Notes under the pieces: model-generated | Database searches by the model: none | What the model was told of the DNA's origin: nothing | Seen by the model: the letters and a program-made list of their open reading frames with translations, nothing else | Origin: Lachnospiraceae bacterium | Lineage (GTDB): Bacteria; Bacillota; Clostridia; Lachnospirales; Lachnospiraceae | DNA length: 64,000 bases | Assembly (NCBI GenBank): GCA_017450065.1 | Contig: JAFSYI010000096.1 | Location: forward strand, 1-64,000 | Reading direction: 5' to 3' | In this document: piece after piece, positions 1 through 64,000 of the stretch | Layout: each line of letters begins with the position of its first letter | How positions within the stretch are numbered: the first letter of the stretch is position 1 | Program-made: the position numbers and the translations under genes

Positions 1-3000
1 CCCTGTACAGTTCGATCGTTATATCGGGATAGCTGTAATCCGGCGCGATGTTTCCGTATGTATCCCTCGGCTCTATCCATTCCTTCGTTCCCAGTATGAC
101 TGTCTTTCCTTCCTTGTAGTCATACATCGTTTCCTCACGGACTTCTCCGTTATCGGATACAACGCAGGTATCATCGATGTTTATTACCACATCTTCGGCC
201 AATGCATACCCTTCAGGTGCAGCTGCTTCATGAAGTATATATCTTCCCTCCGGAAGTCTTACCGCCTTAACCTCTGCATACCTTGCAGCTTCCGCTGCAT
301 CGATCTTTCTTGTCGAGAACAGTACCGGCTTATCCGAGCTTATCCACTCTGCCACCTTCTCTTTTGCTTCATTATAAAGCTCAAGTGATGCTCCGCTTAA
401 GTATGATCCGTCGCTTATATCCTTCTTTGAAAGCATGATCTCAAGCGGCTTATCCTTCATTACAATGGGAGCGGGTATCGTATTGCCCTGTTCATCAACC
501 TTGAAGCTTATATCCTCTGCCATCGCATAACCGTAAGGTGCTGTGATCTCTCTTAAGATATATGATTTTCCTGCCTCAAGCCTGGTACCGTATATTACAT
601 TGTATTTTGCGTAGGCCGCTTTCTCCTCGGGTGAAAGCATTGACTCTTCGCTTACCGGTGTTATAAGTGTCTGCTTCTCTCCCGATACGAACTCAAGCAC
701 TACCCTGCCTGTCTCGTCAATTATCTGAAGAGTTGCTCCGGGAAGCTCATCGCCTCCTGTGATAACCTGCTTGGAGATAACTGCCTTAACGGATGCGTCG
801 AACATGTCAACACTCTGTGTTACCATTCCGTTGGCATCTGTCTTCTCGAATTCGGAGTAATCCTTAACCGTGAAGTACAGGTCATCTGCCTTTACATATC
901 CGGCGGGTGCCTTTGTCTCTACTACCTTATATCTCTTTCCTACCTGAAGGAGACCGTAGTTGATGAGCACTGCACCGTCAGCGGGACTTATCCATGAGAA
1001 TATCTGTGTATAGTCACTGCCTGCCTGCTCATAAAGAGCCAGCTCCGCACCTGCCACATAATCATCCGCTCCGCCGCTTAATCTCTTCTTGCTTATCTCT
1101 ACCCTTATCGGGCGGTCGTACATTGTAAGCGTTGCTTCATTTCCGGAAGCACTTTCCTTAACGCCTGCTTCGGCACTTGCGCTTGCATCCTGAGTGATCT
1201 GGATGGTTCCGTTGCCCTTAACCATGAAGGTAATTGGCTCTGCCGTGTAATATCCCTTCGGAGGCTCTGCCTCTTCAAGAGTATAGCTTCTGCCTACTTC
1301 AAGCACTGCCGCTATCGTATGAGGCTTACCTGTGCTCACCCATGACTCGATTATCTCTTCTCCATCAAGGATCCTTAACCTTGCACCTGACAGTTCTGCA
1401 TCGCTGCCCATCTCCTTCTTGGAGATCGATACATTGATGGCTGCATCCTCCATGATGATGGTCATGCCGTTGGTGCTTCCGCTTGTACGTGCGTTGGTTG
1501 TAACTGTTCCGTCTTCGTTAACGGTGAAGGTGATATCCGTCGTAAGGTTGTAGCCTATAGGCGAGGTATCCTCATGGAGCAGATAGGTCTTGCCTGCTTC
1601 GAAGCCCTTCGTACCGTTTTCTTTATCATTGTTCTCTCCGTTGCCGGAATCGGACGTACCCGTTACTGTTGTCTCAATGAGCTTAGGTGTTGTTCCGCTT
1701 ACCCATTCAAATACAGGCTTCTCCGATCTGTTACCCTTCTCATCAACCTCGTATACCTGAAGCGTTGCACCGGCCAGCTCATCCGATCCGCCGATCTCTC
1801 TCTTTGAGATGTATACCCTTATTGAGTCATCGCTCATCTGGCATACAAGCGGTGTGGTGATCGAGCCGTTTACAGTTGTTCCGTCAAGAGTCACGCTGTT
1901 GGTCCTTGCAGCATCTACTGCGGGAAGTGCGTAACCTGCGGGCGCCTTAAGCTCCTTAAAGTAATATGTTCCCCACGGAAGATCGTTTATAACAAGGCTC
2001 TGTCCGTTCACATATTCCGCAACCTTATCCGCTGCCATATACAGCTCTCCGTCCTTATAAAGCTCAAACATGGCGTCTGAAACATCAAGCTGTACCTGAC
2101 TTCCGGAAAGCTGTCTGCCAAGCTTGATGAGGCTGATGCTTCCCTTACCCTTGGTATTGGGAACTGTTGTAATCTCTGTCTTTGTACCTTCCGCATAAAC
2201 AGGTACCGTCTTTTCTGTTATCCTTCCGTCTTCATCCTTAACCGGCCTGTCATTCTCAGTTATGCTGAATTCATATCTGGTTCCGTCTGCAACATAACCT
2301 GCCAGTGCTGCCGATGCGCTGTCCTCAAGGAAGTAGTAATCGCCCATTGTAAGGTGCTCTGCCATTACCACTCCGGAGGCATCGCCCGTTACGGATGTTA
2401 CAGGTATTTCATCATTGCCCTTTCTGTATACATTGAACTTAATACCTGCTATGGCATTTCCGCTGTCCGCATCCACTTTGACGAATTTTGCCGAAGCCGT
2501 GATCTCCGAGTTAACGAAGGTGAATTCTATCGGCTCTTCCATTGTATTGCTCTTGTCTATTGTGAATGCAAGTCTGAACTTACTTACGGCATAGCTTATA
2601 CCCGAAGGTACATGTGTTTCCTCGAAGTGATAATCACCGTAGGTCAGTCTTCCGATCACATCAGCTGTTATAATGCCTTCATCATTTGTCTTATAGGTTC
2701 CTACCTTCTCGGACTTCGTATCATTAATAAGTACGAATTCCACTCCTGCAGGTGATGCGGGCTGGGTTCCCTCAAATACCTTCTTAAGAGAAACATATCC
2801 GTAGCCCTTCCTGTTGTACATGCTTGTCGACTGAGGCTGCATTACATTAGTCTTTGCATCCGCATTGTTGGCATCGATTGTAAGAGTAGCACTTCTTACC
2901 TGTGTATCCTCCGGAAGAGCTTCGTAGCCTTCCGGTACCGCTGTCTCGAGGAAGTAATATGAACCCCATTCCACATTGGATATTGTTATCTTTCCGCTGG

Positions 3001-6000
3001 AAGCCGTAGAGAATACTCCCGAGCTTGCGCCGTACTGTGCTGAAACATCTGTATCAACACCGTTCTCTGTCCTGAAGAGCTTAAACTGTGCTCCCTCAAG
3101 TGCTCTGTGTGTCTCATCATCAAGCTTTGTAAGTTCAAGAGTTCCGGTCTGACGCTTATTAACTATAGTGCCAAGCTCGATTGCGGTCTTTGTGGACTGG
3201 GCATCGATGGTAAATTCATACTTCTTACCGGGCTCTATGATCTCATATCCCTTTGGAGCCTTTGTTTCAATAAAGAAGTAATTATCCCAGTCAAGTCCGT
3301 TAACTCTTATCTCACCGTTTTCATTGGTCGTATATGTTCCGTATTCATACGAATCGCTAAACAGCGATGAAAGCGTCTGACCTATTGTCTTCGGTGTTGT
3401 TGCATACAGAGTGAACTGTGCTCCCGCAAGAGGTGCTCCGTTCTCGTCTGTCTTTCTTAAGATCACTGCTCCGTTCTCAGGAGTATTGAATACGGTCTTA
3501 TTGTCAGTAAAGCTTACTGTCTGACCGTTTGTATCGATCTTAAATGTTATAACGTCCTCATTAGGTACATAACCTGTAGGGGTAACCTCTTTGAAGTAGT
3601 ACTCGCCGAAATCAAGAGGTCCTATCTTCTCCGAACCTGTCTCATCCGCCAGTTTTCCGTTTGCATTGGTTATGTAGCTTGCCACATACTTACTGTTGGA
3701 TTCGGTTCCCTTATACAGCTCGAATACAACATCGCTCATAGGCGCCTTGGTCTCGCTGTTCTTCTTAAGCAGCTCAACATAACCACGTACGCGGTCGTTC
3801 TTTATTGCATCCACTCCTGTGAAGGAAGCTGTCAGGTTATCTCCGTCGATCGTAAATCTGTAAGGCGTTTCGTTGAGTACGTAACCTGTTATCGGTGACT
3901 TCTCGATAAGTGTATAATCACCCCACAGGAGTCCCTGTCTTTCTGCTCTTCCGTTTTCGGTCGTAAGAGTCCCGACAAGTGACTGTGTGCTCTTGCCCCA
4001 ATCCTTATAAAGTTCAAATACAACTCCGTCAAGAGGCTTATTGTCAACACTGTCGATCTTTTCAAGCTCTACGGAGCCTGTCTGTCTCGGATTGTCAGCC
4101 TCGACAAGCTGAACCTGTGTCACATTCTCCTGATCGATCCTGAAGCTGTACTTCCTGTTTTCATCGAATACATATCCTGCCGGTGCCGACTTCTCTATGA
4201 AGTAATATGAACCCCATTCAAGATTCCTTACTCCGATTATGCCTGCGCTTCCGGATACGTAATCCTTTATGAATTCTTCGTTTCCTTCTTCATCAATTCT
4301 GTAAAGTGCAAATACAGCACCTTCAAGCGTTCCTTCCCTGCTTCCGTTCACACTGTAGAACTTCTGCAGTCTGACACTGCCGTACTTGGGATAGTTGATC
4401 ACAACATTAACCGGGACATTGTCAAGAGAAAGAGTCTTTCCGTTATCCTCACCCGTCACGGTAAAGGTGTACCTTACGGTTGACAGCTTGTATGCATCCT
4501 CCGGTGTGCTCTTTTCTCTGAAGTAGTAGCTTCCCACACCGAGATTACCATAGGTGACACGTCCATACTCGTCACTCTTCACATCTGATATCTCAAGGTC
4601 TGAACCATTCTCGCCGGCTCCTGCCTTATAAAGTGTAAATACAGCGCCTTCAAGCGGAGTATCCTTATCGGTATCAGCCTTAAGGAAGCTTACAGCCGCT
4701 CTTACCGATGCGTTGATGCAGGTCTTTGATACCCTTGCTTCCGCATCTGCAGCCTGGTTCACCTCGATGGTGAAGTTAATGTGCTCATTGTTTACAAGAT
4801 ATCCTTCCGGAGCGTCTGTCTCTACGAAATAGTACGATCCGTAAGGCAGCTGCATAACCGTGATCTTACCGTTTTCAGGTGTTGTCATTGCGGTATCCGC
4901 AGTCTTTTCCGAATAACTGTATACTCCGTCCTTACCGGTTACGTATACCTTATCACCGTTCTCCGTAAACAGGCTGAATACAGCTCCTGCCAGCGGATTG
5001 GCCGGCGTTGCGTCATCAACCTTGATAAGCTCTACGTTTCCGTAAATCTTATCGTTTGTCATCGGGACGGTAAGAGGCGACTTTATGCTCTCCTCAACAT
5101 TCTGAGCATTTAATGTTATGGTATCGCTTCTCCTGTTGTCAGGCATCGCGTAGCCGTCCGGTGCCGATATCTCTTCGAAGCAGTATGAACCCCATTCAAG
5201 ATCCGTTACCGTTATCCGGCCTTCCTTATTCGTTACGTACAGTCCGTCAGCCGTATTGTTTGCTATCTGAACGGCTTCCGTACCGTCGATACGCCAGAGC
5301 TTAAATGAAGCGCCCTCAAGCGTACCCTTATTCTCACCGTCTATAGCATAGTACTTGATCAGGCCGATCTTACCCTTATCTGCCTCGTTCTTAAGTGACA
5401 GCCTGTATTCTCCTGTGTAATCAAGCTGCGTTGCGCTTATCGTGAATGTAAGCTCGGTCCTGTCTATAACATATCCTGCGGGAGCTTTGGTCTCAACAAA
5501 CTTGTAATTGCCCCACAGAAGATCGGTTACGGTTATCGTTCCGTCAGCACCGGTGGTATATACCTGTCCTTCCTTGAAGTAATTAATACCAAGAAGCGAC
5601 TCCTCCCTGTAAAGAGTGAACTCTGCTCCGGCTAGCCCGGTCTGTGTAAGTCCGTCTGCCGAGTCGGTATACTTAAATATCTCTACCCTTCCCTTAAGAG
5701 GTGTGTTCAGAGCCTTTCCGTTCTGACCGGCACTTACGACCTTATCCATATTATCCTGACTGATCGTAAATGAATACTTGTCTTCGTTGATCTCATAACC
5801 GGGTGCGGGCGTCTTCTCTTTAAAGTAGTAATTACCTGCCTTAAGATCCTTTCCGGTGATGATAACACCCTTGGCATCCGAAGTTATCTCCTCATAGCCT
5901 TCGACAGCCTTGTCATCCTTTGCAGAGTAGAGCGTAAATACAGCGCCCTGTACCGGCTCGCCGGTTACGCTGTCCTGCTTAACAAGCTTAGCCTGCCCAA

Positions 6001-9000
6001 GGATCTGGGCATTCTCTACCCTGAGTTCGTCTCCGTTAAGATCAACTGTTATCTCTTTTGATACATTTTTGGCATTTATCTCGAATGAATATGTGCTGTC
6101 TTCGTCCAGTACATATCCGTCCGGAGCCTTTGTCTCCTTAAAGTAATATGTTCCCCATTCAAGTTCGCCGGCCCTTACATATCCGTTTTCGTCGGATACA
6201 AGATCTTTTCTTATCGCTGCGCTGTCACCCTTCTTGTAAAGATCGAATACTGCGCCCTCAAGTCCGTCATTTGTACCCTTGATAACCTTCTTAAGTCTGA
6301 CTGAACCCTTCTTGGGTGTATTGATCACCATTGCATTGCCGTTCTTGTTTATGTCGGCATTGTCAAGCGTTACGGTCTTTCCGTTATCCGCCGGAGTGAT
6401 CTTAAATGAATATCTGTTGTCGGAAGGTTCATAACCTTCGGGCGCTTCCTTCTCAATGAAGTAGTAATCGCCTGCTCCGAGTCCCTTCTTGACGATCTTT
6501 CCGTCGCTTCCGCTGGTAACCGTGCCAAGATCGGTCTCATTGCCATCCTTAACCCTGATAAGGCTGAATACCGCACCTTCAAGAGGCCTTCCGTCAGCGT
6601 CCGCCTTAACGAACTCAACATTTGCCTGTATTAGGGTATTATCAAATTCATGAGATATCTCCTTACCCTGGGCATCAATACTAAACTCGTATGGCGAATC
6701 TACCTTTTTGAAACCTTCGGGTGCCTTGGTCTCATACAGACGGTATGTTCCGTAAGGAAGACCGGTCACTGAAAGTCTTGCACCGTCGGTTTCAAGAGTC
6801 TGCGGTACCGATAAGAAGCCTGCTGTCCTGTCATAGGTGTAGTGTCCTGCTTCTCCCGTAACCTTAACGTTCATCTCCGAGTTATCCTCATACTTGACAA
6901 GCTTGAATTCCGCTCCGGTTAACTCGTTGTTATTGCCGTCCATCTTGACTATGGACAGATTACCGTAGATCTTTTCATTGCTTACAGGTATTATGTTAAC
7001 TTCTACTGCTGACCTTGTATTTGTCTCATCGATCACAACAGTATTGCTGTTGGCTGCGTCGCCTTCAGGTAATACGAAGCCCTTGGGTGCTGATATCTCC
7101 CTGAAATAATATGTTCCGAAAGGAAGATTCTCAACTGTGATCTCACCTTTGTCACCGGTCGTATAAACAGTATCCGCATCCGGATAAAGCTCTCCGTCCT
7201 TATAGAGTACAAAATCGGCTCCTGCAAGTGTGTGTCCCTCGCCGTCATCCTTTATAAGCCTGATCGCGCCGGGCTCTTCCTTATTCACCGCACCCCTGTC
7301 ACCTGTCAGATCGGCTTCAAGGCTGTCAGCGCCAATGGTAAATCTGTATACTGCATTCTCATCGAGCACATAGCCTGCGGGTGCCTTTATCTCCTTAAAG
7401 AAGTAGTTACCCCACTCAAGGTTGTCGACAAATATCTGTCCGCCGTCCTTGGTAGTATATTCGCCAACCTTATGCTCATTATTTCCGAAGATTTCGGATA
7501 TCCTCTGTATTATACCGCTCGGATTGGATGAATACAGTTCAAATACAGCTCCGTCAAGCTTCCTGCTTCTGTCTGAGTTATACTTCTCGAACTTAACCTT
7601 GCCAAGCTTCCTTACATTCTCTGCAGTGATCTCTATAAGCTTATCCTGCTCACTGATACTGAACTCATACTGCTCTTCATTCAGTTCATAACCCGGTATG
7701 GCAACAGTCTCTTTGAAGTAGTAGTCACCGTACTCAAGCTCTCCGATCCTGTCCTTTGATATCATACCGTTTACGGTCTTGTATGAACCGACCTTCTCGG
7801 TAGATGCCGAAGCGCTGTCCTTGTTTATTACTCTGTAAAGCTCGAACTCAACGTCATTAAGCTTATTCTCATCATCGTTCTTATCGATCTTTACAAGCTC
7901 AACAAAGCCCTTGATGCGCTTATCCTTTATACATATGGTCTTTACATTGACTGTCTGTCTGTTATCCGGAGTATTTCTCTCATCGATCGTAAACATTCCG
8001 GCGTTCTCAACGGTTATAAGATATCCTTCCGGAGCCTTGACTTCCTTCACGTAATAGGTCCCTACAGGAATACCGTCAACTCTCAGACTTCCCTCACCGT
8101 TGGTTACATATTCAGATACAGCGCCTTTCTTATCGCTGCTGTATACATAGTTGCCGTTGCCGCCGTCCGTTGCAAATACTCTGTCTGTATAAGCGGCATC
8201 TGAATAGATCTCAAATACAGCTCCCTCAAGAACAACGGTTCCGTCCTCATTGGTCTTGATAAGCTCTACACTTCCGTATTCTCTGCTGTTAAGCATGGTT
8301 ATTATGAGCGGAGTATTAACCGATGCAGCTACGTTCTCCCTGTCGATCGTCTTGCTTTCGGTAAAGCGGTTTTCCGGAAGTACATAGCCTGCCGGTGCAG
8401 CGGTCTCCTCGAAGTAGTAGGTTCCCCACTCAAGATCCTTTACTGTTATCTGGCCGTTTGAATCAGTCTCATACAGACCATCGGGTGTCTCGGCATTGAC
8501 TATCTGTGTCTTAACGCCGTCATTATCCCTCCACAGCTTGAAGAATGCTCCCACAAGCCTGTTGCCTGTCTGCTCATCTACCTTTATAAGCTGAATGCTG
8601 CCTCTTGAAGGACCGTTGGGCATTTCGAATTTAAGCGATCCGGTAAAGTCAAGGTGTTCCGCATCGATCGTGAACTCAACCGGTGTATCGACCTTATCAT
8701 ATCCTTCCGGAGCTACGGTCTCTGTAAAGAAATAATCACCCCATTCAAGCTGTTCAGCCCTGATGATTCCATTTTCGTCGGTGGTGTAGATACCTACGAC
8801 ATCATCCTTATTGAAGATGCCAAGTATCTTTCCTTTCTTATGAAGCTCGAACTGAGCGCCTGCAAGACCTTCTCTTCCGGCGTCACCGACAGCATACTTC
8901 AGAAGCTCAGCCTGACCGGGCTTCCTGTAGTTATATGCCGTATTATCTTTTCTGCTTTCGGCATTTGCTTCTACGATGGTGCCCATGTTGGACTGGTCTA

Positions 9001-12000
9001 TCGTAAAGTAGTATCTGGAATCGTCTGCATCATAACCTTCAGGTGCCTTTGTCTCAACAAAGTAGTATGTGCCTATGTTAAGGTCTCCCTTTGTGGTAAC
9101 AAGACCTTCCGCATCAGATACTATTCTCTCGTAATTCTTAACTGCCTCGCCGTCGCCTGTGTAAAGCGCGAACTCGGCTCCCGCAAGAACTTCCTTACTC
9201 TCGGCATCCTTCTTAACAAGCTTACCGCCGCCGAGTATGATCTCATCCTCAGCTGTGCCCGCATCTACCGTGGCAGTAACGTTCTGTGCGTTTATTTCGA
9301 AACCGTATTTTGTTTCCGTATCAAGAGCATAGCCTTCGGGTGCCTTTACTTCCTTGAAGTAATATGAACCCCATTCAAGCTCTTCAGCCTTGGCATAACC
9401 GTCCTCTCCTGTTATAAGAGCACCATATCCTTCAACTGCCTTATTGCTCTTTGCATCGTACAGTGCAAATACTGCTCCCGCAAGAGGAGTGGTCTCGCCC
9501 TTTACAACCTTCTTAATGACTGCGGTTCCCTTAAGAGGAGTATTAACGATAGCCGAATAACCGTCTATCTTCTTCTCTATACCCGGCAGTGTAAGTGTCT
9601 GTCCGTTGTTCTCTGCCGTTATGGTGAAGCCGTACAGCTCCTTATTCTCTGCATATCCGGTTAAAGGCTGCTCCTCTATATAGTAGGTTCCCGTTCCAAG
9701 CCCCTTGAACTCTACAATGCCCTTTGAATCAGATACCGCAAGAGTCTGATTCATACGAACGCCGTCTATCTGCTTGGACAAAAGGAACGCAACTCCTTCA
9801 AGAGGCTTATCGTTGTTATCAACCTTTACGAACTTAACATTGGCTTTTACAAGCGAGTTCTCAAATTCCATTACTTCCTTGTAAGCCTGCTTCTGTATTT
9901 TGAAGAATTTCGGATTTTCATCCCTGTTGTAGCCTTCGGGTGCCTTCTCTTCCCTGATCAGGTAATTTCCGTAAGGAAGACCCTTAACACTGAGCACACC
10001 GTCCGCATCCGTCTCAAGCTCCATCGCTGTTCCGGACAGTGCATATTCATATACACCGGCCTGCCCTGTGGTTGTAACTTCTGTTTCCGTATCTTTCCCG
10101 GCCTCGGTAGTAACGCTGTAAAGCCTGAATGTAGCGCCCGCCAGACTCTTTCTGTCCGAATCAACCTTGTGAAGCTCAAGCTCACCGTAGATCTTCTCAT
10201 TACCTACGACAATGAGGTTAACATGGACAGTCTCTCCGTTGGCCTTTTCCTCTGCCGTCAAAGCAGCCTTGGTAGTGTCGGCATTGATAATTACCGATGA
10301 TGTCCTGGCCGCATCGCCTTCAGGAAGAACGAACCCTTCGGGAGCGACGGTCTCTATGAAGTAGTACTCGCCCCACGGAAGATCGTCAACGAAGATGGCA
10401 CCGTTTTCATCACATGTATAGGTGATATCCGAATCAGGATAACGCTCACCATCCTTATAAAGTTCAAATACAGCTCCTTCAAGTGTATGTCCTTCACCGT
10501 CATTCTTGACAAGGCGTATAGCGCCCGGAGTCTGCTTATTATAGATCGTGTACTTCTCTGTAAGGTCTATTACCAGATGACTTCCGTCCACCGTAAAGCC
10601 GTATTCCGTTTCATCGAGATCATATCCCTTCGGTGCTTCAAGCTCCCTGATCACATAGTCTATCCAGTTAAGTCCGGTGAACGCGAGCCGGCCGTTCTTA
10701 TCCGTTACACCTGTTGCAACGGGATTCTCAAGATCGGTAGCCCTGAACAGACCAAAGGTTGCACCCTTAAGAGCAATCCCGGTATCCTTATCGTATTTGA
10801 TAAGGCTTACCCTGCCCTTCTCTCTCTCATTCTCCACCTCGATCTTAATCGGATCGGAGGTATTATTCTTAATCTCAAACTCATATTTTGCTTCTTTGTC
10901 GAAGATATATCCGTCGGGAGCCGATACTTCTGCAAAGTAGTAGCTGCCATACTCAAGCGCACCGATCTTATCTGCGGTTATCACGCCGTTGTCGTCGGTT
11001 GTATAGCTTCCTATCTCCGTTCCGTCAGCTTTATACAGCTTAAACTCTGCTCCGGCAAGTGCCGAACCGTTAGTCTTGTCCTTCTTAAGAAGTTCAACAT
11101 ACCCGCGGATCTTGTCATTCTTAACGGTAACCTCTGCCTCAGCACCGTTATCCTTAACATCGAAGCTGTACTTATTGTTATTAACGATATAGCCGGCCGG
11201 TGTAATTTCAACAAAGTAGTAATCGCTGCCGTAAGGAAGACCGGATACATGGATCTCGCCCTTACTGTCTGTTGTGTATTCGCTTACCGCACCTTCTGTA
11301 TCACTTGATGCATATGCGTATACTCCGTTTGTAAGTACAGCATATACGGGATTTCCGCCTGCGTTGTACAGTCTGAACCCAACACCGGACATTACCTCCT
11401 GTGTATTTCTGTCGGACTTGACAAGCTTAACGCCTCCGCTTACCGGAGTATTGTCAACGTTAACCACAAATACGGGAGTTCCGGTAAAGTCTATAAGGCT
11501 CTTATCCGTATTGCTGTCCACAGTGAAGCTTCCCGTTGAACTCTCTGTTCCTACATATCCTGTGGGAACAGTCTCTGTATAGGTATATGTACCCCATTCA
11601 AGAGCATCGAATTCGGCAACACCGTCCTTTCCGGTCACTGCTGTCCATATCTGCTCGCTTCCGTCCTTCTTAAGAGTAAATGTAACGCCCTCAAGTGCCT
11701 TCTGCTTATCCGAAAGCAGCGGATCGTATTTCTTAAGTATACGTACTCTGAACGGTATCCTCTTATTGTAAACGGTATAGGTACCTTCGTACTCACCTCT
11801 CTGCATTGAAGCAACTATAAGCTTGTTGCTTACGGATCTGTTGACTACACCTTCTGTTCCTATTGAGAACTTCATTTCGATATCGCTGTCAAGATATCCG
11901 TAAGGATAGGTTATCTCCTCTATCCTGTAGTTACCGTAAGGCAGTTCCGAAACAGCCAGTCTTCCGCCCTGTGTCGTGAGTATGGAAACACCCTGTGTAT

Positions 12001-15000
12001 CTGTCGTGTAGGTATATGAGCCCGCACTTCCCTTTACATAGATAAGTGCATCCGTATCATCATCCTTAAGATAGAATTCCGCACCGTCAAGAGCTTCCTT
12101 ATTGGTCTCATCCTTCTTCTCAATGGCAATGGAACCCTTTCTTGCCGTATTTACAACAACAGCAAGTCCGTCCTGCTCGCCATCCGCTTCTGCAAGGTTA
12201 AGAGTTACAACCTTGTTATTGTCTTCTGCGGTTATGGCAAAGCTGTACTGCTTATCGCTCTTTATATAACCTGTGGGAGGAACAGTCTCCTCGAAATAAT
12301 ACTCGCCTGCTCCGAGACCGTTCTTAAATACGCGGCCATTTACATTGGAGGTAACCGTACCGAGATTTACGGGCTCCCCGGTTCCGTTCTTCTTATAAAG
12401 CGTAAATACCGCTCCTTCGAGAACCTTACCGTTCTCATCTGTCTTCAGGAACTCAACTCCTGCCTGGATAAGTGAATTCTCGAAATCATGCGTAATCTCT
12501 TTACCCTGGATATCAACATTGAACTCGAAAGGAGTCTCGATCCTGTTATAGCCCTTAGGTGCCTTGCTCTCGTATACACGGTATGTTCCGAAAGGAAGGT
12601 CTGTTACGCTGAGATATGCGCCGTTAGTGGTAAGAGTCTGCCTCTCCTTTACGGTCTCTGTTTCCTTATCAAAGCTATAGCTTCCGTCAGAGCCCTTAAG
12701 CGCAATGTTCTTCTCGGTTCCGTCTTCAAACTTTACAATATAGAACTCGGCACCGCTCAATTCATTTTTATCTGCATCAACCTTGCGAAGCTTTAACGAT
12801 CCGTAGATCTTCTCATTACTTACCGGTATTACATTAACATCTACCGATGAAGCCGAATTGGTCTCATTGATGGTAACCGGCTTCGTCTTTGCTGCATCCC
12901 CTGCCGGCAGTACGAACCCATCCGGTACGGATATCTCTTCAAAGTAATATGTTCCGTAAGGAAGATCGCTGATCAGGATCGAGCCTGTATTATCTGTTGT
13001 ATAAACAGTATCTTCATCCGGATAACGTTCCCCGTCCTTAAACAGTATAAAGCCGGCTCCCGCAAGGGTATGTCCCTCACCGTCATCCTTTACAAGCCTG
13101 ATGGCACCATGTTCCTCCTTGTCGGTCGCGCCCTTTGCACCCGTAAGATCTGCTTCAAGATTATCTGCATCTATCGTGAAGTAATATTTTGTTTCCTTAT
13201 CGAGTACATAGCCGACAGGAGCCTTGGTCTCCACGAAATAATATGTACCCCACGCAAGATCTTCCACGCTGATCAGTCCGCCGCCGGAAGTGGTATATGT
13301 ACCTACCTTACGATCGTCTTTTCCGAACAGGCCGGCTATCCTGCCCACGGTATCTTCGGGGTTGGTAAGCCACAGTTCATATTCTGCCCCGTCAAGCTTC
13401 TTTGTTCTGTCTGAATTGTATTTCTCAAATACAACCTTACCCTTAAGCCTGTCATTAACAGCCTTTAAGGTGATAACCTTATCCTGCTCTCTTATGCTGA
13501 AGCTGATGGGTTCGGAACTGAAGGTATATCCTTCAGCGGTTGCCGTTTCTGTAAAATAGTAATCGCCGTACTCAAGAGCTCCGATCGTATCCTTTGCTAT
13601 CTTACCGTCAACGGTCTCAAAGTGGCCGATCTTCTCATCTTCATTGCCACCCGTTACCTTAAACAGATCGAAACCGACACCGTTAAGCTTAACCTCACTG
13701 TCCTCACTGTCATACTTGTTAAGCTCTACATAACCCTTAATACGCTGATCCTTAACATATACTATCTTAAGGTTAACATTCTGTCTGTTATCCTCTGTAT
13801 TCTGCTCATCTATCGTGAAGCGTCCGGCATTCTCAACCGTTATGATATAACCTTCCGGTGCCTTTACCTCTTTGATGTAATATGTACCTACAGGGATACC
13901 GTCAAGCGTGAATGAACCTTCGTTTCCGGTAACGAACTCAGATACCGTACCGGTCTTACTGTCGCTGAAGTAGTAGGCTGCATTACCCTTGTCTTCCGCA
14001 TAAACCTTATTCTTATAGTTTGCATCCGAATAAATCTCGAACACAGCATCCTTAAGCACAACGGTTCCGTCCTCGTTCTGCTTGATAAGCTGCATGCTTC
14101 CGAGAGCCTTACCGTTGAGCATGGTTATTACTTCGGGTGTCTTAACGGAAGCCTCTATATTGTCCTTATTGAGTATTGCCTTCCCGGACATACGGTCAGC
14201 GGGAAGAATATAGCCTGCGGGTGCAGTGATCTCTTCGAAGTAGTATGTACCCCAGTCAAGTCCGGTAACCGTTATCTGACCCTCTGAATTGGTAGTGAAC
14301 AGCCCGTCCGGCGATCCGGTATTGATTATCTGCTTTGTAACTCCGTCAGCCTCCTGCCAGAGCTTAAATGCAGCGCCCGCAAGAGTGTTTCCTGTATTCT
14401 CATCCTTCTTGATGAGCTGTATGCTGCCCTTACCCGGTGTGTTATTAAGCGAAAGCTTCGTACTTCCGGAGTAATCAAGGTGCTTTGCATCTATTGTGAA
14501 ATCAATGGGTGTCTCATTCCTGTCATAACCTGTGGGCGCCTTGATCTCAACGAAGCTGTACTCTCCCCATTCAAGATCCTTAACCACGATCATACCCTTC
14601 TCATCTGTGGTATAGGTTCCTATTGTAGTCTCAGATTCAATGAGTCCAAGCAGCCTGCTTCCCTTAATCTTAAGTTCAAACTGCGCACCCTCAAGGCCTA
14701 TGATATCAGTGCCGTTCTCGGTATATTTAAACAGCTCGGCCTTACCCTTAAGCCTGTTATCATATGCCGTATTATCCTTTCTGCCCTCAGCATTGGCCTC
14801 TACGATCTGTCCCATGTTTGACTGATCAACCGTAAAGTAATACTTTGTATCCTTATCAAGCTCATATCCTTCAGGTGCCCTGGTCTCCACAAAGTAATAC
14901 GTACCTACATTAAGGTCTGCCTTTGTGGTAACCAGACCGTTCTCATCGGACTTAATGCTTTCGTAATTCTTAACAACCCTGCCGTCCGGACCGTAGAGCT

Positions 15001-18000
15001 CGAATTCCGCTCCCGCAAGAGCTTCCTTATTCTCCGCATCCTTCTTGACAAGCTTTCCGCCGCCAAGGATCAGTGTATCAACAGCTGTTCCGGCGTTAAC
15101 GGTCTTGGATACATTCTGCGCATCGATCGTAAATTCATATCTGGTTTCCCTGTCAAGTGCATATCCTGAAGGAGCCTCTACCTCCATGAAGTAATATGAA
15201 CCCCATTCAAGACCGTCAGCCTGTGCGTAACCGTCAGAACCGGTCACAAGCTCCTCGTAACCCTTAACGACCTTGTTACTCTTTGCGTCGTACAGTGCGA
15301 ATACGGCTCCGGCCAGAGGACTTTCATCCCCGGCTGCAACCTTCTTTATTATTGCACTGCCCTTAAGGGGCGTATTTACTATTGCGGAAAGACCGTTGAC
15401 CTTCTTCTCGATACCCGGAAGCGTAAGTGTCTGTCCGTTATTTGCTTCCGTGATCGTGAAGCCGTACATCTTTTCAGTATCGGCATTATAACCCGTCAGG
15501 GCATTTTCCTTAAAGTAGTATGTTCCGGCACCGAGTCCCTCAACGCTTACAATACCCTTATCATCGGAGCTTACCGTTGTCTGAGACTTATATTCGCCAT
15601 CAATGAGCTTAAACAGTGTAAAGGATACACCCTGAAGAGGTTCATCCTTATCATCCACCTTGATGAACCGGATATTGGCCTTAATAAGTGAATTCTCGAA
15701 ATCATACTCTGCCACCTGACCCTGTCTGGTGATCACGAATTCACGCGGTATATTAACAAGATTATATCCTTCCGGAGCCTTGACCTCGTATACTCTGTAG
15801 CTGCCGTAAGGAAGACCGGTAACGCTAAGGACACCATCCTTATCCGTATCCAGAGTCTGGGCTGTTCCCGACTTATCATACTTATAGCTGCCGCCCTTTC
15901 CGGAGGTAGTGATCTGTACCTCCTTTCCGTCAGCATCAACCGACATAAGCTTAAAGGACGCTCCTGCCAGTGACTTGCCGTCAGAATCCACCTTGTGAAG
16001 AAGCAGGCTTCCGTATATGCGTTCATTGCCTACCGCAATAACGTTTACATGAACTGTCTGACCGTCTGCCCTTTCTTCATCCGTAAGAGCTTTGACCGTA
16101 TTATCCGCATTGATGGTTACGGATGAAGTCTTCGCTGCATCACCCGAAGGAAGAACAAAGCCTTCAGGAGCACTGATCTCTATGAAGTAATAGGTTCCCC
16201 ACGGAAGACCGCTTACGTTTATCTCACCGTTTTCATCACAGGTGAAGGTTGTCTTATCATCGGGATAACGCTCACCATCCTTATACAGCTCGAATACCGC
16301 GCCTTCAAGAGTGTGACCCTCGCCATCGTTCTTTATAAGGCGGATCGCACCCGGAGTCTGCTTATTGTATATTGTATATTTCTCTGTAAGGTCGATAAGA
16401 AGATGTCCCTTATCAACTGTGAAAGGATAGCTTCCCGTATCAAGATCATAACCCTTGGGCGCACTGATCTCTCTTATTACATAGTCACCCCACTCAAGTC
16501 CGGTAAAGCTTAACTTTCCATCCTTATCGGTTATGCCTGTCTTTATGGCTTTGGTAAGATCGTCGGCACTGTACAGACCGAAGGTTGCTCCCTCAAGAGC
16601 GATCCCTGTATTCTCATCATACTTGATAAGGCTTACCTCACCCTTCTTCCTTGTATTCTCAGCGGTTACCCTTAATGCCTTGCTTGTATTCTCACTGATA
16701 CTGAAGCTGTACTTCTTTGAAGCATCAAAGCTGTATCCTTCCGGAGCAGAGATTTCAACAAAGTAGTAGCTGCCGAATTCAAGGGAGCCTATCATATCGG
16801 ATGTGATCATACCCTTTGAATCAGTGGTATAACTGCCCACCTTGCTTCCGTCATTCTTATACAGTTCAAAGACAGCTCCCTCTATTGCCGACGAATCTGC
16901 CTGATCAACCTTAAGCAGTTCCACGTAACCGCGGATCTTATCATTCTTTACGGTTACCTCTGCGGTTGCTCCGTTACTGCTTACATCAAAGGTATATTTA
17001 CCGTTATTTACAACGTAGCCTGCGGGTGTTTCCTCAGTAAAGTAATAGCCCGATCCGTAAGGAAGCCCGGTTACGTTTATTGTACCGTTCTTATCCGTAA
17101 CATAATCATTGGTCGCACCATCCGTACCGCCGGCCGCATAGGTATATACACCATTCTTAAGAACTGCGTATACCTCTTTTTCATTCACATCATAGAGATG
17201 GAAGGTTACGCCGGCCATGGCCTTACCTGTATTCTTATCCGATTTTACAAGCTTAACGCCGCCGCTTACAGGTATGTTTGATACATTGATCACATATACC
17301 GGATCCCCGGTAAGATCAATGACCGATCTGCTGGTGGTGTTATCGATCGTGAATGTACCTGTTGAAGATGATGTTCCCACATATCCCGAAGGAACAGTCT
17401 CTGTATATGTATAAGTTCCCCAGTCAAGATCGGTGAACTCAACGATACCGTTACTGTCTGTGATTCCCGTGAGTGTCTGGGTTGAATCCTTCTTTGACAG
17501 TGTAAAGGTCACACCCGAAAGAGGCTTCTCACCGCCTCCGATAAGCTCACTGTATTTCTTAACTATGCGAACCCTGAAAGGTATTCTCTTATTTAATACG
17601 GTATACGTTCCTTCATAAGAACCACTCTTCATTGATGCAGTGATAAGCGAGTTACTTACGGAATTGTTTACCACTCCCTTTGAGCCCACCGTGAATTTCA
17701 TTACTATATTCCCGCCGGTATAGCCGTAAGGACAGGTAACCTCTTCGATCGTATAATTACCGTAAGGAAGCCCGTCTACGCAGAGTGCTCCTTTACTTGT
17801 CGTAAGCCTTGAAGTACCCGATGCTGCGGTAGAGTATGTATATGCTCCGGCATCTCCGGTCACATATATAACATTTCCGCTGTCGGTATCCTTAAGGACG
17901 AATTCAGCCCCGTCAAGTACTGCCTTATTTGTGTAATCCTTCTTAAGAATATTGATCTTTCCGTTTGAATGCTTAACGTTAGTGATAGTAACATCCTTTG

Positions 18001-21000
18001 AAAGGGAAGCCACGCTGCTGTCACTTAACTTAAAGGTCTGTGTTCCGCCAACCACATCATATTCCGTTCCCGAACTAATTGCATTTCCCGATGCGTCAGT
18101 TTCGGTTACGGTATAGGTCCTGCCTGCCGGAAGAGGTGCAAACGTAATCGTCTCACCACCCTTTATCGCAACAGCCTTCTTAGTGGATGATTCGCTTCCG
18201 TTAACATTATAATAGGTAGTTTTGGACGAGCCTGTACCTGTTGTTGATGACAGGGTTACATAGAATACAGTTCCGTCATCTACGGCCTTACCGGCTTCAT
18301 CAACATATGACTTGGTAACCTTAAGCTGACCTGCCATTTTATTTGTAACGGTCACGGACTTGTCACCGTCAACGCCTATGGTAAAGCTCTGGTCTGCAGC
18401 TCCCGGCTTACAGGTCTTGGTTACGGATCCGTCAGAGTAGGTAACCTCATACTCGCGGCCGAAATCATCCGTTGCCTTACTCTTAACCTCGGTTACCGTG
18501 TAATCATCATACTCAAGTCCGTCTATCTTCTTTGCGGTGCCTGCCGCCAAAACGACTTCACTGTAATCCTTGTCAAAGTAGCCCTTTGACTCATTGTAGT
18601 ATTCACCGTCACCGTTCTGAACAGTTACATAGAAGGTCTTTACAGCCGAATCCGAAGGAACAACCTTCTTAAGCAGAGTTATTGAACCGCGCTCTATTAT
18701 CACCTGGTTATTGAATACCGCTTCACTTACCTTATTTCTGTCCACACATACATCCGACGGGTTGTTTGAACTGCCGGATACCTTGTAATAAGTCTCCGTG
18801 GTCTTCTGGCTGATGGTGTATCCGGTATTTACGTTTTCAACCTTTACGGCAACAATGTACTGTGTATTGTCATAAACGAATTTACCGTTTCCCGTTGACT
18901 CGGTGATCCTGAAATAATGCATACCTGCATCAGACTGTCCGAAAGGAATACTGTCAAATGCAACAAGGCTTCCATTATTCTTAACTGTCTGAAGTGTCTC
19001 AAATGCTCCGTTCTTATATTCTTCGAGTCTGAATTCAAATACCTGGTCGGAAGCCGGTGTAGCACCGTCAACCGTCTTCTTTGCCCTGAAGCCTGCGGAA
19101 GATCCCTCGAACTTCTTGCCGTTATACGGCCACATATGTCCTTCAAACCTGTCACTGTGGAACTTCTTTGCTATTACACAGCCGTTAAAGTTACCGCCGG
19201 TGGCGAAATCCACATATGCATTGGGAGCAACTATATGTCCGAAATGAGCCCAGTACTTAAGAGTTATGTTCTTTGTATTGGGGAATACAAAAACTACGCT
19301 CGAGTATTTACCGAACTCAATTGATTCTACTCTGTTTCCGTTGAATGTAACCTCGGGAAAACCGTCAATGTCTTCCGGGGAGGTAACGATAAGCACCGTA
19401 TCTATTGCGGATTCAATATCGGCACCGTAGATATTTATCTTGCTTATTCCCGAAAGTGAACTTAAGGTATAAGTGCTTCCGGAACTGATATTCAGTGTAC
19501 CGTTATCGATATAGTAAGGATCGCCCGATTTCTTGTTCTTGTCTATCGTGTAATCGGACTGTATCCCGTTTACTTCCTGCTTGATGCTGTTAAATGCAGC
19601 ATTAAAGTCAATATAATCATCGGTATAATATACACCCTTTACGTAGTTTATACCGTGCTGTCCACCGTTTATACCATAGGTGTAGTAGCCGTTTGCCTGC
19701 GTTCCGGCCTGATAGTATACACCGTGTCTTGTATTGTCCTTACCAAGGAAGAAGTAATCTCCACCGGTAGTATCAAACCAGTCGCCGGCTTCGAAGTTGC
19801 CCTTGATATAACTGTTTCCGTTATACATGGCATCGTGATGACCCCACCACTGAATGTGAGCATTTCCGCCTGCCGCGATGGGACCTATCGTATGGTTCCT
19901 GTCATCGACATCACCCTCAACAAACATGTTGTAGCTGTTCAGGATATAGCCAAGTGAATATGAACCGCCGTCACCGAGGAATGTACGGTTTGAAATATAC
20001 TGTGCCGTAGCAACCGTCGAGAAGCTTTCAAGGCTTACCGTAACCTCCTGTACTTCTCCGTCCTTATTGGTCACCACATCATCGGTAACCTCTTCCATCG
20101 ACTTAATGTTGCCCTTTTCATCCTCGTTGAAGTGGAAGGTCTTAACATCTTCCACCGTTGCTTCCGGCGCCACCTCAGCCTTTGCCTTATATACTATGTT
20201 TACATCCACGGGATTGGCAGGCTCGATCTCCTCACCGTCAAGAGTGAATGTAATATCGTAAACGTAAATATTCTCTATCAGAAGACTGCTGTCTTTATTC
20301 TCTGCATAAATACTGTCATATACCTCCTGAAGCTTTTCGGGGGCATTCTCCTCCGTAAGCTCAACTGCCTTAAGCACAGCCTCATCGGGAAGATCCGTGG
20401 GATCCTTAAGCGTTACGGTGATTGCTACCTTCGAATCCTCATACTTATATATTCTCTTCTCAGCATCAATGCCGTTTTCCGAAATGCTGTTTTCAGAAAG
20501 GGTCTCATCATCGCCTTCGCCCTTCTTTACAACTATGCCAACAGCTCCGTTTGCAATCGAATCAACGGAGTACTCTGCTGTGATGTCTTCTACATTTTCG
20601 CCTTTTATATATAAAGTAAATGCTTCATTATTAAGTCCTGAGAGACGGATGCCTGTTGATGTCCCGGAGAGAGACGGGACAACGCCGCCCTGTACAGCCC
20701 TGCCGTTGCACAGAACATCTGCATCTGTTTTGATATGTATGCCGTAATATGCATTCTTGGGAAGAGCCTGTCCGTCAAGAGTTATGTTTATATCCTCATA
20801 ACCCGAGCCGCTTATCTCTTTTCCGTCAGATGTTACCTTAAGGGATTTCTCTGCGGCAGGCGCATCCTTTGAAATAAGAGTGATCTGAGGATATCCGTCA
20901 CTCCTTTTCCTGTATTCAACGCTCATCCCCTCCGAAAGGGAGCCTGCTTTAAATACTGCCTGTTCGCCCTGCAGACCCGTAATATAATATATACCGCTGT

Positions 21001-21481
21001 TCTTCTTATACAGTGTTTTACCGAGAACACTCTCATAATCAATAGAAGAGCTTCCCGAAATCGACAGTTCAAATGAATCCTTACCGTTCATCTGATCGGT
21101 ATTGATATATAGGGTGGTTTCATTCTCACCCTTTATTTCTATCCTGTCGTTGTAAGCGGTTACACTTCCGTCATCATTTTGAGCGGAGGTATCCTCACTT
21201 AACTCCTCGCCGATATTTATATCAACCTCTTTCGACGGTTCATCTGCGGCAAGCACGTCATCCTGACTGCTTCCGGTATCCTCCGTCAGCGTTGTCTGTG
21301 GATCCGGAACATCCGTTTCCGGTATCTCACTGCTCTGCGGTTCTTCTGTAAGAACAGATTCTTCCGCCGTGATCAGCATGTCGCCTGTTACACTTGCCAT
21401 GACACTGCAGGTATTCTCCACAAGCATCGCAACAAGAGCTATCATGGCTACGATTGACTTAAACAGCTTTCTTCTCTTCAT
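1..21481 (-). CDS. Giant SpaA/Cna_B-repeat surface adhesin (3' end outside window)
   Basis: An open frame of at least 7160 codons starts at ATG 21481 behind AAAGGAGAG and runs off the left edge; I followed it through the whole region and met no stop. Residues 1-30 are a signal peptide (MKRRKLFKS, hydrophobic core, VMAS), followed by an acidic Ser/Thr/Glu-rich stretch. Residues about 495-790 resemble a choice-of-anchor-A adhesin head (YNMFVEGDVDD, IAAGGNAHI, VAPNAYVDF, GCVIAKKF, GHMWPYNG). About 790-900 resembles a streptococcal pilin isopeptide-linkage domain. From about 900 on come some 55 modules of about 107 residues with the SpaA/Cna_B pattern: an early Lys in LxKxD, GAxFxLY, then WGxYYFxExxAPxGY carrying the Glu, and a terminal VxN. 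Known families of this type form Lys-Asn isopeptide bonds; function here (adhesion, cell-wall display) is inferred. A sortase motif would lie beyond the window. Confidence 0.93.
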   Translation of the reverse strand, partial: MKRRKLFKSIVAMIALVAMLVENTCSVMASVTGDMLITAEESVLTEEPQSSEIPETDVPDPQTTLTEDTGSSQDDVLAADEPSKEVDINIGEELSEDTSAQNDDGSVTAYNDRIEIKGENETTLYINTDQMNGKDSFELSISGSSSIDYESVLGKTLYKKNSGIYYITGLQGEQAVFKAGSLSEGMSVEYRKRSDGYPQITLISKDAPAAEKSLKVTSDGKEISGSGYEDINITLDGQALPKNAYYGIHIKTDADVLCNGRAVQGGVVPSLSGTSTGIRLSGLNNEAFTLYIKGENVEDITAEYSVDSIANGAVGIVVKKGEGDDETLSENSISENGIDAEKRIYKYEDSKVAITVTLKDPTDLPDEAVLKAVELTEENAPEKLQEVYDSIYAENKDSSLLIENIYVYDITFTLDGEEIEPANPVDVNIVYKAKAEVAPEATVEDVKTFHFNEDEKGNIKSMEEVTDDVVTNKDGEVQEVTVSLESFSTVATAQYISNRTFLGDGGSYSLGYILNSYNMFVEGDVDDRNHTIGPIAAGGNAHIQWWGHHDAMYNGNSYIKGNFEAGDWFDTTGGDYFFLGKDNTRHGVYYQAGTQANGYYTYGINGGQHGINYVKGVYYTDDYIDFNAAFNSIKQEVNGIQSDYTIDKNKKSGDPYYIDNGTLNISSGSTYTLSSLSGISKINIYGADIESAIDTVLIVTSPEDIDGFPEVTFNGNRVESIEFGKYSSVVFVFPNTKNITLKYWAHFGHIVAPNAYVDFATGGNFNGCVIAKKFHSDRFEGHMWPYNGKKFEGSSAGFRAKKTVDGATPASDQVFEFRLEEYKNGAFETLQTVKNNGSLVAFDSIPFGQSDAGMHYFRITESTGNGKFVYDNTQYIVAVKVENVNTGYTISQKTTETYYKVSGSSNNPSDVCVDRNKVSEAVFNNQVIIERGSITLLKKVVPSDSAVKTFYVTVQNGDGEYYNESKGYFDKDYSEVVLAAGTAKKIDGLEYDDYTVTEVKSKATDDFGREYEVTYSDGSVTKTCKPGAADQSFTIGVDGDKSVTVTNKMAGQLKVTKSYVDEAGKAVDDGTVFYVTLSSTTGTGSSKTTYYNVNGSESSTKKAVAIKGGETITFAPLPAGRTYTVTETDASGNAISSGTEYDVVGGTQTFKLSDSSVASLSKDVTITNVKHSNGKINILKKDYTNKAVLDGAEFVLKDTDSGNVIYVTGDAGAYTYSTAASGTSRLTTSKGALCVDGLPYGNYTIEEVTCPYGYTGGNIVMKFTVGSKGVVNNSVSNSLITASMKSGSYEGTYTVLNKRIPFRVRIVKKYSELIGGGEKPLSGVTFTLSKKDSTQTLTGITDSNGIVEFTDLDWGTYTYTETVPSGYVGTSSSTGTFTIDNTTSRSVIDLTGDPVYVINVSNIPVSGGVKLVKSDKNTGKAMAGVTFHLYDVNEKEVYAVLKNGVYTYAAGGTDGATNDYVTDKNGTINVTGLPYGSGYYFTEETPAGYVVNNGKYTFDVSSNGATAEVTVKNDKIRGYVELLKVDQADSSAIEGAVFELYKNDGSKVGSYTTDSKGMITSDMIGSLEFGSYYFVEISAPEGYSFDASKKYSFSISENTSKALRVTAENTRKKGEVSLIKYDENTGIALEGATFGLYSADDLTKAIKTGITDKDGKLSFTGLEWGDYVIREISAPKGYDLDTGSYPFTVDKGHLLIDLTEKYTIYNKQTPGAIRLIKNDGEGHTLEGAVFELYKDGERYPDDKTTFTCDENGEINVSGLPWGTYYFIEISAPEGFVLPSGDAAKTSSVTINADNTVKALTDEERADGQTVHVNVIAVGNERIYGSLLLHKVDSDGKSLAGASFKLMSVDADGKEVQITTSGKGGSYKYDKSGTAQTLDTDKDGVLSVTGLPYGSYRVYEVKAPEGYNLVNIPREFVITRQGQVAEYDFENSLIKANIRFIKVDDKDEPLQGVSFTLFKLIDGEYKSQTTVSSDDKGIVSVEGLGAGTYYFKENALTGYNADTEKMYGFTITEANNGQTLTLPGIEKKVNGLSAIVNTPLKGSAIIKKVAAGDESPLAGAVFALYDAKSNKVVKGYEELVTGSDGYAQADGLEWGSYYFMEVEAPSGYALDRETRYEFTIDAQNVSKTVNAGTAVDTLILGGGKLVKKDAENKEALAGAEFELYGPDGRVVKNYESIKSDENGLVTTKADLNVGTYYFVETRAPEGYELDKDTKYYFTVDQSNMGQIVEANAEGRKDNTAYDNRLKGKAELFKYTENGTDIIGLEGAQFELKIKGSRLLGLIESETTIGTYTTDEKGMIVVKDLEWGEYSFVEIKAPTGYDRNETPIDFTIDAKHLDYSGSTKLSLNNTPGKGSIQLIKKDENTGNTLAGAAFKLWQEADGVTKQIINTGSPDGLFTTNSEGQITVTGLDWGTYYFEEITAPAGYILPADRMSGKAILNKDNIEASVKTPEVITMLNGKALGSMQLIKQNEDGTVVLKDAVFEIYSDANYKNKVYAEDKGNAAYYFSDSKTGTVSEFVTGNEGSFTLDGIPVGTYYIKEVKAPEGYIITVENAGRFTIDEQNTEDNRQNVNLKIVYVKDQRIKGYVELNKYDSEDSEVKLNGVGFDLFKVTGGNEDEKIGHFETVDGKIAKDTIGALEYGDYYFTETATAEGYTFSSEPISFSIREQDKVITLKAVNDRLKGKVVFEKYNSDRTKKLDGAEYELWLTNPEDTVGRIAGLFGKDDRKVGTYTTSGGGLISVEDLAWGTYYFVETKAPVGYVLDKETKYYFTIDADNLEADLTGAKGATDKEEHGAIRLVKDDGEGHTLAGAGFILFKDGERYPDEDTVYTTDNTGSILISDLPYGTYYFEEISVPDGFVLPAGDAAKTKPVTINETNSASSVDVNVIPVSNEKIYGSLKLRKVDADKNELSGAEFYIVKFEDGTEKNIALKGSDGSYSFDKETETVKERQTLTTNGAYLSVTDLPFGTYRVYESKAPKGYNRIETPFEFNVDIQGKEITHDFENSLIQAGVEFLKTDENGKVLEGAVFTLYKKNGTGEPVNLGTVTSNVNGRVFKNGLGAGEYYFEETVPPTGYIKSDKQYSFAITAEDNNKVVTLNLAEADGEQDGLAVVVNTARKGSIAIEKKDETNKEALDGAEFYLKDDDTDALIYVKGSAGSYTYTTDTQGVSILTTQGGRLAVSELPYGNYRIEEITYPYGYLDSDIEMKFSIGTEGVVNRSVSNKLIVASMQRGEYEGTYTVYNKRIPFRVRILKKYDPLLSDKQKALEGVTFTLKKDGSEQIWTAVTGKDGVAEFDALEWGTYTYTETVPTGYVGTESSTGSFTVDSNTDKSLIDFTGTPVFVVNVDNTPVSGGVKLVKSDRNTQEVMSGVGFRLYNAGGNPVYAVLTNGVYAYASSDTEGAVSEYTTDSKGEIHVSGLPYGSDYYFVEITPAGYIVNNNKYSFDVKDNGAEAEVTVKNDKIRGYVELLKKDKTNGSALAGAEFKLYKADGTEIGSYTTDDNGVITADKIGALEYGSYYFAEVSAPDGYIFDKEAKYEFEIKNNTSDPIKIEVENEREKGRVSLIKYDKDTGIALKGATFGLFRATDLENPVATGVTDKNGRLAFTGLNWIDYVIRELEAPKGYDLDETEYGFTVDGSHLVIDLTEKYTIYNKQTPGAIRLVKNDGEGHTLEGAVFELYKDGERYPDSDITYTCDENGAIFVDDLPWGEYYFIETVAPEGFVLPEGDAARTSSVIINADTTKAALTAEEKANGETVHVNLIVVGNEKIYGELELHKVDSDRKSLAGATFRLYSVTTEAGKDTETEVTTTGQAGVYEYALSGTAMELETDADGVLSVKGLPYGNYLIREEKAPEGYNRDENPKFFKIQKQAYKEVMEFENSLVKANVKFVKVDNNDKPLEGVAFLLSKQIDGVRMNQTLAVSDSKGIVEFKGLGTGTYYIEEQPLTGYAENKELYGFTITAENNGQTLTLPGIEKKIDGYSAIVNTPLKGTAVIKKVVKGETTPLAGAVFALYDAKSNKAVEGYGALITGEDGYAKAEELEWGSYYFKEVKAPEGYALDTETKYGFEINAQNVTATVDAGTAEDEIILGGGKLVKKDAESKEVLAGAEFALYTGDGEAVKNYERIVSDAEGLVTTKGDLNIGTYYFVETKAPEGYDADDSRYYFTIDQSNMGTIVEANAESRKDNTAYNYRKPGQAELLKYAVGDAGREGLAGAQFELHKKGKILGIFNKDDVVGIYTTDENGIIRAEQLEWGDYFFTETVAPEGYDKVDTPVEFTIDAEHLDFTGSLKFEMPNGPSRGSIQLIKVDEQTGNRLVGAFFKLWRDNDGVKTQIVNAETPDGLYETDSNGQITVKDLEWGTYYFEETAAPAGYVLPENRFTESKTIDRENVAASVNTPLIITMLNSREYGSVELIKTNEDGTVVLEGAVFEIYSDAAYTDRVFATDGGNGNYVYSSDKKGAVSEYVTNGEGSLRVDGIPVGTYYVKEVKAPEGYLITVENAGMFTIDERNTPDNRQTVNVKTICIKDKRIKGFVELVKIDKNDDENKLNDVEFELYRVINKDSASASTEKVGSYKTVNGMISKDRIGELEYGDYYFKETVAIPGYELNEEQYEFSISEQDKLIEITAENVRKLGKVKFEKYNSDRSRKLDGAVFELYSSNPSGIIQRISEIFGNNEHKVGEYTTKDGGQIFVDNLEWGNYFFKEIKAPAGYVLDENAVYRFTIGADSLEADLTGDRGAVNKEEPGAIRLIKDDGEGHTLAGADFVLYKDGELYPDADTVYTTGDKGEITVENLPFGTYYFREISAPKGFVLPEGDAANSNTVVIDETNTRSAVEVNIIPVSNEKIYGNLSIVKMDGNNNELTGAEFKLVKYEDNSEMNVKVTGEAGHYTYDRTAGFLSVPQTLETDGARLSVTGLPYGTYRLYETKAPEGFKKVDSPYEFSIDAQGKEISHEFDNTLIQANVEFVKADADGRPLEGAVFSLIRVKDGNETDLGTVTSGSDGKIVKKGLGAGDYYFIEKEAPEGYEPSDNRYSFKITPADNGKTVTLDNADINKNGNAMVINTPKKGSVRLKKVIKGTNDGLEGAVFDLYKKGDSAAIRKDLVSDENGYVRAGELEWGTYYFKETKAPDGYVLDEDSTYSFEINAKNVSKEITVDLNGDELRVENAQILGQAKLVKQDSVTGEPVQGAVFTLYSAKDDKAVEGYEEITSDAKGVIITGKDLKAGNYYFKEKTPAPGYEINEDKYSFTISQDNMDKVVSAGQNGKALNTPLKGRVEIFKYTDSADGLTQTGLAGAEFTLYREESLLGINYFKEGQVYTTGADGTITVTDLLWGNYKFVETKAPAGYVIDRTELTFTISATQLDYTGEYRLSLKNEADKGKIGLIKYYAIDGENKGTLEGASFKLWRIDGTEAVQIANNTADGLYVTNKEGRITVTDLEWGSYCFEEISAPDGYAMPDNRRSDTITLNAQNVEESIKSPLTVPMTNDKIYGNVELIKVDDATPANPLAGAVFSLFTENGDKVYVTGKDGVYSYSEKTADTAMTTPENGKITVMQLPYGSYYFVETDAPEGYLVNNEHINFTIEVNQAADAEARVSKTCINASVRAAVSFLKADTDKDTPLEGAVFTLYKAGAGENGSDLEISDVKSDEYGRVTYGNLGVGSYYFREKSTPEDAYKLSTVRYTFTVTGEDNGKTLSLDNVPVNVVINYPKYGSVRLQKFYSVNGSREGTLEGAVFALYRIDEEGNEEFIKDYVSGSAGIIGVRNLEWGSYYFIEKSAPAGYVFDENRKYSFRIDQENVTQVQLVEADNPRQTGSVELEKIDSVDNKPLDGVVFELYKDWGKSTQSLVGTLTTENGRAERQGLLWGDYTLIEKSPITGYVLNETPYRFTIDGDNLTASFTGVDAIKNDRVRGYVELLKKNSETKAPMSDVVFELYKGTESNSKYVASYITNANGKLADETGSEKIGPLDFGEYYFKEVTPTGYVPNEDVITFKIDTNGQTVSFTDNKTVFNTPENGAVILRKTDENGAPLAGAQFTLYATTPKTIGQTLSSLFSDSYEYGTYTTNENGEIRVNGLDWDNYFFIETKAPKGYEIIEPGKKYEFTIDAQSTKTAIELGTIVNKRQTGTLELTKLDDETHRALEGAQFKLFRTENGVDTDVSAQYGASSGVFSTASSGKITISNVEWGSYYFLETAVPEGYEALPEDTQVRSATLTIDANNADAKTNVMQPQSTSMYNRKGYGYVSLKKVFEGTQPASPAGVEFVLINDTKSEKVGTYKTNDEGIITADVIGRLTYGDYHFEETHVPSGISYAVSKFRLAFTIDKSNTMEEPIEFTFVNSEITASAKFVKVDADSGNAIAGIKFNVYRKGNDEIPVTSVTGDASGVVMAEHLTMGDYYFLEDSASAALAGYVADGTRYEFSITENDRPVKDEDGRITEKTVPVYAEGTKTEITTVPNTKGKGSISLIKLGRQLSGSQVQLDVSDAMFELYKDGELYMAADKVAEYVNGQSLVINDLPWGTYYFKELKAPAGYALPAVDAARTNSVTLDGTTVNGSITTPLVCQMSDDSIRVYISKREIGGSDELAGATLQVYEVDEKGNRSEKPVFEWVSGTTPKLIETTVTGTSDSGNGENNDKENGTKGFEAGKTYLLHEDTSPIGYNLTTDITFTVNEDGTVTTNARTSGSTNGMTIIMEDAAINVSISKKEMGSDAELSGARLRILDGEEIIESWVSTGKPHTIAAVLEVGRSYTLEEAEPPKGYYTAEPITFMVKGNGTIQITQDASASAEAGVKESASGNEATLTMYDRPIRVEISKKRLSGGADDYVAGAELALYEQAGSDYTQIFSWISPADGAVLINYGLLQVGKRYKVVETKAPAGYVKADDLYFTVKDYSEFEKTDANGMVTQSVDMFDASVKAVISKQVITGGDELPGATLQIIDETGRVVLEFVSGEKQTLITPVSEESMLSPEEKAAYAKYNVIYGTRLEAGKSYILREITAPYGYAMAEDISFKVDEQGNTIPAPIVMKDKPLEIMLSKKDISDGSYLSGASLELYNEAKEKVAEWISSDKPVLFSTRKIDAAEAARYAEVKAVRLPEGRYILHEAAAPEGYALAEDVVINIDDTCVVSDNGEVREETMYDYKEGKTVILGTKEWIEPRDTYGNIAPDYSYPDITIELYR
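6303..12140 (-). repeat. 18-domain adhesin super-repeat, copy 2 (C-terminal copy)
   Basis: This stretch of the adhesin gene holds 18 SpaA-like modules in the same order as the adjoining copy at 12141-17965. Matching landmarks sit 5824-5844 bases apart all along it, for example the GAG-type module near 6430 versus 12268, the LNVGTYYF-type module near 9035 versus 14866 and the CPYGY/YPYGY-type module near 11900 versus 17720. DNA identity is partial and protein identity moderate, so the duplication is old. Boundaries are approximate. Confidence 0.8.
12141..17965 (-). repeat. 18-domain adhesin super-repeat, copy 1 (N-terminal copy)
   Basis: This is the N-terminal copy of the 18-module unit. In protein order the modules carry distinctive signatures: PYGNYTIEE, WGTYTYTETVP, PYGSGYYFTEE, FGSYYFVE, WGDYVIRE, PWGTYYFIE, PYGSYRVYE, GAGTYYFKE, WGSYYFME, NVGTYYFVE, WGEYSFVE, WGTYYFEE, PVGTYYIKE, YGDYYFTE, WGTYYFVE, PYGTYYFEE, PFGTYRVYE and GAGEYYFEE. 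The same series restarts in copy 2. Within the unit, modules 6-8 and 16-18 are themselves similar, pointing to an older internal duplication. Confidence 0.8.
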
Positions 21482-21502
21482 TTTTCTCTCCTTTGAAATA
21501 TA

Positions 21503-21538
21503 TCATAAGGGGTACCGCTTGCGGTGGATTCCTTATGA
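21503..21538 (-). promoter_or_regulatory. Leader hairpin just upstream of the adhesin RBS
   Basis: TCATAAGG (21503-21510) pairs with CCTTATGA (21531-21538), and inside it ACCGC pairs with GCGGT around a TT loop. The helix ends about 10 bases before the AAAGGAGAG ribosome binding site of the adhesin. Its position fits control of translation initiation or transcript stability; the function is inferred. Confidence 0.5.
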
Positions 21539-21629
21539 TGAATCTCATTTCTAATAATCCGCTTTACACTATTGCATTTGTCATAAGAGTCCCAGGCTCT
21601 TTTGACGGTTGACAAATTATGTAACTGTT

Positions 21630-21655
21630 TTATCAGTGCTTCCATGCACTGATAA
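21630..21655 (-). promoter_or_regulatory. Perfect 10-bp hairpin in the adhesin leader
   Basis: TTATCAGTGC (21630-21639) and GCACTGATAA (21646-21655) form a perfect inverted repeat with a 6-base loop. Neither side is followed by a U-tract, so it is not a normal terminator. It could be an operator or an element of a structured RNA leader. Confidence 0.45.
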
Positions 21656-21784
21656 GAGGCAAAATCCGCCCCTTAACAATAAAGACTTTATGCCTTGTCC
21701 AAACGGGTCAAATTCGCCGGAAGTAAAAAGACTCCTTTTAGTATTTCGTCAGTTTAAACAAATAATTTAGATGTTTTTTGGATA

Positions 21785-21820
21785 TAAATTTAAAGACCGG
21801 AATGATACCGGTCTTTAGTG
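21785..21820 (-). terminator. Rho-independent terminator after scpB
   Basis: TAAAGACCGG (21791-21800) and CCGGTCTTTA (21808-21817) make a perfect 10-bp stem with a 7-base loop about 65 bases after the scpB stop. On the minus strand it is preceded by AAAACAC and followed by an A/T-rich tail. It ends the scpA-scpB unit and insulates it from the adhesin gene. Confidence 0.75.
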
Positions 21821-21880
21821 TTTTACATAAAATTTTTTCTGTAAACCAATTGATAATATATGATGTTAAAATGTGACGTT

Positions 21881-22630
21881 TCAGATATCAAGCTTCAGCG
21901 ATACCTCTTCCGCGGCTTCCTTTTTAAACTCTTCGATCCTGTCGGGACTGACTGTCGGAAGATCATCCAAAGATGTTACATTGAAGCTTCTTAAGAATTC
22001 CTCAGTCGTTCCGAAAAGGAGCGGCCGGCCCGGAGCCTGTAATCTTCCGAGCTCTGTGACCAGTCCGTACTCAATAAGCTTGTTCACCGCATGATCGCAG
22101 CTGACTCCTCTTATCTTCTCTATCTCAAGCTTTGTGACAGGCTGCTTGTAGGCGATGATGGACAGAGTCTCAAGCATTGAATCCGTCAGCGAATATGATT
22201 TGGGAACCTTCGCTATCTTGATAAGATGCTCGTACATGGAAGCCTTGGAACACATCTGAACCGATTCCTCCAGCTCAATGATCGTAAAACCACAGTCGGC
22301 ATTGGAATCATATTCATCCTTAAGCTCGGCAACAAGCTTCTTCGTCTCCTCCGTATCACGGCCCAGAACTCCGGCGAGCTTCTTATACTCAACGGAATTA
22401 CCTACAGAAAACAGTACTGCTCCGATAACTGCCTTCGGGTTATCCACCGGTCTTACCTCATGATCTTCGCCGTCTTTCTCCTCCATAGGGTTTACCGGTT
22501 CTTCGCCGCCTGTTTCCTCTTTATGCGATAACTGTTCTTCACCAGGTATATCAGTCTCTTTAACGTCCTGTATTTTTCCTGTGTTTTCTTCTGTATTTAA
22601 TTGCTTTGTTTCATTTATATTATCTGCCAA
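21881..22630 (-). CDS. scpB: Segregation and condensation protein B
   Basis: ScpB dimerises through winged-helix domains and binds ScpA in the Smc-ScpAB condensin that compacts and segregates the chromosome. The core (about residues 60-235) has the family features: AVIGAVLFSVG near the start, the LSIIAYKQPVTK segment followed by IRGV, and the GRPLLFGTTEEFL motif. The protein is 249 residues, longer than the usual 180-200, because of an acidic low-complexity N-terminal extension of about 60 residues. The start is a TTG at 22630 with GGTGGAG about 11 bases upstream; the next in-frame ATG (residue 49) has no good ribosome binding site. It follows scpA with an 80-base gap in the same transcription unit and ends at a terminator. 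Smc is encoded separately at 46071-49631. Confidence 0.93.
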   Translation of the reverse strand: MADNINETKQLNTEENTGKIQDVKETDIPGEEQLSHKEETGGEEPVNPMEEKDGEDHEVRPVDNPKAVIGAVLFSVGNSVEYKKLAGVLGRDTEETKKLVAELKDEYDSNADCGFTIIELEESVQMCSKASMYEHLIKIAKVPKSYSLTDSMLETLSIIAYKQPVTKLEIEKIRGVSCDHAVNKLIEYGLVTELGRLQAPGRPLLFGTTEEFLRSFNVTSLDDLPTVSPDRIEEFKKEAAEEVSLKLDI

Positions 22631-22710
22631 ACCCTGCTATACTCCACCGGTGTTCTGTATATGGTAATTCATACTAAACTGTGATCTTCCGGAATCTATG
22701 GTTCCGGCTT

Positions 22711-23460
22711 TTATGCTGCCATCTTTGATGTGATCACAATATCGTCAAACAGCGCTTCCTGAACAATAACGATCTGTCCAGTCTTCATCATCTCAAGTAT
22801 AACAAGAAAAGTCACTACCATATCCATCTTGGAACCCTGTTTCTGGAGCAGATCCCTGAAGCCGAATTTTCTGTGTCTCCTGATATACTCCTCCACGTAG
22901 GCGGTCTTTTCTTCAAGGCTGACTTCATCCTTCTCTATTTTACCGAACTTGCTTCTTATGGGATCTATCTTCTCAACCTGACGCCTCATCATGGATTTAA
23001 ATATCTGATTAAGCTTCGCAAGATCCATATCACCGATAAGCTGCGCATAATCTATAGGCTGCTCGTAATCCTCTATTTCTCTGGGCATGGTAGGCTTCTT
23101 AAAGAGAGTCCTGCCGGCATCCATATGCATGTCCTTAAGCTCGTAGGACATGTATTTATACATCTTATATTCAATAAGCTTCTCAACCAGTTCTGCTCTC
23201 GGATCTTCTTCCTCGCCATCCTCATTAACTTCCTTGGGAAGCAGCATCCTGCACTTTATATCAAGAAGCGTGGCAGCCATTACAAGGAACTCGCTCATAA
23301 CGTCAAGATCCTCTCTCTGCATCTGTTTAATATAATCCAGATACTGGTCCGTAATAAGAACTATCGGTATATCATAAATATCCACCTTATTCTTTTCAAT
23401 AAGATGAAGCAAAAGATCCAACGGTCCTTCGAATACCTGCAGTTTTACAGTTAAGCTCAT
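22711..23460 (-). CDS. scpA: Segregation and condensation protein A
   Basis: ScpA is the kleisin that bridges the Smc head domains and carries the ScpB dimer. The N-terminus shows the family signature VFEGPLDLLLHLIEK with the conserved ITDQYLDYI segment; the C-terminal half (about 165-249) forms the predicted winged helix that contacts the Smc head, with VTFLVILEMMKTGQIVIVQE. Length 249 matches the family. The ATG at 23460 follows AGGAG with an 11-base spacer. A promoter-like TAAACA-17-TATAAT pair lies about 45 bases upstream, so scpA-scpB probably form a two-gene unit. Confidence 0.95.
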   Translation of the reverse strand: MSLTVKLQVFEGPLDLLLHLIEKNKVDIYDIPIVLITDQYLDYIKQMQREDLDVMSEFLVMAATLLDIKCRMLLPKEVNEDGEEEDPRAELVEKLIEYKMYKYMSYELKDMHMDAGRTLFKKPTMPREIEDYEQPIDYAQLIGDMDLAKLNQIFKSMMRRQVEKIDPIRSKFGKIEKDEVSLEEKTAYVEEYIRRHRKFGFRDLLQKQGSKMDMVVTFLVILEMMKTGQIVIVQEALFDDIVITSKMAA

Positions 23461-23506
23461 AATACCTTAATCTCCTCGTAAACATGTAAGTATTCCCCTT
23501 ATTCTT

Positions 23507-23535
23507 ATTATATTCTCCCTTTATTTCCGTGTTTA
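23507..23535 (-). promoter_or_regulatory. Putative promoter of scpA-scpB
   Basis: Minus-strand TAAACA (23530-23535) and TATAAT (23507-23512) are separated by 17 bases. The -10 is perfect and the -35 matches 4 of 6 positions. The predicted start lies about 40 bases before the scpA ATG. Confidence 0.55.
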
Positions 23536-23643
23536 TTACCGCAGAACACAGCTTATGTAAAACCATTGCCGCAGCTCATCCACAGTTCATACAGCTATAC
23601 AGCTTAAGCCTCATACACCGCATTCCCTCTTATACGGTGTCCA

Positions 23644-24537
23644 TCAGCCCTGATCGCGGGTTATGTCAACCACAATTATCTCCGCCTTATTGAATATCCT
23701 TATCGGAATCGTATGAGAACCCAGCCCTCTGCTAAGTATCATTGTCGAGCTGTCCTTTTTAAATACCCCCGCGTCATACTTCGGAAACAGCTTAAGCTGC
23801 GGTGATATAAAACCTCCGAACGGAGGTATGTTTACTATCCCCCCGTGCACATGCCCCGAAAGGACATAATCAGGCTTCCATAATGCGTAGGTGTCAAAAT
23901 GCTCCGGGTTATGCGCTATAAGAACAGACACAGCGGATTCATCATTGCTGCCAAGCTTTTTATAAAGATAATCCTCAGGAATCCGGTTGGTCATCAGCTT
24001 CCTGTAATACTCATGCTCCATATCAAGGCCGTACACGTCTATCCCCGCATCTTCCATGCTCACCTTCTCATCACAGAGCATATGCAGTCCGGCCTTTGAA
24101 AGCTCTTCCGTGAGGTGCTCATACATGCCCGGGAAATCTTCCGGATTCCGTCTTATTTTATCCTCATGATTACCTATACCGTAGAATACCGGATATTTTT
24201 CAGCGAGCCTGCCGATAAGCCTTATCGCATTCCCGTCATGATACCTGGGTTCCATACAGGATGTGACCATGTCTCCGGCAAGGAAGACCGCATCCACCCT
24301 TTCCTTCTCTATCGCATCAAGCACCTCTCTGTTATCTTCACCGTAAACACAGTCATGAAGATCCGATATCATCGCGAATCTGAAGGAATCCGTTTTAAGC
24401 TTATTATTTACAAAGCTGTAATGAACAATCCGGAATCCGGTACTTTCTTTATATACAAACAGGACAAGAAGCGCTATAGCAACAATGATCGCAGCAATGA
24501 TCGCGATTTCCTGTCCCGAAGCCATGATAGCCGCCAT
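23644..24537 (-). CDS. Membrane-anchored calcineurin-like metallophosphoesterase (YkuE type)
   Basis: The protein has one N-terminal transmembrane helix (IIAAIIVAIALLVLFVY) followed by a metallophosphoesterase domain with all metal-binding blocks: ISDLHD, AGDMV, GIGNHED, LIAHNPEH and SGHVHGG. YkuE-like enzymes of this group act at the membrane, but the substrate here is unknown. I chose ATG 24537 as the start because AGAGAG lies 7 bases upstream of it. An in-frame ATG eight codons earlier (24561) coincides with the predicted transcription start of an extended -10 promoter and would have no ribosome binding site. It stands alone between the rpsU terminator and scpA; no clear terminator follows, only a weak ACACCG/CGGTGT stem. 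Confidence 0.85.
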   Translation of the reverse strand: MAAIMASGQEIAIIAAIIVAIALLVLFVYKESTGFRIVHYSFVNNKLKTDSFRFAMISDLHDCVYGEDNREVLDAIEKERVDAVFLAGDMVTSCMEPRYHDGNAIRLIGRLAEKYPVFYGIGNHEDKIRRNPEDFPGMYEHLTEELSKAGLHMLCDEKVSMEDAGIDVYGLDMEHEYYRKLMTNRIPEDYLYKKLGSNDESAVSVLIAHNPEHFDTYALWKPDYVLSGHVHGGIVNIPPFGGFISPQLKLFPKYDAGVFKKDSSTMILSRGLGSHTIPIRIFNKAEIIVVDITRDQG

Positions 24538-24566
24538 ATATAGTCTCTCTTTCCACAACATGTTGT

Positions 24567-24595
24567 ATTATAGCACAGCTCACACACAAAATAAA
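24567..24595 (-). promoter_or_regulatory. Extended -10 promoter of the metallophosphoesterase gene
   Basis: Minus-strand TGCTATAAT gives a perfect extended -10 (TATAAT at 24567-24572); TTTATT 17 bases upstream (24590-24595) is a weak -35. Initiation would be near 24560, right at the first possible ATG, which supports the downstream start at 24537. Confidence 0.65.
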
Positions 24596-24606
24596 CCCTT
24601 TTTGCA

Positions 24607-24638
24607 TCAAAAAAATCCTCCGGTTAATACCGGAGGAT
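24607..24638 (-). terminator. Rho-independent terminator after rpsU
   Basis: A perfect 10-bp stem, ATCCTCCGGT with ACCGGAGGAT (24615-24638), a 4-base loop and a run of T residues on the minus strand (24609-24614) lie 15 bases after the rpsU stop. Confidence 0.92.
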
Positions 24639-24653
24639 AAAGTAACATACTTA

Positions 24654-24830
24654 TTAATTGTATTTACGCTTCCTTGCAGCTTCGGATTTCTTCTTCCGCT
24701 TTACGCTAGGCTTCTCGTAATGCTCTCTCTTACGTATTTCCTGCTGGATACCGGCCTTGGCACAGTTCCTCTTGAAACGACGAAGAGCGCTATCTAATGT
24801 TTCATTCTCTTTTACGATCACGTTTGACAT
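24654..24830 (-). CDS. rpsU: 30S ribosomal protein S21
   Basis: This short gene encodes 58 residues starting [19 protein letters not shown] and ending with a very basic tail ([15 protein letters not shown]), which is the S21 signature including the FKRNC segment. S21 joins the small subunit platform and helps base-pairing between the Shine-Dalgarno and anti-Shine-Dalgarno sequences. The ATG at 24830 follows GGGAGGG by 8 bases. It is monocistronic: it has its own strong promoter at 24933-24961, a leader of about 95 bases with competing hairpins, and a strong terminator directly after the stop. The regulated leader is the unusual part. Confidence 0.96.
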
Positions 24831-24852
24831 ACTTCCAACCCTCCCCTCGTTT

Positions 24853-24918
24853 AAAAATTTGGGTATCTGCCGATACCCCTGTGCATCTAACGACTGTAGG
24901 GTATAGCCCGCCGGGGCT
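24853..24918 (-). promoter_or_regulatory. Attenuator-like leader RNA of rpsU
   Basis: Between promoter and gene the transcript can form hairpin A (AGCCC/GGGCT, 24905-24918) and hairpin B (GGGTATC/GATACCC, 24861-24878). Hairpin B is followed by AAATTTTT, so it looks like an intrinsic terminator. An upstream CTATACCC (24899-24906) can pair instead with the GGGGTATC arm of hairpin B (24872-24879), which would dismantle it. Two exclusive folds before a ribosomal-protein gene suggest attenuation, perhaps autoregulation; this is inference from pairing by eye. Confidence 0.5.
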
Positions 24919-24932
24919 CTGCACTGAGAACA

Positions 24933-24961
24933 ATTATATACACAGACAGTCCATTAGTCAA
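24933..24961 (-). promoter_or_regulatory. Strong promoter of rpsU
   Basis: Minus-strand TTGACT (24956-24961), a 17-base spacer and a perfect TATAAT (24933-24938) sit just after the alaS stop codon at 24969. The predicted start near 24926 leaves a leader of about 95 bases before rpsU. Confidence 0.88.
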
Positions 24962-24968
24962 CAATTTT

Positions 24969-27629
24969 TTATGAAATCTGCCCTTCCAGCACCTTAAGAG
25001 CTTCCGCAAGCGCAGCATCTATTCCCGCCGGATTCTTTCCGCCGGCCTGAGCCATGTTGGGACGTCCGCCGCCGCCACCGCCGACAAGCGAAGCAACTCC
25101 TTTTATAAGATTCCCTGCATGTGCACCTTTACCCATGGCACCGTCCGTAGCCATCGCTACCAGATTAACCTTACCGTCCCTGTCTGATGCGAGCAGTATC
25201 ACTCCGTCTCCGATTTTTTCCTTTAGCCGGTCTCCCAGATCTCTCAGTCCGTTCATATCCACTCCCGGAACACTCGTGGCAAGCAGCTTAACCCCCTTAA
25301 CCTCTGTGACCTTATCCATCACATCTCCGACAGCTTCTCTTGCCGCCTTACTCTTTAACGATTCAAGTTCCGAGCTTAAGCTCTTCATTTCCGCATTCAT
25401 CTTATGGAGCCTGTCGGACAGAGTAGCCGGGGTGGCCTTTACGGCCGCAGCTGCCTCTTTGAATTCATTTTCAAGCTTCTTGTAATACTTCGTTACGTTA
25501 GTTCCGGTAATACCTTCCACCCTTCTTACACCGGCTGCGATACCACTCTCGGACATGATCTTGAAACAGTGGATCTTTCCTGTTGAAGAAACATGGGTTC
25601 CACCGCACAGCTCCCTGGAAAAATCACCCATATTAACAACCCTTACAACATCTCCGTATTTCTCGCCGAACAGAGCCATCGCACCCGACCTCTTGGCATC
25701 CTCAATAGACATTATGTCGGTTACCACGGGAAGATCTTCCATTATCTTTTCATTAACTATATCTTCAACCCTTTCAAGCTCTTCTTCGGTAAGAGCACGT
25801 CCGAATGAAAAGTCAAATCTTGTTCTCTCACCATCCTGATACGAACCCTGCTGCTTAACCTCATCGCCCAGTACTGTCTGTAATGACTTCTGAAGAAGAT
25901 GTGTTGCGGAATGATTCATACAGGTAAAGGTCCTGTTGGTTACATCTACTGAAAGCTCCACATCGTCACCCACATTAAAAGTCCCGCTTTCAACCGTACC
26001 GGCATGACCTGTTCTGCCTCCGGGAAGCTTAACCGTATCCTTAACCCTGAACACCGCCCCTCCGGTCAGACTCTTTATTACTCCGAAATCCCCCTTCTGA
26101 CCACCCATGGTGGCATAGAAAGGTGTTTTATCCGTTACTATTATGCACTCGCTGCCTTGCCCTGCCGAATTTATAAGCGAATCCGTTCCTATGGCAACTA
26201 TCTTTCCTTTATCGGTCATCGTTTCGTAGCCGCTGAACTTTGTCGTTACGGAGTCTTCAATGCCGTCAAATGCGCTGAAATCCGCGGAGCCCGAACTCAA
26301 GGCAAAGGATGCTCCCTCTCTTGCCTTCTTCTTCTGCTCATCCATTGCCTTTGCGAAGCCCTCTTCATCTACGGTAATCCCCTTCTCATCCGCCATCTCT
26401 GTTGTAAGCTCAAGAGGAAATCCGAAGGTGTCATATAAATAGAAGGCATCCTTACCCGATATCTCTTTTCTACCTGCTTTAACAGCGGTATCAAGGATTT
26501 TGACGAATTCCTTCATTCCGTTTTCAAGCGTAGCCGTGAAGCGGTCTATCTCCTTCTTAAGTTCGCTCAGAACAAAAGCTCTGTTTGCAGTAAGATTTTC
26601 ATATGAGTCGGAGTACACCTCATCAATATATATCTTTGCAATGTCAAGAAGATGATCTACCGTAAGACCGAGTATCCTTCCGTGACGGACGGCACGTCTT
26701 ATAAGTCTCCTTAATACATATCCTGCTCCTCCGTTCGAAGGAGTCAGCCTTGCCTCGTCTCCTATTAGCATAACGGATGTTCTCATATGATCTGCAAGCA
26801 CACGCATTGAACGCGTCCTGTCATTTTCATCATCATACTTAAAGCCTGAGGTCTTTTCTATAAATGAGATCACCGATGAAAACAGATCTGTCTTGTACAC
26901 ATCCTTCGTTCCGTTAAGGAAGGCAAGGTTTCTCTCAAGCCCCCAGCCCGTATCCACGTTCTTCTTTGCAAGAGGTGTAAGATGTCCGTCTTTATGCTTT
27001 TCATACTGCATGAATACATCATTTCCAAGTTCCGTGTATTTGCCGCATGAGCAGCCGGGTCCGCAGTCCGGTCCGCAGTCCGGTACATCGGCTATATAGA
27101 ACATCTCGGAATCGGGTCCGCAGGGGCCGTATTCCAGTCCCCACCAGTTATCCTCTGCCGGAAGATAATAGATGTTTTCAGCCTTAAATCCCGAATTGAT
27201 ACGGCACTGAGCACCTTCTTCATCACGCGGGGCATTCTCATCACCCGCAAAAACGGTAGCCGCAAGATGATCTCTGTCGAATCCGAACACCTGCGTCAGA
27301 AGCTCATAACTCCACTTACATCTCTCCTCCTTGAAGTAATCCCCAAGGCTCCAGCTTCCCATCATTTCAAAAAATGTCACATGTGATTTATCTCCGACCG
27401 AATCTATGTCGTTGGTACGGACACAGCCCTGGACATTACAGAGCCTCACCCCCATCGGATGCTTCTGCCCCAGCAGATACGGCATGAGCGGCTGCATACC
27501 GGCAACATTAAACATAACGCCTGTTGAGCCATCCGACACAAGCGATACCGCTCCGACATCAACATGTCCTCTTTCCTTATAGAATTCCTTCCATGTATTT
27601 CTCAGTTCCTTAGACGTATACTGTTTCAT
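24969..27629 (-). CDS. alaS: Alanyl-tRNA synthetase
   Basis: AlaRS charges tRNA(Ala) with alanine and edits mischarged Ser/Gly. The N-terminal class II catalytic core includes the motif-2 region (VTFFEMMGSWSLGDYFK) and GGAGYVLRRLIRRAVRHGR. The editing domain carries the HxxxH pair (NHSATHLLQ) and the CGGTHV zinc site; the C-terminal Ala domain ends in a Gly-rich stretch (VGGGGGGRP). At 886 residues it is of normal length. Unlike the common SSSLVP/DPTLLF type, the N-terminus reads SLVSDGSTGVMF, and around residues 175-195 there is a Cys-rich loop (CGPDCGPGCSC) that could bind metal. The ATG at 27629 follows TAGGAG. I see no T-box in the 185-base upstream region, although T-boxes are common for this gene in Firmicutes. 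Confidence 0.95.
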   Translation of the reverse strand: MKQYTSKELRNTWKEFYKERGHVDVGAVSLVSDGSTGVMFNVAGMQPLMPYLLGQKHPMGVRLCNVQGCVRTNDIDSVGDKSHVTFFEMMGSWSLGDYFKEERCKWSYELLTQVFGFDRDHLAATVFAGDENAPRDEEGAQCRINSGFKAENIYYLPAEDNWWGLEYGPCGPDSEMFYIADVPDCGPDCGPGCSCGKYTELGNDVFMQYEKHKDGHLTPLAKKNVDTGWGLERNLAFLNGTKDVYKTDLFSSVISFIEKTSGFKYDDENDRTRSMRVLADHMRTSVMLIGDEARLTPSNGGAGYVLRRLIRRAVRHGRILGLTVDHLLDIAKIYIDEVYSDSYENLTANRAFVLSELKKEIDRFTATLENGMKEFVKILDTAVKAGRKEISGKDAFYLYDTFGFPLELTTEMADEKGITVDEEGFAKAMDEQKKKAREGASFALSSGSADFSAFDGIEDSVTTKFSGYETMTDKGKIVAIGTDSLINSAGQGSECIIVTDKTPFYATMGGQKGDFGVIKSLTGGAVFRVKDTVKLPGGRTGHAGTVESGTFNVGDDVELSVDVTNRTFTCMNHSATHLLQKSLQTVLGDEVKQQGSYQDGERTRFDFSFGRALTEEELERVEDIVNEKIMEDLPVVTDIMSIEDAKRSGAMALFGEKYGDVVRVVNMGDFSRELCGGTHVSSTGKIHCFKIMSESGIAAGVRRVEGITGTNVTKYYKKLENEFKEAAAAVKATPATLSDRLHKMNAEMKSLSSELESLKSKAAREAVGDVMDKVTEVKGVKLLATSVPGVDMNGLRDLGDRLKEKIGDGVILLASDRDGKVNLVAMATDGAMGKGAHAGNLIKGVASLVGGGGGGRPNMAQAGGKNPAGIDAALAEALKVLEGQIS

Positions 27630-27733
27630 CTCGGCAAATATCTCCTAACCTTTTCTTCTTTTTTCCTGTACATATGCTTCATATATACATTCCGTAAATA
27701 CACTTTGTAAGTACTCCCCTGACACATCCGCAA

Positions 27734-27761
27734 AGCATAACGCATGTAATTATTCACTCAA
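27734..27761 (-). promoter_or_regulatory. Possible promoter of alaS
   Basis: Minus-strand TTGAGT (27756-27761) and TATGCT (27734-27739) are 16 bases apart, each matching 4 of 6 consensus positions. This would give a leader of about 100 bases before alaS. Confidence 0.35.
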
Positions 27762-27814
27762 ACTCTGTTTTTTACATATTTACCTGTTGATACATGCCCG
27801 TGTGCATCAGCTTA

Positions 27815-28825
27815 TTATAACAGATGCACTCCTCTGCTCTCTGCCTCCTCGACTATGCCATCCGGCCATACGGAGCTCTGTACCTCTCCTATATGGGCTC
27901 TCCTCATAAAGAACATGCATATCCTCGACTGTCCGATACCGCCGCCTATTGTATAAGGAAGCTCCTTATCAAGGATCGCTTTCTGGAACGGAAGCTTCGC
28001 TCTCTCCGGGCATCCCGCCTTTTCCAGCTGCGACAGAAGTGAATCCTCATCCACTCTTATTCCCATACTGGATATCTCAAAGGCTCTGTCAAGTACGGGA
28101 TAATATGCAATGATATCTCCGTTAAGCTCCCAGTCATCATAGTCCGGAGCACGGCCGTCATGCTTCTCACCCGACTTAAGCTTATCGCCTATCTTCATTA
28201 AGAATATCGCCTTGTATTCTTTCGCCGCAAGATCTTCTCTCTCTTTGGCGGTCTTATCCGGCCACCTGTCCTCAAGCTCCTGGGTGGTTATAAATGTGAT
28301 CTCATCGGGAAGTATTCTTGTGATCTCAGGATGTCTTGAATTCATAAACACTTCCGTATTTTTTATTGCTTCGTATACCTTGCATACTATCGATCTTAAT
28401 GTATCCTCATTACGTTCGTCCTTATTTATTATCCGCTCCCAGTCCCACTGGTCAACATACAGTGAATGAAGGTTATCCGTATCCTCATCACGTCTTATCG
28501 CCGTCATGTCGGTATACAGTCCCTCACCATGGGCAAAACCGTACTTCTTAAGCGCCATCCTCTTCCACTTTGCAAGGGAATGGACGATCTCCACCTCTTT
28601 ATCTCCCTGCTCTCTTATACCGAACTTAACAGGACGCTCCACTCCGTTTAAGTTATCGTTAAGACCCGATTCCGGCCACACGAACAGAGGTGCCGAAACA
28701 CGCGTAAGATTAAGCTCCTTTGCCAGAGCCCTCTCGAAATAGTCCTTTACTTCCTTTATAAGTATCTCTGTTTCCTTGATAGTCTGCGGACTCTTATAGC
28801 CCTCGGGAATGTATAACCTTTCCAT
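27815..28825 (-). CDS. asnA: Aspartate--ammonia ligase (asparagine synthetase A)
   Basis: AsnA makes asparagine from aspartate, ammonia and ATP; it is a cytosolic class II aminoacyl-tRNA-synthetase-like enzyme. The 336-residue length is normal, and family motifs are visible: [59 protein letters not shown] and, at the end, [14 protein letters not shown]. The ATG at 28825 follows GAGGAG. A TTGCCA-17-TAAAAT promoter lies about 55 bases upstream, so it is probably transcribed alone. A GTGCATC/GATGCAC inverted repeat spans the stop codon but has no T-run. Confidence 0.96.
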
Positions 28826-28880
28826 AATATCTGCTCCTCATTTAATATGTCAGCCGGTCTTTCTTAAATACAACAATCCT

Positions 28881-28909
28881 ATTTTACCCTTGCTTAACCC
28901 CAATGGCAA
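28881..28909 (-). promoter_or_regulatory. Promoter of asnA
   Basis: Minus-strand TTGCCA (28904-28909), 17 bases, TAAAAT (28881-28886). It lies in the gap between the YgjP-like gene and asnA, and the predicted start is about 50 bases before the ATG. Confidence 0.65.
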
Positions 28910-28976
28910 GTATTACTTGATGCTTTCACCAAAAGATGTTGAATTACTTCCGGCTTCAAAGGCAGTCATACCCGGA

Positions 28977-29525
28977 TCATCTCATCAGATACAGGCTTCC
29001 TTCTTCCTTAAGCCACTTTCTGCACTGCCTGTAATCGGGGATCACCGAACCCACGAGTTCCCAGAAACGTTTCGAATGATTCATTTCCTTTCTGTGGCAC
29101 AGTTCATGAACAACCACATAGTCCTGTATATGCTCAGGTGCCTTCATTAACATACAGTTGAAATTAAGATTACCTTTGGAGGAACAGCTCCCCCACAGTG
29201 TCTTCTGATTACGGATGGTAATATTTCCGTAGGTTACGCCAAGAATCCCTGCATAATGCTTTACCTTGACAGGTATAACCCTAAGTGCCTCTTCCGAAAG
29301 ATCACGAAGCTCCCATCTTCCGACCGGCTCCACGGCCTCAGCCTTCTCCATTCGTTTCTTAACGATCTCCACATGCTTGTTTATCCAGCCTTCCTTCTCG
29401 CTCAGGAATCGTTCTATCTCATATTTTGGCGCACGCATGGGACTCCTGACCACCACCTGCGCTTTCTCGTCTATCTCTATCGATATTGTCTTTCTTCTGC
29501 TTCTTATCAACGTATAATCCATCAC
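28977..29525 (-). CDS. YgjP-like zinc metallopeptidase domain protein (DUF45)
   Basis: The 182-residue protein matches the YgjP/WSS1-like metallopeptidase family: an N-terminal IRSRRKTISIEI strand pair, the QKTLWGSCSSKGNLNFN block and a C-terminal zinc site HELCH with H140, E141, H144 and probably H150. Such proteins are predicted intracellular metalloproteases; their substrates are not known. The start is either GTG 29525 (8 bases after GAGG) or ATG 29522. The ATG overlaps the stop of the upstream DUF6472 gene in the arrangement TGATG, so the two genes are translationally coupled. Confidence 0.88.
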   Translation of the reverse strand: MMDYTLIRSRRKTISIEIDEKAQVVVRSPMRAPKYEIERFLSEKEGWINKHVEIVKKRMEKAEAVEPVGRWELRDLSEEALRVIPVKVKHYAGILGVTYGNITIRNQKTLWGSCSSKGNLNFNCMLMKAPEHIQDYVVVHELCHRKEMNHSKRFWELVGSVIPDYRQCRKWLKEEGSLYLMR

Positions 29526-29698
29526 ATCTGGTGCCTCACAACCTTATATTCATCCCCGTTCGTATAATACGGGCAGCCCTTGAAGTCACGCTCCATAAGT
29601 CTCGCATAATCATCTTCGTCTATATCCATATCACAGATGTAATCATCATATTCTTCATCATAAAAGTAATACGCACAGGTATCACAGCTTCCGTTCAT
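29522..29698 (-). CDS. DUF6472 family small four-cysteine protein
   Basis: A 58-residue acidic protein starting MNGSCDTCAYYFYDEEYDD, with cysteines at 5, 8, 22 and 42 that could bind one metal ion, and the family-like ending GDEYKVVRHQM. Its function is unknown. The start at 29698 is set by a textbook GGAGG 7 bases upstream; reading the frame further upstream adds 18 unlikely residues. It overlaps the YgjP-like gene (TGATG), which suggests a linked role. The ABC exporter genes end 92 bases upstream. Confidence 0.8.
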   Translation of the reverse strand: MNGSCDTCAYYFYDEEYDDYICDMDIDEDDYARLMERDFKGCPYYTNGDEYKVVRHQM

Positions 29699-29790
29699 TT
29701 CCGATCCTCCAATCTCAGCATAAGGGATATCACTTTCCCGGGACGGTTCCACTAAAATTCAAGGCTGACATCGTTAAAAAGTTCAAGGCG

Positions 29791-31617
29791 CTACCCGAAC
29801 TGGCTGTTATACAGCTCATGATAGAATCCCTTCTTCTTAAGCAGCTCCTCATGACTGCCCTGTTCTATGATATTTCCGGCCTTCATTACCAGTATAAGGT
29901 CGGCATTCTTTATGGTCGAGAGGCGATGAGCAACAATAAATGAAGTTCTCCCTTCCATCATCTTAAGAAAGGCATCCTGTATCTTAAGCTCTGTTCTTGT
30001 ATCGATGGAAGACGTTGCTTCATCAAGTATAAGCATCGGCGGAAGCGACAGCATCACGCGGGTAATACACAGAAGCTGTTTCTGACCCTGTGACAGGCTG
30101 CCTCCGTCTTCGCCTATCACAGTATCGTATCCGTTCTTAAGTCTTCGGATAAAGGAATGCGAGTGAACCTCTTTTGCAGCCCGTATCATCTCTTCATCGG
30201 ATATATCCCGTCCCATCTTGATATTGTCACGGATCGTACCGTGCCTGAGCCATGTTTCCTGAAGTACCATTCCGTATGAGCTTCTTAAGGAATGCCTTTT
30301 AACACTTCTTATATCCGCTCCGTCAACCCTTATGCATCCCCTGTCCACATCATAGAAGCGCATCAGCAGGTTGATCATTGTAGTCTTGCCGCATCCGGTC
30401 GGTCCGACTATGGCCACATGCTCTCCCGGCGAAACATCAACATTAAGATTCTCGATAAGCCGCTTATTCTTATTGTATGAAAAATCAACAGTCTCACAGC
30501 TTACGTTCCCCCTTGTACCGCTTCCGGAAACCTCATCCAAACCGGGAAGACCTTCATCACTCACCTCTTCCTCTTCATCAATAAGCTCAAATACCCTGCC
30601 TGCACAGGCAAGAGCATTCTGAAGCTCCGTCAGCACTCCGGAGATCTCGTTAAATGGTTTCGTATACTGATTGGCATAACTCAGGAAGCTGCTTAATATA
30701 CCGACTGTCATTCCGCCCGTAAGCACCGTCATGGCACCTGCCAGAGCCACCAGCGCATAAACAACGCTGTTTACAAACCTTGTCCCCGGATTGGTAAGCG
30801 ATGAATAGAACAAAGCTTTAAGCGAAGCAGTCTTAAGTCTGTCATTTATATCATCAAAACGTTCCAAAGCCTTATCTTCATATGAGAAAGCCTTAACGAT
30901 CTTCTCGTTTCCTATCATCTCATCAATGAGCTCAGTCTGTTCACCTCTTATACCCGACTGGATATGGAACAGATCATATGTGCTTCTTGAAATATACCTT
31001 GCAACAAACAGTGACAGCGGAGTAAGTATCACAACGATCAGTGTTATAAACGGGCTCATCGAAAGCATAAAGCAGAGTGTGATGATTATGGTCATTACAC
31101 CCGTAAAAAGCTGGGTGAATCCCATAAGAAGACCGTCCGCGAGCTGATCCACATCTGCTATCACACGGCTCAGTATGTCACCCGCAGGATGTGAATCAAG
31201 ATACCCGAACGGAAGAACGTGCAGCTTCTTAAACGCATCATTTCTCATATCCCTCACAATGCTGTATGTAAGCCTGTTATTAACCTCATTCATACACCAC
31301 AGGGATATTGATGAAACAAGCGCGGAAGCAGCTGCATTCAGCAATATATAAACAAGTCTGCCGTAATCTGTTTCACGGTAGACGATACAGTCTATCGCAC
31401 GTCCGACAAGTATCGGTACATACAGGCCCGCAACAACGTTAATAACGGCAAAAACCACCGATAATACCGCACTGATCCTGTAGCGGTTTACATATCCCAT
31501 TATTCTCTTTACAGTTGTTTTTTTCTTCTTATTCATTCTCCGGTAATCACCTGTGGATCGGGGCGGTTTTTGTCCCATATATCGTACATTTATATCTCTT
31601 TGTTCCGGCGTAACCAT
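29791..31617 (-). CDS. Heterodimeric ABC exporter subunit, catalytic half
   Basis: A fused transmembrane-ATPase half transporter: six predicted helices (about 40-330) then an ATPase domain with Walker A GPTGCGKTT, Walker B LILDEATSS with the catalytic Glu, and switch AHR. The ABC signature is LSQGQ rather than LSGGQ. Together with the partner at 31618-33366 this is the TM287/288 or BmrC/BmrD arrangement, in which this subunit supplies the intact ATPase site and the deviant signature faces the degenerate site. It starts directly after the partner stop (TGA then ATG), so translation is coupled. The first 27 residues are a polar extension common in this subunit type. The substrate (drug, lipid or peptide) cannot be told from sequence. 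Confidence 0.92.
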   Translation of the reverse strand: MVTPEQRDINVRYMGQKPPRSTGDYRRMNKKKKTTVKRIMGYVNRYRISAVLSVVFAVINVVAGLYVPILVGRAIDCIVYRETDYGRLVYILLNAAASALVSSISLWCMNEVNNRLTYSIVRDMRNDAFKKLHVLPFGYLDSHPAGDILSRVIADVDQLADGLLMGFTQLFTGVMTIIITLCFMLSMSPFITLIVVILTPLSLFVARYISRSTYDLFHIQSGIRGEQTELIDEMIGNEKIVKAFSYEDKALERFDDINDRLKTASLKALFYSSLTNPGTRFVNSVVYALVALAGAMTVLTGGMTVGILSSFLSYANQYTKPFNEISGVLTELQNALACAGRVFELIDEEEEVSDEGLPGLDEVSGSGTRGNVSCETVDFSYNKNKRLIENLNVDVSPGEHVAIVGPTGCGKTTMINLLMRFYDVDRGCIRVDGADIRSVKRHSLRSSYGMVLQETWLRHGTIRDNIKMGRDISDEEMIRAAKEVHSHSFIRRLKNGYDTVIGEDGGSLSQGQKQLLCITRVMLSLPPMLILDEATSSIDTRTELKIQDAFLKMMEGRTSFIVAHRLSTIKNADLILVMKAGNIIEQGSHEELLKKKGFYHELYNSQFG

Positions 31618-33366
31618 TCAGGCTATATTGGAATCGTAGATCTCCTTATATACAGCGCAGGTCTCAAGCAGCTCCTCATGAGTCCCCATACCCTCTATAC
31701 AGCCATCCTCCAGAACCACTATCTTATCGGCATTCTGAACTGCCGAGGTTCTCTGTGATACTATAAACACGGTGGGACCTTCCTTGATCCCGGCTATGTT
31801 CTGTCTCAGCTTAAGATCCGTAGCATAATCAAGGGCCGATGCACTGTCATCAAGTATCAGTATTTCCGGCTTACGTACCAGCGCCCTCGCTATCGTAAGC
31901 CTCTGTCTCTGTCCGCCGGAAAGATTACGTCCGTTCTGCTCAATCATGCCCTCAAGGCCTCCCTTGCCTTCTACCACTTCGCTGCATACGGCCAGTCTTA
32001 CCGCTTCGTTAAGCTCCTCATCGGTGGCGCCTTCATTCCCCCATCTTAAGTTCTCAGCTATCGTTCCTTTAAACAGCACTGCCTTCTGCGGAACGATTCC
32101 GATCCTGTTCCTAAGCTCCTTAACATCATAAGCCCGCACATCCCGCCCATCAACGGTCACGTTTCCGGTGCTGACATCATAGAATCTCGGGATAAGGTTT
32201 ATAACAGACGATTTGCCTGACCCGGTTCCTCCTATTATACCGACGGTCTCACCTTTATTAACCGTAAAATCAATATCCGACAGAGCCTCGTCACCGGTTT
32301 CGTTATATTTAAGATAAACATGGGAAAACCTGATATATCCGGAAGTATCCGGGAGATCGTGGAATATATCCGCGTTCACATTATCATGGTCATGAGCCAC
32401 AGCCCCGGGATCGCACGGTTCACCCGCCTTGATTTCAAACACATCCGCTATCCTGTCGCCGCAGGCTATTGCCTTATTAAGAAGGACTATGAGATTGGCC
32501 AGCTTTATAAGCTCTACAAGTATCTGTGACATGTAGTTATACAGAGCCACCACCTGACCCTTTGTAAGCACTCCCGAATCAACCTTTAAAGCACCGACAT
32601 AAATAAGAATGACTATCGCAAGATTAATTAAGATATATGTCATTGGATTGAGAGAAGCCGACAGATGGCCTGCCCTGCGCTGTTCTAAGAGCAGCTCATC
32701 ATTGGATGCGGTATATCCCTTTATCTCTCTGTCTTCAAGCGTAAAAGCACGTATTACCCTTGCTCCGATAAGGTTCTCTCTCGTCAGGAGCATGATCTCA
32801 TCAAGCTTTTTCTGTACCTTCTTAAGCATAGGGATATTAAAATACATTATCCCGCCCACTATCGCAAACAGTACCGCAATAACCATAAGAAACACAAGAG
32901 CTGCCTGAACATTGATCGTAAACGCCATTATCATCGCTCCGAAAACGATAAATGGTGAACGAAGAAAAAGACGCAGGAACATGTTTACTCCTGTCTGCGT
33001 CTGGTTAACATCGGACGTCATCCTCGTTATCATGGTTGATGTACCGGTATCGTCTATGTTTTTATAGGATAAGCTCATGATATGCGAAAAAAGATCATGC
33101 CTGAGACCTGTTGCAAATCCCACTGCCGCTCTCGCCGCCATATACTGGGCGGATACCGCGCTTATAAGTCCCACCACGCCCAGTGTTATCATTACGGCAC
33201 AGCATTTGATGATATGGGTTCTGTCTCCGCCTCCGATCCCTTTATCGATTATACTTGCAACCACCAGAGGCACAAACAGTTCAAATACAGCCTCAAGCAT
33301 TTTAAAAAGCGGCGCAAGTATACATTCCTTCCTGTATGCTCTTAGATATTTAAGCAGTTTCTTCAA
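31618..33366 (-). CDS. Heterodimeric ABC exporter subunit, degenerate-site half
   Basis: This partner half transporter has six predicted helices and an ATPase domain with Walker A GGTGSGKSS and canonical signature NLSGGQRQR. Its Walker B reads LILDDSASA (Asp in place of the catalytic Glu) and the switch motif is SQR (Gln for His), so its own ATP site should be non-hydrolytic. This is the expected counterpart of the neighbouring subunit. The start is a TTG at 33366 with GGAAAGAG 7 bases upstream; no in-frame ATG gives a better start. A possible 41-codon gene overlaps its first codons. Confidence 0.92.
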   Translation of the reverse strand: MKKLLKYLRAYRKECILAPLFKMLEAVFELFVPLVVASIIDKGIGGGDRTHIIKCCAVMITLGVVGLISAVSAQYMAARAAVGFATGLRHDLFSHIMSLSYKNIDDTGTSTMITRMTSDVNQTQTGVNMFLRLFLRSPFIVFGAMIMAFTINVQAALVFLMVIAVLFAIVGGIMYFNIPMLKKVQKKLDEIMLLTRENLIGARVIRAFTLEDREIKGYTASNDELLLEQRRAGHLSASLNPMTYILINLAIVILIYVGALKVDSGVLTKGQVVALYNYMSQILVELIKLANLIVLLNKAIACGDRIADVFEIKAGEPCDPGAVAHDHDNVNADIFHDLPDTSGYIRFSHVYLKYNETGDEALSDIDFTVNKGETVGIIGGTGSGKSSVINLIPRFYDVSTGNVTVDGRDVRAYDVKELRNRIGIVPQKAVLFKGTIAENLRWGNEGATDEELNEAVRLAVCSEVVEGKGGLEGMIEQNGRNLSGGQRQRLTIARALVRKPEILILDDSASALDYATDLKLRQNIAGIKEGPTVFIVSQRTSAVQNADKIVVLEDGCIEGMGTHEELLETCAVYKEIYDSNIA

Positions 33367-33475
33367 CTGTGATCTCTTTCCTTCCGTCAGGGTCCGTCAT
33401 CATGATACCCTGTATTTTATCATAACAAACCTCTGATACCTCCTGCCTGCTCCGTTCAGGGTTACTGTTTATCAT
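33350..33475 (-). CDS. Possible 41-residue small protein linking two genes
   Basis: A short open frame starts at ATG 33475, inside the last codons of the zinc-ribbon gene, with AGGA about 9 bases upstream, and ends at TAA 33350, inside the first codons of the ABC subunit gene. The product would begin MINSNPERSRQEVSEVC and is soluble and charged; I recognise no family. The double overlap suggests either translational coupling or a chance frame. Confidence 0.35.
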   Translation of the reverse strand: MINSNPERSRQEVSEVCYDKIQGIMMTDPDGRKEITVEETA

Positions 33476-34274
33476 AATATCTTTTTCCTGCGTTCGGTTT
33501 AAAGTATGTACGCAGATATCCCCGCCCGGACACGATCACAAACTCGTTCGTCTCTTCTATGTAATATACATCATCACCGTCTTCAGCTTCCAATTTATGA
33601 AGTGCCCTCGGATCATTGACGACAGCCGAAGCTGCAGCTTCATATTCTTCCGCTGAAGCGAATCCCATTTCCCTGCCGTGTTTCTCATAGTGTTCTTCGA
33701 GGTATTCCTTATTCCTGAAGGTATACTCAGGCCGGACAGCTGTCTGTACCGTATTATCCTGCGCATCTTCAGTCCCTGCATCTGCCTGTACCGTCTGATC
33801 CTGCGTTTCCTCTGTCTGAATACTCTCTGAGGAATCTGACTCATCATCAGCCTCTGCCATATACTCATATGCGGTCTGAGGCTGCATGGAAGGATTGGTA
33901 CTATTCAGGTTATTGTGCGTATATATCCCGCCTCCGGCTGCAAGCAGGACCAATGCGGCAGCTGCACCTGCAAAACTGTACCTCCCTTTCCTTTTACCGG
34001 TCTCCACTGTTTTGCCTTTGCTTTCCTGCGCAGCCTTATCACCGGCTTTTATACTACTTTCCCCGGCAGCCTGGGTACCTGTTCCCGGGGTGTCATGCGA
34101 AACACCGTCTGACGGTTTGCTGTCAGACGATACCCGGTTCCCTTTATTCTTCTTATTTTCTTCCCTGCATTCCTTACATCGTTTGGGTATGGACAGGTTC
34201 CTGTTTTTATAGAACTTTATCTCACTATCCGAGAGGATAAAGGTTTTTCCGCATTGCACACAGGTTCTTTTCAT
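33462..34274 (-). CDS. Zinc-ribbon / transmembrane protein with toxin-nuclease-like C-terminal domain
   Basis: The N-terminus (1-40) is a zf-trcl-type zinc ribbon with C5, C8, C33 and C36 and the block LSDSEIKFYKNRNLSIPKRC. A Ser/Thr/Lys-rich linker leads to one transmembrane helix (about 101-117) and then a Gln/Asp/Glu-rich linker. The last 87 residues (184-270) form a compact domain with LEEHYEKHG, an alanine-rich helix, DDVYYIEETNEFVIVS and GYLRTYFKP. This pattern of His, Lys and Arg/Thr/Phe resembles C-terminal domains of secreted polymorphic toxins of the barnase/EndoU/colicin-like (BECR) class. That likeness is my inference. With the Zn ribbon inside, the tail should face outward. It lies between the EAL genes and the ABC exporter on the same strand. 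Confidence 0.6.
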   Translation of the reverse strand: MKRTCVQCGKTFILSDSEIKFYKNRNLSIPKRCKECREENKKNKGNRVSSDSKPSDGVSHDTPGTGTQAAGESSIKAGDKAAQESKGKTVETGKRKGRYSFAGAAAALVLLAAGGGIYTHNNLNSTNPSMQPQTAYEYMAEADDESDSSESIQTEETQDQTVQADAGTEDAQDNTVQTAVRPEYTFRNKEYLEEHYEKHGREMGFASAEEYEAAASAVVNDPRALHKLEAEDGDDVYYIEETNEFVIVSGRGYLRTYFKPNAGKRYYDKQ

Positions 34275-34351
34275 TCTTCTGTTCCTTAACCCCTTCTTTT
34301 CTTTCAGACATTCGCTGCCGCACAGTCATGCCGCATATCGGGGCCGGCAAT

Positions 34352-36307
34352 CTATTCGCCGACCTGCTCCTGCATAAACTCTATAAAATCTCTCTCGGGC
34401 AGAGGGCGGCAGAAATAATAGCCCTGGAGATACTCACAGCCCTGAATATAATCGGCGCCCAGATCCATGAATTTCCTGACCACCTTCTCTTCTTCCACTC
34501 CCTCTACAAGCACCTTCTTACCCATCTGTTTCAGCATCTTTATCGTATCCTGCACCATTATCCACATCTGAGGATCGTCCACGCCGTCCACGAAGGTCTT
34601 ATCAAGCTTGACAATGTCCACGGGTAATGTAGTAACTCTCTTTACATTCGAATAGCCCGTTCCGTAATCGTCGAGAGCAAAATGAATACCCATACCGTGC
34701 AGCCTGTTTATATTCTGGTCAACCACATCAGGGTCAAAATCAACAGCAGACTCGGTTATCTCGAAATTGATCCTCTCCGGTATGATATGGTATTTATCCA
34801 TCAGTGTCGATATCTTATCGACAAGGTTTATCTCAATACACTGCGACGTGGACATATTCACCTGTATGCATTCAAGCCCCAGCGACTCAAAATCCGTCAC
34901 TGAAATAAACCTGAAAACATCCTCCAGAACGAAATCTCCGATGGCATGTATCGTACCGTTGATCTCTGCTGCCGCTATGAACATCGAAGGAGCCACAAGT
35001 CCGTAAACCTCATCGCGAAGACGTATGAACGCCTCTGCAGCCACGAAGCGGCGTTCAAGAATGGAATATATAGGCTGATAGAACATCTCGAACGCTCCAT
35101 GGTTCAGAGCCCTGTCTATAATATCATTAAGCTCACTCTTTATCTTGAAATCCCTGTCTTCCACATAATCCGGATAATTCATTACATCCTTTACTTCGGG
35201 AAGGATCATATGAAAGCTGGTCGCAAATGTGTAAAGCGTATTATAGTTGTTTATATCGTCCGGGCACCTGAAGATACACTGTCTTGCGTCTATATTGATG
35301 GAAAAGCTCTCCACCTGAAACGTTTCAGCGTAATGATTCTTAATCTGTACTCCCAGCTTCTTTACCGCGTCATAATCCTGATTTTCCGTGACGAATGTGT
35401 AGAGACCGTCCTCCAGATAATACAGCTCACCGTGAAGCGCATTATAACGTGCAAATGCCCTGAACTTGCCCGACTGGATCCTGAGGAACATATTGAAGAG
35501 CTCCTCACCGAGATACAGTCTTATATTTGCGTAATTGACAAGACGGATCAGCAGTATATAAACCGGTGCCCCGGTATTTATTATACTTTTCAGACTGTCA
35601 CGGGCCACACTGTACTTCTTTGCTCCCGTCAGCGGATCCAGCAGCTCCTCTTCACGGCGGATTATCAGACTGAACAGCAGCATGGTCGTCGAGATCATAA
35701 ACATTTCTATAAGGATATTTGCAAAGAAGATCTGAAGGATTATACCAAGAAGAGCGATCGGATACAGAAGAAGCATCACGACAAGCTTATCCTTCCTGAT
35801 GATCTCTTTGTATTTAAGCAGGGTCCAGATCTGATAAGCTATCATAAAAGCGCCGGTAATATAGAATATTATAAGTCCCCGACACCTTACATATCTGAGG
35901 TGCTCGTCGAAACGGAAGATCGTCGGATAAAAAATATTTGAAAACAGTGCCAGATTATTTACGGTCATATAGCCTGACCATATCAGAAGAACACGCCTGT
36001 TTCTCTTAAACTCATGCCACATGCCTATGTTGGAATAAACAAACGGCAGATATGCGACAAGAAGCATGTTGTGCATAAAGAAATAAAGATATTCCCAAAG
36101 ATACTCTGCGCTTCTGTTTGCATTTGTTTTAACAGCATAATCCTGGATATAACCGGCCATGATATCTCCCAGCGTCGCAAAGAACATTACCATGATCACA
36201 CAGTAAAACAGCATGTTTGTCCTTCCGAGAAACATCTTCTTAAGCAGGCAGGAACCCAGCACAAGTATTAAGATTATAAACGTACATATATCAAAATACA
36301 GAATCAT
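34352..36307 (-). CDS. 7TM-sensor, degenerate GGDEF, EAL phosphodiesterase (paralogue 1)
   Basis: Residues 1-220 contain about seven hydrophobic helices; 225-400 is a GGDEF-like fold without the GGDEF motif; 406-651 is an EAL domain predicted to cleave c-di-GMP to pGpG. The EAL signature is changed to EAF (425-427), but other catalytic blocks remain: N484 in NMS, E516 in EITES, D546/D547 in DDYGTGYSN, K567 in VKLDK and E602 in VEGVE, so activity is plausible. A 6-residue insertion duplicates QG before the final QGYYF. It begins 2 bases after the stop of its paralogue at 36310-38259, to which it is similar throughout. Confidence 0.9.
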   Translation of the reverse strand: MILYFDICTFIILILVLGSCLLKKMFLGRTNMLFYCVIMVMFFATLGDIMAGYIQDYAVKTNANRSAEYLWEYLYFFMHNMLLVAYLPFVYSNIGMWHEFKRNRRVLLIWSGYMTVNNLALFSNIFYPTIFRFDEHLRYVRCRGLIIFYITGAFMIAYQIWTLLKYKEIIRKDKLVVMLLLYPIALLGIILQIFFANILIEMFMISTTMLLFSLIIRREEELLDPLTGAKKYSVARDSLKSIINTGAPVYILLIRLVNYANIRLYLGEELFNMFLRIQSGKFRAFARYNALHGELYYLEDGLYTFVTENQDYDAVKKLGVQIKNHYAETFQVESFSINIDARQCIFRCPDDINNYNTLYTFATSFHMILPEVKDVMNYPDYVEDRDFKIKSELNDIIDRALNHGAFEMFYQPIYSILERRFVAAEAFIRLRDEVYGLVAPSMFIAAAEINGTIHAIGDFVLEDVFRFISVTDFESLGLECIQVNMSTSQCIEINLVDKISTLMDKYHIIPERINFEITESAVDFDPDVVDQNINRLHGMGIHFALDDYGTGYSNVKRVTTLPVDIVKLDKTFVDGVDDPQMWIMVQDTIKMLKQMGKKVLVEGVEEEKVVRKFMDLGADYIQGCEYLQGYYFCRPLPERDFIEFMQEQVGE

Positions 36308-36309
36308 TT

Positions 36310-38259
36310 TCAGGATGCCTTCTCTGAATTTTTTTGGTTAACAAACTCGATAAAATCATTCTCATTAAGGGGTTTCGAAAAATAAAATCCCTGTATGTAA
36401 TCACACCCGAGATCCCTGAAACGGTCAAGGGTCCGCTTATCTTCAACGCCCTCAACAAGGATCTTCTTATTCATTCTCTTAAGCATATTTACCGTATTCA
36501 CTATTGCGATCCACATCTTCGGATCATCCATCTCATCAACAAAGCTCTTATCGAACTTGATAATATCCAATGGAAGTGACACAACTCTCTTTATATTGGA
36601 ATAACCCGTTCCGTAATCATCAAGGGAGAATCTGAAACCCATGTTCCACAGGCTGAAAATGTTGTTATCCGTTATTACCGGATCGTAATCAACAGCCGTT
36701 TCGGTGATCTCAAGATTGATCTGATTTGTCCTTACCTGATATTTGGATATAAGTCCCCTTATCTTCTCCACGAGCCTGGGTTCGATACACTGGGTAACGG
36801 ACAGATTGATCTCTATGTATTCAAGCCCGCTTTTTAAAAACTGGGGAGTATGTATGAACCTGCATACATCCTCAAGCACAAAGTCACCGATATCATGTAT
36901 GGCGCCGCTTGCTTCTGCCGCAGGTATGAATATTGCCGGCGATACGAAACCGTATTTTTCATCCTGAAGCCTTATAAGCGCTTCCGCGGAAACAAATCTG
37001 TCCTGCTTCACGGAATAGATCGGCTGGTAATACATTTCGAACCTGTTACCGGAAATACCCTTTTTGATAATATCATCAATCTCGTTCTTCATCATGAAAT
37101 CCTTGGAATTCATGATATCCGACAGGAGTATCAGCTTATCTGCCTCCGGCAGTGTCCTGTAAAAAGAAGACGTAAAATTAATAAGAGTATTGTAGCTTGC
37201 AAGATCTTCGGGAAGCCGGCACAGGCAGACGGTTGAGTTAAGACGTATCTCCAGATTGCCGAGAGTGAAGCTTTCCTTAAGATATGCTACTATCAAACGG
37301 CCAAGATCCTGCATCTTATCAAACTTGTCGCCGTCGGCTATTATGGCATACACTCCCCGTTCCACATAATACACATCCGTATACAGGTTGATTATACGTC
37401 CCATCTGTCTTAACTTATCACTGACGCGCTTCAGTGTGGTTCCGTAAATCTCCGGACCCAGATTGGTTCTCAGTGCCTGATAGTTCCTTATCTTCACCAG
37501 CACCGCATTCATGGGACGTCCGACGCTGTACGACTTGTACATGTCCTTTAAGTATGCATTCTGACTGAGAGTACCGACGATAGAATCCACCATTTCCTCG
37601 GGACGCTGGATCACTGTTGCGATAAGAAACAGCGTAAGCGCCATGGCAAGGGTCTCAAGCCTCAGCCCGATAAATATCCTCTGCACAAATATTGCAAGTA
37701 TATTGAACGGAGCAAACGCAAAGATCATAAACATTTCGGACTTTCTGACAGTACGTCTGAACTTTATCACCATATACAGTATCAGAAGAAGGTGAAATGC
37801 CGACCAGAAATAGATGATCCCTATATACCCGCCTCTTGTATATACTCCGTCCCTGCTTATGTAGAATATCTTTCCGCTGAAAATGTTCCAGATTATGGAC
37901 AGAATGATACCCGCAGCAGGCAGTATTATCCATAGCGCAAATATCTTCTGCTGCTTAAGCTTATGCCATATTCCCATAAATGAAAACAAAAACAGGACAT
38001 ATGCCGGTGTTGTCAGATGCCTGATAATGTAAAATATGGTATTTGAAACAAATTGTATACCTGCGTTTGACTGTGACTGCGGAATATACGTGCCGAACAT
38101 ACTGTCGAACAGGTCCATTGCAGCCGACGCTATGATCAGTGCCGAAAGTGTTATGATAAGACAGTTTGTCCTGTCCTTGGTATAATGCTTTACAAGCAGA
38201 AACACAAGAACTGTAACCGACAGCACTATGGCACAGATATCAAAATAAACGATACGCAT
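36310..38259 (-). CDS. 7TM-sensor, degenerate GGDEF, EAL phosphodiesterase (paralogue 2)
   Basis: This 649-residue protein has the same layout as its downstream neighbour: N-terminal multi-helix membrane sensor starting YFDICA, a GGDEF-like linker domain without the signature, and a C-terminal EAL domain from about residue 407. The EAL motif is intact (EALIRL, 426-428), as are EINLS, EITET, LDDYGTGYSN, IIKFDKSF, LVEGVE and QGFYF, so it should be an active c-di-GMP phosphodiesterase. The pair arose by tandem duplication. It sits 40 bases downstream of the putative diguanylate cyclase, placing synthesis and breakdown of the messenger in one unit. Confidence 0.92.
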   Translation of the reverse strand: MRIVYFDICAIVLSVTVLVFLLVKHYTKDRTNCLIITLSALIIASAAMDLFDSMFGTYIPQSQSNAGIQFVSNTIFYIIRHLTTPAYVLFLFSFMGIWHKLKQQKIFALWIILPAAGIILSIIWNIFSGKIFYISRDGVYTRGGYIGIIYFWSAFHLLLILYMVIKFRRTVRKSEMFMIFAFAPFNILAIFVQRIFIGLRLETLAMALTLFLIATVIQRPEEMVDSIVGTLSQNAYLKDMYKSYSVGRPMNAVLVKIRNYQALRTNLGPEIYGTTLKRVSDKLRQMGRIINLYTDVYYVERGVYAIIADGDKFDKMQDLGRLIVAYLKESFTLGNLEIRLNSTVCLCRLPEDLASYNTLINFTSSFYRTLPEADKLILLSDIMNSKDFMMKNEIDDIIKKGISGNRFEMYYQPIYSVKQDRFVSAEALIRLQDEKYGFVSPAIFIPAAEASGAIHDIGDFVLEDVCRFIHTPQFLKSGLEYIEINLSVTQCIEPRLVEKIRGLISKYQVRTNQINLEITETAVDYDPVITDNNIFSLWNMGFRFSLDDYGTGYSNIKRVVSLPLDIIKFDKSFVDEMDDPKMWIAIVNTVNMLKRMNKKILVEGVEDKRTLDRFRDLGCDYIQGFYFSKPLNENDFIEFVNQKNSEKAS

Positions 38260-38299
38260 CTATCTATCCTCTGGATCGTATTTTCTTGATCTTAGCCTT

Positions 38300-40624
38300 T
38301 CATGATCTCTTAAAGATCAGTCCGGATACCGGTTTGAGTACATCTGCAAGGCTCTCACCGGCTTCATGAAGCTTAGCCGAAACATCCATTCCTCTCTCTA
38401 ATGTTACGGGATACTCCGCAAGCCTCATATCCAGCCCGAAGTCCAGATCCGATCTTTCATTGTACTCCGACAGCCTCATGCCTATCGAAGCTCTGATACT
38501 GTTTATCATATCATATTTATCGGAAAGTATCACGGAAATAAATTCATCGTCACCGATCCTTGCCGGTATGCTCTCATCCCCGACTATATCCCTGAATATT
38601 CCGGCTGCTTCCCTTATCGCGGCATCACCCGTAAGATGTCCGTATTTACCGTTGATCTCTGTCAGATGACTGATATCGGCTATCAGAATGTATCCCTGTC
38701 TCCCGGCATTTCTTGATATCAGGTGGTTAAAGCCTTCAATAAAGCCTTTTCCGTTGTAGAGCCCCGTAAGATCATCCCGGGCGGATACATATCCCAGAAC
38801 GTCGTTCATCGCTTCGACCTGCGCTGTTGCATCATCTGCCAGCTTGTTCACATCCCTGAAATGGAACAGCGCTCCCAGCTGAAGCGTACACATCATGGCA
38901 TAGAAAACATCCTTTTTTTCTATTTCGTACAATATTATACCATATTGCCTTTCATTGGAACAAATAACAAATGACGTAAATCTGTGATACCCGACATCAG
39001 GAAGCACGGAGCTTATTCCGTTCTCAAGATTTATGTTCACACTGTTGTTCCTTGTATATACGTGCAGTTCGCTTTTGTCAAAGAATCCCGAATAATGTAT
39101 CTTTACCGGTGCCGGAGGAAGCTGTCCCTTTCTGTAAACAACAGGCTCATCAAAGATAAAGAAATGAGCTGACGCAACATTCATTCCCCTTAATCTTCTC
39201 ATTACCGTTGAAAGAACGTCGACATCACTGATCTCCGGGCTGAGAAGATCCTTGGTAAACAGCGGTATAAACCAGAGCTGTTCCCTGTTTCTTACGCCCG
39301 TATTCCTCATCCTGATGATCTCCGCTTCCTTAAGCTGCTTGAAAACATGCAGCATCATGGCCGTAAGCTTGGCTCTTTCCTTACCGTGCGGGATCATATA
39401 CATTATGGTTTCCAGTACATCTATGGTCTTATCGGTTATCATGCGGGCCGACAACGCATCAAAATCCATGATGCTGTCAATATACTCATCCGTAACAATG
39501 TACACCTCTTCGATATCATCCCAGCCCGTGAATATCTCCTTATGGATGTATCGGAACATTTCAAGATAGATCTCGCTGAATTTCCTTTTCTCGGTCTCAT
39601 ACGGCAGAAAAGCAAAAATATCATCTATTGCCGCACTGCAGGCAGTATTTTCATAATCACGCAGCTTTTCTATGATATCCTCATCAACCGGAGCCGGACC
39701 TCCGACATGTTTGTCTGTGATTATCTGCATCCTGCAGCCACAGGAGTTCCTCTTTACGAACCTGCAGGGAAATCTGGTCCCCTTGCCGCTCTCACCGCCT
39801 GCGATCGCGATAGCCCTCTTGACTGCCTCACGTCCGAATCTGTAGCAGTCGTGCTGGACACCGCTCAGCGTGGGCTTCATCTCGTGGCTCATCCCTATGT
39901 CATCAAAGCCTGTTACGGCTATGTCCCGGCCTATCCTCAGCCCCCTTTTGTTACATGCTCTGTATACTATCCTTGCAAACTCATCGGAGCTGCATATGAT
40001 CGCATTTGTATACGGGAAATCATCAAATATGGCATTTATCTTACGTTCAACGCTTTCACCGTTCCTGCATTCAACGATCTGATCTTCATCATAGCTTATG
40101 GAATGCGTCTTCATGGTATCAACAAAAGCCCGCAGCTTCTCTTTATAATCATATTCCGAGGTGTCGCCCGATATATAGATTATGTATTTATACTGGTGAT
40201 CCACAACCAGATGCTCCACACATTCGCACATTGGGTGATAGCTGTCTGCCACCTGATACGAGACCGAGGGCTTCCCCGGAACCGCTTCAAGTACAAGCAG
40301 CGGAATATTCTTATATCTTTCCACAAGCGCATTTATATCGGGAAGTATCTCAGATTTCCTGAGAGAACCGCTCACCAGGATGAGTACATCGGGCTTAAGC
40401 AGCTCAGCATAATCATATACGCTGTCCAGCTGGTCTACATACTCCCTGTCCATATCATCATCGGTAAAATCCATATCCTCACCGGGTGACTGGGCTCCGA
40501 GCAGAAATACTATATCCACTTCCTCTTCCTCAGCCGCATCATAAAACCCGCTGTACATAACATCTGAGAACTCATTATGTATGCTTCGCATCATAACCGC
40601 TATCGTCAGCTTCTTCTTTTTCAT
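38300..40624 (-). CDS. LacI-like ligand-binding sensor fused to a GGDEF domain
   Basis: Residues 1-300 match a LacI/GalR-type substrate-binding fold (TIAVMMRSIHNEF, GFDDIGMSHEMKP) without a DNA-binding helix-turn-helix or signal peptide, ending in the SCGC block typical of this sensor class. A central helical region (about 310-600) leads to a GGDEF domain from about residue 618. The signature is GDDEF (691-695), one residue off consensus. The metal/nucleotide block reads ADISHLTEINGKYGHLTGD; it keeps the first Asp, Asn, YGH and GD but lacks the usual FK. It is probably a cytosolic, ligand-controlled diguanylate cyclase, or a degenerate sensor. It follows rimM by 52 bases and precedes two EAL genes. 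Confidence 0.88.
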   Translation of the reverse strand: MKKKKLTIAVMMRSIHNEFSDVMYSGFYDAAEEEEVDIVFLLGAQSPGEDMDFTDDDMDREYVDQLDSVYDYAELLKPDVLILVSGSLRKSEILPDINALVERYKNIPLLVLEAVPGKPSVSYQVADSYHPMCECVEHLVVDHQYKYIIYISGDTSEYDYKEKLRAFVDTMKTHSISYDEDQIVECRNGESVERKINAIFDDFPYTNAIICSSDEFARIVYRACNKRGLRIGRDIAVTGFDDIGMSHEMKPTLSGVQHDCYRFGREAVKRAIAIAGGESGKGTRFPCRFVKRNSCGCRMQIITDKHVGGPAPVDEDIIEKLRDYENTACSAAIDDIFAFLPYETEKRKFSEIYLEMFRYIHKEIFTGWDDIEEVYIVTDEYIDSIMDFDALSARMITDKTIDVLETIMYMIPHGKERAKLTAMMLHVFKQLKEAEIIRMRNTGVRNREQLWFIPLFTKDLLSPEISDVDVLSTVMRRLRGMNVASAHFFIFDEPVVYRKGQLPPAPVKIHYSGFFDKSELHVYTRNNSVNINLENGISSVLPDVGYHRFTSFVICSNERQYGIILYEIEKKDVFYAMMCTLQLGALFHFRDVNKLADDATAQVEAMNDVLGYVSARDDLTGLYNGKGFIEGFNHLISRNAGRQGYILIADISHLTEINGKYGHLTGDAAIREAAGIFRDIVGDESIPARIGDDEFISVILSDKYDMINSIRASIGMRLSEYNERSDLDFGLDMRLAEYPVTLERGMDVSAKLHEAGESLADVLKPVSGLIFKRS

Positions 40625-40676
40625 ATAATTACGGTTTCCTGTCCCTGGTAATCAAATCCGTTCATCTGTAATAACT

Positions 40677-41186
40677 TTAATCCATCAGTCCCTCAAGTAC
40701 GTGGACCTTCATGACCGCTTCGTTTACATCCACGGAGAGAATGCACTGTTTAATGGCCGGGAGCAGAAGCTCCCTTCCGCCCGAAAGCTTTATCACATAC
40801 ACATCATTGGCTCCGGTTTCCATAACATCGGTCAATTCACCAAGCTCTTTATCATCCTCATCAATAACACGCATTCCGATGAGGTCAGCTATAAAATATT
40901 CATTCCTTCCGAGCCTGACCGCATCCTCTCTGGTTACGAAAATGCTTCTGCCTTTATACTTCTCTATATCGTTGATGCTGTCATAGCCTTCAAATTTTAC
41001 GATAACGAATTTTTTGAAGAATTTTACAGACTCTATCTTCAGTTCATTCATTCCGGCTCCGGTATCAAGAAATACCCTCTTAAGCTTCTTATACCGTCCG
41101 GGGTCGTCAGTAGTCGGAAATATCTTCATCTCCCCGTGTACACCGTGCGTTGAGCTGAGTATTCCCACCTGTAACAACTGTTCCAT
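40677..41186 (-). CDS. rimM: 16S rRNA processing protein RimM
   Basis: RimM is a 30S maturation factor that binds S19 and helps assemble the small-subunit head. The RimM N-terminal barrel begins MEQLLQVGILSSTHGVHGEM and the PRC-barrel half includes DLIGMRVIDEDDKELGEL and LLLPAIKQCI. I chose ATG 41186 (AGGATTGG just upstream); an upstream in-frame ATG at 41240 would add 18 residues translated from a repeat element (YVGTYSAQNS) not found in RimM. It belongs to the ylxM-ffh-rpsP-khpA-rimM set, but a terminator and a repeat element separate it from khpA. trmD and rplS, its usual next neighbours, are absent. Confidence 0.93.
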   Translation of the reverse strand: MEQLLQVGILSSTHGVHGEMKIFPTTDDPGRYKKLKRVFLDTGAGMNELKIESVKFFKKFVIVKFEGYDSINDIEKYKGRSIFVTREDAVRLGRNEYFIADLIGMRVIDEDDKELGELTDVMETGANDVYVIKLSGGRELLLPAIKQCILSVDVNEAVMKVHVLEGLMD

Positions 41187-41205
41187 AATCCAATCCTGTT
41201 CTGTG

Positions 41206-41390
41206 CTGTTCTGTGCTGAATAGGTTCCCACATAAATCACTGTTCAGAACAGGCTCAAAATACTTCGTATTTTTCGCTGTATTGAATTCATCCAATACAA
41301 ATATTTATAAAACATGACTCTTTCATGCAAGCATGAGAGTCATATTTTAAAATATTTGTGCTGTTCTGAATAAGTTCCCACATAACAATA
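41206..41390. repeat. Palindrome-rich element with direct repeats between khpA and rimM
   Basis: Two 20-base direct repeats differing at one base, CTGAATARGTTCCCACATAA, lie at 41216-41235 and 41366-41385, exactly 150 bases apart. The space between is filled with inverted repeats: CTGTTC-A-GAACAG, AAAATAC-TTC-GTATTTT, GTATTG-8-CAATAC, and a long imperfect hairpin around ATGACTCT/AGAGTCAT near 41298-41358 with A/T-rich flanking arms. A degenerate GTGCTGTTCT motif recurs beside the repeats. It has no coding capacity and could be a small mobile or intergenic repeat unit. Confidence 0.55.
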
Positions 41391-41413
41391 TATCATCTCA
41401 GCCGCCCGTTGAA

Positions 41414-41453
41414 AAGAAGAAAAGCCATGAGTTTTCTCATGGCTTTTCTTCTT
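41414..41453 (-). terminator. Terminator after khpA
   Basis: AAGAAGAAAAGCCATGAG (41414-41431) pairs perfectly over 18 bases with its complement at 41436-41453, with a 4-base loop, 20 bases after the khpA stop. The minus-strand side ends in a T-rich TTTTCTTCTTTTC run. It should end or attenuate the ylxM-ffh-rpsP-khpA transcript before rimM. Confidence 0.88.
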
Positions 41454-41472
41454 TCTTATTCTCTTATGTGTA

Positions 41473-41715
41473 TCACTCCCTGGGAGTATCCAGGATATCC
41501 ACGATAACCTTCTTGGTTTCCTTGGATGAAGCCGCCTTGACAACCGTCCTTAAGGCTTTCGCTATCCTGCCCTGTTTTCCGATCACCTTGCCCATATCAG
41601 ACTGTGCAACCTTAAGCTCAACAACTATGGCACTGCTATCCTCATGTTCGGATACAACCACCTCATCAGGCTTGTCGACAAGAGCTTTGGCGATGATTTC
41701 TACCAACTCTTTCAT
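41473..41715 (-). CDS. khpA: KH-domain RNA-binding protein KhpA (YlqC)
   Basis: A single type-II KH domain of 80 residues with the RNA-binding loop GKQG at 46-49 inside DMGKVIGKQGRIAKALR. KhpA pairs with KhpB in Gram-positive bacteria and binds many RNAs, affecting cell elongation and division. It follows rpsP by 12 bases, its normal position in Firmicutes, and a strong terminator follows it. Confidence 0.93.
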   Translation of the reverse strand: MKELVEIIAKALVDKPDEVVVSEHEDSSAIVVELKVAQSDMGKVIGKQGRIAKALRTVVKAASSKETKKVIVDILDTPRE

Positions 41716-41727
41716 GTTTACTCTCCC

Positions 41728-41973
41728 TTATTTGCTGATTCCGGCATTCTTGAACAGTCTGCTTACAACCTCTGTAGGCTGTGCACCGTTTGCAAGCCAC
41801 TTCTTCGCAAGCTCCTCATTAACCTTAACCGTGCAGGGCTCTGTATTGGGATCGTATGTTCCGAGCTCCTCAATAAATCTTCCGTCACGGGGTGATCTTG
41901 AATCAGCAACTATTATTCTGTAATAGGGTGCCTTCTTCTGTCCCATTCTGCGTAATCTGATCTTTACTGCCAT
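41728..41973 (-). CDS. rpsP: 30S ribosomal protein S16
   Basis: An 81-residue protein with the S16 signature [19 protein letters not shown] near the N-terminus and the middle block [13 protein letters not shown]16 binds 16S rRNA early in small-subunit assembly. It lies between ffh (58 bases upstream) and khpA, the conserved Firmicutes order. Confidence 0.97.
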
Positions 41974-42031
41974 CTTATTCTACCTCCATAATTTAAATTC
42001 ATTTACGGTTATATACGGATCTTATACGATC

Positions 42032-43387
42032 CTAAAAGGGCATCCTGAAACGTCCCTTTTTACCCATACCTTTCATCATTCCGGGAAGCTGCTTCATCAT
42101 CTTCCTGGACTGTTCGAACTGCTTTACCAGTCTGTTGACCTCTGAAATATCAACGCCTGCTCCCTTTGCTATCCTGTGCTTTCTTGAAGGATTAAGGATC
42201 TCCGGATTCTGTCTCTCCTTCTTTGTCATTGAAAGGACGATCGCTTCGGTCTGCGCCATCTTCTTTTCATCTATCGCATTCTCGAGATCCTGGTTCTTTA
42301 TTCCCATACCCAGTCCCGGCATCATTCCCAGAATACTTGATATACCACCCATCTTTCTCATCTGGTTCATGCTCTCAAGGTAGTCCTCAAAGTCAAACTT
42401 ACCCTTCCTGAGCTTCTGGGACATTTCTTTTTCCTTATCCTCATCGATGTCAAGTGCCGCTTCGGCCTTCTCGATAAGTGTAAGGACATCTCCCATGCCA
42501 AGGATCCTGCTTGCCATTCTGTCCGGATAGAACTGTTCAAGATCCGAGAGCTTCTCACCCATGCCGACATACAGTATTGGCTTACCGGTAACAGCCTTGA
42601 CCGAAAGCGCGGCACCGCCTCTTGCGTCACCGTCCATCTTGGATAATATGACTCCGTCGACACCGATCTTCTCATCGAAGGTCTTCGCAACGTTCACCGC
42701 CTCCTGACCTGTCATTGCGTCAACTACCAGCAGTGTCTGATGAACCTCAACATTACTCTTTATATCCTGAAGCTCCTGCATCATTTCTTCATCGATCTGA
42801 AGACGTCCGGCAGTATCTATGAATACCACATTATGCCCATTCTTTGCGGCATGCTCGATCGCCGCCCTGCTTATATCGACCGGAGACAGCTTATCTCCCA
42901 TGGAGAAGAAGTCAACCTCCTGTTTCTCTGCATTCATTTCCAGCTGCTTAATGGCCGCCGGCCTGTATACATCAGCCGCCACAAGAAGACATTTCTTTCC
43001 CTTGAGCTTAAGCTTCCCTGCAAGCTTTGCAGCCGTTGTTGTTTTACCTGCACCCTGAAGGCCGCACATCATGATCACGGTGACCGCCTTACCGGGCTGT
43101 AGCTTTATCTCGGTAGTCTCACTTCCCATCAGTGAAACCATTTCCTCGTTTACGATCTTAATGACCATCTGACCGGGATTAAGACCGTTCATGACATCAG
43201 CGCCTACAGCACGCTCTTCAACCGATTTAACAAACTGCTTTACCACCCGGAAATTAACATCCGCTTCAAGCAGCGCAAGCTTAACCTCCTTAAGTGCGAC
43301 CTTAACATCCTCTTCGGTAAGGCGTCCCTTGCTCCTTAAGCTTTTGAAAACATTCTGAAGTTTTTCGGTTAAGCTCTCAAATGCCAT
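42032..43387 (-). CDS. ffh: Signal recognition particle protein Ffh
   Basis: Ffh binds signal peptides on ribosomes together with SRP RNA and delivers them to FtsY at the membrane. The N domain, the G domain (P-loop GLQGAGKTTTAAKLA, DTAGRLQ, SKMDGDARGGAAL) and the Met-rich M domain (ending KQLPGMMKGMGKKG) are all present; 451 residues is the usual length. The ATG overlaps the ylxM stop by one base (TAATG), showing translational coupling. Its receptor FtsY is encoded about 1.7 kb upstream. Confidence 0.97.
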   Translation of the reverse strand: MAFESLTEKLQNVFKSLRSKGRLTEEDVKVALKEVKLALLEADVNFRVVKQFVKSVEERAVGADVMNGLNPGQMVIKIVNEEMVSLMGSETTEIKLQPGKAVTVIMMCGLQGAGKTTTAAKLAGKLKLKGKKCLLVAADVYRPAAIKQLEMNAEKQEVDFFSMGDKLSPVDISRAAIEHAAKNGHNVVFIDTAGRLQIDEEMMQELQDIKSNVEVHQTLLVVDAMTGQEAVNVAKTFDEKIGVDGVILSKMDGDARGGAALSVKAVTGKPILYVGMGEKLSDLEQFYPDRMASRILGMGDVLTLIEKAEAALDIDEDKEKEMSQKLRKGKFDFEDYLESMNQMRKMGGISSILGMMPGLGMGIKNQDLENAIDEKKMAQTEAIVLSMTKKERQNPEILNPSRKHRIAKGAGVDISEVNRLVKQFEQSRKMMKQLPGMMKGMGKKGRFRMPF

Positions 43388-43719
43388 TACAGGTTCTCCA
43401 TTATCTGTTCACACAGACTGCGTATCTCATCCGATCTGTCTGTCCCCGTGCCTTCCGCCAGGGCATCTATGCCTTTAACAAGCTCTCTTATCTTCTCAAA
43501 CCTTTCGATCATGTGAAGCTTGTTCTCGTATTCACCCAGTATCCTGTCACATCTCCTGATGAGGTCATGTATTCCCTGCCGTGTGATCCCGTACTCCTCG
43601 GACAGCTCCTTCAGCGACAGATCCTCATATACTGCCTTCTCATAAATAAGCCTCTGATGTTCTGTAAGAAGCTCGCCGTAAAAGTCATATAACAGATTCT
43701 GTTCCACGATACGTTCCAT
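43387..43719 (-). CDS. ylxM: YlxM/p13-like helix-turn-helix protein
   Basis: A 110-residue sigma-70 region-4-like helix-turn-helix protein (LSEEYGITRQGIHDLIRRCDRIL) of the UPF0122/YlxM family, which nearly always precedes ffh and has been linked to SRP function. Two ATGs occur in tandem (43722 and 43719); the second has the better 7-base spacing from GAGG. It is the first gene of the ylxM-ffh-rpsP-khpA unit, with a strong promoter at 43787-43815. Confidence 0.92.
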   Translation of the reverse strand: MERIVEQNLLYDFYGELLTEHQRLIYEKAVYEDLSLKELSEEYGITRQGIHDLIRRCDRILGEYENKLHMIERFEKIRELVKGIDALAEGTGTDRSDEIRSLCEQIMENL

Positions 43720-43786
43720 CATCTGACCTCACAACCCTGTCATAAAGATAATGCAGTGCTGAGCCGGTTTTCTGACCGACTTAAAC

Positions 43787-43815
43787 ATAATACACAAATA
43801 AAGCATGGGTGTCAA
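43787..43815 (-). promoter_or_regulatory. Strong promoter of the ylxM-ffh-rpsP-khpA operon
   Basis: Minus-strand TTGACA (43810-43815), a 17-base spacer and TATTAT (43787-43792). The -35 box lies inside the 3' arm of the ilvA terminator stem, so terminator and promoter share bases. Confidence 0.85.
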
Positions 43816-43840
43816 GTATTTTTTCTTGACACCCATGCTT
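43801..43840 (-). terminator. Terminator after ilvA
   Basis: AAGCATGGGTGTCAAG (43801-43816) and its perfect 16-base complement (43825-43840) flank an 8-base loop, 3 bases after the ilvA stop. The minus-strand tail is TTTATTTG. Its 3' arm supplies the TTGACA of the next promoter. Confidence 0.88.
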
Positions 43841-43843
43841 ATA

Positions 43844-45055
43844 CTAAATCAGAGTCCTTACGATCTTTGGTCTGTAACCGCCTTCTGTCAGAGCATTAAG
43901 GATCTCCTTCTTATGCTCCGTTCCGAAAGCTTCAAGGGTTATGCGAAGCTCCACTGCCGCATTACGGTTGGTACTTACGAACTGGTTATGTTCAAGCTTT
44001 ATGACATTACCGTTCTGTTCTGCAATGACCGCCGAAACCCTGCTCAGCTCACCCGGCTTATCCGGAAGAAGTACGGATACGGTGAATATCCTGTCTCTCA
44101 TGATGAGTCCCTGCTGAACAACCGAAGACATGGTTATAACATCCATATTTCCACCGCTCAATATCGCTACTACCTTCTTCCCTTTGCAGTCAAGCTGCTT
44201 AAGCGCGGCAACCGTAAGGAGTCCGGAGTTCTCGACTACCATCTTATGGTTTTCCACCATATCCAGGAATGCAACTATGATATCCTCATCGGGAACAGTG
44301 ATTATATAGTCAAGATTCTTCTGTATGTAAGGGAATATTTCTCCGCCCGGAGTCTTTACGGCAGTACCGTCCGCTATCGTATTCACCGCATCGAGGGTTA
44401 CAACCTTGCCGGCTTCAAGAGAAGCCTTCATGCAGGCCGCTCCCTCAGGCTCCACGCCTATAACCTTTATCTTCGGATTCATAAGTTTGGCAAGAGTCGA
44501 CACGCCTGCTGCCAGTCCGCCGCCTCCGATGGGTACGAGAATATAATCGACAAGGGGAAGCTCCTTGAATATCTCCATGGCTATGGTTCCCTGTCCCGTA
44601 GCAACGCTCAGATCGTCGAACGGATGTATAAAGGTATACCCGTTCTCCTCCGCAAGCCTTAACGCCTCCTGGCAGGCCTCGTCATACACATCCCCGTGAA
44701 GCACCACCCGGGCGCCGTAACCCTTGGTCCTGTTCACCTTGATAAGAGGTGTCGTGGTGGGCATTACGATCACTGCCTTGCACCCGTATTCCTTTGCCGC
44801 GTATGCAACGCCCTGGGCATGGTTCCCGGCAGATGCCGTTATTATCCCCCGTGATCTTTCTTCGTCCGTAAGCGTGCTCATCTTATAATATGCGCCTCTT
44901 AGTTTATATGCTCCGGTCATCTGCATATTCTCAGGCTTTAAGAACACCTTGTTTCCCGTTGCCTGACTCAGATAACTGCTGTATACAAGCTTTGTCTCCA
45001 GCGTGACCTTCTTAACAAGTTCACTGGCTTCTTCGAACTTCTCTAAGGTTAACAT
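43844..45055 (-). CDS. ilvA: Threonine ammonia-lyase (dehydratase), ACT-domain form
   Basis: A PLP enzyme that converts threonine to 2-oxobutanoate, the first step toward isoleucine or a catabolic route. The PLP lysine lies in MTGAYKLRGAYYKM; SAGNHAQGVAYAA and the phosphate loop PIGGGGLAAGVS are present. The C-terminal 80 residues form an ACT domain (FTVSVLLPDKPGELSRVSAV), the layout of the medium-length single-ACT form. ATG 45055 is chosen because GAGGAG lies just upstream; a longer frame from 45172 adds 39 residues overlapping the ftsY end. It interrupts the normally adjacent ftsY and ylxM genes and is followed by a strong terminator. Confidence 0.92.
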   Translation of the reverse strand: MLTLEKFEEASELVKKVTLETKLVYSSYLSQATGNKVFLKPENMQMTGAYKLRGAYYKMSTLTDEERSRGIITASAGNHAQGVAYAAKEYGCKAVIVMPTTTPLIKVNRTKGYGARVVLHGDVYDEACQEALRLAEENGYTFIHPFDDLSVATGQGTIAMEIFKELPLVDYILVPIGGGGLAAGVSTLAKLMNPKIKVIGVEPEGAACMKASLEAGKVVTLDAVNTIADGTAVKTPGGEIFPYIQKNLDYIITVPDEDIIVAFLDMVENHKMVVENSGLLTVAALKQLDCKGKKVVAILSGGNMDVITMSSVVQQGLIMRDRIFTVSVLLPDKPGELSRVSAVIAEQNGNVIKLEHNQFVSTNRNAAVELRITLEAFGTEHKKEILNALTEGGYRPKIVRTLI

Positions 45056-45107
45056 AATATTTCTCCTCTTCCTGTACCCTTTCTCCTGAATTCCGTAACC
45101 AAAATCC

Positions 45108-46025
45108 TTATAATTCAGCTGATGCAAACATGGCATCCACAAAGGTCTCGGGATCGAATCTCTCGAAATCATCTATTCCTTCACCGACCCCGATATACTT
45201 GACGGGAATGTTAAGCTCGCTCTCTACAGCCACGGCAATACCTCCCTTGGCTGTTCCGTCAAGCTTTGTCATTATTATTCCGGTGGCTTCCGCCGCTTCA
45301 TGAAATTCTCTTGCCTGAAGCAGTGCATTCTGTCCGGTGGTACCGTCTATTACAACCAAGGTCTCCCTTGCTGCCTCCGGATACTCCTTATCTATTATCC
45401 TGTGAATCTTTTTAAGCTCTTCCATAAGATTTTTCTTATTATGGAGACGTCCTGCCGTATCGCATATAAGAATATCTGCGTTTCGTGCCCTGGCTGCTTT
45501 AAGGGCATCAAATACCACCGATGCCGGGTCCTGCCCGTCGCTTCCTCTTATGATATCCACACCGGCGCGCCTGGCCCATTCGGACAGCTGTTCACCTGCT
45601 GCCGCCCTGAAGGTATCTGCGGCCGCCATCATGACCTTCTTCCCTTCCTTCTTATAGATTGCCGCCAGCTTACCTATGCTTGTCGTCTTACCCACTCCGT
45701 TCACCCCGATGACGAGGATCACGGCTTTGCCTTTTTCAAAATCATAAGCATCCTCAGGCACGGTCATCTGTTCCTTTATGGAGTCCATAAGAACCTTACG
45801 GCAGGCATCCGTAGTCTTTATATGCTGTGCCTTAACCCTTGCCTTAAGCTCCTCAATAATATTCCCGGTAGTGGAAACGCCTATATCGCTCATGATAAGT
45901 ATTTCCTCAAGCTCCTCGTAAAAATCGTCATCGATCTCATTGGGAGTAAATACATTATCAAAGCTTCTTGCGATATTTTCTCTTGTTTTTGTAAGTCCGT
46001 TTTTTAATTTTTCAAAAAAGCCCAC
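45108..46025 (-). CDS. ftsY: Signal recognition particle receptor FtsY
   Basis: FtsY is the membrane receptor GTPase for Ffh. It shows the N domain (FEKLKNGLTKTREN) and G domain blocks GVNGVGKTTSIGKLA, DTFRAAAGEQL, DTAGRLHNKKNL and TKLDGTAKGG. At 305 residues it lacks the long acidic N-terminal domain of the E. coli protein, as is usual in Firmicutes. It lies 45 bases downstream of smc, in the conserved rnc-smc-ftsY order. Confidence 0.97.
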   Translation of the reverse strand: MGFFEKLKNGLTKTRENIARSFDNVFTPNEIDDDFYEELEEILIMSDIGVSTTGNIIEELKARVKAQHIKTTDACRKVLMDSIKEQMTVPEDAYDFEKGKAVILVIGVNGVGKTTSIGKLAAIYKKEGKKVMMAAADTFRAAAGEQLSEWARRAGVDIIRGSDGQDPASVVFDALKAARARNADILICDTAGRLHNKKNLMEELKKIHRIIDKEYPEAARETLVVIDGTTGQNALLQAREFHEAAEATGIIMTKLDGTAKGGIAVAVESELNIPVKYIGVGEGIDDFERFDPETFVDAMFASAEL

Positions 46026-46070
46026 CTTGCTTCTCCTCTTATTCTTATTTTGTCCGGTTTTTATGTCTTT

Positions 46071-49000
46071 CTAATCATCCAGATCCTTATCTATCAGGTT
46101 AACGGACACAAGCGTTGACACGCCCTTCTCCTGCATTGTTATCCCGTACAGCCTGTCAGCCTGTTCCATCGTTCCTCTTCTGTGAGTTATCACAATGAAC
46201 TGGGTATGCTTTGTAAGCTTGTGAAGATAACCTGCGAATCTTCCTACGTTTGACTCATCAAGCGCTGCTTCTATCTCATCCAGCAGACAGAACGGAGACG
46301 GTTTTAAGTTCTGTATGGCAAACAGGAGCGCTATCGCAGTCAGGGCTTTCTCGCCTCCCGACAGCTGCATCATGTTCTGCAGCTTCTTTCCGGGCGGCTG
46401 TGCTATTATCTTAATACCCGCTTCCAGGATGTCCTCTTCTTCCTGAAGCTCCAGGCTTCCCTTTCCTCCTCCGAACATCTCCTTAAACACCTTGTCGAAT
46501 TCAGAGGCTATATCCTTGAACTTCTCCGCGAACCGGGCTCTCATTGCCTCATCGAGCTCTGCAACAATGTTTGAGAGTGTTTTCTCAGCCTCTACAAGAT
46601 CATCATGCTGACCCTTAAGGAAGCCGTATTCTTCCATAAGTGTCTTATACTCCTCTATGGCATTAACATTTACATCACCAAGAGCTTTTATCGCATCCTT
46701 TACCTCTCTTATGGATCTTCTTATCGCCCCCGGGTCCTTAAGGCTTTCATCCCTTAACTGTCCTGCCGTTGAAAGACTCAGCTCATATTCATTCCAGATA
46801 TAGGAAACAAGATTTCCCTGATCCTCTTCCACCCTGTCCTTCTGTGAATTAAGCCTCATGACCTCTTTGTCAAGTGAATTGATCTTATTGTTGATCTTCT
46901 CGGTAGCCTCGAAGAATGAATTCTGTTTCTTGAGCAGCTCCTCCTTTTCGGCCATGGTCCTGTTCAGGAAATCCTCGTCACTGTCCTTGCTGTCCGCAGA
47001 AGCCGCAAGGGTTTCGTTTATCTGTACTATATTTGAATTTCTTACTTCGATCTCTTTATCCTCAGCTCCTATCCTTGTATTTATCTCCTCAAGTTCCTCG
47101 CGGAGCCTCTTTATCTCCGTATCGGTACGTTCAACATTGGATGCGGCATGCTCTGCATCCCTGTGCAGGGTATTTACCTTAAGTTCGATATCGGAAGACT
47201 TAATAACACGCTCCGACTCAATATCCCTTAATTCCTCGAGCTCCTTACCGCAGTCCTGTATTATCTTCTTAAGCTCATTCTCACTGTTCTCCGATTCGGC
47301 AAGCTTAACTCCGGTCTCTTCCTTACCGGTGCTTATCTTAGCGAGCTGATCTTCAATTTCCCTGTTATCCTTCTTCAGCCGTTCATAACCGCTTACCGTA
47401 TCACGCTTGATCTCCTCTGCCCTGTCCACGTTCATCTGGGCCGTATTCTGCATTACGGCCTGCTCCTTAAGGCTCTCCTGCAGTTCCTCAATCCTCTTTC
47501 TGACAGCTCTCCTGTTATCCTTGATATTCTCTATGTCATCCATTATCTTCTCGACATTTTTAAGGGATTTACGGACTGTTTCCTCCAGCTCCTCTATTTC
47601 CCTCTTCCTTCCGAGAAGATTGCTCGCATTCTTGAACGCTCCGCCGGCCAGGGATCCGCCCGGAGTAAGATACTCTCCTTCAAGCGTAACTATCCTTAAC
47701 AGATAATTGTATTTCCTTGCCATTAAAAGCGCATTATCCACATGATCTACTACAATTATGGCTCCGAGCAGCTGGCTCACCACGTCGCTGTATTTTTTGT
47801 CCGCCTTAACCAGTTCGGAAGCCATGCCGATAAAGCCCTTCTCATCCCTTACGGACGGTTTATCGAACTCTCCTCTGTCCTTTACACTCGTAAGAGGCAT
47901 AAAGGTCGCACGCCCGCCCTTTGTTTCTTTGAGCATGCGGATCATCTTCTTGGCTACTTCCTCATCTTCCGTTACGATATTCTGTATATTTCCGCCAAGA
48001 GCCGTTTCCACTGCGGTCTCGTATTCCCTGTCAACGGATATGATATCCGCAATAACTCCTATAATGCCTTTATTCTTTTCCTTATGCTCCATCACCCGCT
48101 TGATGCTTCCGCCATATCCGTCATAACGTTCCGCAATGTTCTTCATGGCATCAAGCCTGGATTTTTCCTTATGATAACCAATCTGGGCCTGTGAAAGTTT
48201 CCTGTCGCTTTCCTCAAGCTCAGTCTTAAACTGCGCTACCTGTTCCTCCAGTATCTCACGCTCCTGATCGGTCTTTAAGATGGACGCTGTGATATCATTA
48301 AGCTCTTTATAGAGATTCTTAAGCTCCTCCTCCTGCTCCTTCTCCTCGGATTTGGCACGAAGCAGACGGCTCTGTACCTGTGCTCTCTGTATCTTGGCCT
48401 GTTCAAGCATGGTATCATACTTGGTAATATCAGCCTTGATGGTGGCACGTTCATTAAGCATCTGCATAATGGCGCTCTGATTCTTCTCTATTATCCCGTT
48501 TAATTCCTCAATCCTTGCCTGAACCCCGCCAAGCTCCTTCTTGGCCTCATCCCTTGTTACGGTCAGCTCCTTAAGGGCTGTATCTATTTCGGCCTTTGCC
48601 AGGTCAAGCTGTTCCTTCTCCTTTATCTGTTGATCAAGTCTTTCGCTTAAGGATTCCTTCTGTTCAATATAATGCTCCCTGCTTGTCTCGGCCGACTTTA
48701 TTGCCTGTTCGTTCAGGGTTATCTGACTCTTAAGGCGTTCCTTCTTAAGCTCACCCTCGGTCAACTGTTTTCTCTTTTCCTCGATCTGGCCATCGAGGGT
48801 CTTTATACGTTCCTCTACCTCCGAATACTCGCCCTTCAGGCTCTCGTATTTGCCTCTGTTTTCGTTAAGGTCTTCATTGGCGATCGACAGCTTCTCGGAA
48901 AGCTCACGCAGCACATCACCTGTCCTTCCCGATTCGATAAGGAACAGATTGACGTCGAGTCTTTTAAGCTCTTCCTTTTTGCCAAGATACTCTCTGGCCG

Positions 49001-49631
49001 TCTTACTCTGTTTGCCAAGCGGCTCTATCCGCTTCTCTTTTTCGGCCAGGATATCATCAACCCTCACCAGATTGGCCTGTTCGCTTGCAAGCTTCTTAAG
49101 TGCCGTATCCTTTCTCTTCTTGAATTTTACGATTCCTGCAGCCTCATCAAAGAGTTCCCTTCTTTCCTCCGGTTTGCCGCTCAGTATCTTATCTATCTGT
49201 CCCTGTCCAATGATCGAATATCCTTCCTTACCTATACCGGTATCATAGAACATTTCATAGACATCCTTAAGGCGGCATGGCGAGCCGTTAATAAGATACT
49301 CACTCTCACCGGATCTGTATACACGTCTTGACACGGTTACTTCTTCATAATCCGTGGCAAGCGTGTGATCCGAATTGTCAAGCGTTATTGCAACATATGC
49401 GTATCCCATGGGCTTACGCATCTGAGTTCCGGAAAAAATGACATCCTGCATGTTAGCACCGCGCAGCTGCTTTGCGCTCTGTTCACCGAGCACCCATCTT
49501 ACCGCATCCGCAACATTGCTCTTTCCGCTTCCGTTGGGACCTACTATTCCGGTGATCCCGTTATGAAAGTTAAATACTATTTTATTTGCAAAGGATTTAA
49601 ACCCGTGTATCTCAACACTCTTTAAATACAT
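46071..49631 (-). CDS. smc: Chromosome segregation ATPase Smc
   Basis: Smc is the 1186-residue core of bacterial condensin. The N-terminal head has Walker A VGPNGSGKSNVADAVRW; long coiled coils (about 170-500 and 660-1020) flank a hinge (about 510-650, GVIADIISVDREYETAVETAL and the GGSLAGGAF glycines); the C-terminal head has the signature LSGGEKALTAIALLFA and Walker B PFCLLDEIEAALDE. Its partners ScpA and ScpB are encoded at 21881-23460. It follows rnc by 33 bases. Confidence 0.98.
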   Translation of the reverse strand: MYLKSVEIHGFKSFANKIVFNFHNGITGIVGPNGSGKSNVADAVRWVLGEQSAKQLRGANMQDVIFSGTQMRKPMGYAYVAITLDNSDHTLATDYEEVTVSRRVYRSGESEYLINGSPCRLKDVYEMFYDTGIGKEGYSIIGQGQIDKILSGKPEERRELFDEAAGIVKFKKRKDTALKKLASEQANLVRVDDILAEKEKRIEPLGKQSKTAREYLGKKEELKRLDVNLFLIESGRTGDVLRELSEKLSIANEDLNENRGKYESLKGEYSEVEERIKTLDGQIEEKRKQLTEGELKKERLKSQITLNEQAIKSAETSREHYIEQKESLSERLDQQIKEKEQLDLAKAEIDTALKELTVTRDEAKKELGGVQARIEELNGIIEKNQSAIMQMLNERATIKADITKYDTMLEQAKIQRAQVQSRLLRAKSEEKEQEEELKNLYKELNDITASILKTDQEREILEEQVAQFKTELEESDRKLSQAQIGYHKEKSRLDAMKNIAERYDGYGGSIKRVMEHKEKNKGIIGVIADIISVDREYETAVETALGGNIQNIVTEDEEVAKKMIRMLKETKGGRATFMPLTSVKDRGEFDKPSVRDEKGFIGMASELVKADKKYSDVVSQLLGAIIVVDHVDNALLMARKYNYLLRIVTLEGEYLTPGGSLAGGAFKNASNLLGRKREIEELEETVRKSLKNVEKIMDDIENIKDNRRAVRKRIEELQESLKEQAVMQNTAQMNVDRAEEIKRDTVSGYERLKKDNREIEDQLAKISTGKEETGVKLAESENSENELKKIIQDCGKELEELRDIESERVIKSSDIELKVNTLHRDAEHAASNVERTDTEIKRLREELEEINTRIGAEDKEIEVRNSNIVQINETLAASADSKDSDEDFLNRTMAEKEELLKKQNSFFEATEKINNKINSLDKEVMRLNSQKDRVEEDQGNLVSYIWNEYELSLSTAGQLRDESLKDPGAIRRSIREVKDAIKALGDVNVNAIEEYKTLMEEYGFLKGQHDDLVEAEKTLSNIVAELDEAMRARFAEKFKDIASEFDKVFKEMFGGGKGSLELQEEEDILEAGIKIIAQPPGKKLQNMMQLSGGEKALTAIALLFAIQNLKPSPFCLLDEIEAALDESNVGRFAGYLHKLTKHTQFIVITHRRGTMEQADRLYGITMQEKGVSTLVSVNLIDKDLDD

Positions 49632-49664
49632 AGCTTTCTCCGTTACTGCCGGTTTCCGTAAAAC

Positions 49665-50357
49665 TTATTTATCTTTTATGAAGCCAAGCTTCTTCATCGC
49701 CTCATATGCGGCCTTCTGTTCGGCTCTTTTTTTGGAGCTCCCGATTCCTTCACCCATGACCACACCGTCTATCAATACATTGACCGTGTATTTCTTATCA
49801 TGATCCGGCCCGGTCTCGCTTATCAGATCATAATCCATAACAGATCCTTTCTCCTGTACATATTCCTGAAGGGTAGTCTTGGAATCCCTGAATTCAATTT
49901 TATTTCTGTAATCCGTCAGCACATACTCCTTTATGAAACCGGCTGCCTGCTCAAGACCTCCGTCAAGATACAGGGCTCCTATCGTTGCCTCAAACACATC
50001 CGATATGATCGATTCCCTCGATCTTCCCCCGGTCTTTTCTTCGCCCTTTCCAAGAAGGATATAGTCCTTTAGAGAAAGAGCCTTCGCGCAGTAGGCAAGC
50101 GTTGGTTCGCACACCAGCGAAGCTCTCATCTTGGTCATCTCTCCCTCTTTCATTTTGGGATTGTCCTTATACAGAAAATCACTTACCGTAAGCTCAAGAA
50201 CCGCGTCTCCCAGGAACTCCAGTCTCTCATAATCCTTTGCCGACCGCTTTTCATTCCTGTAGGAGCTGTGAGTGAGCGCTCTTATAAGGAGCTTCTCGTC
50301 CCTGAAGGTATATCCGATTTTTTCCTGAAGCTGTTTATAGCCGTCTGATAGATTCAC
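49665..50357 (-). CDS. rnc: Ribonuclease III
   Basis: RNase III cleaves double-stranded RNA in rRNA and mRNA processing. The catalytic domain has the signature ERLEFLGDAVLELTVSDFLY with the metal-binding acidic residues, and a C-terminal double-stranded-RNA-binding domain contains TTLQEYVQ and the GSSKKRAEQKAAYEAMKKL helix. Length 230 is typical. The start is a GTG at 50357 with AAGGGG 8 bases upstream. A terminator-like hairpin lies in the 70-base gap after acpP, so rnc is probably reached by read-through. Confidence 0.96.
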   Translation of the reverse strand: MNLSDGYKQLQEKIGYTFRDEKLLIRALTHSSYRNEKRSAKDYERLEFLGDAVLELTVSDFLYKDNPKMKEGEMTKMRASLVCEPTLAYCAKALSLKDYILLGKGEEKTGGRSRESIISDVFEATIGALYLDGGLEQAAGFIKEYVLTDYRNKIEFRDSKTTLQEYVQEKGSVMDYDLISETGPDHDKKYTVNVLIDGVVMGEGIGSSKKRAEQKAAYEAMKKLGFIKDK

Positions 50358-50384
50358 AAATATATCCCCTTATGATAAATTCAT

Positions 50385-50413
50385 AAAAAAAATGTGCGTG
50401 AGCACATTTTTTT
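50385..50413 (-). terminator. Terminator or attenuator between acpP and rnc
   Basis: AAAAAAAATGTGC (50385-50397) and GCACATTTTTTT (50402-50413) form a stem with a GTGA loop and a T-run, 15 bases after the acpP stop. As there is no room for a promoter before rnc, it may act as a partial terminator that reduces read-through. Confidence 0.75.
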
Positions 50414-50427
50414 CTGCTTAATAAAGC

Positions 50428-50658
50428 CTAGCTCAATGCATTTCTGATCTGTTCGGCCACATCTCCGACCGTCACGATCTTCTCGGCATCCTCATTTGAT
50501 ATTTCCACGTCGAAGGTTTCCTCAATACCCATTATTATCTGGAAAACATCAAGCGAATCGGCTCCAAGGTCATCCGTGAACCTTGTCTCCTCCGTTATCT
50601 CGTTCTCGTCAACATTAAGCACCTCTGCAATTATCTTCTTAAGCTTCTCCAGTTCCAT
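50428..50658 (-). CDS. acpP: Acyl carrier protein
   Basis: A 76-residue acidic carrier for fatty acid synthesis with the phosphopantetheine site GADSLD (Ser35). The ATG at 50658 follows GGAGAG by 7 bases; a TTG 18 bases upstream lies within the ribosome binding site and is not used. It follows plsX by 33 bases. The fabD and fabG genes usually found between plsX and acpP are missing here. Confidence 0.96.
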   Translation of the reverse strand: MELEKLKKIIAEVLNVDENEITEETRFTDDLGADSLDVFQIIMGIEETFDVEISNEDAEKIVTVGDVAEQIRNALS

Positions 50659-50691
50659 AATGTAACTCTCCTTCAATAATCTGTATTGCCC

Positions 50692-51690
50692 CTACACTAC
50701 ATTTATCACTTCATTTATCTTCTTGTTTATTTCCTGCTCCTTAAATGTAATACACTGCCGGATGGATGTGGATATCTCTTTATGTGTTGCATTTCCGTGA
50801 GTCTTTACCACCAGCCCGTTAAGTCCGAGAAGAGGCGCTCCGCCGTACTCCGTTGCATCAAATCTCTTAAGCGTCTTCTTAAGCACCGGCTTGACCAGCA
50901 TATATGCAAGCCTGGTCCTTACCGATGTCATGAAGGTCTCCTTAAGTGCTCCTATCATTGTCTTTCCGACGCCTTCATACATCTTAAGTGCCACATTCCC
51001 TGCGAAGGCCTCGCATACTACGACATCTGCCGTACCTTCCGGTATCTCACGTGCCTCAACACTTCCTATGAAATTGATCTCCGGACAGTTCTTAAGAAGA
51101 GGATATGTCTCTTTAACAAGCATGTTGCCCTTCTCTTCCTCAGCCCCTATATTAAGTATTGCTACCTTGGGACTTTTAACGCCGAGAACATGCTCCATAT
51201 ATATCGATCCCATCTTCGCAAACTGAACAAGATGGGACGCCCTTGCATCCACATTGGCACCACAGTCTATAAGAAGAGATATTCCCTTATCCGTCGGGAA
51301 TACAGGTGCCAGAGGCGGTCTTTCAACGCCCTTGAGCCTTCCCACTATAACCTGTCCGCCTACCAGTATTGCTCCGGAACTTCCCGCAGAGACAAATGCA
51401 TCACAGGTCCCGTCCTTTACCAGATTAAGTCCTTTTACGATAGATGAATCCTTCTTCCTGCGGATGGCCATGACAGGCGCTTCCCCGGTTTCTATAACCT
51501 CGGGAGCATCGACGATCTCCACCCGCGAAGGGTCATACTGGTATTTCTTTAATTCACTCTCGATAACGTCCTTCTTTCCGCATAAAAAAACACGGATATC
51601 ATTGCCGGAAGCGATCGCATTAACCGCACCCTTAACCGGCTCGACAGGCGCATTATCCCCTCCCATTACATCTACAGCTACACTAACCAT
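50692..51690 (-). CDS. plsX: Phosphate acyltransferase PlsX
   Basis: PlsX turns acyl-ACP into acyl-phosphate, the donor for PlsY in phospholipid synthesis, acting at the inner face of the membrane. Family motifs VAVDVMGGDNAP at the N-terminus, SAGSSGAIL, PVFPTDKGISLLIDCGANVDA and the ending GGAPLLGLNGLVVKTHG are visible. ATG 51690 is preferred, with AAGGG 9 bases upstream; ATG 51699 lies too close to that site. A TTGCTT-17-TATATT promoter is about 55 bases upstream. Confidence 0.96.
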   Translation of the reverse strand: MVSVAVDVMGGDNAPVEPVKGAVNAIASGNDIRVFLCGKKDVIESELKKYQYDPSRVEIVDAPEVIETGEAPVMAIRRKKDSSIVKGLNLVKDGTCDAFVSAGSSGAILVGGQVIVGRLKGVERPPLAPVFPTDKGISLLIDCGANVDARASHLVQFAKMGSIYMEHVLGVKSPKVAILNIGAEEEKGNMLVKETYPLLKNCPEINFIGSVEAREIPEGTADVVVCEAFAGNVALKMYEGVGKTMIGALKETFMTSVRTRLAYMLVKPVLKKTLKRFDATEYGGAPLLGLNGLVVKTHGNATHKEISTSIRQCITFKEQEINKKINEVINVV

Positions 51691-51746
51691 ACTCTTCATC
51701 CCTTGTATCCGTCATAAGGTTATACCCCAAAGGGTCTCCGTATCTT

Positions 51747-51775
51747 AATATACAGAAGATTATCCTAAAAAGCAA
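51747..51775 (-). promoter_or_regulatory. Promoter of plsX-acpP
   Basis: Minus-strand TTGCTT (51770-51775), 17 bases, TATATT (51747-51752), directly downstream of the rpmF terminator. A short ACCC/GGGT hairpin lies in the leader. Confidence 0.65.
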
Positions 51776-51784
51776 GGATGAAAC

Positions 51785-51822
51785 GAAAAGAAAAAAAGCT
51801 CCGGAAGCATTGCCTCCGAAGC
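51785..51822 (-). terminator. Terminator after rpmF
   Basis: GCTCCGGAAG (51798-51807) and CCTCCGAAGC (51813-51822) form a 10-bp stem with two G-U pairs in RNA and a 5-base loop. A run of seven or more T residues follows on the minus strand. It lies 20 bases after the rpmF stop. Confidence 0.85.
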
Positions 51823-51842
51823 CTGGTTTCACTACGGTTATA

Positions 51843-52022
51843 TTATTCCTGGGGGATGATCTCCTTCTTGTTGTATGAACCGCAGGCCTTACATACTCTG
51901 TGAGGCATCATAAGTTCACCGCACTTGCTGCACTTAACCAATGCAGGAGCGCTCATCTTCCAGTTAGCCCTTCTCTGGTCTCTGTGACCCTTTGAAGATT
52001 TATTCTTAGGACAAATAGACAT
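51843..52022 (-). CDS. rpmF: 50S ribosomal protein L32
   Basis: A 59-residue basic protein with the L32 core KNKSSKGHRDQRRANWKM and two CxxC pairs (C31, C34, C44, C47), so it is the zinc-binding form. The ATG at 52022 follows AAGGAGGTG. It has its own strong promoter and a terminator. The DUF177 (yceD) gene that often precedes rpmF is absent; pta lies upstream instead. Confidence 0.96.
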   Translation of the reverse strand: MSICPKNKSSKGHRDQRRANWKMSAPALVKCSKCGELMMPHRVCKACGSYNKKEIIPQE

Positions 52023-52098
52023 CTCGTTACACCTCCTTTATCTGCTGTATATATCTACCTGCTGTCATATCAGCCGGAATTTAATTCGCACTTAGACG

Positions 52099-52127
52099 AG
52101 TATACATACAGGAACGGCATTTGTCAA
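52099..52127 (-). promoter_or_regulatory. Strong promoter of rpmF
   Basis: Minus-strand TTGACA (52122-52127), 17 bases, TATACT (52099-52104). It begins 20 bases after the pta stop and gives a leader of about 70 bases. Confidence 0.88.
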
Positions 52128-52146
52128 GGTGTTTATCAATGTTTTT

Positions 52147-53148
52147 TCAGGAAATCTGCGCCTGCACAGCGGTCAGAGCCACAACACCCACTATATCATC
52201 CGCAGTACATCCCCTCGACAGATCGTTAACCGGGCGTGCAAGTCCCTGGAGCATAGGTCCGTATGCTTCAGCCTTTGCCAGCCTTTCAACCAGCTTATAT
52301 CCGATATTTCCGGCATCGAGATTAGGGAAGATCAGCACATTGGCATGACCGGCTATATCACTTCCCGGAGCCTTGGCTGCTGCCACCGACGGAACCAGTG
52401 CGGCATCTGTCTGAAGCTCCCCGTCTATCGTAAGGTAAGGATACTTATCCTTTGCGATCTCCGTAGCTCTTACCACCTTGTCCACAAGCTCATGCTTTGC
52501 GCTTCCCTTTGTTGAATGTGAAAGCATTGCGATTATCGGCTTCGCACCAACGAGGTTTGTAAAGCTCTTTGCCGATGAATTGGCTATGGCGGCAAGCTCC
52601 TCCGAATTGGGATCCTGGTTAAGGCCGCAGTCCGCAAACAGGAAGGTTCCGTTTTCACCGTATATGCAGTCCGGTACATCAAGGATGAAAAATCCCGAAA
52701 CGAGTTCAACACCCGGTGCCGTCTTCAATACCTGAAGCGACGGTCTTAAAACATCGGCCGTAGCATGACATGCACCCGCAACCATTCCGTCCGCATCCTT
52801 CATCTTTACCATCATAACCCCGAACATAAGGTTATCATTAAGCAGTCTTTCCCTGGCCTTTTCGGGAGTCATGCCCTTGTTCTTGCGAAGCTCATACAGA
52901 GTATCCGCATACAGATCGAACTTGTCCGTATTCTCGGGATCTATTACCGTGATCCTTGAAAGATCGAGCTCCAGCCACTTTGCTCCCTCCATTATCTTTT
53001 CTTCCTTGCCGACCATGATTATATCGGCTATATGCTCCTTAAGTATCTTGTCTGCCGCAATAAGTGTTCTCCTGTCATTACTCTCGGGCATAACAATCTT
53101 CTTAACATCCTGTCTTGCCCTGTCCTTGATCCTGTCAATAAATCCCAT
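52147..53148 (-). CDS. pta: Phosphate acetyltransferase
   Basis: Pta interconverts acetyl-CoA and acetyl phosphate in the acetate pathway. The 333-residue enzyme of the short class shows [64 protein letters not shown] and [20 protein letters not shown] 53148 ([13 protein letters not shown]) is chosen with GAAGG 7 bases upstream; in-frame starts up to 53184 add a few charged residues. Acetate kinase, usually the next gene, is not here. A perfect palindrome overlaps its promoter, suggesting repressor control. Confidence 0.95.
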
Positions 53149-53221
53149 ACCCATACCTTCTTTCTCTTCTCTTTTTGTAACCATTCAGAACAGCATATAT
53201 ATAAACCGTCCGGTCATCTTT

Positions 53222-53277
53222 ATCATAGCGCAAACCATACTTGTATACAAGTATAAAAGCTGATTTTTATTGTGCAA
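53222..53277 (-). promoter_or_regulatory. pta promoter with an 18-bp palindromic operator
   Basis: ATACTTGTATACAAGTAT (53237-53254) is a perfect palindrome, of the TTGTATACAA style bound by some GntR-family repressors. It overlaps two possible minus-strand promoters: TTGCAC-16-TATACT (53250-53277) and TTGTAT-17-TATGAT (53222-53250). Either way a bound protein would block pta transcription. The repressor is not in the window as far as I can tell. Confidence 0.6.
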
Positions 53278-53567
53278 AATCAGATACAAAAGATTATTTC
53301 TTTTATTGATATGTTTTTATCCTTCATATGCTCTCTCCGGATTTGTTATAAATCTGATTATAACACGCTGAAGTCTGTCCTAACAATAATTCTTGTAAAG
53401 CTTTTGAAAAATATCCCCAGGCACTATGCGTTTACAATAAAATTTGGTACAATATAATTAATTTACAGTCTTGTTATCATCTTTAAGGCAAATAGTCGTA
53501 ATAATCCCGGACGGACAAAATACACTGCGTTTTTCTGTCACGGATTCATTAACTGTACAGGTGGATC
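53278..53567. other. Divergent intergenic region between pta and the sensor kinase gene
   Basis: This AT-rich gap between divergent genes holds the kinase promoter (53431-53458) and an imperfect inverted repeat, GTTATAAATC with GATTATAAC, at 53345-53364. I see no open frame with a credible ribosome binding site and no known RNA in it. Confidence 0.5.
53431..53458 (+). promoter_or_regulatory. Promoter of the hybrid sensor kinase-tmcAL unit
   Basis: Plus-strand TTTACA (53431-53436), 16 bases, perfect TATAAT (53453-53458). The predicted start leaves a leader of about 100 bases. Confidence 0.65.
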
Positions 53568-55784
53568 ATGTATATAAAGATAATATACGTTTTCGTATAC
53601 TGCCTGGCGGCAGGCAGTATATTCATAACGCTCAACTACATAAGCAGGCTTAAGAAAAGCTATGCGTTAAGTCTGAAAAAGGCAATGATAGCAGCGCTTG
53701 TTGCGATCATCGCGAATATCGCGATAGCCCTTTCTTTTAATGAGCTGACTGCCCAGACAGCTTACTGCTTCTACTTTGCCTCGATTGACTGGATCCTGTT
53801 CCATCTGTTCGGCTTCTGCCTGTCCTACACAGAGCACGATGAAGAAAAGCACAGGCTGAAGCTGCCCGCATTCATAGTAATGTCCGCCGATAACGCATCC
53901 ATATTTCTTAATATAATATTCGGTCACTGTTTCTATATATACCGTAATTATGCACACAGTACCGTGTTTTTCCAAACCGGCTTTCTGCCCATGTATTACG
54001 TTCATCTCGCTATCGATTATGTGGCGGTCCTGTTATCCTTTATCTTTATAATCTACCGGATCAAAAAGAACTACAGCTTCTACAGGACAAAATATATCCT
54101 TATACTCTCGGTTCTTCTGCTTGTTGTCGCCCTTAACATTATCTATATGGCCATGTCTCTTCTGCTTGATGCATCAGTCATTTTTTACGGGGTAGCGGGT
54201 GCGCTCATAAGCTTCAGCATACATACCTTTGTGCCGAGAAATCTTATGATAGAAAGCATAGGGACTGCAGTAAATGAAATGAACGAAGGTCTTATCCTGT
54301 TCGATATAAATGATTCCTGCATTTATGCAAATGATTTTGCCGTAAAACATTTCGGTATCGATGCTTCATGCTTTACGCCGGAGGACGAACCCATAGCAAC
54401 AGTCTCACGTGAACTCGGCAGCACATCCGAGGGCTTTGTTGATCATACCTGGGAAATAGAGGGAAGCGGCGGTTCTGAAACAAGGAACTACCGTTTCAAG
54501 TTCAAGAAACTGTCTGACAGTAAAGGACGGCCTATCTGCTCTTATTACATGATCGAGGATACCACAGAGGAAGTATCATATCTTAACCAGATAAAGGAAG
54601 CCCGTGAAAATGCTGACTACGCCAACAGTGCCAAGAGCACCTTCCTTGCCAATATGTCTCACGAGATACGCACTCCTCTCAATTCCATCCTCGGAATGAA
54701 TGAGCTTATCATGCGTTCATCAGGCGACCCGCTCATCCGTGTGTATTCGATGAACATTAACTCTGCCGGCGATGTGCTTCTTAACATAATCAACGATGTA
54801 CTTGATTTCTCCAAGATAGAAGCCGGAAAAACAGAGATACATCCACATGACTATGAGCCGTACAAGATCCTCAGGGACTGCTTCTATTTCTTTGAAATGG
54901 TTGCGGAGAAGAAGAATCTGTATCTGCATATAAAGTGTGATCCCGAGCTTCCTTCGGGATTATACGGTGATTCACGCCTTATAGGACAGATCCTGTCCAA
55001 TATAGTCTCAAATGCCGTTAAATACACCAATTCAGGCGGTGTCACTCTGGATATGACCTTTGATGAAACAGGAAAAGACTCCCTCGATCTTATCATCGAG
55101 GTTACCGATACGGGAATAGGAATAAAGCAGGAGGACATTCCTCTTCTGTTCGATTCCTTCAAACGCATAAATGAAGAACAGACTGCTTCGATACAGGGTA
55201 CGGGACTGGGGCTTGCCATTACAAAGGAGCTTGTTGCTCTCATGGACGGAAGCATAAATGTAAAGAGTGAGCCGGGTAAGGGAAGCTGCTTTACGGTAAT
55301 CCTTCCTCAGTCTGTTTCCGATCACTCCCCTATCGGACCTCTTGTGAATCCGGTATCAAACAAGATACCCAAATACAAGGAAAGCTTCAAGGCACCCGAT
55401 GCGCACATCCTTCTTGTGGATGATTCGTCCACCAATCTTATGGTTGCGGAGGGACTGCTTCGTACAACGGATATACAGATAGATAAGGCTCTGAGCGGAG
55501 ACAGCGCCATTGAAAGGTGTGAGCACTTTAAGTACGATCTTATACTTCTCGATCACCGTATGCCGTTAAAGGACGGAATAGAAACCTTTAAGATAATCTC
55601 TTCGTCAGGTCTCAACACGGAAACACCGGTCATCATGCTTACAGCCAATGCAATAAGCGGTATGGAAGAGGAATACAAAAATATCGGCTTCTGCGACTAC
55701 CTCACCAAACCGATAAACGCCTCCGAACTCGAGACTGTTCTTATGAAACATCTTCCAAAGGATAAGGTGAAGCTGACATCATGA
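53568..55784 (+). CDS. 7TM hybrid sensor histidine kinase / response regulator
   Basis: Residues 1-225 carry about seven hydrophobic helices (a 7TM histidine-kinase N-terminus), followed by a PAS-like segment (about 230-340) starting NEMNEGLILFD. The kinase core has the phospho-accepting H365 in MSHEIRTPLN and the ATP-binding blocks SNAVKYTNSGG, DTGIGIK and GTGLGLAITKELV. A C-terminal receiver domain (LLVDDSSTN) has its phosphorylatable D662 in LLDHRMPLKDG and a TxKP motif. No Hpt or output domain is attached, so another protein must take the signal. It overlaps tmcAL by 4 bases (ATGA). A short AGGTGG precedes the ATG. Confidence 0.9.
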   Translation: MYIKIIYVFVYCLAAGSIFITLNYISRLKKSYALSLKKAMIAALVAIIANIAIALSFNELTAQTAYCFYFASIDWILFHLFGFCLSYTEHDEEKHRLKLPAFIVMSADNASIFLNIIFGHCFYIYRNYAHSTVFFQTGFLPMYYVHLAIDYVAVLLSFIFIIYRIKKNYSFYRTKYILILSVLLLVVALNIIYMAMSLLLDASVIFYGVAGALISFSIHTFVPRNLMIESIGTAVNEMNEGLILFDINDSCIYANDFAVKHFGIDASCFTPEDEPIATVSRELGSTSEGFVDHTWEIEGSGGSETRNYRFKFKKLSDSKGRPICSYYMIEDTTEEVSYLNQIKEARENADYANSAKSTFLANMSHEIRTPLNSILGMNELIMRSSGDPLIRVYSMNINSAGDVLLNIINDVLDFSKIEAGKTEIHPHDYEPYKILRDCFYFFEMVAEKKNLYLHIKCDPELPSGLYGDSRLIGQILSNIVSNAVKYTNSGGVTLDMTFDETGKDSLDLIIEVTDTGIGIKQEDIPLLFDSFKRINEEQTASIQGTGLGLAITKELVALMDGSINVKSEPGKGSCFTVILPQSVSDHSPIGPLVNPVSNKIPKYKESFKAPDAHILLVDDSSTNLMVAEGLLRTTDIQIDKALSGDSAIERCEHFKYDLILLDHRMPLKDGIETFKIISSSGLNTETPVIMLTANAISGMEEEYKNIGFCDYLTKPINASELETVLMKHLPKDKVKLTS

Positions 55785-57232
55785 AGGTAACGGCAGTCAT
55801 AGCGGAATACAATCCTCTTCATAACGGTCATGTCCGGCATATTAATGCCGCAAGGGAGGCCACCGGAGCTGATTTCCTGCTTGCAGTGATGTCCGGGGAC
55901 TTTGTGCAGCGCGGGGGGCCGGCGGTCGTATCGAAATACGAGCGTACCCGGGCAGTACTTATGTCCGGCGCAGATCTTGTTCTCGAACTGCCTGTGGAAT
56001 ATTCTGCGGGAAGTCTTGAGTTCTTTGCTGCCGGAGCCGTATCTCTCATCCAAAGCTTAGGTATCGTTGACTGCATATCATTCGGATCCGAGTGCGGGGA
56101 TACAGAGCTCCTTAAGGAGGCTTCGGATCATATCGAATTCGTTACTCTTCCCGGTCCGTCTGCGGGAACCTGTATATTAAACAGGCATGATCAGTCAGTG
56201 GTATCCGGATCTACTGAAGCATATGATCCGGTAAAGACACCCTGCATGTCCAACATACGGGATTCTCTAAGCCGCGGTATTAATTATTCGGAAGCCGTCA
56301 ATTCAGATGACGGTATACCCGGTCATATCCGCGATATCCTCAGGCTGCCCAATAATCTTCTGGGGGCCGCATATATCAAAGCAGCAAAGCTGCTTTCATT
56401 TGACTGTGAGTTTCATACATTAAGGCGTACAGGTTCGGACTATCATGATGATTCGGCGGGCGCGCTCTCATCCTCTGCATTGCGCATGGAACTGCTTAAT
56501 CCTTTGACCGCCGGTTTTTATACTGGTGATCAGCATTCGACTGATTTACATAACGTCACAGGCTCTGAATTATTAACTGATCCCGGAGTAAATCAGTCCG
56601 GACCTGCTTCGGAAAAAAGACTGCAGTTCTTAAGCTCCCGCATGCCCGGGAATGTATACGGTTCTCTATGTGAATATCTGAATAAATATCCCGCAATGTC
56701 CGAAGATGACATGAGTCTTCTTCTGTTCTATAAGCTGCAGACGTTTGAAGCTGATCCCGAAGCCCTGACCTGCTTCCTTGATGTATCATCATCTATGGCT
56801 TATAAGATCGTCAGGGAGTATGCCCATGCATCCTCTTTCTCAGACCTCTGCATGAAGTTAAAATCAAAGGACTTAAACTACGCACGTATAAGCCGCGCAC
56901 TTACACATATCCTGCTGGATATAAGAACCGCAGATGTACGGAAATACTCGGAAGAAGGACGGCATTACTATATAAGGCCTCTGGGTTTATGCAGCTCTTC
57001 CTCTGCCATCATGCATGAGCTTAAGCTTCACTCTGATGTTCCCATCATATCGAAGAATGCAGACGCCCCCTCCGTCCTCAGGAAATATTTTCCGGATGAA
57101 ACACGTTATCATCATGCACTGAGTATGTTCAGAAGAGGTATACTTACGTCAGATCTGTATAATAAAACTGCCTGCAGTAAATGCAGACAGTTGTTTATAT
57201 CCGAGTATGAACGTTCACCGGTCATCCTGTAG
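55781..57232 (+). CDS. tmcAL: tRNA(Met) cytidine acetate ligase
   Basis: TmcAL (YlbM) makes N4-acetylcytidine at wobble position 34 of elongator tRNA(Met) from acetate and ATP. The nucleotidyl-transferase-like core is clear: AEYNPLHNGHVRHI with the HxGH site, LLAVMSGDFVQRGGPAVVSK and ADLVLELPVEYS. The C-terminal half is more divergent and carries a longer middle segment with serine- and histidine-rich stretches; the 483 residues exceed the typical 400-430. It starts inside the end of the sensor kinase gene (ATGA overlap), so both are co-translated, an unusual pairing. It converges on the PFL gene with only 21 bases between and no terminator. Confidence 0.9.
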   Translation: MKVTAVIAEYNPLHNGHVRHINAAREATGADFLLAVMSGDFVQRGGPAVVSKYERTRAVLMSGADLVLELPVEYSAGSLEFFAAGAVSLIQSLGIVDCISFGSECGDTELLKEASDHIEFVTLPGPSAGTCILNRHDQSVVSGSTEAYDPVKTPCMSNIRDSLSRGINYSEAVNSDDGIPGHIRDILRLPNNLLGAAYIKAAKLLSFDCEFHTLRRTGSDYHDDSAGALSSSALRMELLNPLTAGFYTGDQHSTDLHNVTGSELLTDPGVNQSGPASEKRLQFLSSRMPGNVYGSLCEYLNKYPAMSEDDMSLLLFYKLQTFEADPEALTCFLDVSSSMAYKIVREYAHASSFSDLCMKLKSKDLNYARISRALTHILLDIRTADVRKYSEEGRHYYIRPLGLCSSSSAIMHELKLHSDVPIISKNADAPSVLRKYFPDETRYHHALSMFRRGILTSDLYNKTACSKCRQLFISEYERSPVIL

Positions 57233-57253
57233 GCCCACATGCATCTGAACCGG

Positions 57254-58618
57254 TCAGTTCTTAAAGCTGTGTATAGGTGCCGGTATCCTTCCCTTACGGT
57301 TTATAAACGCCTCACAGGAATACTGATTGACAGGCATTATCGGAGCATGTCCGAGAAGTCCTCCGAACTCAACCTTCTCTCCCACACCCTTCCCGATAAC
57401 AGGAATTACCCTTACGGCCGTTGTTTTCTGGTTTACCATACCTATAGCCATCTCATCTGCAATTATTCCGGATATCGTAGAAGCCGCTGTATCTCCCGGT
57501 ATTGCGATCATATCAAGTCCCACCGAGCATACACAGGTCATTGCTTCCAGCTTTTCAAGCGTAAGACTTCCTGCTTCAACTGCATCTATCATGCCCTGAT
57601 CCTCACTGACGGGAATAAATGCTCCGCTAAGGCCTCCTACATATGAAGATGCCATTACGCCGCCCTTCTTAACCTGATCGTTTAGAAGAGCCAGAGCCGC
57701 AGTCGTTCCCGGCGCTCCCGCTTGCTCAAGTCCTATCTCACATAATATGTCTGCAACAGAGTCCCCTACCGCCGGTGTCGGTGCGAGAGAAAGATCCACT
57801 ATTCCAAACGGAACCCCAAGTCTTCTCGATGCCTCTCCTGCAACAAGCTGTCCTACCCTTGTAACCTTAAAAGCCGTCTTCTTTATCGTCTCGCACAGAA
57901 CCTCAAAGCTCTCTCCCCTGACTTTTTTAAGAACGGTATTAACCACTCCCGGTCCACTTACACCGACATTTATTATCGCGTCAGCCTCAGTAACGCCATG
58001 GAAGGCTCCTGCCATAAATGGATTATCATCCGGTGCGTTGCAGAATACCACAAGCTTGGCACAGCCAAGTGAATCTGCGTCCCCGGTGGCTTCGGCGGTT
58101 TCTTTTATAATCTGTCCCATAAGCCGTACTGCATCCATATTTATACCGGTGCGGGTCGATCCCAGATTAACGGAGCTGCATACCAGTGATGTCTGTGAAA
58201 GAGCCATGGGAATAGACCGTATCAGATTCTCTTCACCTTTGGTCATTCCCTTCGATACAAGAGCCGAATATCCTCCTATAAAGTTAACTCCCACTTCCTT
58301 GGCGGCTTCGTCAAGAGTCTGTGCGATCAAAGCATAATCCTCCGGGGATTTACAGGCCGAAGCCCCGACAAGAGCAATGGGGGTAACCGATATCCTTTTA
58401 TTCACGATCGGAATACCATACTCGCGTTCAATCTCCTTGCCCACCGAAACAAGATCCTTTGCCTTGCCGGTTATCTTTCTGAATATGTTAGACCGAAGCT
58501 TTTCAAGGTCATCCGTAATGCAGTCAAGAAGGCTTATACCCAGCGTGATAGTCCTTACATCGAGGTTTTCCTTCTCGATCATTTCATTTGTTTCTTTTAC
58601 TTCAAATATATTTATCAT
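57254..58618 (-). CDS. PFL family protein (UPF0210/DUF711)
   Basis: The 454-residue protein matches the UPF0210 family: [13 protein letters not shown] near the start, [36 protein letters not shown], and [17 protein letters not shown]. The fold resembles pyruvate formate-lyase-like barrels, but no reaction is established and it lacks a glycyl radical loop. It follows an ACT-domain gene by 47 bases; the two are neighbours in many Firmicutes and probably act together, the ACT protein perhaps as a ligand-binding regulator. Confidence 0.9.
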
Positions 58619-58665
58619 TATTCCGTTCCCTATACATTAAAACAGCTGTTCCCTCACAGCCGCAC

Positions 58666-58938
58666 TCAGACTCTGTGCATACTGTTGAATATGTCTTCCC
58701 TCTGGCACCTTATCACAACGCCTATCTCATCACCTATCTGATCAAGCTCATCCGCAATATCTCCGAACGGCTTGCTTGAATCGTTCATGTCAACGATCAT
58801 CATCATGTTAAAGTATCCTTGAACTATTGTCTGGGAAATATCCAGGATATTTATCCTGTTATTTGCCAGATATGTACATACCTTGGCTATGATCCCCACT
58901 GTATCTTTGCCAACTACCGTAATAATTGTTTTCTTCAT
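58666..58938 (-). CDS. ACT domain protein (UPF0237)
   Basis: A single 90-residue ACT domain: KKTIITVVGKDTVGIIAKVCTYLANNRINILDISQ, ending in HRV. ACT domains bind amino acids or similar ligands. It lies directly upstream of the PFL family gene, its conserved neighbour. The ATG at 58938 follows GGAAGAG. Confidence 0.92.
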   Translation of the reverse strand: MKKTIITVVGKDTVGIIAKVCTYLANNRINILDISQTIVQGYFNMMMIVDMNDSSKPFGDIADELDQIGDEIGVVIRCQREDIFNSMHRV

Positions 58939-59027
58939 CTTACTCTTCCTTCCGGGTATAAGTATCTGTTTTTTTATGTTCTGTAAGTTATCTTTTTATC
59001 CGGGCTGCATATGCAGTTATGAGGTTT

Positions 59028-59825
59028 TCATACCGTTACCGCTTCACTTATAACATCTCTTGCCGCGACCTTTATCCTGAAATCCTCCGGTCTGTACTTA
59101 TTGTCACTCATAAGCACTTCGAGACGTACCGTTTCATAAGCCAGCTCCGCAAGATTATTTTCATGACTCAGATGTCCCAAAAATACCGTTTTGAGATTGT
59201 CATGCAGCAGTCTGTTAAGAAGCTTACCTGATGTTTCATTCGAAAGATGTCCTTTATCTCCCAGTATCCTGCACTTAAGCTGATAAGGATACTTCCCGAC
59301 CTGCAGCATATTAACGTCATGATTGGCTTCAAGAAGCAGCGCATCCACCCCAAAGAAATTATCAACAATATAGTCGTTGTATTTCCCGAGATCGCTTAAT
59401 ATGCCTACCGCCTTATCTCCGTTACCTATCCTGTAGGCAACCGGATCTGCCGCGTCATGGCTTATCCTCACCGGATTCACCTTAAGCTCATTCACTTTAA
59501 AAGGTACGTCTGCCTCGATCACCCTGAACAGCTCAGCCGGTATATTTCCAAGTCCCTTTATACCCTTTATCGCATCTATCGTGCCCCTGGTCCCGTACAT
59601 CGGAATTCCGTAACGGCGGGCAAGCACTCCCAGCCCCGCCACATGATCCGAATGCTCATGTGTGATCAGGATCCCGTTAAGCTCACCTGTTTTCAGTCCT
59701 ATCGAATTAAGCCCGTCTTCAATCTTCTTACCGCTGATGCCCGCGTCAACAATCAGGTGGGTATTGTCATCGCCCACATAGATACAGTTTCCGCTGCTCC
59801 CGCTCGCAATACTGCATAATCGCAT
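59028..59825 (-). CDS. MBL-fold metallohydrolase, YycJ/WalJ-like
   Basis: A 265-residue metallo-beta-lactamase-fold protein with an N-terminal SIASGSSGNCIYVGDD, the metal motif THEHSDHVAGL (HxHxDH), LLLEANHD and FLGHLSHENN. These features match the YycJ/WalJ group, thought to be nucleases related to RNase J/ExoA. ATG 59825 is chosen for its GGGGAG 6 bases upstream; a longer frame from 59912 overlaps the FtsA-like gene. It is not next to walRK here, unlike in Bacillus. Confidence 0.88.
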   Translation of the reverse strand: MRLCSIASGSSGNCIYVGDDNTHLIVDAGISGKKIEDGLNSIGLKTGELNGILITHEHSDHVAGLGVLARRYGIPMYGTRGTIDAIKGIKGLGNIPAELFRVIEADVPFKVNELKVNPVRISHDAADPVAYRIGNGDKAVGILSDLGKYNDYIVDNFFGVDALLLEANHDVNMLQVGKYPYQLKCRILGDKGHLSNETSGKLLNRLLHDNLKTVFLGHLSHENNLAELAYETVRLEVLMSDNKYRPEDFRIKVAARDVISEAVTV

Positions 59826-59889
59826 ATTTTTCTCCCCATTTTCTCTAATTAAATATTTCTCCCTGAAAGACAAAATATCATCGATTGCT

Positions 59890-62265
59890 TCATGCCTCCC
59901 AGTAAATCTCAATTACGTCCCCCGATTTTATGGGTTCATTGAAGATAGCCGCCCTGTCATTAAGCCTGGTTACTACCGCATGCCCCTGGGGTTTTGACAG
60001 ATCAAAATCAATGAATTCAAATACATCCACGTAAATATATTCCTTCTTACCGGTCAGCCTTACATCCTCGCCGTTGACCCTGACAACGATGCTCATGTCA
60101 GTCTCATTGCTTCCGCCGTTATCTGCTGATACATCCGATGATACATTATCAGTCTGTGGTTGACCCGTCGCATTATTAACAGGCTGACCGGTATCGGCTG
60201 AGCCGGCCGGCTCATCAATACCCAGGTCGGCGCTTACCTTCTTAAGCGCATTAAGGGTATCCTCCATTATATCGCCTGTGCCGCTGTCCGGTGCTTCATT
60301 ATCTTTATTACGCTCATCACCTTCAGCCCGGTCTTTTTCTGCCGGTCCCGCAGCTGTTTCAGTGCCTTCTTCAGACGTCTGCCGTTCTTCTTCAGCAATC
60401 CGGCTGTCCTCTCCGGAATGAACATCATCATATCCGTCTTCCTCATCATCATCCGGAAGCTCTTCATAACTGAGATAATCCTCTTCCTTATCAACATCCG
60501 ACAGGCTCAGTTCCTCAAGCGTCCATATGATCGAGAAATTACTGTATACAAGCGTATTCTTATCCGCAAGCTTGTTGTTCACATAGATGTTCATGCCTTC
60601 TTTAAGGGTTACATCCATAAACGAAGCGATCTGTTCAACAGTATAGTAATCAAGAAGCTTGATATTATCATTCTCCCGGATTTCGTAATAACCGGATTCC
60701 AGCTCACCGTTTACCTCAGCATACTTGGGAAGGGCTACCGGTGTATCATTTACAATGACCGTAAGGGTAGAATCATACTCCTTAAGCTTGTTGATCATCG
60801 CGGATGCCGGAGCGCCTGCCGTGGATTCGGTAACCGTTATCTTATCTCCTGCCCGTATGGCTGTATTAATGCTTACTTCTTCATCATTTATCTTAACCAC
60901 TGCCGTCTCGCCCAGCTCACCGCGTATCATATGAGGAGTTCCGTTCAGTGTAAAGCTCAGTGCCTGACCGCGCTTCGGGAACAGTCCTTCATTGGGGAAG
61001 CCTGCCTGTATTGCAGCATCAACCACCATAAGATGACCGTTATCATACAGCTTGACGCGGTCACCGTTGAAGTTAACATATATAAAGTTATTCTTGGAGT
61101 CATAGAAATTAAGACAGATACCTATCGGGGTTACAAACATTGAATCCATATTGGGATTCTCTATCTGATAATCTATTTCCTTAAGAACCTCTTCACCCCT
61201 CAATGCACATCTCTGCCTGCTTATACCCTGCTCATCCGCCAGCATCTGAGCGAAGATCGGAAGCTTACCGCCACCGCCCACGACAAAGATGGCACTGACC
61301 GGTTCATCACCGTTAAGCTCCTTTATTTTGTCACTTATCTCTTTGGTCATGGTTCTTACAACAGGCTCAACTATCTTATCTATCTCTTCGGATGTGATCT
61401 TCTGCTGGATACCCATGATATCATTATATTTTATGACTTTTTTACCATATGAAGTCTTGATCTCCTCACCTGTTGAGAAATCCACAAGGCACTGCTTGAC
61501 AATGGCTTCCGTGAGCTCGTCTCCTGCCATCGGTATCATTCCGTAAGCAACAATGCTTCCATCCTTGGTGATCGAAATATCCGATGTACCTGCTCCGACA
61601 TCCACCAGTGCGAGGTTAAGCATCCTGAAGCTCTCCGGTATAGCTACCTGTATTGCCGCAATAGGCTCGAGGGTAAGGTTTGCCACCTGAAGATCGGCTA
61701 CCTCAACCGCCCTGTACAGGCCGTCAACAACATCATCCGGGAGGAAGGTCGCTATAAGCTCAACCGAGATCCTTTTCGCTTTATGCTTGTCAAGCACGCT
61801 GATCTGAAGTCCGTTCATGTAATAATGCACTACGGTATATCCGACACAGTAGAATCTGGTTTCCGACTTATTGCTCTCGGTCAGCTCTTCAAACGCCTTC
61901 TCAACGCCCAACATTTCAAGGCTGTGGATATCTTCCGTATCAATGGTCTTATCCTCGGCGAATTCGATTTCCGCATTTGCATTAACAGTCTTTAAGACAC
62001 GGCCGGCTGCAGCTATACATACTTCGTTAAGCGTCTTTCCGATCTGGTTCTCAAGCTTCTGTTTTACATCCGCTATAGATCTTCCCACGGTGTTGATATC
62101 GTGTATCTGCCCGTCAAGCATCGATCTTGATTCATGCTCCCTGACGCACTGCGCCACTACATGAAACTTATCACCTGTCTTGTATCCTACCGTTCCAACA
62201 AGACTCCTTGTACCGATATCAAGTCCGAAAACAAGCTGACCCGGATTCTTCTTATCCTCTTCCAT
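59890..62265 (-). CDS. Large FtsA/PilM-like actin-fold ATPase
   Basis: The first 400 residues form an actin-like ATPase of the FtsA/PilM group: phosphate-1 block VFGLDIGTRSLVGTVG, a 1C-like insertion, phosphate-2 LALVDVGAGTSDISI and the adenosine block IFVVGGGGKLPIFAQML. The rest is not FtsA-like: residues about 400-590 are beta-rich, about 590-720 is a highly acidic, Ser/Gly-rich disordered linker, and the last 65 residues (MSIVVRVNGEDVRL ... VIEIYWEA) look like a ThiS-type beta-grasp domain. At 791 residues it is nearly twice FtsA length. ATG 62265 has GTGAGG 6 bases upstream and overlaps the coaE end by 14 bases. Role in division or envelope assembly is inferred. Confidence 0.82.
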   Translation of the reverse strand: MEEDKKNPGQLVFGLDIGTRSLVGTVGYKTGDKFHVVAQCVREHESRSMLDGQIHDINTVGRSIADVKQKLENQIGKTLNEVCIAAAGRVLKTVNANAEIEFAEDKTIDTEDIHSLEMLGVEKAFEELTESNKSETRFYCVGYTVVHYYMNGLQISVLDKHKAKRISVELIATFLPDDVVDGLYRAVEVADLQVANLTLEPIAAIQVAIPESFRMLNLALVDVGAGTSDISITKDGSIVAYGMIPMAGDELTEAIVKQCLVDFSTGEEIKTSYGKKVIKYNDIMGIQQKITSEEIDKIVEPVVRTMTKEISDKIKELNGDEPVSAIFVVGGGGKLPIFAQMLADEQGISRQRCALRGEEVLKEIDYQIENPNMDSMFVTPIGICLNFYDSKNNFIYVNFNGDRVKLYDNGHLMVVDAAIQAGFPNEGLFPKRGQALSFTLNGTPHMIRGELGETAVVKINDEEVSINTAIRAGDKITVTESTAGAPASAMINKLKEYDSTLTVIVNDTPVALPKYAEVNGELESGYYEIRENDNIKLLDYYTVEQIASFMDVTLKEGMNIYVNNKLADKNTLVYSNFSIIWTLEELSLSDVDKEEDYLSYEELPDDDEEDGYDDVHSGEDSRIAEEERQTSEEGTETAAGPAEKDRAEGDERNKDNEAPDSGTGDIMEDTLNALKKVSADLGIDEPAGSADTGQPVNNATGQPQTDNVSSDVSADNGGSNETDMSIVVRVNGEDVRLTGKKEYIYVDVFEFIDFDLSKPQGHAVVTRLNDRAAIFNEPIKSGDVIEIYWEA

Positions 62266-62878
62266 ATCTGTCCTCACTGATTTTTTCTATTATCTGTTTC
62301 CTTGTGGTCTCAAGGTCTCCGTTATTCTCAATAACATAATCACAGTTAGCCCTGAATACAGCGTCATCATTCTGGCTCTTCATGATATCCCTTATCTTCT
62401 CATCGGAATATCCGCGGCTTGCCTTAAGCCGGGACGCCCTTATCTCTTCGTCGGCATATATATACCAGAGCTCATCGCAGATTTCCTTATAGCCGTCCTC
62501 TATAAGCAGGGCCGCCTCTATGAACAGCCAGTCCACATCCCCCATTTTCCTGTGTTCCTCAATAAGGTTAAGTATATACTCCTTCACACGGGGATGAACG
62601 ATTTCGTTTACCTGTCTTAAAAGCTTCCTGTTTCCTTTATCAAATATACGCGCAGCCATGGCTTTTTTATCAATCTCGCCGTCAGCGCCGAGGATATCCC
62701 CGCCAAGAAGCTCTACAAGCTCCTCATGGCATTTCTGTCCTTTCTTCTCCACCTCATGCGCCGCTTTATCGGCAATGATCACAAAGCAGCTGCAGTTATT
62801 CCTGATAATGTCGAGTACAGTGGATTTTCCGGCACCCACTCCCCCGGTTATTCCTATGATCTTCATTGAGTTAATCAT
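62252..62878 (-). CDS. coaE: Dephospho-CoA kinase
   Basis: CoaE phosphorylates dephospho-CoA, the last step of coenzyme A synthesis. The P-loop GITGGVGAGKST lies near the N-terminus, with ADKAAHEVEKKGQ, HPRVKEYI and the lid segment RASRGYSDEKIRDI. The start is ATG 62878 or ATG 62866; neither has a strong ribosome binding site, which fits translational coupling to polA, whose stop is 22 bases upstream. Length 208 is normal. Confidence 0.95.
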   Translation of the reverse strand: MINSMKIIGITGGVGAGKSTVLDIIRNNCSCFVIIADKAAHEVEKKGQKCHEELVELLGGDILGADGEIDKKAMAARIFDKGNRKLLRQVNEIVHPRVKEYILNLIEEHRKMGDVDWLFIEAALLIEDGYKEICDELWYIYADEEIRASRLKASRGYSDEKIRDIMKSQNDDAVFRANCDYVIENNGDLETTRKQIIEKISEDRYGRG

Positions 62879-62900
62879 CTTAAATTATATTTCTTATAAT

Positions 62901-64000
62901 TTACTTTGCCTGGTACCAGTCTGTTCCGGTTGATAGCTGTGCTTTAAGCTGAACCGACAGGACTGCTGCCTTCTCCATCTCTTCAACCAGCAGCGCACTT
63001 ACCCTGTCCTTCTCATCCATGGGTGTCTCAAGCAGCAGTTCATCATGCACCTGCAGGATCATCCTGGCCTTAGATCCCTCGGCTTTAAGCCGCCTTAATA
63101 CATTTATCATGGCTATCTTCATTATATCTGCCGCAGTTCCCTGAATGGGAGCATTCATGGCCACCCTCTCCCCGAAGGAACGCTGCATGAAGTTACCGCT
63201 TGACAGTTCGGGAACCGGACGGCGTCTGTTAAACATCGTCGTCACATATCCTTTGTCCCTGGCTCCCTTAACCAGCGAATCCACGAATTCCTTCACCTTG
63301 GGATAGGTCTCAAAATATCTGTTTATGAATGACTTGGCCTCCTTAACCGAGATACTTAAGTCCTGGCTGAGACCGAATGAGCTTATTCCGTATATGATAC
63401 CGAAATTAACCGCCTTGGCATTCCTTCGCTGCTGGTCGGTAACCTCTTCAAACGGAATATGGAATACCTCCGAAGCGGTTATCCTGTGTATATCCGCTTC
63501 ACTGTTATACGCTTCGATAAGCTTCTCATCTCCGGACATATGCGCCATGATCCTGAGCTCGATCTGCGAATAGTCTGCATCCACGAAAATATATCCGTCC
63601 TCAGGCACGAATATCTTCCTGATAAGCCTTCCCTGTTCCATCCTGACGGGAATATTCTGAAGATTGGGATCTGAGGAGCTGAGACGTCCTGTAGCCGTTA
63701 TCGTCTGATGAAAGGTCGAATGTATCCTGTTATCCTTCCCAATGCAGGGATATAACCCGTCAACATAGGTCGACTTTAACTTGGCAAGCCCCCTGTACTT
63801 AAGGATATCCGCAACAAAGGGATAATCGGGTGCAAGCTTTTCAAGTATATCTGCAGAGGTCGAATACCCGCTCTTATTCTTCTTGCCGCCGGGTATCTTC
63901 ATCTTCTCAAACAGTATGTCTCCAAGCTGTTTGGGCGAATTGATGTTAAAATCATCACCCGCCGCCTCATGGATGGAATCCTCAAGCAGCTTTATCTGCT
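62901..64000 (-). CDS. polA: DNA polymerase I, C-terminal part (5' end outside window)
   Basis: The last 365 residues of family A DNA polymerase; the frame is open to the right edge. It contains the thumb-palm transition (FNINSPKQLGDILFEKM), motif A DADYSQIELRIMAHMSGD, the O helix QRRNAKAVNFGIIYGISSFGLSQ, GYVTTMFNRRR and motif C QVHDELLLETP. These give template binding, dNTP selection and catalysis in repair and Okazaki fragment maturation. The polA-coaE order is common in Clostridia. Confidence 0.97.
   Translation of the reverse strand, partial: QIKLLEDSIHEAAGDDFNINSPKQLGDILFEKMKIPGGKKNKSGYSTSADILEKLAPDYPFVADILKYRGLAKLKSTYVDGLYPCIGKDNRIHSTFHQTITATGRLSSSDPNLQNIPVRMEQGRLIRKIFVPEDGYIFVDADYSQIELRIMAHMSGDEKLIEAYNSEADIHRITASEVFHIPFEEVTDQQRRNAKAVNFGIIYGISSFGLSQDLSISVKEAKSFINRYFETYPKVKEFVDSLVKGARDKGYVTTMFNRRRPVPELSSGNFMQRSFGERVAMNAPIQGTAADIMKIAMINVLRRLKAEGSKARMILQVHDELLLETPMDEKDRVSALLVEEMEKAAVLSVQLKAQLSTGTDWYQAK

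Follow-up and report, generated by a model that had tools for sequence, protein, structure and literature searches.

A giant SpaA-module surface protein in a Lachnospiraceae genus, a predicted sortase-anchored fibrillar adhesin

The stretch of DNA analysed here (the window; 64,000 nucleotides from a Lachnospiraceae bacterium) opens with a giant surface-protein gene on the minus strand (2..21481). In the ORF scan, its frame (21481..2) starts with an ATG and continues for 7,160 codons to the window edge, where it runs off the contig; the earlier note had described a single uninterrupted frame of more than 7160 codons from ATG 21481, and no stop codon was found in it. The window contains no N bases, and an open frame of this length would arise by chance with a probability of ~10^-189, as calculated from base composition. 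A strong ribosome site, AAAGGAGAGAAAA (AAAGGAG core; 21482..21494, minus strand), abuts the ATG. The codon-position order GC1 > GC3 > GC2 was observed in 12 of 14 segments of 1,500 nt, the second and third being the exceptions. The gene is under purifying selection: comparison with the nearest species fetched gave dN 0.217 and dS 1.79 over 3,573 codons, and thus a dN/dS of ~0.12 that is rough, since dS is near saturation. Upstream lie scpB (21881..22630) and scpA (22711..23460), both on the minus strand and named from Pfam; the designations mmdA, tpi, pgk, gap and sbcD/sbcC come from inspection. The first base of the window is also that of its contig (G000:C67; 79,777 bases long, one of 100 contigs in an assembly 88% complete), so the contig offers no further sequence on the left in which the stop could be found.

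The predicted protein begins with a signal-peptide-like N-terminus (aa 1-30; 21392..21481), recognized by inspection in agreement with the signal peptide noted earlier, and a comparable start is present in 23 aligned giants among those listed. A variable acidic stretch separates it from a conserved N-terminal domain (aa 100-480; 20042..21184) that has no Pfam match at 0.01. The head follows at ~aa 513-780 (19142..19945) and matches both PF20597, the 'putative ice-binding-like adhesive domain' (1.8e-22, 80.9 bits against a cut-off of 23.8), and TIGR04215, choice-of-anchor A (1e-18, 68.1 bits against a cut-off of 29). The choice-of-anchor-A search that had been suggested thus bears out the adhesin-like head, and on these model scores the protein carries the adhesive domain expected in fibrillar adhesin-like proteins. 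No solved structure matched the head by sequence at E <= 1, and the two modules behind it (aa ~799-1040) have no Pfam match at 0.01. They are followed by a DUF7601 module, placed by Pfam at aa 1051-1168 (17978..18331) and by our own module model at aa 1043-1149 (4.6e-07); DUF7601 is listed among the isopeptide domain families in Table 1 of PMC12617251. At the other end of the frame, the contig edge cuts what appears by inspection to be the beginning of a Cna_B-like module (aa 7123-7160; 2..115). All these features lie on the minus strand.

Most of the frame is taken up by an array of 55 SpaA modules (aa 1164-7109; 155..17992, minus strand), defined by Pfam together with our own module model and spaced at 96-128 residues. 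Our model returned 57 rows (55 SpaA modules with E <= 2.4e-14, the DUF7601 module and one weak row at 0.013), and Pfam SpaA (PF17802) gave 4, 15, 15, 15 and 6 stretches on five cut pieces of the protein, again 55. This single chain of 55 modules is the repeated stalk domain expected of fibrillar adhesins, and the earlier count of about 55 repeated modules of isopeptide type proved accurate. The choice of family needed correction: the suggested SpaA model identifies the repeats of the window, whereas Cna_B (PF05738), also proposed, has no match in the genome under study, was rejected as the module family, and is represented by three modules at the matching C-terminal position in a relative. In a sequence search, a piece comprising three modules found solved collagen adhesion proteins (best 4.6e-17). 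The Lys-Glu-Asn/Asp triad, published for SpaA and related families (PMC12617251, Table 1), is present in all 55 SpaA modules. Lys and Glu each occupy their column in 56 of 56 rows of the module alignment (the 55 SpaA modules plus DUF7601), and the acceptor of the 55 SpaA modules is Asn 43 times and Asp 12 times; 43 Asn and six Asp stand at the regular place, five Asp two residues further on, and the last Asp was read by eye, the Lys of the module following it being only guessed. For comparison, Asn or Asp occurs at either of two such places in 23% of random positions. Across all giants fetched (635 module rows), 620 of the 624 rows with a letter at the Lys column have Lys, and all 633 with a letter at the Glu column have Glu, counts that are biased upward because the selecting model itself rewards these residues. 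Retention of the triad at every one of the 55 positions argues that each putative lock has been individually selected.

The stalk has a higher-order structure. Modules 1-18 (~aa 1160-3106; 12164..18004) and 19-36 (~aa 3107-5046; 6344..12163), all on the minus strand, form two copies of an 18-module block: the mean identity of modules i and i+18 is 0.458, against 0.27-0.34 at the other offsets from 1 to 44, with minor rises at offsets 10 and 28. This duplication is old, because the copies share 65.7% DNA identity and their dS of ~1.8 is near saturation. Neighbouring modules are on average 31-32% identical, and collapse of the repeats in assembly, against which a check had been suggested, is not indicated. 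At the DNA level a tandem-repeat search returned one 15-bp array only, since the modules have diverged. In the nearest species fetched, contig C308 of genome G036 carries the modules in the same order as the window giant. It spans window modules 7-39, and for 30 of these 33 (all but modules 10, 17 and 29) the best match stands where the order predicts, at an identity of 0.62-0.83. Moreover, 29 of the 33 resemble a G036 module more closely than they do any other module of the window giant, the exceptions being modules 10, 16 and 24, with a tie for module 27. This maintenance of order and positional orthology between species implies that the stalk is not a homogenised tandem repeat. The last modules of the array, 51-55 (aa 6545-7109; 155..1849, minus strand), have Asp acceptors, and modules 51-54 are 80-90% identical to the paralogue on C17 and 60-86% to that on C61.

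The C-terminal end of the protein lies outside the contig, consistent with the earlier expectation of a true length beyond the window. The genome under study contains three giant N-terminal parts (on C67, C61 and C17) and three giant C-terminal ends (at the start of C24 and the ends of C66 and C61). An identical 141 bp opens both C17 and C61, and another identical 141 bp closes both C61 and C66, a pattern typical of an assembly with k = 141 that broke at repeats; k141 names occur in some record titles. Of 24 same-genus relatives searched, 20 have mmdA after scpB on a single contig within ~310 bp, an adjacency that marks the empty site. In G002, G021 and G022 scpB and/or mmdA were unmatched at the thresholds used, and in G011 a giant follows scpB while mmdA opens another contig. 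One of the 20, G003, carries scpB twice, on C28 and C58: one copy has the empty site behind it and the other precedes a giant N-terminal part, and this pair in one bin may reflect a strain mixture. Because scpB precedes the window giant and C24 opens with a giant C-terminus followed by mmdA, C24:2-382 is most likely the end of the window giant; the leftward search for a stop, blocked on the contig itself, thus leads there by synteny. The equivalents in the close relatives G026, G027, G003 and G035 run 797, 796, 796 and 794 aa beyond the residue equivalent to the last one of the window, and those in the more distant G002, G019 and G024 run 853-1,079 aa beyond it. On the basis of the close group (794-797 aa), the full length would be ~7,957 aa, of which the ~670 aa that fall between C67 and C24 are missing from the assembly. 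An 806-aa frame on a G036 contig opens with PDITIELYR, the last residues of the window frame, and contains three Cna_B and three SpaA stretches.

The putative anchor of the window giant lies beyond the window and is assigned through C24 by synteny; anchors are present in relatives. Among 26 C-termini of the family, 24 carry GPxTGD, one VPATGD and one TPATAD. The earlier note had proposed a search for a sortase motif; LPXTG was tried and rejected, as it is present at none of these ends and LPxT[GA] is absent from the 7,160 aa of the window giant. GPxTG is instead the suggested sortase signal of the family. By inspection, a hydrophobic stretch and a K/R tail lie behind the motif at the 26 listed ends, for the window gene by way of C24 only. 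Three V(L/A)GxR motifs stand ahead of GPxTGD in 22 of the 26 ends, and two of the other four are contig-cut; this trio just before the anchor is kept even between giants with different stalks. A sortase gene (C66:43061-43891) adjoins the C-terminus of one giant in the genome under study. Its best model is class B (TIGR03064), at 134.8 below the equivalog cut-off of 153.75, and it scores 22.7 against the class C cut-off of 160. It is the only one classified of the seven sortases in that genome. Homologues 47-70% identical to it lie within 3 kb up- or downstream of giants on 12 of 17 relatives' contigs, a count that omits G021:C40, G035:C135 and four G036 contigs, on all of which the giant runs off an end and leaves no informative flank, as well as the contigs of the genome itself. 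No such sortase was present in the stretches examined of G019, G024, G002, G016 and G029 (in G029, ~0.6 kb upstream), and none adjoins the window giant as placed, which has mmdA downstream. The glycolytic gene tpi occurs on 11 of 26 giant-bearing contigs listed, C17 included, often directly before the giant. One full-text search of the library used, for 'sortase' with 'GPXTG', returned no paper, though the motif may be spelled otherwise.

The window giant belongs to a genus-wide family. Its N-terminal domain is kept in 33 of 37 genus genomes, including the one under study (15 of 17 of good quality), and the last 760 aa of the window frame, used as a query, gave matches in 31 genomes out of 61. 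Among 196 genomes sampled evenly across the order, 14 contained the N-terminal domain, again including the one under study, and in the other 13 it was partial and lay in frames of 813-1,815 aa. The earlier remark that proteins this large are rare in bacteria holds only in part: more than 41,000 proteins over 5,000 aa are known, most of them eukaryotic (PMC11573180), and in this genus the family is the rule. Complete giants in relatives measure ~3,800-6,800 aa. A contig scan with the closer C-terminal alignment (the 23-sequence N-terminal alignment was too diverse) placed ten of ten named loci in Lachnospiraceae, three of them from goat or sheep rumen by title, and four others of the ten bear RUG names, which we take to denote rumen genomes. 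The organism of the window is a gut bacterium, probably from the rumen.

The heads differ between family members. In Pfam searches of 600-aa slices (aa ~401-1000; window aa 490-800), PF20597 was found in two of 19 giants (the window giant and C17) and List_Bact repeats in two, most others having no named head, and NCBIfam gave TIGR04215 in two of 23 giants and internalin models in two. These counts may be low, since G036:C123 has no PF20597 match although it aligns with the window giant over the whole first 1,170 aa at 51%. Stalks also vary: seven giants have only three or four SpaA modules, and one of these, in G010, has nine FctA stretches in the 2,843 of ~4,630 aa scanned. Between the paralogues of the genome under study, dS is ~2 or saturated, drops to 0.6-1.1 in the last 200 aligned residues and is zero in the common 141 bp, which would fit gene conversion of the C-termini. 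Part of the drop may be general rather than due to conversion, because dS against G036:C86 is also lower, though uneven, in the C-terminal part (1.0-2.9). Family matches in G023:C101 (L061) are split over four open frames and that in G036:C16 (L090) contains a stop (TAG); some of these copies may be decayed, broken or misassembled, or may contain sequence errors. Large exported-looking proteins of another kind (~1,650-2,465 aa, some cut) stand in tandem near giants in G034 (L053/L098), G009 (L052/L097) and G030 (L126). A further exported protein that is SpaA-like, in G011 (L125:3-4085, minus strand), measures at least 1,361 aa up to the contig edge that cuts it, and by inspection its N-terminus is unlike that of the giant family. 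A giant C-terminus followed by a DmpA-like peptidase gene, named by inspection, on G036:C325 (L093) perhaps represents a further site for giants in that species.

An ECF-promoter-like motif, GACC-N19-GTCTT, lies ahead of the window giant (21682..21709, minus strand), and ECF sigma factors use elements of this kind; the pattern, which for the window giant and 16 others can be written [GA]ACC-N18/19-GTC[TA]T, was found post hoc. The relaxed form [GA]ACC-N16-20-GTCNT occurs in 17 of 24 giant leaders of 330 nt, with 18 matches and spacers of 18 (14 matches), 19 (three) or 20 (one). When the leaders were resampled according to their dinucleotide frequencies, on average 0.45 and at most three of 24 held the pattern in 300 rounds; a stricter first form was found in ten of 24 (control mean 0.19, maximum two). 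The motif was derived from the same leaders, which are related and not independent, and the relaxed form has eight occurrences on both strands of the whole window, so that ECF-type control of the giants, possibly as a common regulon, is a lead only. The three leaders of the genome itself align with others mostly near the ribosome site, and those of C17 and G036:C123 share 108 nt. Six Sigma70_r4_2 matches, five above the cut-off, are present in the genome. A terminator-like hairpin between scpB and the giant (21791..21817, minus strand) is a consensus match only, and its inverted repeat scores on the plus strand too. A c-di-GMP cluster of three genes in a row, two with EAL and one with GGDEF and a periplasmic-binding-protein-like domain, occupies 34352-40624 (minus strand), ~13 kb from the giant. 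Since sortase substrates of Clostridioides difficile are described as being under c-di-GMP control (PMC4591827) and GGDEF/EAL genes occur in the window, Rfam RNAs were searched for. At the gathering threshold there were none in the window and none near the giants in five loci, where the sole match was a Clostridiales-1 RNA 17 kb into C24, away from the giants.

Taken together, the frame, head models, modules and triad are consistent with the giant isopeptide-type adhesin-like surface protein of the earlier note, and the protein is likely a sortase-anchored fibrillar adhesin. Its kind is known, but this variant is unusually large and organised and occurs across the genus; adhesion, bonds and anchoring are predicted from the sequence. 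The signal peptide would direct export of a single polypeptide of ~7,957 aa, and a class B-type sortase would recognize its C-terminal GPATGD and attach it to the peptidoglycan. The adhesive head, ice-binding-like and of beta-solenoid type, would stand close to the free N-terminus; the stalk carrying it would be inextensible and comprise some 60-65 transthyretin-like modules, each presumably closed by its own Lys-Asn or Lys-Asp isopeptide bond within the module. A module measures roughly 4 nm, so 60-65 of them would give a reach of ~250 nm, and the stalk could hold the head a few hundred nanometres off the wall, where it may bind a polymer surface such as plant fibre, mucin or another cell. 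The window giant is one of three paralogues in its genome, within a family in which chassis and anchor remain constant and heads change.

Rival readings fare less well. Three of the five pieces exceed the cut-off of NF033902, 'SpaH/EbpB family LPXTG-anchored major pilin' (297, 270 and 260 bits against 95; a fourth scores 51.8), which would suit a pilin-type subunit that a class C sortase joins into polymers, but the best stretches cover only the SpaA-like part of that model. SpaH/EbpB major pilins are characterized by a pilin motif and a class C sortase. The window giant shows neither: the tripeptide YPK occurs once in the frame, at a module boundary, the giant-adjacent sortase is class B-like with a class C score far under its cut-off, and LPXTG is missing from the frame and the 26 ends, all of which makes a polymerised pilin very unlikely. 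Still less credible is that repeats or separate genes were misjoined into one frame. The assembly is fragmented, C67 ends inside the gene, the identical 141-bp ends carry the signature of repeat breaks, and the family lies in several frames in G023 and is interrupted by a stop in G036:C16. Against such an artefact stand the ~32% identity of neighbouring modules, the divergence of the 18-module blocks (65.7% DNA, dS ~1.8), the order kept in G036:C308 (30 of 33 best matches) and the complete giants in other assemblies.

More weight, though still little, falls to a structural or matrix role as spacer, aggregation factor or shield, in which the stalk would matter and the heads would be incidental. 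The N-terminal domain and the anchor are kept, the heads vary or lack a named domain (PF20597 in two of 19, List_Bact in two) and FctA modules replace SpaA in one relative, as such a role would allow. A changing tip on a constant chassis is nevertheless the pattern of an adhesin under ligand selection, and the window head satisfies two curated models, one of them named adhesive, which leaves this role unlikely beside the anchored fibrillar adhesin. Beyond that preferred reading, and more tentatively, the giants may form a dedicated genus-wide system of long-range tethers, with self-locking stalks on which heads can be exchanged, a GPxTG signal of their own served by a specific class B sortase, C-terminal gene conversion and common ECF-type control; we regard this as possible rather than probable. 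The family offers very long isopeptide stalks in one genus with a module order traceable between species, and lets stalk growth (block duplication followed by individual divergence), length setting and the swapping of heads on a fixed chassis be tested.

The stalk repeats of Periscope proteins are homogenised; in the giants, by contrast, each module is distinct and the module order is conserved between species. Periscope proteins and giants are alike as surface stalks of variable length (PMC9704523). Among the papers listed by searches on giant SpaA proteins and rumen giants, no title or abstract opening describes this family. Giant1-5 of Apilactobacillus kunkeei, 3,000-8,000-aa surface proteins encoded by consecutive genes, are reported to share beta-solenoid domains at their N-terminal ends and recombination within genes (PMC12863079); they belong to another genus and habitat and are likened here by description, not by sequence. 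C. difficile SrtB, a class B sortase, acts on substrates with (S/P)PXTG, an xPxTG signal without the leading Leu (PMC5118464); the giants differ in their leading Gly, their size and the absence of Rfam RNAs at the gathering threshold from the window and from the vicinity of giants in five loci. The closest known systems are the SpaA/Cna_B fibrillar adhesins of Gram-positive bacteria, which have an N-terminal adhesive domain, a SpaA-type isopeptide stalk and a C-terminal sorting signal (PMC8286594, PMC12617251); proteins in the positive training set of one study average 1,196 residues (PMC9210967). The window giant differs from them in its ~8,000 aa, its 55 or more modules, its 18-module higher-order repeat and its GPxTGD signal, and the giant family in its genus-wide occurrence and its common, unnamed N-terminal domain.
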